Positions 1 through 37,148 of a DNA stretch of 37,148 bases are shown one piece after another. The position numbers and the translations under genes are program-made. Within the stretch, counting starts at the first letter, position 1. Each line of letters starts with the position of its first letter. The stretch spans positions 1 through 37,148 of the forward strand of contig CATNDT010000007.1 in assembly GCA_950097035.1 (NCBI GenBank). Direction: 5' to 3'. The stretch is from an uncultured Oscillibacter sp. (GTDB lineage: Bacteria > Bacillota > Clostridia > Oscillospirales > Oscillospiraceae). Below the pieces are notes generated by a model, which worked only from the letters and a program-made list of their open reading frames with translations, ran no database searches and was not told the DNA's origin.

Positions 1-423
1 ATCTGGGCGCTGAAGAACTACGACGGCGACGTGATGAGCGACATGGTGGCCGCCGCCTTCGGCAGCCTCGCCATGATGACCTCCGTGTTGGTGGCCCCGG
101 ACGGGGCCATGGAGTTTGAGGCGTCCCACGGCACCGTCACCCGGCACTACTACCGCTATCTTAAGGGTGAAACCACCTCCACCAATCCCATGGCCACCAT
201 TTTCGCCTGGTCCGGCGCGCTGAGGCGCCGGGGTGAGCTGGACGGCCTGCCGGAGCTGGTGCAATTTGGCGAAAAGCTGGAGACCGCATCCCTGAAAACC
301 CTGGAGGACGGCGTGATGACAAAGGACCTCCTCCCTCTGGTGGAACCCGGCTTTTCGGCTTGCGGGGCAGGCAGCGGGGAATTTCTGGACGCCGTTGCAA
401 AGCGGCTGAAAGGTTTCCTTTAA
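1..423 (+). CDS. icd: NADP-dependent isocitrate dehydrogenase, C-terminal fragment (5' end outside window)
   Basis: The reading frame is open from base 1, so this is the 3' part of a gene that starts outside the window. The family oxidises isocitrate to 2-oxoglutarate and CO2 with NADP+ in the cytoplasm. The fragment shows the conserved C-terminal blocks of the homodimeric (eukaryote-like) class: the [12 protein letters not shown]-type segment, then [18 protein letters not shown], which carries the NADP-contacting HGTV/TRHY residues, then [12 protein letters not shown]. About 140 residues are visible, roughly the last third of a ~400-residue enzyme. It ends at TAA and is followed at once by a strong terminator, so it is transcriptionally separate from what follows. 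I see no functional link with the nicotinate cluster. The enzyme class is very likely; the cofactor preference is inferred from the family. Confidence 0.9.
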
Positions 424-437
424 CCCAATGCCCCCGT

Positions 438-478
438 AAAAAGCCTGTCACAGATTTCCCTCTGCGGCAGGCTTTTTT
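438..478 (+). terminator. Rho-independent terminator after isocitrate dehydrogenase
   Basis: AAAAAGCCTG pairs with CAGGCTTTTTT across a loop of about 17 bases and the right arm ends in a T run. It starts 14 bases after the stop codon. The A-rich left arm means it could also work on the other strand. Confidence 0.85.
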
Positions 479-500
479 ATATTTTCGACAGATTTCATGA

Positions 501-528
501 TTGTTTTCATCATTTTCCTGCATATTAT
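501..528 (+). promoter_or_regulatory. Possible sigma-A promoter for the BTAD regulator gene
   Basis: TTGTTT at 501-506 and TATTAT at 523-528 are separated by 16 bases, in an AT-rich patch about 115 bases before the start codon at 642. This is a pattern match only. The rest of 479-641 shows no gene. Confidence 0.4.
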
Positions 529-641
529 CCCCCTATCACACACATTTCTTGGCGCTTTGACGGCGTTTTCCCGTTTTCGACCCGCCTGCACAACGTGAAC
601 GAACTGTGGACAGATGTATGAAATCAGGAGGAATTGCAGCT

Positions 642-1345
642 ATGACGAAAAACATCACCCTGGAAAAAGACGGTATGCTCCAGCTCCCAAAGTCTCTTCT
701 CACGCAGATGGTGCTGAAAACCGGCGACAATCTTCTCTGTTATTTGGAAAATCAAACACTCTGTTTGACGCCGGAAAAAAGCTGTGATCCGGCGTCCTCT
801 CCCCCCCACCGGAAAGTGCTTTTTACGCCACCTGTTTTGGGTCGTTCTGCCTCTATCGCAGCCAAAAACCACTGAATCTCCCCAGCAAAAAGGCCGCCGA
901 GCTGCTGGCCTTTCTGCTGTCCGAACGGGGGCGGGCGGTACGCAAAACATATGCGGCAGAAGCGCTGTGGCCGGAATCCGACCCCCTCCACGCGATGGAC
1001 AACCTGTATAAAGCATGCGGCACGCTGCGACGCACCTGCGGCTCCGCCCTGCCCATGGAGATCAGCCGGGATACGCTCTGGCTGGACGCCGCCCGTATCG
1101 ACAGTGACGCCGCCCGGTTCGAGCGACTGTATCAGAACCGCAGCAGCATTGACTGCTGCACCGCCGCCATTGAACTCTACACCGCGCCCTATCTCATCAA
1201 CGAGTATTACGAGTGGAGCGCACGGATCGAGGCGTACTACGACATGCGCTATATGGAGCTGCTCACCCTGGCGGAAAAGCACTTCAGCCAGACCGGCGGC
1301 CCCGCCGCCCGCTACTACCGGCAGCCGGCAAAAGCATTTCTCTGA
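642..1345 (+). pseudogene. BTAD/SARP-like transcriptional regulator with AbrB-like N-terminus, frameshifted at a C7 tract
   Basis: Start chosen at ATG 642 because AGGAGGA at 626-632 lies nine bases upstream. The first ~45 residues (MTKNITLEKDGMLQLPKSLL...) look like an AbrB/SpoVT-type swapped-hairpin domain. The frame is then lost at a run of seven C (801-807). Adding one C joins it to a second frame that reads through a winged-helix domain (FYATCFGSFCLYR, then SKKAAELLAFLLSERG, then AEALWPES) and into the beginning of a bacterial transcriptional activator (BTAD) domain (LWLDAARIDSDAARFERLY). The corrected product would be about 234 residues. The BTAD part stops earlier than the usual ~145-residue domain, so the C-terminus may also be truncated. 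The three domains point to a DNA-binding regulator, probably acting locally. It may be a true pseudogene, a phase-variable gene or a sequencing error. Confidence 0.7.
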
Positions 1346-1411
1346 TTCCGAAAACTTTCCGAAAACACGCGGAATACCGGCGGAACCCCTGTGGTATATT
1401 CGCCCCACAGT

Positions 1412-1440
1412 TTGAGAACGATCCAAGCTGAATCTACATA
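1412..1440 (+). promoter_or_regulatory. Possible promoter of the RhiA-like gene
   Basis: TTGAGA at 1412-1417 and TACATA at 1435-1440 are separated by 17 bases and lie about 25 bases before the start codon at 1466. The positions fit a sigma-A promoter but nothing else supports it. Confidence 0.45.
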
Positions 1441-1465
1441 TTTTACACTTCAGGAGGAAATGAAC

Positions 1466-2079
1466 ATGAGCAAGGAAACCATCTACACCCTGGACGTAAT
1501 TCACAACGGGACCGACTGCGGAGACATCTGCCTCTATCAGACCTATGACGGCCAGATGGACGATATCCGCCCCTGGTCTGGTTCAAAAAGACCGCACACC
1601 CGGGCACCCTGATGCAGTTCACCTGGAGCATCAAATACAGCATGGCCTGGAGCGAACAGGGCGACCTGACCCCCGGCGTAGTGTTCCGGGCATCCCAGGT
1701 GGTGGACGCCGACCCTGCCGACACCAACTCCAACACCCTGCTGCTGACCCGTGAGAAGGGCGCCTTCCGTTTTGGCGACTCCGACAACCCCACCAAAGCC
1801 GGCAAGCTGGGAATCGTGTGCGACCAAACCATCCCCGCCGGCACCGTCTCCGTGGGTGTGGCCATGTCCGGCAAGCCCGCCCAGGCATGTGTGGCGAGCC
1901 CCAACCTCAAATACACCTTTGCCCCCCATCCCCGCTACTGGATCGCCTTCGGCAGGTTTGAAGAGGGCGAAGTCATCGACATCAACCGCATGACTCAGAA
2001 GTTCGAGATCAAGTACCCCGTCAACACCTACGCACAGACTGTGGAGCTGTGCGCTGACAACTCCTGGCTCCTCCGGTAA
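1466..2079 (+). pseudogene. RhiA-like protein, frameshifted at a C4 run
   Basis: ATG 1466 follows AGGAGGA (1452-1458) with good spacing. The first frame gives MSKETIYTLDVIHNGTDCGD and then stops at 1612. Inserting one C in the run at 1570-1573 restores a 204-residue protein that continues LVWFKKTAHPGTLMQFTWSI, then SMAWSEQG, PGVVFRASQ, FAPHPRYWIAFGRFEEGEV and ends ELCADNSWLLR. This order of motifs matches the RhiA family, named after a rhizosphere-expressed Rhizobium leguminosarum protein. As far as I recall, its biochemical role is unknown. No signal peptide or membrane helix is seen, so it should be cytoplasmic. The long intact second frame (LVWFKKTAHPG to the stop at 2079) shows that the break is recent, reversible or a sequencing artefact. 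Family assignment comes from memory of motifs, not from a search. Confidence 0.7.
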
Positions 2080-2091
2080 TGAGAGCACTTT

Positions 2092-2120
2092 GCCGTGGGC
2101 GAAACCATTTCGCCCACGGC
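2092..2120 (+). terminator. Hairpin after the RhiA-like gene (weak terminator or attenuator)
   Basis: A perfect 13-base stem (GCCGTGGGCGAAA at 2092-2104 with TTTCGCCCACGGC at 2108-2120) encloses a 3-base loop. Only a weak ATTATT tail follows, so termination may be partial. Confidence 0.5.
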
Positions 2121-2193
2121 ATTATTCCAACCGTGCGTCCCTGCCGCACACCCCAGAATACACCGGGACACGGTAAGAAAGGAAGTCAGTTCA

Positions 2194-3237
2194 ATGGCAG
2201 AATATTTTTATTACCTGGCCGCGTACACCGCCTCTGTAGCCGCGGGTCTCTCCACAGGGGACGCCGCTCAAATCGCCCGGGCCGCCTGCTGTGCGGAGCG
2301 GCTCACAGCAGGCGGTGACTCCGCTGAAAAAATACAATCGCCGGGAATCATGCCGGCGCTCCAGTATCTGCCCGGAGACAGCCGCGGCACCATGGCCCAG
2401 GCCAATCCGGAGATTTTAAGCAGTGCCGGAGCGGCAGTGCAGGCCGCGCTCTCCCTGGTCTGCGGCCCGGATGGAAGTCTGTCCGGCCTGACTGCGGACT
2501 GGGCCAGAGCGCAGTACCGCCCGGACGCCGCACAGACCGCCGTCAGGCAATCTGTTGGCATAGCGCTTCACTCCCTGGGCAGCGCCTTTTTGCACCAGGG
2601 CTTCTCCGGCGTCTCCAACGAAGCTGTCAACGCCGCCGCTGCCGTCATGACCGCAAAGCCCGTTTCCCCTGAAGAGCTGCAAAAGCTTCTGCCGCAGTGC
2701 GCCTCACAGCCTCTGGAGACGCTCTTTGCGCTGGAGCCCTATATTCCGGAAGAGCCGCCGGTCTCTTTTTTGGGCTGTGAACAGCTTGGTGCACTCTGCG
2801 ACAGTCCGGCCCGGATCTACACCTACCAGTCCCCCTGGCGGAGCATCCCCACCGTGTCCTGCGTGAATCCGCTCCGCTTTGCCGCCGCCTATCTGCAGAT
2901 GAGGGAAGTGCTCCCTTATATCTGCGGAAAGACAGACACCTTTCAGGTCTTCGACGCCTCGCAGCAGTCCGACCAGCTGACGGATCTGGCGTGCTTCTTC
3001 GCCCAGATCCCCACAGACAGCGCCCTGCCGGACGCCTGGAAGCGGCATTTTTCCTGGTGCCGACATTGGCCGGAGATCCCCACGCCGCCGGACTGCGGGA
3101 CCTACCTCAACAGCTTTACGCTCCGCCTGCTGGCCTTCCGGGACTCTCTGTGGGACGCCTGTCCGACACTGTATCTGAAAGAGCTGGCGTCCCAGGCAAG
3201 CTCATCCGCCGCAGAGCCTGACGCCACAGGAGGTTGA
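2194..3237 (+). CDS. DUF6765-family protein, degenerate paralogue
   Basis: Start at ATG 2194, preceded by AAGAAAGGAAG at 2175-2185. The 347-residue product aligns by eye with the next gene over its full length. Shared blocks are the N-terminal Tyr-rich stretch (EYFYYLAAYTASVAAGL), LQYLPGD, LVCGPDG, IALHSLGSAFLHQGFSG and PTVSCVNPLRFAAAYLQM. The neighbour has FHYYVTY and MHTLADTFAHQGFAG at the corresponding places, so this copy has lost the first His and the Asp of the HxxADxxxHQG pattern. In DUF6765, which has no experimental function that I know of, those residues resemble metal-binding positions. This copy may therefore be a non-catalytic partner or a decaying duplicate. It ends six bases before its paralogue starts, so the two are surely cotranscribed. 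No signal peptide is evident. Confidence 0.72.
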   Translation: MAEYFYYLAAYTASVAAGLSTGDAAQIARAACCAERLTAGGDSAEKIQSPGIMPALQYLPGDSRGTMAQANPEILSSAGAAVQAALSLVCGPDGSLSGLTADWARAQYRPDAAQTAVRQSVGIALHSLGSAFLHQGFSGVSNEAVNAAAAVMTAKPVSPEELQKLLPQCASQPLETLFALEPYIPEEPPVSFLGCEQLGALCDSPARIYTYQSPWRSIPTVSCVNPLRFAAAYLQMREVLPYICGKTDTFQVFDASQQSDQLTDLACFFAQIPTDSALPDAWKRHFSWCRHWPEIPTPPDCGTYLNSFTLRLLAFRDSLWDACPTLYLKELASQASSSAAEPDATGG

Positions 3238-3243
3238 CCACTT

Positions 3244-4320
3244 ATGGATTTGAATTTTCACTATTATGTAACCTACACCGCGGCCTGTCAGGCGGGCTTT
3301 TCTCAAGAAGACGCACTGGTCATCGCCCGGGCCGCCCGGTATGTAGACGAGTGTCTGGATGTGACGGTGCAGGATGTGAAGCGGCTGCTGCTGGAAAATA
3401 TAAACGACAGCCTGACCTGGAACTTTAAAAGTCTTCTAAAGGTGGCCGACATCTGGATCCCGTTCCACTTTCTCCCCGGCAATTACGCGGCAATCCGGGG
3501 GGATATCGACCAGACCCAAAAGGACCTGATCTACCCCTGCACCCACCTCATCTGCGGACCCGAAAGTCCGCTGACCGAATGCCTGGTGGATGCGGCCAAA
3601 TCCGCATACACCGAAGGCCAGGACCGCACAAAAGGGCTGCTGCGAATTGGGATCGCCATGCACACGCTGGCCGACACCTTTGCCCACCAGGGATTTGCAG
3701 GGATCCCTCACCGGCATATCAACGAGGTATCCAGCGTCAGGCACTTTGTTCCAAACCCGGCAGACATCGGGGAAGAGACCCTGAAAAAAGTCATTTACGG
3801 CTTTTTTGACTACAGCTATGCGCCCACCAAAAACTCTTTTGGATATCTGGGCCACGGCCGGATTGGAACCATCGCGGATGTCCCCTGTGAAACGCTGCAT
3901 TACAGGGCCCACTGGCACAGCTGCCGGGACCCGTACATCACACGGTGCAACCCCTTGGAATTCTGCTGCGCCTACTTACAGATGACACAGGCCATGCGCT
4001 ATATCCTGGGCGGGGCCGAGACCTTTCAAAACCGGCTGGAGCGGTGGACCCTGGTGGACCGCACAGGTCCGCTTTGGAAAGACGTGCAGAAAATTATTCA
4101 GGTCTTTCTCTGCTCCGATACGGACAGCCGCCTGGCGGACGTCTGGCGGCTGTATGTGGACGACGCCCTTTGGCCGGAGAGATACCGGCCGCTCACCGAG
4201 GACGCGGCGCTGGAACCGCTGTTTCGTGAAGCCTCCGGAGAACAGCGCAAACTGGTGTGGGACAACTGCGCGCCGTGGCGGAATTACGCTATGGCCCGCG
4301 GCGGAAAACCGCCTGCCTGA
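3244..4320 (+). CDS. DUF6765-family protein (intact motif set)
   Basis: The start at ATG 3244 is preceded by AGGAGG in the last codons of the previous gene, which points to translational coupling. The 358-residue protein carries the DUF6765 signature as I know it: MDLNFHYYVTYTAA at the N-terminus, WIPFHFLPGN near residue 78, MHTLADTFAHQGFAGIPHRH near residues 139-158 and a TRCNPLEFCCAYLQM block near 240. The His/Asp residues spaced in HxxADxxxHQG recall alpha-helical zinc-dependent phospholipase C or nuclease folds. A hydrolase role is a guess; no function is established. It is cytoplasmic by sequence. It is followed closely by a 65-residue unknown and a cell-wall amidase, and the four genes probably form one transcript. 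The family call is fairly sure. Confidence 0.78.
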   Translation: MDLNFHYYVTYTAACQAGFSQEDALVIARAARYVDECLDVTVQDVKRLLLENINDSLTWNFKSLLKVADIWIPFHFLPGNYAAIRGDIDQTQKDLIYPCTHLICGPESPLTECLVDAAKSAYTEGQDRTKGLLRIGIAMHTLADTFAHQGFAGIPHRHINEVSSVRHFVPNPADIGEETLKKVIYGFFDYSYAPTKNSFGYLGHGRIGTIADVPCETLHYRAHWHSCRDPYITRCNPLEFCCAYLQMTQAMRYILGGAETFQNRLERWTLVDRTGPLWKDVQKIIQVFLCSDTDSRLADVWRLYVDDALWPERYRPLTEDAALEPLFREASGEQRKLVWDNCAPWRNYAMARGGKPPA

Positions 4321-4329
4321 CTGCAGGCA

Positions 4330-4527
4330 ATGGACATGCAGGAGGATCTGCTGGATGCCGCAGCTCGCATGGCCGGATGTACTTTCCTGTCGGACCTGCG
4401 ACTGGCAGAAAACCACGGCAAAGTCATACAGGCCCTCCGTGCACTCTCCGCTGACCGCTACTCTCCGCAGGAATGGCAGGAGGCCGCCTGCTATCTCCTT
4501 CTCTCCCAGGACTCTGAAACATTTTGA
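4330..4527 (+). CDS. Small hypothetical protein (65 aa)
   Basis: I do not recognise this protein. It begins MDMQEDLLDAAARMAG ten bases after the DUF6765 stop and ends LLLSQDSETF eighteen bases before the amidase start. It appears helical and has no transmembrane segment or signal peptide. The ribosome binding site is weak (GCAGG), so translation is probably coupled to the upstream gene. Support for it being real is its tight fit between two clear genes on the same strand and codon use like theirs. It might act as a small partner of the DUF6765 or amidase product, but that is only context. Confidence 0.5.
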   Translation: MDMQEDLLDAAARMAGCTFLSDLRLAENHGKVIQALRALSADRYSPQEWQEAACYLLLSQDSETF

Positions 4528-4544
4528 CAGCAAGGAGGCCCGAT

Positions 4545-5132
4545 ATGGAACTGCGAAGGTGTATCCTGACGCAAAACCCCTGCTATCAGCAGGGAAGAAA
4601 AATCACTCCCGCCGGCGTGATGGTTCACTCCACCGGTGCAAGCAACCCCTATATCAGCCGCTATGTGCAGCCCGATGACGGGCGATTGGGAAAGAATCCC
4701 CACCGCAACGACTGGAACCGTCCGGAGGCCGCGGCCTGCGTGCACGCCTTTATCGGGAAAACGGCGGACGGCTCCGTCGCCGTATACCAGACGCTGCCCT
4801 GGGATATGCGCGGCTGGCACTGCGGCAAAGGCACAAGCGGCAAAAGCGCCAACAACACCCACATCGCCTTTGAGATCTGTGAGGACGGACTGGAGTGTGA
4901 GGAGTATTTTCAAAAGGTTTACCGGGCTGCGGTGGCACTGACCGCCTGCCTCTGTAAAAAATACCGTCTGGACCCCATGGCCGGCGGCGTTGTGATATGC
5001 CACCAGGAGGGTTTTAAGCTGGGCGTCGCCAGCAATCACGCCGATGTGCTCCACTGGTTTCCCAAATTCGGCAAAACTATGGCGGACTTCCGCAGGGATA
5101 CGGCGGCGGCTATTGAAAAAGGGAACTTTTAA
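4545..5132 (+). CDS. N-acetylmuramoyl-L-alanine amidase (Amidase_2, phage-like)
   Basis: ATG 4545 was chosen because AAGGAGG (4532-4538) lies six bases upstream; an upstream in-frame start lacks a site. The 195-residue product would cleave the bond between N-acetylmuramic acid and L-alanine in peptidoglycan. Motifs in order are GVMVHSTGASNP (first zinc His), RYVQPDDGRLG, WNRPEAAACVHAFIGK, QTLPWDMRGWHCGKG, NNTHIAFEICED (the FEICED acidic pair), VVICHQEG and ASNHADVLHWFPKFGKTM (second zinc His region). This is the T7-lysozyme-like amidase common in clostridial prophages and their remnants. There is no signal peptide and no cell-wall-binding repeat, so export would need a holin or lysis. No other phage gene is visible, so it is either a captured endolysin or part of the DUF6765 module. 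Confidence 0.88.
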   Translation: MELRRCILTQNPCYQQGRKITPAGVMVHSTGASNPYISRYVQPDDGRLGKNPHRNDWNRPEAAACVHAFIGKTADGSVAVYQTLPWDMRGWHCGKGTSGKSANNTHIAFEICEDGLECEEYFQKVYRAAVALTACLCKKYRLDPMAGGVVICHQEGFKLGVASNHADVLHWFPKFGKTMADFRRDTAAAIEKGNF

Positions 5133-5154
5133 CGCCGGCGCACCACAGCAGATG

Positions 5155-5187
5155 AAAAAGCCGCGCCCCGGTGGGGGCGCGGCTTTT
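5155..5187. terminator. Bidirectional terminator between convergent units
   Basis: AAAAA precedes an 11-base GC-rich stem (5159-5169 with 5174-5184) with a 4-base loop, and TTTT follows. It lies between the amidase stop (5132) and the last gene of the nicotinate unit on the other strand (stop at 5216), so it can end both transcripts. Confidence 0.9.
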
Positions 5188-5215
5188 GGCCTTGCAAAAC
5201 AGATTGTGCAGTGAA

Positions 5216-5833
5216 TCAGCGCATGCCGTCCTCGCACTTGGCCTCGGACTTCTGCAGGCCGCCGATACGACCCTTGCCGTTCACAGTGGCGTGGGGCCGG
5301 CCGCCGTCGCTCAGCACAACGGCCATGACGATCTCATTGGCCCTGGGGGCGTCGGGTACGCGGACCTCGATGGAGCCGTAATGGGTGCGGACAAATGCGG
5401 CGTCCTTGAAGTGGATGGAGATATCCAGAGAGGCGCCCACACCGGCCACCTTCTCGTTGGAGGGGATGATGGACTTGCCGCCGCCAATGGCCGCGCGGAT
5501 GGTCTTGCCGGCCTGGGGATGCAGCATGGCAGAGGAGTGCTCCAGTTCGCCGTCAACACCGACGATGCAGCCCTTGCCGTAGGTCTCAACGTTCTCGGCG
5601 CCCAGCAGCTCCGCGCCCTTGCGGGTCAGCAGGTCGCCCAGATACTCGCCGTACTCGGTCAGCTCGCTCAGATCCTCCTGCCACTTGCCGGCATAGGGGT
5701 TCTCGATAACAGCCGCCACGGATACGGTTTTCAGGCACTTCTTGTCGCCGTTCTCCACGGGCATGCCAGCGCCGCCCTCGGTGTAGATCTCTTCCAGATT
5801 GGTAACGATTTTACGGATCTTGGGCTCTTTCAT
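5216..5833 (-). CDS. AA_synth family protein (PF06684-type), last gene of the nicotinate unit
   Basis: The 205-residue protein starts MKEPKIRKIVTNLEEIY and shows the family's conserved blocks: KCLKTVSVAAVIENPYAG, EYLGDLLTRKGAELLG, YGKGCIVGVDGELEH, AGKTIRAAIGGGKSIIPS and the C-terminal GRPHATVNG region. The family is called amino acid synthesis protein, but I know of no settled reaction for it. AA_synth genes often sit beside ring-opening amidohydrolase genes. Here it follows enamidase by 62 bases, downstream of a clear AGGAGGAATTC site (reading the - strand). It is not one of the nine enzymes described for E. barkeri nicotinate fermentation. A plausible inference is help with handling of 1,4,5,6-tetrahydro-6-oxonicotinate or 2-formylglutarate, for example isomer or enamine conversion. 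It would be cytoplasmic. Confidence 0.82.
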   Translation of the reverse strand: MKEPKIRKIVTNLEEIYTEGGAGMPVENGDKKCLKTVSVAAVIENPYAGKWQEDLSELTEYGEYLGDLLTRKGAELLGAENVETYGKGCIVGVDGELEHSSAMLHPQAGKTIRAAIGGGKSIIPSNEKVAGVGASLDISIHFKDAAFVRTHYGSIEVRVPDAPRANEIVMAVVLSDGGRPHATVNGKGRIGGLQKSEAKCEDGMR

Positions 5834-5895
5834 GATGAATTCCTCCTGTTATTGATAATATCCAGCGCTGTTTCCAGCGGAGTTGACTGTTTTAA

Positions 5896-7053
5896 TCAGC
5901 AGGGCTTCCGATTGGCGGGAGGCGTATTGCTGCTCTTCTTCACGTTGATCTTGCCGTCGATAATGACGTAGCTCAGACCCGGAATATCGCCGGCGGCAAA
6001 AGCGCCCAGAGCGTCCTTGGCAACAGAGCCCATGGGGGCGTCCATAATCAGCAGGTCCGCCTCCTTGCCAACGGCAATGGTGCCGCGGTTCAGGCGGTCA
6101 TAGATCTTGGCAGGGTTGCCGGTAGCCATGGCCACGGCCACCTCGGGGGCGATGCCGGACATGGAGGCGGCAAAGGAGATATTCCGCAGGATGCCAAGGG
6201 GGATGATGCCGGTGCCGGAGGGAGCGTCGTTACCGAACACCACGCGGCCCAGCTGCCCCTTCTCCGTGGCGCGGCGCAGCACGTAGTCGGCGATCTTGGG
6301 GTTGCCGCACTGCACGATCTCCATGGCAAAGGCGGTCTCGTCCATGATGCGGTCCACCTCGTGCTGGGGGATGGCGGTGGGGCCGCCGTTGATGTGGGAG
6401 ACCACATCGGGCTTGGTCTTAATCACATCGTCGGCAGTGACGGTAGAGCTGCCGGGGATGGAGGTACCGCCGGTGTGCATCTGCACCTTGAAGCCATACT
6501 TATGGGCCCACTCCACCATGGGGGCGGCCAACTCAGGGTTATTGACGGAGCCCAGACCGATCTCGCCAACAATCCAAACGCCCTCTTTTGAGAGATCCTC
6601 AAAGTCCTTCTCCACCAGGCCCTTCTCCATAATCAGGGCGCCGCCCTCAACTTTTACGCCGCCGGGATGGGCATTGTTGAAGCTCTTATGGCCCACGATG
6701 GCCAGCGCCTTGGTGCCGGAGGGGTCCTTGGGACGGCCGGGGGTGTGGCACTCACCGGCGGAAATCATGGTGGTTACGCCGCCGTTCTTGGCGCTCTCAA
6801 TATAGCCCACGGTCTTCTGACGGGTGCCATAATCACCGGAAGTCACGTGGACGTGGGTATCCCACAGGCCGGGAGTGACCGTGGTGCCGTTGGCGTCCAC
6901 AACAGTCGCGTCCCCAATGTTAGCGAGGAGCTCTTCGCCGCCGATCGCAGAGATCAGGTTGTCTTCGACAACAATGACGCTGCCCTCGAGAATAGGCTTG
7001 TTAATGTCACCGGAAACAATTGTACCAATGTTCTTGATTACTAAAGTTGCCAT
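5896..7053 (-). CDS. ena: Enamidase (1,4,5,6-tetrahydro-6-oxonicotinate hydrolase)
   Basis: Amidohydrolase-superfamily enzyme of 385 residues, very close to E. barkeri enamidase. It hydrolyses 1,4,5,6-tetrahydro-6-oxonicotinate to ammonia and (S)-2-formylglutarate through a binuclear Zn/Fe site. Visible ligands are H67 and H69 in DTHVHV, E164 in IVGEIGLG, the His in MHTGGTSIPG, the His in SHINGG and the Asp in FGNDAPSG, which is the catalytic base in the family. The long stretch HTGGTSIPGSSTVTADD and the block EIVQCGNPKIADYVLRRA are, as I remember them, near identical to the characterised enzyme. The start has AAGGGAG a few bases upstream (- strand). A structured 287-base spacer separates it from the upstream permease gene. 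It acts in the cytoplasm, third step of the pathway. Confidence 0.96.
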   Translation of the reverse strand: MATLVIKNIGTIVSGDINKPILEGSVIVVEDNLISAIGGEELLANIGDATVVDANGTTVTPGLWDTHVHVTSGDYGTRQKTVGYIESAKNGGVTTMISAGECHTPGRPKDPSGTKALAIVGHKSFNNAHPGGVKVEGGALIMEKGLVEKDFEDLSKEGVWIVGEIGLGSVNNPELAAPMVEWAHKYGFKVQMHTGGTSIPGSSTVTADDVIKTKPDVVSHINGGPTAIPQHEVDRIMDETAFAMEIVQCGNPKIADYVLRRATEKGQLGRVVFGNDAPSGTGIIPLGILRNISFAASMSGIAPEVAVAMATGNPAKIYDRLNRGTIAVGKEADLLIMDAPMGSVAKDALGAFAAGDIPGLSYVIIDGKINVKKSSNTPPANRKPC

Positions 7054-7108
7054 GATTGACTCCCTTCCGCCGCATATACGCGGCTACCTGTTTATTTGCA
7101 ACTCCTCT

Positions 7109-7321
7109 GTCAGACGGGTCTGACGGAGCATTTGCCGAGAGTATACACGGCGCTGGTATCTGCCAGCGCCCCGGCCAAATGCCGGAAAAGACGCAATCCC
7201 TAAGTTCCGGCCTCATCCCCCGGCGGTTTCGCCGGGGGTGAGACCTTTTTAATAACTCAAATGCCTGTACAGTAGTCCGCACAATTTGCCGGGATCCGGC
7301 GGCGCCCGTTCAGACGCCGCC
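7109..7321 (-). other. Structured intergenic region between permease and enamidase
   Basis: The 287-base gap 7054-7340 holds no gene but several stems: 7109-7115 with 7118-7124; 7149-7156 with 7163-7170, enclosed by a longer imperfect stem (7128-7136 with 7173-7182); a perfect 9-base stem 7217-7225 with 7230-7238; and 7298-7304 with 7315-7321. On the - strand the core reads H2 hairpin, then ATACTCTCGGC, then H1 hairpin. A similar arrangement lies upstream of the permease. None has a T run on the - strand, so these look like processing, stabilising or regulatory RNA rather than simple terminators. Confidence 0.5.
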
Positions 7322-7340
7322 GCGCAATGGCTTTACGGAC

Positions 7341-8465
7341 TTATGCCGCGATCTTATAATCGTTCTCCTTGATGATGCCCTTCTTACGCATAAACTCAGA
7401 GGTCAGCCACGCCACAACGGCGGGAATCACAATGGAGATGAGAACCAGACCGATCCAGTCCATGGCTCCGGGGGCGATGGCCGCCTCACCCTGGGCAACA
7501 GCGCCCTCAGAGGGGCTGAGCCAGCCGGTGATGCAGCCGATGGGACCCACCAGACCGCAGGTGCCCATACCGGAGGAGATGGCCGCGCCGTTCATCTTCA
7601 GCTTGAACACGCAGGTGGCGATGGGGCCGTTGATCACCGAGGCGACAACAGCCGGCAGCCAGAGGACCGGCTTGCGAATCAGGTTGGGAACCTGGAGCAT
7701 GGAGGTGCCCAGTCCCTGGGAAACCAGACCGCCCACCTTGTTCTCCCTGTAGGAGGCCACGGCAAAGCCCACCATGTGGGCGCAGCAGCCGGCCACGGCG
7801 GCGCCGCCTGCCAGACCCACCAGGCCCAGTGCGGCACAGATGGCGGCGGAGCTGATGGGCAGGGTCAGAACGATGCCCATAATGGCGGCAACCAGAATGC
7901 CCATCAGGAAGGGCTGCTGGTTGGTGGCCCACATAATGATGTTGCCCAGCCAGCTGGCAGCGGTGCCGATGGGAGGCGCGATCAGTGTTGCCACAAGCAC
8001 GCCGCCCAGAATGGTGACGGTGGGAGTGACGATGAGGTCGACAGGGGTGCGCTTGGAAACCAGCTTGCCCAGGAACACCGCCACCAGGGTGACGACGAAC
8101 ACGGCCAGAGGGCCGCCCGCGCCGCCCAGAGAGTTGGCGGCATAGCCAACCGTCAGGCAGGAATAGATGACAAAGGGAGGCGCTTTCATAGAATAGGCGA
8201 TCGCGCCCGCCATCGCCGCGCCCTGCACAGCCACAGCGAAGTTGCGGGAGTCCACCAGCAGGGCAAACTCCTGACCCCACAGGGCATAGTTCAGGTCAAA
8301 GAGGTATACGCCGACTGTCTGGAAAATCGTACCAATCAGCAGAGAGGCGAAGAGGCCGTGAGCCATGCCGCCCAGGCCGTCGATAAAGATGCGCTGCATG
8401 GTAAAGGAGATATTCTGCTCCGCGCAGTACTTTTTAAAACCGGTTAACTCTTTCGTTTCGTTCAC
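7341..8465 (-). CDS. PTS_EIIC_2-family membrane permease, candidate nicotinate importer
   Basis: A 374-residue polytopic membrane protein with about ten hydrophobic segments and Gly/Ala-rich helices. It begins MNETKELTGFKKYCAEQ from a GTG start with AAGGAGG seven bases upstream. It matches proteins annotated as PTS transporter subunit IIC (PF13303, also PfoR-like), with blocks AIAYSMKAPPFVIYS, GGAGGPLAVFVVTLVAVFLGK, SSAAICAALGLVGLAGGAAVAG and MGTCGLVGPIGCI. There is no EIIA or EIIB gene nearby, and this family generally lacks PTS partners, so phosphotransfer of a sugar is unlikely. Its position between the nicotinate dehydrogenase and enamidase genes argues that it imports nicotinate or a pathway intermediate. 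That substrate is an inference. As far as I recall, the published E. barkeri cluster has no such gene. Confidence 0.85.
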   Translation of the reverse strand: MNETKELTGFKKYCAEQNISFTMQRIFIDGLGGMAHGLFASLLIGTIFQTVGVYLFDLNYALWGQEFALLVDSRNFAVAVQGAAMAGAIAYSMKAPPFVIYSCLTVGYAANSLGGAGGPLAVFVVTLVAVFLGKLVSKRTPVDLIVTPTVTILGGVLVATLIAPPIGTAASWLGNIIMWATNQQPFLMGILVAAIMGIVLTLPISSAAICAALGLVGLAGGAAVAGCCAHMVGFAVASYRENKVGGLVSQGLGTSMLQVPNLIRKPVLWLPAVVASVINGPIATCVFKLKMNGAAISSGMGTCGLVGPIGCITGWLSPSEGAVAQGEAAIAPGAMDWIGLVLISIVIPAVVAWLTSEFMRKKGIIKENDYKIAA

Positions 8466-8534
8466 GTTTTTTCCTCCTTTTAATCTCTACAACCACAGTT
8501 GTCTTGCAGGGGGAATGTATTTGCGAAGTACACG

Positions 8535-8623
8535 CCCGCGCGGCATCCACAACACGCCGCGCGGGGTCTGGCAGCTCTGCCAGGCCTGAGAGTTATGTTG
8601 AACGCGCCCCTTAGGGCAGGCGC
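8535..8623 (-). other. Structured intergenic element upstream of the permease
   Basis: The 167-base gap 8466-8632 holds three stems: a 10-base GC stem 8535-8544 with 8556-8565, a perfect 7-base stem 8568-8574 with 8577-8583, and a stem around 8604-8623. Between the last two, the - strand reads ATAACTCTCAGGC, matching the core of the element between permease and enamidase in the same order. No intrinsic terminator tail is present on the - strand. Confidence 0.5.
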
Positions 8624-8632
8624 ATCACAACC

Positions 8633-9634
8633 TTAATCCTTCGCTCCCTGCCCCTCCTGCCAGGCCTTTACAATGTCGGCCGGGAAGATAGGCGTGGAGG
8701 TAAAGCTGCTGCCGATCGCGTCGTTAATGGCCGCGATGGTGGCGGGGATGCTGGGAATCAGCGCCGGCTCGCCGACGCCCTTTGCGCCGTAAGGACCGGC
8801 TTCGCCCTCGCTGCTGACCACAATGGGATACACTACGGGAACGTCCATACTGGTCTCAATGATATACTTGGACAGCGTGGGATTCTTGATGGCTAAAGTC
8901 TTGGGGTCCACCTCGATCTTCTCGCTGATGACAAAGCCGGTGCCCATAGCGGTGCCGCCCTCGATCTGCCCTTCCACCAGCTTCATGCCGATGGGGGTGC
9001 CCACGTCGTGCGCGGAAACGGCCTTCAGCAGGGTCACCTCACCGGTATCCGTATCCACCTCAACCTCCAGAATGGTGGTGGCGTAAGAGTACAGCTCATA
9101 GGGGACGCCGGACATATCCGCGGGGTTGAGGTAGGTGGTCTTGGGGTTATAGTAACCCGCACCCACCGCCAAACGGCCATTTTTGCCCATAGCCGCCATC
9201 AGCTCGGGATAGGACATACGGATGGAGTTGTCTTTGTTGCTGTAAATCTCCCGGTTACGGAAGATCAGATCCTCCTCGGGAACGTTCAGCTCCTCGGAGG
9301 CAGTACGCTTCAGCTCGCCCATAGCATTCAGGCACGCATTTTTTACCGCATTGCCGGTGATGAAGGTCTGCCGGCTGGCGGAAGTAGCGCCGCCCTCCGG
9401 CGCAAACATCGTATCGGCCCAGGAAACCTGAATATTCTCATAGTTCAATCCCAGCGTCTCCGCCGCCACGGACGCCGCCATGGTGGAGGAGCCCTGGCCG
9501 ATGTCCGCCGCGCCCACCGTTACATGAACGCTGGTATCGGGCAGCACCTGCACAAAAGCGGCTGCCGGATTGGGGAGGCCCGTGTTGCCGACGCCGTAGA
9601 ACATACAGCCGACGCCTGTTCCTCTTCTCTTCAT
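8633..9634 (-). CDS. ndhM: Nicotinate dehydrogenase, medium molybdopterin subunit
   Basis: This 333-residue protein is the C-terminal half of a xanthine dehydrogenase-type molybdenum subunit, encoded as a separate gene as in E. barkeri. With NdhL it forms the site that hydroxylates nicotinate to 6-hydroxynicotinate, the first pathway step. Visible motifs are [12 protein letters not shown] at the N-terminus, VGAADIGQG (residues 40-48) for cofactor binding, [16 protein letters not shown] and [10 protein letters not shown] near the C-terminus, whose Glu (about residue 289) is the catalytic base of the superfamily. AAGGGAGGG lies upstream of the ATG (- strand), and the gene follows ndhL by 15 bases. 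The E. barkeri enzyme holds a labile non-selenocysteine selenium; no in-frame TGA is present here, in agreement. Confidence 0.95.
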
Positions 9635-9649
9635 TTCACAAGCCCTCCC

Positions 9650-10936
9650 TTAATCCTTCTTCAAGCGGTCCAGCGCCTCAGGCATGACCTCAGCGGCCTT
9701 GTCCCGGGCCTGTACCAGGGTGTCCATAAAGCCGACGCTTTCTGTCAGCTTCTGCCCGGTGGGAATGACGGACCCCACCTTCTGGGCGTTGATCATCCGG
9801 ATCTCCAGCGGGCTCATGTGCAGTGCCTTGGCCAGGGCGTTCATCTGCCCCTCGTGGCATACGGCGGCCTGGGGCACGCCGAAACCGCGGAACGCGCCGC
9901 ACATGGGGTTGTTGGTATAGGCAAACACCGCGTCACAGCGGACGTTGGGGCACTCATAGGGGCCCACGATGTGCACCGGGGCCCGGCCGATGACCGCCGG
10001 GGCATAGGAGCTGTACGCACCTGCGTCGCAGGTCATATGGCACTCCACAGCCACCAGCTTGCCGTCCTTTGTCGCGCCGGTTTTGCACTTCATGGTCATG
10101 GGGTGGCGCTTGGAGGAGACCATGGTGGACTCACTGCGGGAGCGGACCATCTTCACCGGCCGCTTGGTGTGCCAGACCATCAGCGCGCAGTGAAGCTGTA
10201 CACTGATATCCAGCTTGCCGCCAAAGCCACCGCCGGTAACGGCCTGCTTCACCCGAACCCGGTTCTGGGGCACACCCAGCATGGCGGCCACCTCGTTGCG
10301 GTCATAATGGGCGTTTTGGGTGGAGACGATCACGTTCATCACACCCTGCTCGTCCAGATAGGCGATGCCCGCATCGGGCTCAATGAACATGTGGGAAAGG
10401 ATATGGGTGGAGTAGGTGTTCTCCACAATCACGTCGCACTTGGCCCAGGCCTCGTCCACATTGCCGTATTCCAGGTGCTTTTTCACGTTGACGTTGGTAT
10501 CTCCGTGGACCTTGGGGGAGTCCTCCTCCATGGCCCGCTCAAAGGAGGAGACCGCCTCCAGCTCCTCATATTCCACTTCAATGAGATCCAGGGCATCCTG
10601 CACCAGCTCCGGCGTCTCCGCCGCAACAACGGCAATGGCGTCGCCATAGCGGCGGACCTTGTCGTCCACCAGGCAGGGCTCATCCTTAAAAATGATGCCG
10701 AAGCGGTTCTTGCCGGGAATCGCCGTATGATCCAGGGCGCAGGCCACGCCGGGCAGGGCGCGGGCCTTTTCCAGATTCAGCTTTTTCACATAGGCGTGGG
10801 GCACGGTGCTGCGGAACACGCCGCCGTAGAGCATGTTTGGCATCTTGTAGTCCGCCGCGAACTTGGCTGTGCCCATAACCTTCTCCAGGGAGTCGACCTT
10901 CACATGGTCTTTTGCCAGAACTGCATAGTCTTTCAT
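9650..10936 (-). CDS. ndhL: Nicotinate dehydrogenase, large molybdopterin subunit
   Basis: A 428-residue N-terminal half of a molybdenum hydroxylase large subunit, split from NdhM. It begins MKDYAVLAKDHVKVDSLEKV and shows GTAKFAADYKMPNMLYG, the hammerhead-domain block FRSTVPHAYV, VVAAETPELVQDALDLIEVEYEEL, SHMFIEPDAGIAYL, TGGGFGGKLD (molybdopterin contact) and GAFRGFGVPQAAV. Its ATG overlaps the ndhS stop by four bases, a sign of translational coupling. Together with NdhM, NdhS and NdhF it forms a four-subunit Mo/Fe-S/FAD enzyme that passes electrons from nicotinate to NADP+ in E. barkeri. The two-gene split of the molybdenum protein is a hallmark of this enzyme class and supports the specific call over xanthine dehydrogenase. 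Confidence 0.95.
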   Translation of the reverse strand: MKDYAVLAKDHVKVDSLEKVMGTAKFAADYKMPNMLYGGVFRSTVPHAYVKKLNLEKARALPGVACALDHTAIPGKNRFGIIFKDEPCLVDDKVRRYGDAIAVVAAETPELVQDALDLIEVEYEELEAVSSFERAMEEDSPKVHGDTNVNVKKHLEYGNVDEAWAKCDVIVENTYSTHILSHMFIEPDAGIAYLDEQGVMNVIVSTQNAHYDRNEVAAMLGVPQNRVRVKQAVTGGGFGGKLDISVQLHCALMVWHTKRPVKMVRSRSESTMVSSKRHPMTMKCKTGATKDGKLVAVECHMTCDAGAYSSYAPAVIGRAPVHIVGPYECPNVRCDAVFAYTNNPMCGAFRGFGVPQAAVCHEGQMNALAKALHMSPLEIRMINAQKVGSVIPTGQKLTESVGFMDTLVQARDKAAEVMPEALDRLKKD

Positions 10937-11418
10937 GCCTGCGCCTCCTCTCTTCTGCGCTGGGCCGCCAGCAGCACCGCCTCGATGATCTTGGCGTAGC
11001 CGGTGCAGCGGCAGAGATTGCCGCTCATGGCCAGCTTAACCTCTTCCTCAGTGGGGTTGGGGTTTTTGGCCAGCAGCGCCTCGGCCGACAAAATCATACC
11101 GGGAGTGCAAAAGCCGCACTGCACGGCGCCGCTGTCCATAAAGGCCTGCTGCACCGCGTCGGGCCTGCCGTCGGGGCTTACGCCCTCCAGGGTCACGATG
11201 TCCGCCCCCTGGGCCTGTCCCGCCAGAACGCAGCAGCTGGTGACGGGCTCTCCGTTATAGATCACGGTGCAGGCACCGCACTCGCCCTCGCTGCAGCCCT
11301 CTTTCACACTGGTGAGGTTCAGATCCTCCCGCAGCATATCCAGCAGGCGCTTGTTGGGGTCGATCTCCACAGACACCGGCTTGTGGTTCACGGTACAACG
11401 TACGGTGATCTTGTTCAT
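10933..11418 (-). CDS. ndhS: Nicotinate dehydrogenase, small 2x[2Fe-2S] subunit
   Basis: The 161-residue protein holds two [2Fe-2S] domains. Cys42, Cys47, Cys50 and Cys62 (GCSEGECGACTV...TSCC) form the plant-ferredoxin type cluster. Cys101, Cys104, Cys136 and Cys138 (QCGFCTPGM...NLCRCTGY) form the second, which is typical of xanthine dehydrogenase-type small subunits. It transfers electrons from the molybdenum site to FAD. It overlaps ndhF upstream and ndhL downstream by four bases each. Its length agrees with family members of about 155-165 residues. It is cytoplasmic. Confidence 0.96.
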   Translation of the reverse strand: MNKITVRCTVNHKPVSVEIDPNKRLLDMLREDLNLTSVKEGCSEGECGACTVIYNGEPVTSCCVLAGQAQGADIVTLEGVSPDGRPDAVQQAFMDSGAVQCGFCTPGMILSAEALLAKNPNPTEEEVKLAMSGNLCRCTGYAKIIEAVLLAAQRRREEAQA

Positions 11419-12311
11419 ACCTGCACCTCCTCAATTCCCAGCTGGCCCAGAATGTCGGCAAACAGCTTCTTGAATACGCCCTGGGCCCCTTCCTTCTTAT
11501 AGAACACGGACCAGGGGCGGGACCGGTTGGCCTCCAGAATCTGGTCGTGCATGATGGGCAGCACCTCCAGCATGGTGGCGTAGGAGAGCTTCTTGCCCAC
11601 CAGATACTCCTCGCAGGTGGCAAAGTGCATGGGATACCGGCCCAGTGCGCCGCCCCGCATGGAGACGTGGGTGCACACGCCGGCGTCGTCCACGGTGGCC
11701 GTCATGCCGCCGCCGATGACGCTGATGGCCAGAGACTTGCGCTTGGCCAGCTTGTAAAAGGCGGTGGCGGTGTGCCTGGTGTCCGGCACGGGGAAGGAAA
11801 CCTCCGTCAGCAGCTCATCCGCTTCCAGAATGTTGCGCTTTTCCTTGCCCTCCCCGGCCAGAAAGTCGTTGATGTTCATAGTCCGCTCCCCCCGCACGCT
11901 GCGGAGGGTCACGTCGGCGTTCAGGGTAACGCAGGCCGCTAACCCGTCGCCGGCCACGGAGGACTGGGCGATGTTGCCGCCGATGGTGCCCAGATTCCGG
12001 ATCTGGGGGGAGCCCACCTGGCGGGTGGCGTCGTGAAGGATGCGGACTTTCTCCCGAATGGTCTCATCCGCCGCCAGGGCGGCGTGGGTGGTCATGGAAC
12101 CGATATGGAATCTGCCGCTCTCCACGCGGATATAGCTCAGCTCCGGAATGTGCTTGAGGTCGACGATTACCGCCGGGGTAGCCTTCCGCTCATTCAGCTC
12201 CAGCACCAGGTCCGTGCCGCCGGCGATGGCGGAAACGCTCTCCCGGTGTTCGTGCATCAACTGCAGCGCTTCATCCACAGTTGTGGGTGTATAAAATTCA
12301 AATGGCTTCAT
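11415..12311 (-). CDS. ndhF: Nicotinate dehydrogenase, FAD subunit
   Basis: A 298-residue CoxM-type FAD-binding subunit. The FAD motifs are AGGTD at residues 30-34 and NLGTIGGN at about 106-113; a C-terminal CO dehydrogenase flavoprotein domain follows. It accepts electrons from the two Fe-S clusters of NdhS. The ndhF-ndhS-ndhL-ndhM order is identical to that described in E. barkeri. The start ATG (MKPFEFYTPTTVDEAL) lies 38 bases after the hgd stop with AAGAGGAG upstream on the - strand. The three coding overlaps from here on make one tightly coupled complex-coding block. Confidence 0.95.
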   Translation of the reverse strand: MKPFEFYTPTTVDEALQLMHEHRESVSAIAGGTDLVLELNERKATPAVIVDLKHIPELSYIRVESGRFHIGSMTTHAALAADETIREKVRILHDATRQVGSPQIRNLGTIGGNIAQSSVAGDGLAACVTLNADVTLRSVRGERTMNINDFLAGEGKEKRNILEADELLTEVSFPVPDTRHTATAFYKLAKRKSLAISVIGGGMTATVDDAGVCTHVSMRGGALGRYPMHFATCEEYLVGKKLSYATMLEVLPIMHDQILEANRSRPWSVFYKKEGAQGVFKKLFADILGQLGIEEVQV

Positions 12312-12349
12312 AGCCGCTCCTCTTCTTTCATTCTAGTAAAGTGGGGCGC

Positions 12350-13249
12350 TCAGCCCTCTTTGGGGGCGCGGATCTCCACGCCGCACAGCCGTTCCCAGAT
12401 CTTGATGACGGCGGACATGTCCTCACCGCCCAGGCCGGCAGCCCGGGCCTGCTCGTACACCGCCATGCACGCATTGGACATGGGGATGGGCACCTGCATG
12501 GCGCGGCTGGCCTCCTGGGCCAGGGTCAGGTCCTTGTACTGCACGTCCATGGCAAAGCCGGGCTCAAAGGCGTCCGCCATGATGAACTTCTTCATCTTCG
12601 CGGTCAAAGCATAGCTGTTGCCGGAGGAGGTGCTGATGATCTCATACATGGTCTCCGGGTCCAGTCCGCACTTGGCGCCCAGCACCAGAGCCTCCGCCAA
12701 AGAGGCCATGTTGGCGCCCAGCAGCATGTTGTTCACGATCTTCATGGCGTCGCCCATGCCCACGCCGCCGATGTGCTGGATGCGCTTGCCAATGGCCTGG
12801 AGCACCGGCTCCACCCGGGCAAAGGTCTCGTCATCCGCGCCCACCATAATGGTCAGGGTGCCGGCCTCAGCGCCGGCGGTGCCGCCGCTGACGGGGGCGT
12901 CGATATATTTCACGCCCCTCTCCGCCGCAACCTTCGCCATCTTCTGTGTGGTGGCAGGGGCCACGGAGGACATATCCACGATCACGGTGCCGGGCTTGCA
13001 GGCCGCCAGCACACCCTCGGGGCCGCACATCACGCTCTCCACAATCGCGCCGTTGGGCAGCATGGTAAAGGCCACGTCCACCTCGGCCGCCAGTGCCTGG
13101 TTGGTGGGGCAGTGCTTCGCGCCCAGGGCCACCAGCTGGTCCACCAGAGCGGGCACCAGATCGTTTACATAGGTCTCAAATCCGGCCTTGACCACATTCG
13201 TCGCCATGTGCTTGCCCATGCGTCCAAGGCCGATAAATCCAACTTTCAT
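12350..13249 (-). CDS. hgd: 2-(hydroxymethyl)glutarate dehydrogenase
   Basis: A 299-residue member of the 3-hydroxyisobutyrate dehydrogenase family. It reduces (S)-2-formylglutarate to (S)-2-(hydroxymethyl)glutarate with NADH. The N-terminus MKVGFIGLGRMGKHMA is a Rossmann fold with GxGxxG. Next come DMSSVAPATTQ, the substrate-binding DAPVSGGTAGAEAGTL and the catalytic Lys in GDAMKIVNNMLLG. The start was placed at 13249, much shorter than the open frame, because AAGGAGA lies seven bases upstream and the Rossmann glycines must sit near the N-terminus. It lies 47 bases after the UPF0280/ApbE-like gene and before ndhF. Tetrahydrofolate is not needed; fourth step of the pathway. Confidence 0.94.
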   Translation of the reverse strand: MKVGFIGLGRMGKHMATNVVKAGFETYVNDLVPALVDQLVALGAKHCPTNQALAAEVDVAFTMLPNGAIVESVMCGPEGVLAACKPGTVIVDMSSVAPATTQKMAKVAAERGVKYIDAPVSGGTAGAEAGTLTIMVGADDETFARVEPVLQAIGKRIQHIGGVGMGDAMKIVNNMLLGANMASLAEALVLGAKCGLDPETMYEIISTSSGNSYALTAKMKKFIMADAFEPGFAMDVQYKDLTLAQEASRAMQVPIPMSNACMAVYEQARAAGLGGEDMSAVIKIWERLCGVEIRAPKEG

Positions 13250-13296
13250 AGTTGCATTCTCCTTATTTTCAAGTTGCCCCCAAAAGGGGCCTTCTG

Positions 13297-14127
13297 TCAG
13301 TCCAGCGGCTTTGGAAACCAGAGCTGCCGGCCCTGGATATCCGCCGCGGCAAAGAGCAGGTTGCCCCGCCCGTGCTGCCGTGCCGCCTCCCGGCGGACCT
13401 GTTCCAGTCCCTGCCGAATCTCTGCCTCCTCCAGCATCTCCACCTGGCGCACGATCTGCAGCCCGGCGATGTCGCTCTCCGGCTCGATCTCCCCGGCAAG
13501 GCAGGTGTACACCCGGGGAGAGGCCACATAGGAGCAGTTGGCCAGGTGGGTGGCGCAGGCGTCCGCCAGCGCGCAGCGGCGGGAAAACACCGTGACGGAG
13601 CTGGCGATGCCACGGGTCAGGCTCCGCCCGCCCAGGCCGCTGGTACACACGCCGCCGATGCCGTCCTCCGCCCGGAGGGTAATCACCTGGGAGATCTTTC
13701 CGTCCAATTCCGGCAAAATGCCCATTCGCATCTGCTGGCCGGGTCCCAGCCGCAGCGCCACGTCACCGCCGTTGTTCACGGCCACCATGTCCGCGCCCCG
13801 GGCATAGACCCAGTCCGCCACCGCGTCCGCCACCGTGCCGGCAACTGCCGCCATGGGGGTCAGCGTCGCCTCACCGGCGGCCAGCACCGCCTCCGCCATC
13901 ACCCTGGGAAGCCCCTCCAGACCGGAGAAGTCCCCCTCCCCGGGCGCCTGCCGCAAAACAGGCAGGGCAGCGGCGATCTCTGCCAGAGACGATTCAATGA
14001 GGGGAAAGGCCGCCTCCGCCAAAGACGGCGTGGGAGAGCCCTGACGGCGGGCCGTGATGACCATGGACACCGGCCCATAGTCCACGAATACCCGGCCGTC
14101 AGGCAGTGTATGCAAATATTCGCTCAC
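13297..14127 (-). CDS. UPF0280/ApbE-like protein, possible flavin transferase or flavin-handling partner of Hnr
   Basis: A 276-residue protein that starts one base after the hnr stop codon, so it is tightly coupled to the reductase. It matches the UPF0280 group of ApbE-related proteins. Visible features are a beta-rich N-terminus (GRVFVDYGPVSMVITARR), then MAEAVLAAGEATLTPMAAVAGTVADAVADW, VAVNNGGDVALRL, and a Gly-rich GIGGVCTSGLGGRSL. ApbE proteins attach FMN to Thr or Ser of target proteins, and the AGTVADAVAD and VNNGGDVAL blocks are the parts shared with them. Because E. barkeri 6-hydroxynicotinate reductase has a covalently bound flavin, this gene is an attractive candidate for its attachment. 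That function is inferred from family and neighbour, and no UPF0280 activity is established that I know of. It has no signal peptide. Confidence 0.83.
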   Translation of the reverse strand: MSEYLHTLPDGRVFVDYGPVSMVITARRQGSPTPSLAEAAFPLIESSLAEIAAALPVLRQAPGEGDFSGLEGLPRVMAEAVLAAGEATLTPMAAVAGTVADAVADWVYARGADMVAVNNGGDVALRLGPGQQMRMGILPELDGKISQVITLRAEDGIGGVCTSGLGGRSLTRGIASSVTVFSRRCALADACATHLANCSYVASPRVYTCLAGEIEPESDIAGLQIVRQVEMLEEAEIRQGLEQVRREAARQHGRGNLLFAAADIQGRQLWFPKPLD

Positions 14128-14128
14128 G

Positions 14129-15643
14129 TTACTTCTGATACTCGGGGAAATCCTTTACATTTTTGATCCGGTCCATGTGACCGCCGATCTTCTCGTAATC
14201 CTCTTTGGTCATGGTGTACTCCACCGGGGCCACAGTGGCCGGGGTGGGCACCCAGGTAAAGGCCTTGTTGATGACCTTGCCGGTGTCTACGATGAAGTTC
14301 AGTCCGCCGCCGGGATAGACAAATGCAGGCGCGCCGCCGATGGTCAGCTGGGCACGGCCCTCGTGAACCGCCTCGGTGATCGCCACAGGGTGCTTGCACA
14401 CACCGCCCCGGGCGGAGCCGCCGGTGCCGCCGCAGTACATGACGCTGGTCATGGAGCTCTGGCAGTTCTCGTGGATGGTCCTGGCCACCTTGGCGGCCTT
14501 TTCGGTCATGGGAATCTCCTTGACATCGCCGTCCTCCTGAACCTCAAACAGGGCCGCGATCTCGCCGGTGGTGTTGGTGACCAGAATGGTCATGCCGGCG
14601 TGGGCCACGGACATATCCACGCTCTTGATGGCGTCCCGCGGGGTCTGGAGCACGGTGCCGCCGATGCCGTCGCCATGGCCGCCGAAGTAGCGGCCCACGG
14701 TGCTCTTGGTGGCGTTGGGAATCACGCCGGACCACTTCATGCCCACCTCACGGCCGGCCAGGTGCTCGCTGAAAAGGCCGGTGACATGGTGGTCGATGAC
14801 GATGCACTCGTCCACGGCCTCCTTCATCACGTCGGCCAGCAGTCCGATGGTGGCGCTGCCGCAGCCGATCCGCATGGTCTGCTCCTCCACGCCGTTAATG
14901 ACGGGGGCCTTGCCCTGCTGGCAGCGGATCTTGATCTTCTTGTCCACAGACAGCTCCACTTCCTCGCCATTGGCCAGGGCGCAGATGGTGCGGGCGGTGG
15001 CGAAGCCGCCGTCCTTGGCGGTGAGGCGGTTGGCGCCGCCCACGTAGATCATCTTGGAGCCGTACTCCTCGGTCTGGACCATGCCCACGGGCTTACCCTC
15101 GCAGTAGACCGTGGCGCCCTCCTCGCCGATGTATGTATTGGTGTCCAGCTTCACCAGCACGCCGCTGTAGCTCAGGGGCGCCTCGGTGACGGTGGTGACC
15201 ACGTCCACGCCGTCCCGGTTCTCACACACGATGTGAGGGGCCGGACGGATGCAGGGATAGTTGGTGCCCGCGCCCACGGCGGTGATGATGGGCTTGCGGA
15301 TGTTCTCCGCCGCCTCTACCTGGGGCAGGGGCTCCACCACCAGCTTGCGGTTGCGCACCAGCTTGCCGCCCTCGTTGGTGTAGCGCTTGCAGGCGCCGGT
15401 GGAACCCACCGGAATCTTGCACTGAACGGAGCAGGAGGAGCACTGAATCATTCCCTCGGTCTGGTCTGCGTTTTCGATCACACCAAAGGGGCACACACGG
15501 CGGCAGATATTGCACTCCACGCACTTGTCCGTAATCCGAACATACTTCTGGCCGTTCTCCTCTCCGGCGACAATGGCCTCAATGGGGCAGTTCTTCATAC
15601 AGATCCGGCACTTTTTGCAGGCGTCTTCTCTAATTTTCAGCAT
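14129..15643 (-). CDS. hnr: 6-hydroxynicotinate reductase
   Basis: A 504-residue iron-sulfur flavoprotein that reduces 6-hydroxynicotinate to 1,4,5,6-tetrahydro-6-oxonicotinate, the second pathway step. Its electron donor is thought to be ferredoxin. From the chosen ATG (MLKIREDAC), Cys9/12/15/19 and Cys41/44/47/51 form two [4Fe-4S] ferredoxin motifs. Cys68/71/75/85 follow as likely ligands of the extra [2Fe-2S]. This agrees with the published content of one [2Fe-2S], two [4Fe-4S] and a covalent flavin in the E. barkeri enzyme. ATG 15643 is preferred because AAGGAGA lies nine bases upstream; a GTG 21 bases further upstream overlaps that site. It is the first gene behind a good promoter at 15708-15736. 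Confidence 0.95.
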   Translation of the reverse strand: MLKIREDACKKCRICMKNCPIEAIVAGEENGQKYVRITDKCVECNICRRVCPFGVIENADQTEGMIQCSSCSVQCKIPVGSTGACKRYTNEGGKLVRNRKLVVEPLPQVEAAENIRKPIITAVGAGTNYPCIRPAPHIVCENRDGVDVVTTVTEAPLSYSGVLVKLDTNTYIGEEGATVYCEGKPVGMVQTEEYGSKMIYVGGANRLTAKDGGFATARTICALANGEEVELSVDKKIKIRCQQGKAPVINGVEEQTMRIGCGSATIGLLADVMKEAVDECIVIDHHVTGLFSEHLAGREVGMKWSGVIPNATKSTVGRYFGGHGDGIGGTVLQTPRDAIKSVDMSVAHAGMTILVTNTTGEIAALFEVQEDGDVKEIPMTEKAAKVARTIHENCQSSMTSVMYCGGTGGSARGGVCKHPVAITEAVHEGRAQLTIGGAPAFVYPGGGLNFIVDTGKVINKAFTWVPTPATVAPVEYTMTKEDYEKIGGHMDRIKNVKDFPEYQK

Positions 15644-15707
15644 GCTCCTCGTTCTCCTTTTCACAGTAATACAGTAATAATGTGGCTACTTACACTCCAT
15701 TGAGTTT

Positions 15708-15736
15708 AGAATACCGTAATTATCAAGCAATGACAA
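15708..15736 (-). promoter_or_regulatory. Promoter of the hnr-hgd-ndh-ena unit
   Basis: On the - strand TTGTCA (15731-15736) and TATTCT (15708-15713) are separated by exactly 17 bases. The -35 box is the end of a GTATTTGTCA element that is also found at the dmdA promoter and 57 bases upstream. The start codon of hnr is 65 bases downstream. Confidence 0.65.
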
Positions 15737-15764
15737 ATACAAAAAAGATTAGCTCCAGGGGCCT

Positions 15765-15793
15765 TTCATATAAAAAACCTAAACAACCGACAA
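15765..15793 (-). promoter_or_regulatory. Second possible promoter or regulator site upstream of hnr
   Basis: On the - strand TTGTCG (15788-15793) and TATGAA (15765-15770) are 17 bases apart, preceded by the same GTATTTGT element. It could be a tandem promoter or an additional regulator site. The intergenic interval 15644-15844 is otherwise AT-rich with no gene. Confidence 0.4.
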
Positions 15794-15844
15794 ATACTCA
15801 CAAAATTTCAGTTCCTTTTTGTGCAGGCCGTACATTCAGCCGTG

Positions 15845-16561
15845 TCAACCGGCGGCCTGCCGCTTTTTACCGGCGCAAAGCAGCTGGGTACAGCGCCTGA
15901 TCCCGTTCTTTTGGCAAAGTCTCTGGATCTCCAGCGCCTCCTGCTTCAGCGCGCCGTACTCGGGCCGGCCGGCGATCTTCTCCACCTCATCCGCCAGCTT
16001 ACGGTTTTTCACCTCCAGCTTGGCGTCGTAGACCGCCTCCTCCTGAAAGTCCGTGAAGGTCACGTCCTCCAACGGCAGCCGGCGGAAGATCTCCACGATC
16101 TCCTCCCGCTTCCACGTCTCCCGCTGATAGCCGCCCAGCAGGCAGTCCAGCCTGGCCTCCAGGGTGTGCTGAGCGGCGTGAACCTGCTGGGCAGCATCCT
16201 GGCCGTCGCGGTACATCTCGTTTAGAATGAAGTATCCGCCGGGCTTTAGCACCCGCAGCATCTCCGCAAGCACCTGCCCGTAGCGCTCAATGTGGTGCAG
16301 CGTGTTGGAGAGAGCCACTACCTCAAAGGTATCGTCCGGAAAGGCCATGTGCCCGCCGTCCATCAGTTCAAACCGCAGGCCCTTCTCCTGGAATTTCGCC
16401 TGTGCTTTCGCCCCGGCGGCGGGGTCGTTATCAATCCCCGTCACCTGGGAGCCTGCCGGCATAGCCTCTGCCAGACGAAAGGCGAACTCCCCCAACCGGG
16501 TGCCCACATCCAGCGCTCTGCCAGGTCTTACACCCTGCAGAAGCTCCTGTAATACAACCAT
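15845..16561 (-). CDS. Class I SAM-dependent methyltransferase
   Basis: A 238-residue protein. ATG 16561 was chosen over an upstream GTG because that GTG lies within a perfect GGAGGTGA site five bases before the ATG. Motif I is RALDVGTRLGEFAFRLAE, the acidic motif is VTGIDNDP, and motif IV is FEVVALSNTLHHIERYG, followed by MLRVLKPGGYFILNEMYRDG. This is the UbiE/COQ5-like fold. The C-terminal ~100 residues, with EEIVEIFRRLPLEDVTFTDF and a Cys/Lys-rich tail, do not tell me the substrate. It sits between hmd and hnr in the cluster, on the same strand, after a long hairpin, and is not one of the known nicotinate fermentation enzymes. It could act in detoxification, for example N-methylation of a pyridine, or be unrelated; I cannot decide. 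Cytoplasmic. Confidence 0.85.
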   Translation of the reverse strand: MVVLQELLQGVRPGRALDVGTRLGEFAFRLAEAMPAGSQVTGIDNDPAAGAKAQAKFQEKGLRFELMDGGHMAFPDDTFEVVALSNTLHHIERYGQVLAEMLRVLKPGGYFILNEMYRDGQDAAQQVHAAQHTLEARLDCLLGGYQRETWKREEIVEIFRRLPLEDVTFTDFQEEAVYDAKLEVKNRKLADEVEKIAGRPEYGALKQEALEIQRLCQKNGIRRCTQLLCAGKKRQAAG

Positions 16562-16617
16562 TGCTATCACCTCCCTTCAACAGGCAGCGCCCGCTATTTT
16601 TTCTAAAGATGTACGGA

Positions 16618-16660
16618 ACACCGGGTCCCCCGCCGCAGACAGCGGTGGGGGACCCGGTGT
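16618..16660. terminator. Long hairpin between hmd and the methyltransferase gene
   Basis: A 19-base stem with one weak pair (16618-16636 with 16642-16660, loop AGACA) follows the hmd stop codon by 15 bases. On the - strand only a poor U-tract follows (TTCCGTACATCTTT). It probably reduces or processes readthrough from the dmdA-hmd unit rather than fully ending it. Confidence 0.6.
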
Positions 16661-16675
16661 AATGCGCATATATCT

Positions 16676-18091
16676 TTATTGTACAACCACGATCCCCAGG
16701 CGCTTCGCGGCCTCCTGGGCTTTTTCCAGACTGGGTACGGCGCTGCGGAGGACCAGCCGTCCGCCGCCGCGGTTCAGAGTGTCTACCTGCACGGTATTGC
16801 CCTTGTCGGTGAGGAGGGTGACCTTCTGGATACCGTGCTCGTGGCCCTCCACAATCTCCACCTCCACGCCGTCGGCCTTCACCATATCCACGGCCTTCTC
16901 GTACATCTCATGGTCCGCGGTGGACGCGCCGTAGACGGCGCCCATAAGCACGCCGGGAATGTTGATGGTGCGGCGGGCAAAGAGCTCGGGATAGAGCTCC
17001 ACGGTGATCTTCTTCACCTTCTCCCCCTGGCCCATCAGCTCGTGGGCGATACGGGCGCAGTTGGTGGGGCTGCCCACCGCCTGACTGCTGCCGCCCACCA
17101 CGGCGTCGCCAAAGGTGCCAAGCACATTGCCCGCGCCCTCGGCCAGCTTCTTGGAGATCTCGGCGGCCTTTGCCAGGGTCTCTTTGATCTGCTTCTGCTC
17201 CGCGTCCCGCACCTCCTGGCTCACCAGAGACTCCACACCCGCAGTGCGCTGGAAGAAGGGCTCCATATACTCCACCACCGTGGGGACGATGTTCTTGGCG
17301 GAGGCCACATGGACCAGGGACGCCATGGAGATCATCACGTCAAAGGGGACGTTTACGTTCATATCCACCGCCATGCAGATGCGGGCGGCGTACATTCCGA
17401 TGAGGATGGCCCCGCCCACGTGGGTGGTGCACAGGGCCGGCACCAGCACCCGGGGCGTGCAGGGTACGCCGATGGTGGGGGACATGGCCAGCACCATGGC
17501 CTTTTCCATCTGCTCCGGCGTGCCGCCCTCCAGGGCCACGGTGGCCGCCGCCACACAGGCGGAGCCGGCGCCGAAGCCCTCCATATTGCAGCCGGTGGTG
17601 ACCTTGCCTACCCGGAACAATCCGCCGATCTTCAGCATCAACGCGGCGATCTCCGCCACGGTTTTGGCGTCCACGCCGGTATCCATCATGGCCCGGACAT
17701 AGCCGGCGTAGGGGCAGGAGTCGCCGGTGCCGGCGCAGGGACGCACGCCGATGCAGTGGTTGCCGATCTCCGCGCCCACGGTGTACAGCAGCGCCTTGTC
17801 CAGGAACTCCTCCTTAAAGCAGACGCCGCTGCCCTTCTCCCGCAGCTGGGCGGCCACGTTGCCCAGCAAAAAGCTGTTGCCCTCGGTGACACCCAGCTCC
17901 ACCGCCTTGAGGTTGTGGGCATACTCGTCCATCACCCGGTTTAAAAGCTCCTCCCGGTTCAGGCCGGTGCTGATCTCGTTTTCCGTCAGAACCACATCCA
18001 CCACCCGGGCGTCAAATTCCTTGGCAAGTGCGATGGCCTCCCCCATGGTCAGGGGCATTTTCGCCTGAACGGCGGCTCTCAAGTCAGACAT
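16676..18091 (-). CDS. hmd: 2-(hydroxymethyl)glutarate dehydratase (serine dehydratase-like)
   Basis: A 471-residue protein resembling the [4Fe-4S] L-serine dehydratase. It carries GNHCIGVRPCAGTGDSCPYA and TTGCNMEGFGAGSACVAAA, whose Cys residues are expected to hold the cluster, and PTIGVPCTPRVLVPALC. The reaction is dehydration of 2-(hydroxymethyl)glutarate to 2-methyleneglutarate, the step predicted for this family in E. barkeri. The C-terminal ~150 residues hold an additional domain with SPTNCARIAHELMGQGE and the stretch GRRTINIPG-like ARRTINIPGVLMGAV, so it is a single-chain form with alpha- and beta-like parts. Start 18091 was chosen for AGGTGA five bases upstream; ATG 18115, which overlaps the dml stop (TGATG), would add eight residues. 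It lies directly after dml. Confidence 0.88.
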   Translation of the reverse strand: MSDLRAAVQAKMPLTMGEAIALAKEFDARVVDVVLTENEISTGLNREELLNRVMDEYAHNLKAVELGVTEGNSFLLGNVAAQLREKGSGVCFKEEFLDKALLYTVGAEIGNHCIGVRPCAGTGDSCPYAGYVRAMMDTGVDAKTVAEIAALMLKIGGLFRVGKVTTGCNMEGFGAGSACVAAATVALEGGTPEQMEKAMVLAMSPTIGVPCTPRVLVPALCTTHVGGAILIGMYAARICMAVDMNVNVPFDVMISMASLVHVASAKNIVPTVVEYMEPFFQRTAGVESLVSQEVRDAEQKQIKETLAKAAEISKKLAEGAGNVLGTFGDAVVGGSSQAVGSPTNCARIAHELMGQGEKVKKITVELYPELFARRTINIPGVLMGAVYGASTADHEMYEKAVDMVKADGVEVEIVEGHEHGIQKVTLLTDKGNTVQVDTLNRGGGRLVLRSAVPSLEKAQEAAKRLGIVVVQ

Positions 18092-18114
18092 CACTTCACC
18101 TGCTCTTTCCGGCA

Positions 18115-18996
18115 TCAGTGGCCTTTGACCACCCGGCCGGTGGAGTAGTTGGCCTCGATCTCCCGAATGCGGGGCAGGCCGATGATCTCGTTGAACTTGG
18201 GGAAGGGAATCATCTTGTCCATCATGGTAGCGGTGGTGCCGTCACGCTTCAGGCCCTCCCACAGGTCCACCATGGCCTTGGTGGTGACATAGGTGGAAGC
18301 GGTGGGATAGATCACCAGGTTGTAGCCCAGGGCCTCCAGCTCGTCGTTTTTCAGCAGTGGCGTGCGGCCGCCCTCCACCATGTTGGCCAACGTCAGGCAG
18401 CCCACCTTGTCGTTGATGAGCTTCATCTCCTCTTTGGTCTCCGGAGACTCGATGAACACGATGTCCGCTCCGGCCTCCTTGTAGGCGATACCGCGCTCAA
18501 TGGCCTCGTCGATGCCCAGCACGGTGCGGGCGTCGGTGCGGGCCATAATCATCATGTCGCCCTGGCGGGTGTCCACGGCGGCCTTGATCTTACCCAGCAT
18601 CTCCTCCCTGGAGATGACCTCCCGGCCCACCATGTGGCCGCACTTCTTGGGCATCACCTGGTCCTCCAGCTGGATGACGGCCACGCCGGCCTTCTCGTAC
18701 TCCCGCACCGTCCGCATCACGTTGACGGCGTTGCCGAAACCGGTGTCCGCGTCGGCGATGACGGGAATCTCGGCGGCCTCCACCATGTTGGCGGCCCGGG
18801 CCACCATTTCGCTCATGGTCATCAGGCCCACGTCGGGCTTGCCCAGATGGCTGGCAGACTGGCCGTAGCCGGTCATATACACCGCGTCAAAGCCCAGCGT
18901 GGCGATAATCTTGCCGGTGAGCATGTCGTGGGCGCCGGGGGCCACGATAAACTTGCCCGCCGCAAACAGCTCTCTGATTTTCTTTGCTCCGTTCAT
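18115..18996 (-). CDS. dml: 2,3-dimethylmalate lyase
   Basis: A 293-residue member of the isocitrate lyase/PEP mutase family. It splits (2R,3S)-2,3-dimethylmalate into pyruvate and propionate, the last step of the pathway, with Mg2+. Motifs are APGAHDMLTG near residue 20, VYMTGYGQSASHLG, PVIADADTGFGNAVNV (metal-binding Asp residues), VIQLEDQVMPKKCGHM, in which the Cys in KKCGH is the acid/base residue, and MARTDAR. Start MNGAKKIRELFAAGKF has a GGAGCG-type site upstream. It is downstream of the MutL-like gene by 13 bases and just upstream of hmd. Methylisocitrate lyase is the main alternative, but the cluster and the lack of a prp operon make Dml much more likely. Confidence 0.93.
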   Translation of the reverse strand: MNGAKKIRELFAAGKFIVAPGAHDMLTGKIIATLGFDAVYMTGYGQSASHLGKPDVGLMTMSEMVARAANMVEAAEIPVIADADTGFGNAVNVMRTVREYEKAGVAVIQLEDQVMPKKCGHMVGREVISREEMLGKIKAAVDTRQGDMMIMARTDARTVLGIDEAIERGIAYKEAGADIVFIESPETKEEMKLINDKVGCLTLANMVEGGRTPLLKNDELEALGYNLVIYPTASTYVTTKAMVDLWEGLKRDGTTATMMDKMIPFPKFNEIIGLPRIREIEANYSTGRVVKGH

Positions 18997-19009
18997 AAAA
19001 AAACGCTCC

Positions 19010-20437
19010 TCATTCTTTAATATAATGCTCTTTCATAAAGTCCAGAACCATGTCCGGATAGTGTTTTCCCAAAACGCCCAGGGCATAGAAGATATAGTCC
19101 CGGTCCAGCAGGATCTCAGGCTCCTCCAGGGGCAGCAGTGAGATGCCCGGGTCCGCAAAGCAGCGGCGCACCAGCTCTCTCCCCTGCTCCTCCCCGGTGT
19201 GAACGAAGATGCCGCCCACGCACAACACCCGGCGGACGTTCCGCAGGTCCCGCCCCATAGCCGTGCCGGCCATGATGCCCATCACGGGGTCCGCCTCCTG
19301 GGCGTAGACCCCCGCGTGGCGGCGCAGGGCCACGCTGATGGCGCAGGAGGCCAGCGCCCGGTCCAGGGACGCCTCTTTCTCCCCGTCGGGAACGTGGCCG
19401 GTGTGGCGCTCCAGCTCCTCGGTGTAGTCCAGCACGTCGTCCGGCTCCAAGCCGAAGTCCCGGTCCATGGCCCGGATGACCGCCTTGGGGCCCACCGCGT
19501 CGGGGATGCCCATGGCGCTGACCCGCAGCCCCAGGTTTCCCTCCACCGTGCGGTAGGAGAATTGCTTTTCGTTGTTGATAACCAGGCCCCGCTCCTCAAT
19601 GGTCAGGTTCTCCAGCTCCGGGATGGCGGAGTGGATGTCCGTGGTGGCGCCGCCGATGTCCACTAAAATCAGCGACCCGCTGCCCTCCTGCTCGTAGCTG
19701 CCCTTGGCCAGCAGCTCGCTTGCCAGCAGCACCGCGCCGGGGGTGGGCACCACCACCCGGTCCTCCAGCGTGGCCTGGAATTCCAGCAGCCCCTTCGCCC
19801 GGGTGATCTGGCGGATGAACTGCTCGTGGATGGCCGTGCGGGCCGGGGCCACCTTCAGCTCATGAATGGTGGGCATGATGTTGGGCACCCGCACGCACTC
19901 GATGCCGGCGGCGGCGAACTTCTCCGCCACCTGCCGCTGGATATAGCGGTTGCAGCCTAAAATCACCGTGGCCTTGCTTTTCAGCTCGCAGATCATATCC
20001 GCGTTTTCCAGCACGCAGGTCTCGTCCCCGCCGTCGGTACCGCCGGAGAGGAGGATGATGTCCGGATTGATCTCCCGCAGAACCTCCCGCCGGAAGGACA
20101 GGGGCTCGTCAGCGGAGACCACCTGCATCACACGGGCCCCGGCGGTCATGGCCACCTCCTTGGCGGCCTTCACCGTCACCCGGGGCATATAGCCCAGGGC
20201 CACCATCCGCAGCCCGCCGGCGGCGCTGCAGGAGCTGTAGCGCCGCACCCGGTGGGCGAAGCTGACGCCCTGGGCCCGCAGGGCCTCCTCGGCCCCGCGG
20301 GTGCCCTCCATCACGTCGGAGAGGGTGGTGGGCGACTGGCCCCGCCCCAGATAGGTCAGGGTCCCGCCCTCGTCGGAAAACGCGGCTGCTTTAGTATAGG
20401 TGCTGCCGATGTCATAAACCAGGATATTCGCAAGCAT
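19010..20437 (-). CDS. mgmL: MutL/GlmL-family reactivase for the B12 mutase
   Basis: A 475-residue ASKHA ATPase of the GlmL/MutL family, which restores inactive adenosylcobalamin-dependent glutamate mutase in other clostridia. The phosphate 1 loop is LVYDIGSTYTKA at the N-terminus and phosphate 2 is LILVDIGGATTDIHSA. Further blocks are RRYSSCSAAGGLRMV, DIILLSGGTDGGDE, GCNRYIQRQVAEKF, PGAVLLASELLAKG and RRVLCVGGIFVH. ATG 20437 was chosen because GAGGAG lies eight bases upstream; the GTG further upstream lies within that leader. Located between mii and dml, its client is almost certainly 2-methyleneglutarate mutase. I recall a gene of this kind called mgmL in E. barkeri, so the symbol is given with some reserve. 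It is cytoplasmic. Confidence 0.87.
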   Translation of the reverse strand: MLANILVYDIGSTYTKAAAFSDEGGTLTYLGRGQSPTTLSDVMEGTRGAEEALRAQGVSFAHRVRRYSSCSAAGGLRMVALGYMPRVTVKAAKEVAMTAGARVMQVVSADEPLSFRREVLREINPDIILLSGGTDGGDETCVLENADMICELKSKATVILGCNRYIQRQVAEKFAAAGIECVRVPNIMPTIHELKVAPARTAIHEQFIRQITRAKGLLEFQATLEDRVVVPTPGAVLLASELLAKGSYEQEGSGSLILVDIGGATTDIHSAIPELENLTIEERGLVINNEKQFSYRTVEGNLGLRVSAMGIPDAVGPKAVIRAMDRDFGLEPDDVLDYTEELERHTGHVPDGEKEASLDRALASCAISVALRRHAGVYAQEADPVMGIMAGTAMGRDLRNVRRVLCVGGIFVHTGEEQGRELVRRCFADPGISLLPLEEPEILLDRDYIFYALGVLGKHYPDMVLDFMKEHYIKE

Positions 20438-20468
20438 TGCGCTCACTCCTCAAAGAGCCTCTCCGGAC

Positions 20469-21602
20469 TCAGTCTTCGTCGGGAACCAGGGCGTAGCCCT
20501 CCATCAGGCGGCGGGCGGTGCGGACCAGGGCGGTCTTCTTCACCTGGGTGCCCTCCACCGCGGCCACCACGGGGATTACCCCGGCGGGATGGCCGATGCG
20601 GATGGTGTCGATGCTGTCGATATGGGGGATGACCTGGTTGACAATGGTGCCCTTGATCTTGGCCGCCGCGCCGGTGCAGGCGGTGGCAGTGCCGGCGTAG
20701 GTCTTGTGGAGCTTCTGCATGAACATCAGCCGGGAGACGAAGTCCACCTCGTCTTTCTTAATGGTCTTGCCGGTGGTGAAGTCCGTATAGTCTCCAGCCT
20801 CGGTGACGAAGGCCACCATGGGGAAGGCGGGAGAGTTCTTCGTGGCGTCGGCGGGGTCCTTGGCCATGCCGATCATGGCGCAGCACTTGGAGCGGATCTC
20901 CTCCAGCAGGGCCAGCAGCTCGGCGTTGCCGTCGATCTCGGCGGGGGTCTCGGTGCCTTTCATGCCCACGTCCCTGGCCCGGACAAACACGCAGGGGTTG
21001 GCCACGTCCACGATGGAGGCCTCAATAGGGCCGCGGCTGGTTTCCAGCACGTCCACCACGTTGCCGGTGGGCAACACCTTGCCGGTGGCCGCGCCGGCGG
21101 TGCCGGCGAAGTCCAGCTGGATGGGGGACCCGGTGCCGGGCACACCGGCGATCTCGCAGTCGCCCTTCACCCGGGCCTTGCCGTCCTTTACCTCCACCTC
21201 GGCGTAGAGCATCTTGTCGGTGTTGGTGTTGCGGATGCGCACCCGGGTCACGGGCTCCACCGCGGCCACCATGGACTCGTCGATGGCGAAGGGACCCACA
21301 CCGGAGGAGATGTTGCCGCAGTTGCCGCCGTAGTCCACCACCCGCTCCTTCAGGGAGATCTGGGCAAAGGTATAGTCCACGTCCGCGTCAGGGCTGGCGG
21401 AGGGGCCGATGATGGCCAGCTTGCTGGTCAGGGCGTCCGCGCCGCCCAAACCGTCGATCTGGCGGATATCGGGGCTGCCGAACAGGCGCAGAATCAGTTC
21501 GTCCCGCTCCTTCTGGTCGGCGGGCAGATCATTGGCCTTGATATACAGGCCCTTGCTGGTGCCGCCCCGCATAATCACAAGGGGTACTCTCTTCTGTTCC
21601 AT
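20469..21602 (-). CDS. mii: 3-methylitaconate delta-isomerase (PrpF family)
   Basis: A 377-residue PrpF-family protein with a double diaminopimelate-epimerase-like fold. It moves the double bond of 3-methylitaconate to give 2,3-dimethylmaleate. K61 in ADALTSKLAIIG and C95 in YGGNCGNISSG match the catalytic Lys62 and Cys96 of the E. barkeri enzyme, as far as I remember that structure. Also visible are VIMRGGTSKGLY at the N-terminus and the C-terminal IDTIRIGHPAGVI. The gene starts 37 bases after the mgm stop with AGGAGG upstream of ATG 21602 (- strand). It is the seventh step and is cytoplasmic. Confidence 0.94.
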   Translation of the reverse strand: MEQKRVPLVIMRGGTSKGLYIKANDLPADQKERDELILRLFGSPDIRQIDGLGGADALTSKLAIIGPSASPDADVDYTFAQISLKERVVDYGGNCGNISSGVGPFAIDESMVAAVEPVTRVRIRNTNTDKMLYAEVEVKDGKARVKGDCEIAGVPGTGSPIQLDFAGTAGAATGKVLPTGNVVDVLETSRGPIEASIVDVANPCVFVRARDVGMKGTETPAEIDGNAELLALLEEIRSKCCAMIGMAKDPADATKNSPAFPMVAFVTEAGDYTDFTTGKTIKKDEVDFVSRLMFMQKLHKTYAGTATACTGAAAKIKGTIVNQVIPHIDSIDTIRIGHPAGVIPVVAAVEGTQVKKTALVRTARRLMEGYALVPDED

Positions 21603-21638
21603 AATGGTATACCTCCTATATTTATTTTGTCTACCAGT

Positions 21639-23492
21639 TTATTTTCCCTGCTTTTCCTCAATGAGGGCAGTGATCTTCTCCACGCACTCCTCGGGGGTGC
21701 TGTCGGGGCCGAAAAAGGCGTCCACGCCCATAAAGCCCACGCCCTCGTCGCGGATCTTGTCCTCGTAGTAGCGGTGCTCCTCCTCTTTCTCGGCGATGCG
21801 GCCGCCGGCCCAGACCACGGTCTTGTCCCGCAGGCCCAGCTCTTTCAGCCGCGCCTCCACACGGGGGAACAGCGTCACGCCCAGGCCCAGCAGGTTGGAA
21901 ACGCCCACGGCGTCTGCCTTCACCTCGGCGGCCACCTCGGCCACGGTCTCCGGCAGGTTCATGCCCCGGAGGTACACCACGTCGTACCCCGCGTCCTGGA
22001 AGGCCTCCCGCACCACGTTGACGCCGTTGACATGGGCGTCCGCGCCCACGGTGGCGAGAACGATCTTCTCCTTCCGCGTGGGGGGCTTTTCAATGTGGAC
22101 GGTAACGTGCTCCTGCGTGATGGGGCAGCGGGAGGCGTCCACGCCCAGGGGGGTGTAGCCCTCCACATAGCGGGTGATGCCGTCGGGGTCCCGGTTGGTC
22201 TTGACATAGCGCTTGAGGTCCCAGCCGCCGGCCCGGGGGGTGTCCATCATGCCGCTCTTGCCGCCCTCCACAATGAGGTCGATGAGCTCCATATCCGTCC
22301 ACTGCTTCCAGAATTCCTCCGTCAGGCAGCCGGGCTTGAGGCTGTGGGCGGGCAGGTGCAGCACGGCCTCCAGCACGGCGAAGGCCTCGTCCATCATCAT
22401 ATTCTCATACTCGTCGATCTTGGGGGACTCGATACCGGGGTTGTAGGTGCGGCGGAACACGTCCTCGCTGGCCCACACGGCCTGGCCCATGGAGTCGCCG
22501 GTGGGGATGCCCACGGACTCGGCGGCCTTGGGCCGGTAGAAGTTGGCCCCGCCCAGCTTGGCGGCGATGGCCATGCGGGCGAAGTGGGCCTGCTCGGCGA
22601 TGAGGTTGCCCGGAGGGCTCTGGAAGGTCTCGGGCACCACGATCAAACTCTTGGAGAGCATGTTGTGGCGGAAGGCCCGCATGATGGCAAGGTCGCGGTA
22701 CAGGTTGTTGCCGCCCACGTTCATCTGGATGCCGCTGAGCTCCCAGGCAAGGCCGCCGTGAGCCGCCAGGCCCTCGGCCAGCAGGCACATGGCGATGGCC
22801 ATGCCGTCGGTCCCGCCGATGTTGTTGATGTGCTTGTGGGTGTCCAGCTGGGCAAAGATGTTGTTCTCGCCGCAGATCTGGATGGCCTTGTAGCCGTTGA
22901 TCACCTTGGTGCGGAAGTCGTGAATGCCGCGGCCGCCGAAGTGGACGTGGATGACGGGGCCGATGTCGGTGCCGTCAAACCCGGCGATGAGGGCGTTTAA
23001 GATGTTGATGTGGGCCGTGTCGCCGGTGGCGTTGATGCGGACGGGGTGCTTGGCGCCGCCGCCCATCTGGATGAACTCCCGCTCCCCCTTGGGGGTGATG
23101 CCGCCCTTGCCCCGGGACTGCTCAATGAGCTCCCGGCCCTTCAGGGGGTCGATGTGGCGGGTGGCCTCTGAGTGGACGAACTGGAAGATGGTGTCGTCGT
23201 ACTTGTCCGCGTACTTGTAGATGTCGCAGGACTCCTTCCAGGTCTCCTCCGCGCTGTTGCGGCCCAGAATGGGGTTCAGGCAGGGCACGCCGGTCTCCAG
23301 TGCCTTCTGGCCCAGCTCGTAGATGCGGTAGCCGCTGCGGACCACGCCGGCCACCTCCCGGGGATAGGGACCGGGCAGGCCCACCACCTCGCCGTTTTCA
23401 TCCAAATCCGGCATCTCCACGTCAAAGCAGTCCGCATAGGCGCGGATGGTCTCGATATCTTCCCTGATAATCTGTTTTGTCTTTTCCTGCAT
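21639..23492 (-). CDS. mgm: 2-methyleneglutarate mutase (coenzyme B12-dependent)
   Basis: A 617-residue enzyme, close to the 614 of the E. barkeri mutase. It rearranges the carbon skeleton of 2-methyleneglutarate to 3-methylitaconate with adenosylcobalamin. A substrate-binding TIM-barrel-like part fills the first ~450 residues. A C-terminal B12 domain carries DAHVNG, in which D485 and H487 form the DxHxxG base-on/His-off motif and correspond to D483 and H485 of the known enzyme. LLGLG and WAGG loops of the B12 fold follow. ATG 23492 lies behind a GAGGAGAGG site and 18 bases after the dmdB stop. It probably depends on the MutL-like protein two genes downstream and on cobamide supply from elsewhere in the genome. 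No B12 riboswitch was found nearby. Confidence 0.95.
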
Positions 23493-23510
23493 GGTATTCC
23501 TCTCCTCTTT

Positions 23511-24005
23511 TCAGTCTGTAATGCCCAGCTCCGCACGCACGCGGGGGATCAGACCGCCGTAGGTCAGCGTCTTCACCACGTTCTCCGCCATGGGCTGGAA
23601 CTGCTTTATCTCACCGTTCACGGTCACGGTACCTTTCTCCAGGTCCACCGCAATTTGGTCTCCGGTCTTCAGGCCATCCGCCACGTCCGCCACCCACACC
23701 GGCAGGCCGATGTTGATGGAGTTGCGCCGGAAGATGCGGGCAAAGCCCTTGGCGATGACCAGGGCCACCTCCGCCTGGCGCAGGGCGATGGGGGCCTGCT
23801 CCCGGGAGGAGCCGCAGCCGAAGTTTCGCCCCGCCACCAGGATGCAGCCCGGCTCATACACGGTTTTGAAATCCACCCCCGCAAGGCCCGCCATGGCAAA
23901 CCTGCCCAGCTGGTCGTAGGGCTCCGCCATGGCATAGCCCGGCAGAATCTGATCGGTGTCCACATCGTCCCCAAGGACGATGACTTTTCCCTTAATCACT
24001 TCCAT
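23511..24005 (-). CDS. dmdB: 2,3-dimethylmalate dehydratase, small subunit
   Basis: A 164-residue LeuD/AcnB-type swivel-domain subunit. It shows LGDDVDTDQILPG, GRNFGCGSSREQAP (the substrate-carboxylate binding GCGSSREQAP loop), FARIFRRNSINIGLPV and LIPRVRAELG. Start 24005 was chosen for AAGGAG eight bases upstream. It pairs with DmdA just upstream to hydrate 2,3-dimethylmaleate to (2R,3S)-2,3-dimethylmalate. Alone it could be taken for isopropylmalate dehydratase, but there are no leucine genes here. Confidence 0.93.
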   Translation of the reverse strand: MEVIKGKVIVLGDDVDTDQILPGYAMAEPYDQLGRFAMAGLAGVDFKTVYEPGCILVAGRNFGCGSSREQAPIALRQAEVALVIAKGFARIFRRNSINIGLPVWVADVADGLKTGDQIAVDLEKGTVTVNGEIKQFQPMAENVVKTLTYGGLIPRVRAELGITD

Positions 24006-24023
24006 ATTCACTGCTCCTTCCCA

Positions 24024-25208
24024 TCACAGCTCCGGCACGGTGATCTTCCCCGCCAGGGCGGAGGCCGCCGCGGTGGCCGGGGATGCCAGATAGATATTGG
24101 CCTTCATGCTGCCCATCCGCCCAGGGAAGTTGCGGTTGGTGGTGGACACCACCACGTCCCGGGCGCTGGCCAGACCCTCATGGGCCCCGAAGCAGGAGCC
24201 GCAGCCGGGGTTGAGCACAGTGGCCCCCGCGTCCCGGATGATCTTGCACCAGCCCCGCTCCTCCATCTGCTCCAAAATCTCCCTGGAGGCGGGGACAATG
24301 AGGGTGTTGACCTCCGGGTTCACCTTTTTGCCCCGGAAGGCGTTCACCACCTGCTCCATGTCGGACAGGCGGCCGTTGGTGCAGCTGCCCACCACCACCT
24401 GGGTGATGGCGGTTCCCGCCACCTCCCGCACCGGCACCACATTGGCCGGGGAGAAGGGCCGGGCGATCTGGGGCTCCAGCGCGGCAAGGTCCAGATCCAG
24501 ATCCTCCGCCGTGTCCGTCTCCCGCTCCGTTGTGCCGAAGAGGGTGATCATGCTGCCCAGCTCAATGCCCATGTTGCACACGGTCATGCGCTCCGCCACG
24601 CTCAGCTCCTCAATGCCGGGGCCGGTGAACAGCAACGCCCGGTCCACCAGGTGATCCGTGCCGAATTTACTGCCCAGGTACAAAATCACGTCCTTGCCAA
24701 ACACGTTGGCCGGCCGCTTTCCGGTGAGGTAGATCTGCACCACCTCCGGGACCTCCAGGTCCAGCGTGCCCGTGGCCATGGCCGCCGCCAGCTCCGTGGA
24801 GCCCACGCCCACGCCCACCGCGCCGTAGCCGCCGCAGGTGCCGGTGTGGGAGTCCGCGATGACCACCAGCTCGCCGGGAGCCGCCCGGTGCTTTTCATAC
24901 ATCAGCTGGTGAATCACGCCCTCGCCCCGCTGATAGAGATGTACGCCAAACTCCTTGGCAAAGTCGTCCATAATCCACACGTTGTCCCGGGCCTTTTCAG
25001 AAGAGGCGGGATAGATGTGGTCTACAATCAGCGCCACCCGGTCCGGGTCGAACACCTTTTTCACCCCGATCTCCCGAAACATCTTGATCGCGATGGGGGC
25101 CGTCACGTCGTGGGCCGCCACATAACTGACGCGGCAGCTCAAATCCATACCCGGGAAGACGCTCTCCTTCCCGGCGGCCTTTGCCAGATATTTTTCAACA
25201 AGATTCAT
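24024..25208 (-). CDS. dmdA: 2,3-dimethylmalate dehydratase, large subunit
   Basis: A 394-residue LeuC/aconitase-type subunit with a [4Fe-4S] cluster. Visible are VAAHDVTAPIAI, VIADSHTGTCGGYGAVG, VVGSCTNGRLSDMEQV and NPGCGSCFGAHEG; the Cys residues in TCGG/SCTNG and PGCGSC supply the cluster ligands. With DmdB it hydrates dimethylmaleate to 2,3-dimethylmalate. It is the first gene of the upstream transcript and has its own promoter at 25285-25313. Start 25208 was chosen for GGAGTGA five bases upstream. The LysR gene diverges from it. The pathway neighbours support Dmd over isopropylmalate or homoaconitate hydratase. Confidence 0.94.
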   Translation of the reverse strand: MNLVEKYLAKAAGKESVFPGMDLSCRVSYVAAHDVTAPIAIKMFREIGVKKVFDPDRVALIVDHIYPASSEKARDNVWIMDDFAKEFGVHLYQRGEGVIHQLMYEKHRAAPGELVVIADSHTGTCGGYGAVGVGVGSTELAAAMATGTLDLEVPEVVQIYLTGKRPANVFGKDVILYLGSKFGTDHLVDRALLFTGPGIEELSVAERMTVCNMGIELGSMITLFGTTERETDTAEDLDLDLAALEPQIARPFSPANVVPVREVAGTAITQVVVGSCTNGRLSDMEQVVNAFRGKKVNPEVNTLIVPASREILEQMEERGWCKIIRDAGATVLNPGCGSCFGAHEGLASARDVVVSTTNRNFPGRMGSMKANIYLASPATAAASALAGKITVPEL

Positions 25209-25284
25209 GGCATTCACTCCGTTTTCAAGTTTTTGTACCTCTCTGCGCGGCAGCGCTGCCGCACTTTTTCAGCCTTGCCGTTTC

Positions 25285-25313
25285 ATTGTACAGGACTCCC
25301 GTCAAAATAACAA
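25285..25313 (-). promoter_or_regulatory. dmdA promoter with overlapping LysR-type site
   Basis: On the - strand TTGTTA (25308-25313) and TACAAT (25285-25290) have exact 17-base spacing. The -35 overlaps the dyad ATAA-N7-TTAT (25307-25321), which resembles LysR-type sites of ATAC-N7-GTAT form, and contains the GTATTTGT element seen at the hnr promoter. Confidence 0.65.
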
Positions 25314-25408
25314 ATACTTATAATCTAACCATCCGCCCCTGTCATATATTTTTCAAATCCCTGCTGCCGGAGGCGAAAGTTAGATCACTTCTTTGGGCCA
25401 TCTTATGG

Positions 25409-25437
25409 TTGAGATATTGGAATTTCTGTGCTATACT
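25409..25437 (+). promoter_or_regulatory. Promoter of the LysR regulator gene
   Basis: TTGAGA (25409-25414) and TATACT (25432-25437) are 17 bases apart and lie 69 bases before the start codon. It diverges from the dmdA promoter with about 95 bases between the two -35 boxes, a usual layout for an autoregulated LysR gene. Confidence 0.7.
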
Positions 25438-25505
25438 AAAAATAAATGGATGTCCTTACCGCATATTCTTTTTGGTTTCACCGGACATAAGGGGTGGGAA
25501 TTGCT

Positions 25506-26417
25506 GTGACTTTAAAACAACTGGAGTACTTTTTAGCCATCGCCGAAACGGAGAGTATCACCCAGGCGGCGGAGATGCTGCACGTCTCGCAGCCTCCTCT
25601 GAGCCTTCAGCTCAAGGCGCTGGAGGATGAATTTGGCGTCCCTCTCTTTGAGCGCACCAAACGGGGGCTGATTATTACACAGTCCGGGCGGTTATTGGCC
25701 CAACGGGCACAGGATATCTTCGACCTGATCGACCAAACCGTCAACGAGGTGCGGAGCAAAACCGCCTCTCCGAAAATAAAGCTCCGGGTGGGCACCGTCA
25801 ATTCCGTATCCAACCGGTTGATCCCCCCGTGGATCTATACCTATAACTGCACCTACCCCAATGTGGACATCCAGGTCTCCGAGGCCAGCACCACCGACAT
25901 CCTGTTCTCGCTTGACGAGCACAAGATCGATTTGGGCATCGTCCGCGAACCCTTTAACAAAAGCCGCTACAACTGCCGCCTCATCCGGGACGAGGCCCTC
26001 ACCGGGCATGACTATGACTGCTTTGTGGCCCTGGCCTGCCCCAGCTTTTACGCCGGTCTGGAGGGCAACACCATCCCCCTGACCGAGCTGCGGGACTTTC
26101 CCCTGCTGCTGCACCGCCGGTATATCTCCATGTTCACCAAATACTGCAAAACCTGCGGCTTCATTCCCAATATCACCTGCAAGAATAACGACGTCATGTC
26201 TCTTTTAAGCTGGGCCAAGGCCGGAATCGGCATTGCGGTGCTGCCCTACTCCTCCTCCCTTTTAAACATGGACCCCAACCTAGTGCGCAAGGAGATTGTG
26301 GAGCCCCTGATCCCCTCCAGGATCTATGTGGTGTGGAACCGGGATGTGAAGCTGTCCGCCGAGGCGGAGCGGTTTTTGGACCTCATCTCCGTAAAGTCCG
26401 GCGGCGGGACAGATTAG
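25506..26417 (+). CDS. LysR-type transcriptional regulator of the nicotinate cluster
   Basis: A 303-residue LysR-family regulator. GTG 25506 was chosen because GGGGTGGG lies seven bases upstream and because the family's N-terminus then begins directly with MTLKQLEYFLAIAETES. The helix-turn-helix is ITQAAEMLHVSQPPLSLQLKALE (given here in two parts: ITQAAEMLHVSQ, PPLSLQLKALE). A typical effector-binding domain follows, with LRVGTVNSVSNRL, DLGIVREPF and AKAGIGIAVLPYSS. It is the only divergently transcribed gene of the region and faces dmdA, so it most probably controls the nicotinate genes in response to nicotinate or an intermediate. The effector is unknown. No close similarity to MarR/TetR-type nicotinate regulators of aerobic bacteria is seen. 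Confidence 0.92.
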   Translation: MTLKQLEYFLAIAETESITQAAEMLHVSQPPLSLQLKALEDEFGVPLFERTKRGLIITQSGRLLAQRAQDIFDLIDQTVNEVRSKTASPKIKLRVGTVNSVSNRLIPPWIYTYNCTYPNVDIQVSEASTTDILFSLDEHKIDLGIVREPFNKSRYNCRLIRDEALTGHDYDCFVALACPSFYAGLEGNTIPLTELRDFPLLLHRRYISMFTKYCKTCGFIPNITCKNNDVMSLLSWAKAGIGIAVLPYSSSLLNMDPNLVRKEIVEPLIPSRIYVVWNRDVKLSAEAERFLDLISVKSGGGTD

Positions 26418-26736
26418 GACGGCTCCGCGTAGACATCAGGTCTCCGGCCGCTGAGGAATATCAAAGCGATTAAGAAAACTGTTAAAAACACACGGCGGCC
26501 GCAGAGCGAATGCTCTGTGGCCGCCGCTATTTTGTTGAAAAAACATATTCAGGCAAAGGCCCCAACAGGGCACGTTCCCCGAGAGGCCACCCCCAAGCTT
26601 CTCCTCGTCCCCGCAGTAGCTCCTCTCCATCTCCGCCGGCGGTGATATGCCTCAGCCACCGGCCCTGGGGCAGACAAAGCAGCTCTGGTCCCCGCCGCAG
26701 GTGAAATCACCGTGACAATGGGCGTCTCTTCCGCCT
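26418..26736. other. Intergenic region between LysR and the XrtG locus; no gene recognised
   Basis: This 319-base gap lies between two convergent units. It holds the terminator at 26493-26533. The remainder, 26534-26736, gives only short frames without a convincing start or ribosome binding site. One Cys-rich frame on the - strand ends near 26650 but has no start codon. Confidence 0.6.
26493..26533. terminator. Bidirectional terminator between lysR and the XrtG locus
   Basis: A 15-base stem with one G-T pair (26493-26507 with 26512-26526, loop GAAT) is followed by CTATTTTG on the + strand and by GTGTGTTTTTAAC on the - strand. It can stop both the lysR transcript and the convergent unit. Confidence 0.85.
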
Positions 26737-27759
26737 TTATGTGTGGGCCAGCCGGTTCTGAAGCAGAAAGCTCACCGTATAGAGGCAGCCCTCCACCAGG
26801 AGTTTACAGAAGAAGGCGGGCAGGTGAAGCAGGTCTACCAAAAGATACATCATGGCGCTGTTCAAAAGGAGGATAACGACGGCCAGCTTCACATAGTTCC
26901 ACAGTGTATACCGCTCGCCCCTTTGGGTAAAGACCAGATATTTATTAACCGTGAAGTTGAATGTCCCACTGAAGAGCCGGGCCGCCACGGTAGCCGGAAC
27001 GGTCCGCCCCCCAAGGCGATAGTAAAACAGGTTGAACAGGAGATAGTCCAGGCCAAAGGCACAGAGTGAGGAGACCATAAATCCGGAGAGGTTGTGAAAC
27101 AGCACAGTGTAAATCTTCACTCCGTCCTGCAGCGGGCGAAAGTGGGAGGCGGCATTATCGTCGTAATACAGTGTTTCAATAGGAATCTGGCAGATTCCCG
27201 CGGGCCATATGGCCCGTGCCCGGATCAGCATCTCCATCTCATACTCATAACGCTCCCCCCGGAGCTCCAGCAGAGCAGAAAGGGCGCCGCCGGCAAGCGG
27301 GATGCCCCGCAGTCCGGTTTGGGTGTCCTGAATGTCCAGACGGTAGAGCAGCCTGAAGAGGAGCCGGGTCAGCGTGTTGCCCGCTTTGGAACGCGGCACC
27401 ATTTGGGCAATATCCCGCACCCCCAGCACCAGCTGACCGGGGGACTGCTCCATCTGCTGCGCCACCTTGAGAATGTCGGCAGGCGTGTGCTGTCCGTCGG
27501 CGTCCGCCGTGACCAGGCCGTCAAAACCGCGCTGCGCCATATAGGCAATGCCGGTCTTCAGGGCCCGGCCCTTGCCGCGGTTGACCTCATGGTGCAGCAC
27601 GGGCACCCCCACCTCCACAAGGCGGGCAAATATCTCCTGTCCCGAAGCACTGCCGTCGTCCACCACCACAGTCTCTACGCGCAGCTTCAGCAGGGCCTCT
27701 GCCAGCTCCGTCAGCCGTCCGTCCGGCTCATAGGCCGGAATCAACACGCCGTATTTCAT
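26737..27759 (-). CDS. Family 2 glycosyltransferase fused to a GtrA-type membrane domain
   Basis: A 340-residue protein. The N-terminal ~215 residues are a DPM1-like GT2 domain: VLIPAYEPDGRL, VVVDDGSASG (nucleotide binding) and VTADADGQH (DxD-like metal site), ending with ETLYYDDNAASHFRPLQD. The C-terminal ~120 residues contain about four hydrophobic helices of the GtrA family (FGLDYLLFNLFYYRLGG, RLFSGTFNFTVNKYLVF). Such fusions make a polyprenyl-phosphate sugar and help move it across the membrane. The start overlaps the end of the upstream PTPS-related gene by 32 bases, and AGGAGG lies seven bases before ATG. It is the last gene of the XrtG locus, probably providing the lipid-linked sugar donor for extracytoplasmic glycosylation. 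Confidence 0.9.
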   Translation of the reverse strand: MKYGVLIPAYEPDGRLTELAEALLKLRVETVVVDDGSASGQEIFARLVEVGVPVLHHEVNRGKGRALKTGIAYMAQRGFDGLVTADADGQHTPADILKVAQQMEQSPGQLVLGVRDIAQMVPRSKAGNTLTRLLFRLLYRLDIQDTQTGLRGIPLAGGALSALLELRGERYEYEMEMLIRARAIWPAGICQIPIETLYYDDNAASHFRPLQDGVKIYTVLFHNLSGFMVSSLCAFGLDYLLFNLFYYRLGGRTVPATVAARLFSGTFNFTVNKYLVFTQRGERYTLWNYVKLAVVILLLNSAMMYLLVDLLHLPAFFCKLLVEGCLYTVSFLLQNRLAHT

Positions 27760-30247
27760 CCGTACCTCCTATTTCCGCCTGCGACAGATCCGCCCGTCCT
27801 TTCGCCTCCTTCCGCTCCCACTTTCTCGCGCGGAAGAGGAATACCGCCGTCAGCAAAACGCCAAGCGCACTGACAGCCAGCCCCTGCCACAGGTAGGGGT
27901 ATACCAGCTGGATCTCAGTGGTCCCCTGGTCCACCACCAGCAGACGGTTTTGCTCTTCCAGGGGGCTGTCACTTTGAAAAATATCATAAAAGGCAAGAGA
28001 TGTGTTTACGCCATCCTCCGGAGATCGAATGGTGACAGAGCGCTGGCCGTAGGAAACATCCAGCGGGACAATCCTGCGCCGGGGCAGCTCGGTGGACGAA
28101 AGATCCATGGCACGGCTCAAAAGCCGCTCCACAGCCGGGTCCTGGGTCATGGATAAAAAGAAGGTGAGATTCAGGCCCACAACCACAATGTTGTCGTTCT
28201 TTACCGTGCCGTAAAAGTCAAGAAGGTTCTCCCCCTCCCGCACGGACCCCCAAACCTCGTCCAGCCCTTCGGTATACACGGTGCTCCACTGTCTGTAATC
28301 CTCCGGGAAGAGGTCGGTATTCAAAATGCCGTCAACAGTCTCCAATTCAGGATAGCCGTAAGAAAAGGAGATGGGATTGCAGAGTACCCCCAAAAAGGAG
28401 CGGTTCTGAATCCCGCGCTCCTCGGGTATGCCGTCGGCGGCGATGACAATCCGGACGCCGCTCTCACTCAGGCGGAGAACCAGCTCCTCAGCAGACACCC
28501 GGTCGTCATAGGTAAAGGCCGAGAGATAAATCAAATCATACTGTGAGAGTTCCTCAAAGGTATAGTCGTTTAAATTGGCGGAGTCGGCCTCCTCCAGAGC
28601 GGGAAAGCTGCGGCAGATGCCGGTTACGAATACATCATCGCCGATGGCAATGCCGCGGTACCGGGAGACCGTTCCCCAGTTGCCGGAGACATCCATATGG
28701 TACAGGCGGGTCGCCTCACCGGCATCCACAAGACTGTACCCCACGGCCGACGCCTCGGCATCCAGATCCTCCAGGGTCTTCTCTCCCTTTTTGATACACT
28801 GACTCAGCATAAGAACCGTGTCGCAGCCCAGCTGTTTGCACCGGTCAAAGCAGTAGAGATAGTTCTCCTCGTTCACCGCCCGCTCCAGCTGAGAGATATT
28901 GGGACCTGTCTTCGCAGCCTCCCAACCTGCGCCATGGGCGCAGGGGGTGGGCGTACCATAATCCACAATATACCATGAGCCGTTTTCCAATGCGTTTAAA
29001 TCTATCAAAGCGATTCTCTGCCCTGTGATATCCTGGGCCTCCTGAATCAGATAGCTCTCGTAAGTCTCCTGCAGCCGCTCGTCCACCGGCCGGCCGGACC
29101 GGTACCCGTAGAGCAGGCTAAGGGAGGGAACGGTGTCCAGCACCAGCAGGGCCGCCAGCAGCACACAAAACGGCCGGCGCAGAGAGCTCCAAAAAAGAAA
29201 GCTCATTAAAATAAGACAGAGGGCAATGGAGATAAACCGCATCATCCACAGGTATTTACCGCCGGGAAGCAGCCGCAGGATCTGATACATCGATGAGGCG
29301 GTGGACAAAAAGAGGAGAATCCCGGTCAAAAAGCCCGACGCCACTCTTCTGCGGCTGAAAAGAATGCCAAAGACAGCCAGCACCACGGCGGCCAGGCCAA
29401 AATAGGCGGCCATATGGTGCGTCTCATACCGCGCAAAAGGGTTTAGGGAAATCCACAGGTCCTGAAAGAAGTTCCGCATACTCTCAGAGGAGTCTATGGA
29501 GGTAATTCCGCCTGTCAGCGAGGGCAGCACCCATATACCCATGACGAGAAAGGCCAGCAGCATGGCGGATATAATATCCATCGCGCCCCGCTTCCGCCGT
29601 GTGATGAGCTTATCCAGCAGGAGAAAGAGCAAAACGCTCAGAGCCACCATGCCGCTGTAGCCCAGGTGACAGAGGGCGGTCAGCAGAAAGCTGACGGCAG
29701 TCATCGCCAGCATTGTCCACCTGGGCGTCTCCAGATAGGAGTAGATCGCATACAGAAGCAGCGGAAGAAATATCGAGATCATGCAGCGGGCCAGATTCCC
29801 CTCGACAAACATGACGTACAGGTTTCCCGGCATAAAAAACCAGAGAAGGCCGAGAAAGGTCCCCATCCAGGGTCTGCCCCTGTGGAGACCGACATAAAAC
29901 CAGGACATCGCGCCCAGAAAGCAGACGGCCCCCACAAAGATGAGGTAGCCGTACATAATGTCTCCACCGGCCAAAAACTTGCACAGCGCCATGAAATAAG
30001 CCGGGAGCGGCGCCCAGTAACGCAGCAGTTGAACCCCGTTATACCACATGGGGTTCAAAAGGGGATACCAGTTTCCCTCCTCAATGGAGCGGTAGAGCCA
30101 GTCCCCCCGGTAGATGTGGTACATCACATCCGAGCCGTTTGGATACGTACCGGACCTGCAGAGCAGCGTCACAACAAAAATGGAGACCGCCAGAAACAGG
30201 ACCGGCGCTAAAAATATGAAGATATTCCCGCTCCTCTTTTTCTGCAT
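27728..30247 (-). CDS. PTPS-related large membrane protein of the XrtG locus
   Basis: An 839-residue integral membrane protein. The chosen ATG (MQKKRSGNIFIFLAPVLF) has GAGGGAG seven bases upstream; a longer frame lacks a site. Around eleven hydrophobic helices fill the first ~400 residues, with conserved-looking NGSDVMYHIYRGDWLYRSIEEGNWYP (given in two parts: NGSDVMYHIYRGDWL, YRSIEEGNWYP) and ETHHMAAYFG. The rest is a soluble, probably extracytoplasmic domain of ~380 residues, then a last helix near 800 (LWQGLAVSALGVLLTAVFLF). This layout matches the 6-pyruvoyl-tetrahydropterin synthase-related membrane family (PTPS_related), which accompanies XrtG. The name comes from its genetic partner, not from any pterin chemistry. 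It resembles GT-C glycosyltransferases in layout, so transfer of a lipid-linked sugar is a reasonable guess. Confidence 0.78.
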   Translation of the reverse strand: MQKKRSGNIFIFLAPVLFLAVSIFVVTLLCRSGTYPNGSDVMYHIYRGDWLYRSIEEGNWYPLLNPMWYNGVQLLRYWAPLPAYFMALCKFLAGGDIMYGYLIFVGAVCFLGAMSWFYVGLHRGRPWMGTFLGLLWFFMPGNLYVMFVEGNLARCMISIFLPLLLYAIYSYLETPRWTMLAMTAVSFLLTALCHLGYSGMVALSVLLFLLLDKLITRRKRGAMDIISAMLLAFLVMGIWVLPSLTGGITSIDSSESMRNFFQDLWISLNPFARYETHHMAAYFGLAAVVLAVFGILFSRRRVASGFLTGILLFLSTASSMYQILRLLPGGKYLWMMRFISIALCLILMSFLFWSSLRRPFCVLLAALLVLDTVPSLSLLYGYRSGRPVDERLQETYESYLIQEAQDITGQRIALIDLNALENGSWYIVDYGTPTPCAHGAGWEAAKTGPNISQLERAVNEENYLYCFDRCKQLGCDTVLMLSQCIKKGEKTLEDLDAEASAVGYSLVDAGEATRLYHMDVSGNWGTVSRYRGIAIGDDVFVTGICRSFPALEEADSANLNDYTFEELSQYDLIYLSAFTYDDRVSAEELVLRLSESGVRIVIAADGIPEERGIQNRSFLGVLCNPISFSYGYPELETVDGILNTDLFPEDYRQWSTVYTEGLDEVWGSVREGENLLDFYGTVKNDNIVVVGLNLTFFLSMTQDPAVERLLSRAMDLSSTELPRRRIVPLDVSYGQRSVTIRSPEDGVNTSLAFYDIFQSDSPLEEQNRLLVVDQGTTEIQLVYPYLWQGLAVSALGVLLTAVFLFRARKWERKEAKGRADLSQAEIGGTDEIRRVDSGL

Positions 30248-30260
30248 AGCAGCGCTCCCT

Positions 30261-30716
30261 CTATTTCTGCCCGTCAACAAGGATGTTATCCAAAATGGAA
30301 TCCACCAGCAGCGGCATATTGGCATGCCTCACGCCTTCCGTATCCTGCTCTATATTCAGAATATAGCTTCGGCTTGGCGTTTCGCTGGCCTCCACCCGCC
30401 GCAGGCTTCCTCCAATCTCGTCAATAATGCGGTAAAACGCCTCGGCAAAATAGTCCATCATATTCTCCAGCGTGGGCAAAATCTCCTCAAAGGGCGGAAT
30501 TTCATTGAGCGTCTGATTCTGATAGGGCGCTAAAAATCTGTTGATCTCCTGCTCAAAGGTCATAAAGGGGGTAAACGCCCCCCGCCCGACGCGGATATCC
30601 AGAGAAAACTCCCACGTGTGAGGATGGACCTCTCCCGCATGACCGTCAATGACGATATGGTGTCTGGCGTTCAGATAAAATTTCAGCTGGTATTCACGAT
30701 ATAGCCGCAGTCCCAT
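30261..30716 (-). CDS. 6-pyruvoyltetrahydropterin synthase-like protein without cysteine (XrtG-associated)
   Basis: A 151-residue T-fold protein. The zinc triad is kept: H19/H20 in LNARHHIVIDG, and H31 and H33 in GEVHPHTWEF; the later VEASETPSRSYIL matches the SETP block of PTPS/QueD. The whole protein has no cysteine, so the Cys nucleophile used by 6-pyruvoyltetrahydropterin synthase and by QueD is absent. A standard pterin or queuosine reaction is therefore unlikely. I recall a subfamily of this kind (TIGR03112-like) next to XrtG in Lactobacillales. ATG 30716 was chosen for AGGGGTGA five bases upstream. It overlaps the preceding gene by 23 bases and lies 13 bases before the PTPS-related membrane gene. 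It may act on a small ligand or have a structural role. Confidence 0.82.
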   Translation of the reverse strand: MGLRLYREYQLKFYLNARHHIVIDGHAGEVHPHTWEFSLDIRVGRGAFTPFMTFEQEINRFLAPYQNQTLNEIPPFEEILPTLENMMDYFAEAFYRIIDEIGGSLRRVEASETPSRSYILNIEQDTEGVRHANMPLLVDSILDNILVDGQK

Positions 30717-31797
30717 AGATCTCACCCCTATGCCGCACTTCCCTTACGGCCTCCTCAATGTCCTGGCACTTCGGGTCCTCCACTGTTCGGGTCCTGCCCA
30801 GCGTCGTCTCCCGCGAGAGGAGGGGAATCACATTCAGAAACGCCGTGTCGTGCTCCACCCCCACAAAGATCAGAAGCAGATCGTTGCCCTCCGCCTCAAA
30901 CCGCAGCACCTTATGGTCCAGTGTGTAGTGGGAAAGCGACAAAAACTGTTCCTTCGCCTGCTCCGTAGCGCAGTGGATCTGCATCAACACCACGGGCGCC
31001 GCCTTCCTCTCTTTCAGGCCCCGGACAAACTCGGGCAGCATATCTGCCTTCCAGAGATTAACTCCCGTGTTGTGCAGATCCCGGTTGGACAGCCGCTCGT
31101 TCATTTTGCCGATAACGTCGTTTAACTCCGTCACCGACTGCTCAGACTGCTCCCAAAGCCTCTGCATCCGCTGCAGCTCCATCACCAGCAGCATAGGAAG
31201 AATAAACAGCGCCCCCAGGACAGTGAGGATCAGCAGCCAGAGCTCTGTCTTTGCTTCCAAAAATCTGTTGTTATCCAGCAATACATCCCGGTTGGTCAAA
31301 AGGCAGAGCTTGTAGGTATCGCCCCCGTAGGAAAACATCACGCCGGAGGCCACATATTCCCGGTCCGACACGGTGATATTTCCATGAATCACACGGTTCA
31401 GCGGCAGCCGGTCCATAAAATCCCGGGCACTCTCCGAGACAAAATACGTGCTTGTGGTAAACCCCCTGTATTTATTGGTCTCCAAAACATCCTTCACAAA
31501 CAACATGGTCTGCTCTGTGGAAAGCGCCCAATACTTATTGGTGGACGCATCCAAAGTTCCCAGAATCTCCTCAATAACCTCCTGATTGGCCCGATCCTTT
31601 CGCAGATTAATCTGATCCAGAACCAGATTTACATAGGCGTCCTGCTGGGTGGCACATACATCCAGCACGCCGGACTCCATGCGGCGCATTTGAAAGGCAG
31701 CAAAAAAGCCGGCGGCAACCACAATCACCGGCATAAAAACGGCTGCTGCAAAAAAGAGTTTACGCGCTCTCGATCTCTTGGTTTTTTTCACCCGCAC
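30694..31797 (-). CDS. Membrane sensor-like protein with degenerate cytoplasmic domain
   Basis: A 367-residue protein with one helix near the N-terminus (LFFAAAVFMPVIVVAAGFFA), an extracytoplasmic region of ~150 residues, a second helix (LWLLILTVLGALFILPMLL) and a cytoplasmic C-terminus. The second helix is followed by a short coiled-coil-like stretch (MQRLWEQSEQSVTELNDVIG). The C-terminal part (VVLMQIHCATEQAKEQFLSL, then LLLIFVGVEHDTAFLNVIPLL) has the size and order of a GGDEF-like domain but no GGDEF signature, so cyclase activity is unlikely. Layout suggests a Cache-type receptor without an enzymatic output. The start is uncertain: GTG 31797 has AAGGGGG nine bases upstream, while longer starts do not. 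Its tight packing with the XrtG genes suggests a role in this system. Confidence 0.6.
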   Translation of the reverse strand: MRVKKTKRSRARKLFFAAAVFMPVIVVAAGFFAAFQMRRMESGVLDVCATQQDAYVNLVLDQINLRKDRANQEVIEEILGTLDASTNKYWALSTEQTMLFVKDVLETNKYRGFTTSTYFVSESARDFMDRLPLNRVIHGNITVSDREYVASGVMFSYGGDTYKLCLLTNRDVLLDNNRFLEAKTELWLLILTVLGALFILPMLLVMELQRMQRLWEQSEQSVTELNDVIGKMNERLSNRDLHNTGVNLWKADMLPEFVRGLKERKAAPVVLMQIHCATEQAKEQFLSLSHYTLDHKVLRFEAEGNDLLLIFVGVEHDTAFLNVIPLLSRETTLGRTRTVEDPKCQDIEEAVREVRHRGEIYGTAAIS

Positions 31798-31876
31798 GGC
31801 AGTCAGCCCCCTTTCTCTGCCGTATAAACCGCTTGCAGCAACGGCTCTGGCCTGTCGCTGCAAGCGGCCGTGGGAC

Positions 31877-34771
31877 CTACTCCCCTTCAGCTACACCGGA
31901 GAGCTCCGGCGCAAAGGTCTCCACATAGTAGTCTGAGAATTTTGAGACCTCTTTGTTGATATAGTCAAACCCAAAGCGCTCCGCCAAAGTCTCTTCCCGG
32001 GAAAACAGGTTGGTCCCCAGCCCCAGGCGTTCACCCTCGATCTCAAAGCCCATGGCGGCCAGCACCGTGGGAAAGAGATCCATATGAGTAAACTCCCGAA
32101 ATTGGGTGTTTTCCGCCTCTGCCGAGCTGTTGAGAATGCAGTTGTACACCGTTCTGTCGTAATAGGATACCCCCTCCACCAGGCAGGTATCCATCCGGGG
32201 ATGATCGCCGGTGATGACAATGACCGTATCCTGATAAAAGGGCTGCCGCTTGCACCAGTCGATAAACGCGCTGACCTGGCGGTCCGTGCAGGCGGCCACA
32301 TTGGCCGTGTCCTGGCTGTAGCTGCCGCCGCACTCCGGGCAGACATAGCCGGCGATGTGGTGGAGGTCAACCGTCAAAAGCGTCAGATTAAAGGGCTGAT
32401 CCTGCGCCGCAAGGCGGGCGGCCTCATCTTTTGCAATGTCAAAGAGGGTGGTATCCTCGTAGCCCCACCAGACAAAGTAGTCCTCCAGAATATAGCCCTT
32501 TTCCCGGGCGGTAAACAGATCGAAAATCTCATAATTTCCATGATTTTGAAAATACAGCTTCCGCCCGCCGAAGGCCGCGTCGGACCCGCAGAGGAATTCC
32601 TGACAATAACCCCGTTCCGCCAACAGGTCGCCAAGGCCTGTAATCCCCGAGGCAAAGGAGCCTATCTCGTCAATTTTTGTGGAGTCCACCGGCAGTACAT
32701 AGGGCACGCCGGTGGTGGTGGCGAAGAGCGCCGCCATGGTATATCCCGCGCCGGTAACCGTGTGGAATCCACCCAACTTGTCCGTGTTGGAAAACGAGGT
32801 ATTCTCCCGGGCCAGGCGGGTCAGATTCGGGATATAATTTTCAGGCTGGATACCCCCGTCCTCCACTGAGGCGTAGGTGGTCTCCATACTCTCCAGATAT
32901 ACATAAATCAGATTTTTCGGCCGCTCCCCGGTAATGACGGCGGCGGCCGGACTGACGTAATTGGCCTCATAAATACTGGAGAAACTGTTGCGGGCCACAT
33001 AGTAGGACAGCACGTCAAACTTCATATTTGTATACAGCACTGCCCAGGCCAGCACCAGCGCACCCAGCTGCGGAAGCCGCCTGGAGACAAACGTACCGGG
33101 CTTGCGGTCCGGCTTTTTCCTGCTGCGGCGGCGGCTGTAAACCCGGTCAAATACGGCAAACAGGATGTAGAGCAGCATCACCGCTGCCGCTGGCACAACG
33201 CAGCCACGCACCACAGCCATAATCACATCTTTGCCGGTACCCTGTAAATTGCCGGTCAGCGTATTTAAGATCTCATTGAGACCGACGCCATAGACCCTGC
33301 TGACCCAGTGTACCGTAACCAGAACCGCAGTTCCCGCAAACAGCAGCAGCCCGGAAAAGAAATACCATCCCACGGGAAGCACAGAGACCGGCTTCACCGC
33401 CTCCTCCCTGCGGTTCACCTTTCCTCGCAGAAACGACATCACACGCAGCGGCTTTTTCAGGTCACCTGCGAAAACCGCCGCCGCCGCATCCCGCTCCTCA
33501 GTGAGGTTTTTGGTCTTCCAGGTACTGTCGGTAAGAATGGAGTTGATGATACCCGCCATGCGGACAAAAAAGATTCCCAGATTAAAAAACGGAAGAAAGG
33601 CCACTACCCACCAGTGACTGCGGTAATAGGCGCGGACATCCGGCGTCATGCGCAGGAGGGTGAGCGCAAAAAAGTAATAGAGATAGCCCACCAGAATGTA
33701 CATGCCGAAGATAATCGCGGTGGAGATCAGAATAACCCTGGCGGAGTAATTCATGCACACCATCCCCACCAGCGCCAGATACCAGATCAGACGGGGAAAG
33801 GCAAAGGTGTGGTCGTAGAGCAGCGTGCGGACATTCACATCCCGCAGGGCGCGCAGAGGCCGCAGCCCCTGACTGGCAAACATCTTGGCAACCTCCAGGC
33901 TGCCCCGCTGCCAGCGCTGGCGCTGGGTATAGAGCTTATTGACGCTTTCAATCGGCTCTGTAAAAAAGATGGCGCTCTCGCACACCTCCACCCGCTCCCT
34001 GTACAGATAACGCATCTGAAAGGTGAGCTGGGTGTCCTCACAGATCGTATCCGTGTTGTACATGCGGGATTTCAGCAGCGCGGACTTGCGGAACGCCGAA
34101 AACGCACCTGAAAGGGTATAGATGGTGTTGAGCTCAGAGGCGTAGCTGCGCCCGGCTAGAAACGCCTGGCCGTATTCCATAAACTCCAGATTTCGGAGCA
34201 AACGGGCAAAAAAGCCCCTGTACTCCCGAATCTTGTCCGGCATGGTCATGATCACGCCGGTCATGCAGTTCAGGTCCAGATTCGCCTCGAATTTATCCAC
34301 CAGATTCTGCAGGGCGTGCGGCTCCAGCAGCCCGTCGCTGTCGATATTGATGATATACTTGCCCTCGCTGTTGTACATGGCCAGATTCAGCGCTCGGGAC
34401 TTTCCCTGCGAGGCGTTCAGCCACTGCATGTTCAAATCCGGAAACTGCTCCTGGCACTGGGTATACACCTGAAAGCTGTTGTCCTGCCCCTCGTTATTCA
34501 CCAGGAAAATCCGGATGCTCTCCAGGGGATATGTGCCGTTATGGATGGACTGCAGGCAGGCGCGCAGCGTGTCCGCCGAGTTATACACCGGGATAATCAG
34601 GGTGATATCCGGGTATATCTCCGGCCGCTGATAGCCGCGAAGCCGGCGGAACCGGCGGCGGAGCAGCACAAACACGCTGCCCAGCGCCGGGAGAATCTCC
34701 ATCAGAATGGGGATGATGATCCAGGCGCCCCAAAAGATAAACGAGTTGAGAAAGATCCTAACCTTTGCCAT
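31877..34771 (-). CDS. Glycosyltransferase (GT2) fused to an LtaS/OpgB-like phosphoglycerol transferase
   Basis: A 964-residue fusion. Residues ~1-440 are a processive GT2 (TIGR03111-like, XrtG-associated): an N-terminal helix, LIIPVYNSADTLRACLQSIH, INIDSDGLLEPHALQ (DxD), ICEDTQLTFQ and QRQRWQRG (QxxRW), then several helices. Residues ~480-600 carry further helices. The last ~340 residues are a sulfatase-fold transferase: IYVYLESMETTYASV (metal-binding Glu), GGFHTVTGAGYTMAALFATT (likely nucleophile Thr), GSDAAFGGRKLYFQNHG, TVDLHHIAG, VIVITGDHPRMD (metal-binding Asp/His) and THMDLFPTVLAAMG, ending with RLGLGTNLFS as in OpgB. It could therefore polymerise a glycan and decorate it with phosphoglycerol. 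ATG 34771 was chosen over TTG 34786; it overlaps xrtG by 14 bases, translationally coupled. Ribosome binding site is weak. Confidence 0.88.
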   Translation of the reverse strand: MAKVRIFLNSFIFWGAWIIIPILMEILPALGSVFVLLRRRFRRLRGYQRPEIYPDITLIIPVYNSADTLRACLQSIHNGTYPLESIRIFLVNNEGQDNSFQVYTQCQEQFPDLNMQWLNASQGKSRALNLAMYNSEGKYIINIDSDGLLEPHALQNLVDKFEANLDLNCMTGVIMTMPDKIREYRGFFARLLRNLEFMEYGQAFLAGRSYASELNTIYTLSGAFSAFRKSALLKSRMYNTDTICEDTQLTFQMRYLYRERVEVCESAIFFTEPIESVNKLYTQRQRWQRGSLEVAKMFASQGLRPLRALRDVNVRTLLYDHTFAFPRLIWYLALVGMVCMNYSARVILISTAIIFGMYILVGYLYYFFALTLLRMTPDVRAYYRSHWWVVAFLPFFNLGIFFVRMAGIINSILTDSTWKTKNLTEERDAAAAVFAGDLKKPLRVMSFLRGKVNRREEAVKPVSVLPVGWYFFSGLLLFAGTAVLVTVHWVSRVYGVGLNEILNTLTGNLQGTGKDVIMAVVRGCVVPAAAVMLLYILFAVFDRVYSRRRSRKKPDRKPGTFVSRRLPQLGALVLAWAVLYTNMKFDVLSYYVARNSFSSIYEANYVSPAAAVITGERPKNLIYVYLESMETTYASVEDGGIQPENYIPNLTRLARENTSFSNTDKLGGFHTVTGAGYTMAALFATTTGVPYVLPVDSTKIDEIGSFASGITGLGDLLAERGYCQEFLCGSDAAFGGRKLYFQNHGNYEIFDLFTAREKGYILEDYFVWWGYEDTTLFDIAKDEAARLAAQDQPFNLTLLTVDLHHIAGYVCPECGGSYSQDTANVAACTDRQVSAFIDWCKRQPFYQDTVIVITGDHPRMDTCLVEGVSYYDRTVYNCILNSSAEAENTQFREFTHMDLFPTVLAAMGFEIEGERLGLGTNLFSREETLAERFGFDYINKEVSKFSDYYVETFAPELSGVAEGE

Positions 34772-35351
34772 AAGAGAAATTTCCAACTTTCATCTGAATG
34801 ACCTGCGGCTTGGTAAATACATAAAAATACAGCAAAACGCTCAGTCCGTAAAAGACCAGCCGGCCCACAAAGGTGTGCATCAGGAAATAGACCTCAACGC
34901 CCCAGAAGTGGGAGGCCAGGCAGATCAGCACAATCCGCAGGGCATTGCACACCATGATATAGGCGGTGCCCAGCAGGCCGACGATCATCTTCTCATAGGT
35001 CTTATACACCGGGAAAAACGCCAACAGGCAGATAAACGCCAAAATCTCGATAATGCCCGAGCACTCAAAATCCACTCGCAGCGTCAGGGAACCCACCGGC
35101 ATTTGAACAAAGATGATACCGTATTTAAAATACGCCTCAAACGTGCCGGTCAACGATCCCACCACGCCGGCCAGAGCGGAAACCGCCCTGGCCAGCGGCA
35201 TGGTCAATACCGGCTGGAGTATAATCATCAAAATAGCAAACGAACCCATGCTGCCCAGCAGAAAGTGCCAGAAGGGCAATTCCGCCCGGGAGAGCACCCG
35301 CAGCAGATAGAGCCATGCGGCTGCAAGCACAATGATCAGTACCGGGTTCAC
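34758..35351 (-). CDS. xrtG: Exosortase family protein XrtG
   Basis: A 197-residue membrane protein with about six helices. The three exosortase catalytic residues are present: C97 in DFECSGIIE, R139 in CNALRIVLI and H159 in LMHTFVGRLVFY. Exosortases are membrane transpeptidase-like enzymes that process proteins with a C-terminal sorting tail. Start GTG 35351 was chosen because GAGGAG lies eight bases upstream; it overlaps the stop of the surface-protein gene as GTGA. Longer starts would add a hydrophilic, unsupported leader. The neighbours (Firmicu-CTERM substrate, GT2, PTPS-like) match the gene set I know for XrtG in Lactobacillales and other Firmicutes. The substrate upstream is most likely its only target. 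Confidence 0.88.
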   Translation of the reverse strand: MNPVLIIVLAAAWLYLLRVLSRAELPFWHFLLGSMGSFAILMIILQPVLTMPLARAVSALAGVVGSLTGTFEAYFKYGIIFVQMPVGSLTLRVDFECSGIIEILAFICLLAFFPVYKTYEKMIVGLLGTAYIMVCNALRIVLICLASHFWGVEVYFLMHTFVGRLVFYGLSVLLYFYVFTKPQVIQMKVGNFSYGKG

Positions 35352-37148
35352 GCCGTGTGCTCCTCTCTCTTCCGGCGGCAGCACAGCAGGGCTGTGACAG
35401 GGGCCGCCGCAAAGACCAGCAGCCACGGGCCGCTGGAGGCGCCGCCTGTGGACACCCACTCCTGGCCAAGCATTCCAAACTGCGCCTCAATCAGGTGAAA
35501 ATCCTTGGCATCTACGCCGATATAGGCGGCGACCTTCTCCAAATCCAGGGCAAACTCCATCTGGTCTTTGCCCCCGGTGACGGTGAGTATCATCGTGCCG
35601 AAAACCTCCGGGTTGTTGCCTGCGGTGCGCGTATCCAAAATCTCAAAGGTGTATGTACCGTCCTCCAGGCGGGTATTTCCATCCAGCAGTTTAATTTCGC
35701 CATCCTTTGTGCGGATAACAGGGTAAAAATTCCCCTCCGCCGGAGTCCCCTTATAGTCGCGATCTCCATTGAAGGCGATGGAGATCGCACCTAAAAAAGC
35801 GCCGCCCTTGGAGTCCAGATGCGGTATCATCGTGGAGGTGGCGTGTCCGTAAAGAATACCGCCCTCCGCATACAGCGCGGCCGTGGCATCCGTCACGCCC
35901 TCCTGCGTGCCGGCGGTGGCATACTGAATCTGCGTGGTGGGATAGGCCTCCCAATCGTCATACTTTCCGTCCAGCTCAATGCCTGTAAAATCACTGTCCA
36001 CATTTCCGCTGCCGCTCATATTCCCCACATCTGAGACCGCCGGCTCCGCCTGATACAGGCCCACGGAAATCGTCTGCTTGTGCCGGGGCAGCGCACTGCC
36101 GGGAATCCTGATCTCCCACTCGGCGCCAACCCGATGGACCTCTACCCCTTCCGGCCCGGTAACCGTCCCATCCGGATTCAGCTGAAACAGCAGTACCTCA
36201 CCCAAATCGGTGGTAATGGCGTACTTTCCGTTGCTGTGGGTTCCGCTGCCGGCGGCAGAGCCGCCCTGCACCTCGCGGATGTAGATGTAAACGTCCCTGT
36301 CATACACCACGGCCATCTGATCGATACAGCCGTTGACGTCATGGGGGTCGTGTTTGGGCACGGCGTCCCAGTCTGCAAACGTGCCGTCAATACCGATCCC
36401 CTCGTATTTCGGCTGCTCCGGCTCTGTCCCGGGATCCGGGCCCGGCGCCGGATCCTTGCCGTCCAGCACCGGAATCGTTCCCACCGGAACATTACAGCCG
36501 CCAAAGGTAATCGTGAAGTTGGGATCATTAAAATATTCGGGCGGAATCATGACCTCAAGGACATAGGGCGCCTCGGAAGTTCCACTTGCTCCACACTGGT
36601 AGTGGAAGGCGCCGCCCTGATTCTGAAGTCCCGAGAGCTGATAGGTACGGGTCTCTCCGTTTTGGGTCACATGAAAGCTCATCCACTGGGCGTTGCCGCC
36701 CTGGTACTCATTGGCCTCGCCCTGGATGCAGAGGTATACGGCGCCGCTCTCATCCCTGGCCACCCGCCACTGGGAAACCTTCATATCGGTGCCGGAAGCG
36801 GGCTCCACCGGCGTGAGGGCGCCGATTCCGCTGCAGTCCCAGTCGTCGGCAGAGCCGTCCATTGTGATTTTACCGGGTGTGGTGCCTCCGGCGCCGGCGG
36901 GCGGCGCCTCAGGGATCCCCTCTTCCGGAAGCACCTCCCCGGTGTTCTCCGTTTCTTGGCTTTCATCCGGGATCTCCGCACTCTGGGTTCCGTCCGGAGT
37001 CTCCGTCTCCTGATTTTCGTCCGGGGTCTCCGCGCCCTGACTTTCATCCGGGGTCTCCGCGTCCTGGCTTCCGTCCGGAGTCTCCGTCTCCCAGTTTTCA
37101 TCCGGGGTCTCTGTGCCCTGATTTTCGTCCAGGGTCTCCCCGCCCTGG
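35348..37148 (-). CDS. Firmicu-CTERM-type surface protein, 5' end outside window
   Basis: The frame is open to the window edge, so signal peptide and start are missing; 599 residues are visible. A run of acidic, Pro-rich 9-residue repeats (36953-37148) comes first. Then come three modules that begin with a DGxxxDW motif (MDGSADDWDCSG, IDGTFADWDAVP, LDGKYDDWEAYP), which look like CBM9-like or similar beta domains. The C-terminus STGGASSGPWLLVF, followed by AAAPVTALLCC and the basic tail RRKREEHTA, has the motif-helix-basic layout of a sorting signal. Adjacent xrtG, with an overlapping start, makes it the probable substrate. The extracellular beta modules may bind sugar, possibly the glycan made by the neighbouring transferase. 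The CTERM family name is from memory. Confidence 0.85.
   Translation of the reverse strand, partial: QGGETLDENQGTETPDENWETETPDGSQDAETPDESQGAETPDENQETETPDGTQSAEIPDESQETENTGEVLPEEGIPEAPPAGAGGTTPGKITMDGSADDWDCSGIGALTPVEPASGTDMKVSQWRVARDESGAVYLCIQGEANEYQGGNAQWMSFHVTQNGETRTYQLSGLQNQGGAFHYQCGASGTSEAPYVLEVMIPPEYFNDPNFTITFGGCNVPVGTIPVLDGKDPAPGPDPGTEPEQPKYEGIGIDGTFADWDAVPKHDPHDVNGCIDQMAVVYDRDVYIYIREVQGGSAAGSGTHSNGKYAITTDLGEVLLFQLNPDGTVTGPEGVEVHRVGAEWEIRIPGSALPRHKQTISVGLYQAEPAVSDVGNMSGSGNVDSDFTGIELDGKYDDWEAYPTTQIQYATAGTQEGVTDATAALYAEGGILYGHATSTMIPHLDSKGGAFLGAISIAFNGDRDYKGTPAEGNFYPVIRTKDGEIKLLDGNTRLEDGTYTFEILDTRTAGNNPEVFGTMILTVTGGKDQMEFALDLEKVAAYIGVDAKDFHLIEAQFGMLGQEWVSTGGASSGPWLLVFAAAPVTALLCCRRKREEHTA
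36953..37148 (-). repeat. 27-bp tandem repeats coding for ETPDExQ-type 9-residue units
   Basis: Seven in-frame units of nine codons are seen, plus the tail of another at the edge: ETLDENQGT, ETPDENWET, ETPDGSQDA, ETPDESQGA, ETPDENQET, ETPDGTQSA, EIPDESQET, and then ENTGEV breaks the pattern. The array continues beyond the window. It is a flexible, acidic stalk and is prone to copy-number change by slipped pairing. Confidence 0.9.

Follow-up and report, generated by a model that had tools for sequence, protein, structure and literature searches.

A probable nicotinate fermentation gene block in an uncultured Oscillibacter genome, with a differing type of dimethylmaleate hydratase candidate

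Does a block of genes in the genome of an uncultured Oscillibacter sp. encode anaerobic nicotinate fermentation, as does the cluster of the soil bacterium Eubacterium barkeri that Alhapel et al. reportedly described in 2006 (PNAS 103:12341)? The window, i.e., the whole stretch of DNA analyzed, comprises 37,148 nucleotides of contig CATNDT010000007.1 (assembly GCA_950097035.1). The block at positions 5216-26417 consists of 18 minus-strand genes and one divergent LysR gene, as follows.

25494..26417, plus strand: LysR-family regulator, divergent from dmdA (PF00126, PF03466; 91% in L003)
24024..25217, minus strand: dmdA, aconitase-family large subunit, proposed 2,3-dimethylmaleate hydratase (PF00330, 303 bits; likely start ATG 25208)
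23511..24011, minus strand: dmdB, aconitase-family small subunit (TIGR02087, 153.7 bits, cut-off 108.95; loop QILPGYAM)
21639..23492, minus strand: mgm, putative B12-dependent 2-methyleneglutarate mutase (75% to L013; B12 domain, DxHxxG at 485, SNL at 532)
20469..21602, minus strand: mii, putative 3-methylitaconate isomerase (3g7k, E 4e-177; 72% to L013)
19010..20446, minus strand: mutL, GlmL/MutL-like, proposed mutase reactivase (PF13941, 425 bits; GlmL equivalog 378, below 475; 60% to L013)
18115..18996, minus strand: dml, putative 2,3-dimethylmalate lyase, ICL/PEP mutase family (PF13714; 76% to L013)
16676..18115, minus strand: hmd, serine-dehydratase-like, putative 2-hydroxymethylglutarate dehydratase (PF03313, 29 bits, cut-off 26.4; 68% over 99% to L013)
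15845..16570, minus strand: SAM-dependent methyltransferase (PF08241, 77 bits)
14129..15664, minus strand: hnr, putative 6-hydroxynicotinate reductase (72% to L013, locus cut; Fer4 domains only in Pfam; likely start ATG 15643)
13297..14127, minus strand: UPF0280 (ApbE-like), proposed Hnr flavin transferase (NF003322, 198 bits, cut-off 290; PF02424, 25.6; Hnr linkage)
12350..13249, minus strand: hgd, putative 2-hydroxymethylglutarate dehydrogenase (2-formylglutarate reductase) (3cky, E 3e-113; 63% to L013)
11415..12311, minus strand: ndhF, FAD subunit of putative nicotinate dehydrogenase (PF00941; 59% to L013)
10933..11418, minus strand: ndhS, [2Fe-2S] subunit (PF01799, PF00111; 67% to L013)
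9650..10936, minus strand: ndhL, large molybdopterin subunit (3hrd_A, E 1e-203)
8633..9634, minus strand: ndhM, medium molybdopterin subunit (3hrd_B, E 5e-129)
7341..8465, minus strand: PTS_EIIC_2-family membrane protein (EIIC2), proposed nicotinate importer (PF13303, 293 bits; hydrophobic stretches; 59% to L013)
5896..7053, minus strand: ena, putative enamidase (2vun, E 1e-182; 74% to L013)
5216..5833, minus strand: PF06684 (AA_synth/DUF1185) protein (PF06684, 207 bits)

An earlier note on this DNA had named NdhFSLM, Hnr, Ena, Hgd, Hmd, Mgm, Mii, DmdAB, Dml, and a MutL-like reactivase, in two adjacent units on one strand next to a divergent LysR gene. Each of these was found, with all but the plus-strand LysR gene lying on the minus strand at 5216-25217. 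The two units are borne out by gaps of at most 36 bases from dmdA to hmd and at most 47 bases from hnr to ndhM; the gaps around the methyltransferase and EIIC2 genes are larger (105-287 bases). That gene list was correct in what it named but omitted four genes inside the block, namely those for PF06684, PTS_EIIC_2, UPF0280, and the SAM methyltransferase. The likely starts of dmdA and hnr were chosen from sequence context, and the listed Hgd open reading frame (12350-13648) is overlong, the gene starting at ATG 13249. Neither an Rfam scan nor a tRNA scan of the window returned a match.

All nine steps of the E. barkeri pathway can be assigned to genes in this block, and the favored reading, with a probability of roughly 0.88, is an E. 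barkeri-type pathway that ferments nicotinate anaerobically. Sequence relationships, gene order, and linkage were observed directly, and the enzyme activities are predicted from them. In a direct comparison with the genome of E. barkeri VPI 5359 (L013), identities to the counterparts there are 71-76% for Dml, Mgm, Ena, Mii, Hnr, and NdhL and 59-68% for nine other proteins. For Ena, Mgm, and Hnr, the proteins by which the earlier note had proposed to judge its assignment, the values are 74, 75, and 72%; orthologues of Hgd (63%), Hmd (68%), Mii (72%), and Dml (76%) are also present. Moreover, the nearest solved structures of five cluster proteins are enzymes of the nicotinate pathway, with matches far beyond chance (Ena to 2vun, E 1e-182; NdhL and NdhM to 3hrd, 1e-203 and 5e-129; Mii to 3g7k, 4e-177; Hgd to 3cky, 3e-113). 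It had been considered that the aconitase-, ICL-, and PrpF-like proteins might all be nearest to leucine or methylcitrate enzymes. Instead, the best match of the PrpF-like Mii is 3-methylitaconate isomerase at 592 bits, with the next entry at 241, and the ICL-like Dml shares 76% identity with the E. barkeri cluster gene. The solved structure that Dml matches best is that of another ICL-family enzyme.

The reactions would follow the order known from E. barkeri. Nicotinate, imported via EIIC2, would be hydroxylated at C6 by NdhFSLM, probably with labile selenium. The genes ndhL and ndhM are separate and match 3hrd_A and 3hrd_B, and with NdhF and NdhS they make up the four-subunit split-molybdopterin arrangement. 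Hnr would then reduce the ring, and Ena would open it to yield 2-formylglutarate and ammonia, a step also described in PMC9304392. Hgd and then Hmd may lead to 2-methyleneglutarate, which Mgm, its activity maintained by MutL, would rearrange to 3-methylitaconate. Mii may convert this to 2,3-dimethylmaleate, which DmdAB would hydrate, and Dml may cleave the product into propionate and pyruvate. UPF0280 may attach the Hnr flavin, and LysR may turn on the block. Hnr and UPF0280-PF06684 also occur on proteobacterial plasmids beside other genes (a two-gene hydantoinase/oxoprolinase-type pair in some, dioxygenase genes in some), so more than one route can draw on the module; the main substrate of the cluster could then be a related N-heterocycle, e.g., 6-hydroxynicotinate from other microbes, rather than nicotinate. 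However, the presence of all four Ndh subunits and the match of NdhL to 3hrd_A along its length make this very unlikely, and nicotinate remains the favored candidate substrate.

The pathway assignment is supported overall, except that DmdA and DmdB are not orthologous to the E. barkeri cluster pair (38 and 40% identity); the proposed function as a dimethylmaleate hydratase therefore rests on gene context. The window DmdA is no nearer to the E. barkeri pair (38%) than to the LeuC of its own host (39%). The E. barkeri pair scores as LeuC/LeuD (726 and 262 bits, above both equivalog cut-offs), and the window pair fails the NCBIfam equivalogs for LeuC (LEU2; 355 against 610.65 bits) and LeuD (133 against 245.85 bits). 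In the tree, the window DmdA belongs to a group of 39 cluster-linked sequences separate from the E. barkeri pair, and the DmdB proteins of this group have a loop of their own (QILPGYAM in the window protein). Cysteines 279, 339, and 342 of DmdA lie in aconitase-like contexts. An aconitase-family pair occurs in 44 of the 52 Mgm loci (at least 60% coverage), and 38 of the 41 loci compared carry the window type. The low identity to the E. barkeri pair, together with loci in which the pair has clearly been lost from beside Mgm (e.g., L030, L034, L039, and L051), would also fit a housekeeping isopropylmalate/citraconate hydratase that merely lies beside the cluster while another enzyme hydrates dimethylmaleate. 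This explanation is improbable given the separate LeuC/LeuD in the host genome (LeuC as L067), the failed LeuC/LeuD cut-offs, and the frequency and prevailing kind of the pair among Mgm loci. The window cluster is thus a pathway variant at the dimethylmaleate step, with the same step assigned to another subfamily.

Structure models of Hnr have a ferredoxin-like N-terminus and a 400-residue body, and no solved structure clearly matched the modelled body. Among 26 plasmids with Hnr, the genes for Hnr, UPF0280, and PF06684 are consecutive on 13 of the 13 proteobacterial plasmids examined. This linkage suggests a helper role of UPF0280 for Hnr, most probably the attachment of its flavin. In 25 aligned UPF0280 sequences, N119, G120, G121, D122, D189, and T193 are invariant, and the GGD and ADxxxT-like motifs are presumably those of ApbE; all 13 plasmid copies have GGD, and 12 of them have ADxxAT. 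Some observations weigh against a flavin transferase. The window protein is barely at the Pfam ApbE cut-off (25.6 bits for a cut-off of 25.6; 29.5 in E. barkeri), and that of plasmid L119 has no Pfam match at 0.001. In addition, the cut Hnr of L030 has no UPF0280 in its stretch, and UPF0280 does not adjoin Hnr in L020. Within Hnr, S321, G324, R325, F327, G328, G331, G333, G335, and G336 are invariant and T337 is nearly so. The target motif of ApbE is DxxSGAT, but Asp332 is not conserved and no attachment residue is named.

PF06684 is present in 36 of the 52 Mgm loci and in 13 of 13 plasmid loci. Its structure paper (PMC2954203) describes a chorismate mutase-like fold with a histidine cluster, and the word stem "nicotin" is absent from the main text. 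A RidA-like enamine hydrolase would be a guess. EIIC2, the proposed nicotinate importer, sits between LysR and Ena in Anaerotruncus colihominis, where the LysR protein is 47% identical to that of the window. The SAM methyltransferase occurs in 10 of the 52 Mgm loci. The open-licence literature searched yielded no Hnr flavin transferase, nicotinate importer, or other type of dimethylmaleate enzyme. The pathway itself is already known; the DmdAB pair differs in type, and two neighboring genes look like overlooked pathway parts. A joint view, held tentatively and somewhat more doubtful than not, is that most nicotinate fermenters, among them the host of this block, use a second dimethylmaleate hydratase from its own aconitase subfamily, the E. 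barkeri enzyme being a LeuCD recruit, and that Hnr-UPF0280-PF06684 is an ancient module that Proteobacteria have in common with them, with UPF0280 a dedicated Hnr flavin transferase and the 400-residue body of Hnr a fold unseen in solved structures.

Across the 52 Mgm loci (at least 60% coverage), Mii is found in at least 49, Dml and Hmd each in at least 46, Hgd in at least 43, Hnr in at least 33, Ena in at least 26, and NdhL in at least 23, these counts being lower bounds because many of the loci end early. All 13 relatives' genomes searched contain Ena. The Sporomusa loci L033, L035, and L037 were considered as an Ena-less pathway for another substrate, but Ena was found in these genomes, by contig position just past the examined stretch. 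Likewise, L003, L007, and L009 seemed to lack Ena, EIIC2, or Ndh genes because of where the loci end; these genes proved to be present. In a plasmid search with Mgm, the matches were confined to the B12 domain and came from six haloarchaeal records.

The nearest relatives of the window are metagenome-assembled genomes (MAGs) named Oscillibacter and Dysosmobacter (the DNA is 90% identical to L003 over 9.5 kb), which points to an Oscillospiraceae host. The host MAG is 81% complete with 5.35% contamination. It encodes CobQ and a SelD adjoining YqeB, a pair given as a selenium-hydroxylase marker in PMC2276186, consistent with Ndh probably carrying labile selenium. The contamination, the GC content of the cluster (62%, with flanks at 59% and 57%), and the finding of Mgm in none of the five other same-genus genomes listed could indicate a misbinned contig from another species. 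This is unlikely: the selenium and B12 genes required by the pathway are in the same genome, though such genes are common, and the patchy occurrence of Mgm (6 of 300 genomes of the family) also fits horizontal transfer. A nicotinate phosphoribosyltransferase is encoded in the same MAG, which indicates that the host also uses nicotinate for NAD, a point counted against the fermentation reading; nadA was not found in this 81% complete MAG. If the predicted function is true, vitamin B3 is a substrate that some gut-type Oscillospiraceae can use up, and they may depend on it as a vitamin as well. The comparison further yields a candidate Hnr flavin transferase, a candidate importer, and another type of dimethylmaleate-step enzyme. 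As a deposited strain with the gene set, A. colihominis DSM 17241 makes the pathway directly testable.

Among known systems, the proteobacterial plasmid Hnr regions (L119-L131) share the Hnr-UPF0280-PF06684 row (13 of 13); they have no Mgm, Hgd, or EIIC2 match within the stretches examined, and several carry ABC transporter genes and a ferredoxin-NADP reductase gene. E. barkeri, like the window, has all nine enzymes and the MutL, EIIC2, UPF0280, and PF06684 genes, in two gene blocks with the same internal order. However, its blocks are swapped and its DmdAB belongs to another subfamily, whereas the window has an extra methyltransferase and LysR, neither with a match in E. barkeri. A. colihominis DSM 17241 (L009, L115) has another gene order, and its NdhF and Hgd are only 39 and 61% identical to those of the window, but it shares with the window the same enzymes, the methyltransferase, the LysR-EIIC2-Ena side, and DmdAB of the window type (84 and 84% identity).

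The 18-gene block under study lies on one strand of the window, with a LysR gene divergent from it; other genes on either side are listed as well:
2095-4320: two adjacent DUF6765-family (PF20551) genes
4524-5132: an N-acetylmuramoyl-L-alanine amidase gene, after the DUF6765 pair
5216-25217, minus strand: 18 closely spaced genes, in transcription order DmdA, DmdB, Mgm, Mii, MutL, Dml, Hmd, methyltransferase, Hnr, UPF0280, Hgd, NdhF, NdhS, NdhL, NdhM, EIIC2, Ena, PF06684
25494-26417: LysR gene, divergent, pointing away from the minus-strand block
26737-34786, beyond LysR: cell-surface glycan-type genes, including glycosyltransferases and a PTPS_related membrane protein
31877-34786: a glycosyltransferase fused to a sulfatase-like domain

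The claim of a complete nicotinate fermentation cluster in the earlier note is sound, based on protein families, structure matches, and identities to the Eubacterium barkeri proteins. In profile searches, the block proteins fall into the expected families, with a weak match for Hmd (29.3 bits vs. a cut-off of 26.4) and no Pfam match for the Hnr body. The hgd gene starts at 13249, and its listed ORF is overlong. Among solved structures, the top entries are enamidase 2vun for Ena, nicotinate dehydrogenase 3hrd_A and 3hrd_B for NdhL and NdhM, 2-hydroxymethylglutarate dehydrogenase 3cky for Hgd, and 3-methylitaconate isomerase 3g7k for Mii, each with the next entry far behind. These entries come from E. 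barkeri. For Mgm, the matches to solved structures are confined to the B12 domain, and Dml has no pathway-enzyme entry among them (top match, petal death protein; 219 bits). A scan of genome contigs with Mgm, which was keyed on exact peptides of the window protein and is therefore biased to close relatives, gave 52 loci that include E. barkeri VPI 5359 (L013). Identities to this locus are 76% for Dml, 75, 74, and 72% (Hnr locus cut) for Mgm, Ena, and Hnr, the three proteins singled out earlier for this comparison, 72% for Mii, and 71% for NdhL. They are lower for Hmd (68%), NdhS (67%), NdhM (64%), Hgd (63%), PF06684 (62%), MutL (60%), NdhF and EIIC2 (both 59%), UPF0280 (55%), DmdB (40%), and DmdA (38%). 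The methyltransferase and LysR of the window have no match in L013.

We infer from its position in the cluster that the window DmdAB, an aconitase-family pair, hydrates dimethylmaleate. In a 55-row tree, the window DmdA falls within a 39-row group (support 93/87, not starred) whose members are the window itself and Mgm-linked loci. The E. barkeri and E. aggregans homologs cluster (98/96, starred) with a Moorella row and the LeuC that the host itself encodes, and those of A. bakii, KR46, and Smac51 are still other kinds. Because long branches meet in this tree (tool warning), weight was put on cut-off scores, the DmdB loop, and a search of the E. barkeri genome. The E. barkeri pair scores over the NCBIfam LeuC and LeuD cut-offs (726 vs. 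610.65 and 262 vs. 245.85), and the window pair scores below them (355 vs. 610.65 and 133 vs. 245.85). Following DTD, the DmdB loop reads QILPGYAM, or nearly so, in the window and 38 of the 41 loci compared (loci below 85% coverage, e.g., L014, L017, and L040, were set aside). At this place E. barkeri and E. aggregans have VIIPARFL, and Moorella has AIIPARYL. The E. barkeri genome has no closer copy (best 42%). Taken together, these patterns make it probable that enzymes for the dimethylmaleate hydration step were recruited on more than one occasion. Four clusters (L030, L034, L039, and L051) have no window-type DmdAB pair, and the top match to DmdA in their genomes reaches only 36-43% identity, such that still other enzymes may act there. 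Elsewhere in the host genome (L066; G000:C44:13502-16396), a 385-residue aconitase-like frame immediately precedes a 608-residue fused aconitase-like frame.

The earlier note did not name UPF0280, PF06684, or EIIC2. UPF0280 lies one base downstream of Hnr in the window and adjoins it in most loci (exception, L020). Hnr reaches >=60% coverage in 33 loci; of these, 32 have UPF0280 at >=60% coverage, and the remaining one (L051) has it in broken frames; none was seen in L030, where Hnr is cut. As these loci were all picked via Mgm, a second sample was taken from plasmids. Hnr occurs on 26 plasmids, all from Proteobacteria by listed organism names, and 13 were fetched. In all 13, UPF0280 comes after Hnr and is itself followed by PF06684, as a tandem pair in 10 and as a single gene in three, and none has a match to Mgm, Hgd, or EIIC2 in the fetched stretch. 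PF06684 belongs to the same module as Hnr and UPF0280. The plasmid UPF0280 copies have GGD (13/13) and ADxxAT (12/13). Several of these plasmids also have annotated hydantoinase/oxoprolinase-type gene pairs near Hnr, hinting at another ring-opening enzyme. A covalent flavin on Hnr was reportedly described by Alhapel in 2006, and UPF0280 is weakly ApbE-like (the plasmid protein has no Pfam match), making flavin attachment to Hnr the likeliest predicted role of UPF0280. A literature search combining UPF0280 and flavin found no paper.

The host MAG (3.09 Mb) is 81% complete and 5.35% contaminated. The closest locus, L003, is named Oscillibacter and has 90% identity across 9.5 kb; in L003 and L007, the same genes carry on through PF06684. 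The flanking DNA of the window has no match to L003, L007, or Anaerotruncus colihominis in the stretches compared. In a 300-genome sample of the family, Mgm (E 1e-100 or better) is present in six, including the host's, and absent in the five other same-genus genomes listed. Misbinning of the contig is an unlikely explanation for its assignment to this host; the gene set looks horizontally moved and recombined. L007 matches L010 at 97% identity in Mii, 91% in MutL, and 98% in Dml, but its Hnr has 93% identity to that of the window and only 68% to that of L010. L010 has 79-91% identity to the window in Hgd and Ndh and 68% in Hnr. Compared gene by gene, the clusters are mosaics, which shows exchange between them. 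In addition, NdhF, the FAD subunit, is of two distinct kinds, because that of A. colihominis-type clusters (L009, L016, and others) has just 38-41% identity to the window while NdhL has 67%.

In the host genome, SelD adjoins YqeB, described in PMC2276186 as marking selenium-dependent molybdenum hydroxylases. The genome, which is about one fifth incomplete, also encodes CobQ and nicotinate phosphoribosyltransferase; a search for nadA found none. Given the latter two findings, the host may depend on the same vitamin that it is predicted to degrade. E. barkeri nicotinate fermentation is cited as an example of vitamin catabolism in PMC12934955, where gut vitamin degradation is said to have received little attention so far. 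EIIC2, a PTS_EIIC_2-family protein with several hydrophobic stretches, is a natural candidate importer; it also occurs in the E. barkeri cluster and, in A. colihominis, between LysR and Ena. Profile searches matched no PTS phosphorylation partner among the block genes.

The window and E. barkeri share the gene orders Hnr-UPF0280-Hgd-NdhFSLM-EIIC2-Ena-PF06684 and Mgm-Mii-MutL-Dml-Hmd, although the two blocks are swapped and DmdAB is at another place in E. barkeri. The replaced DmdAB pair and the conserved Hnr module are good targets for bench work. The cluster is a further member of the described pathway, in a gut-type lineage, with one replaced enzyme pair.
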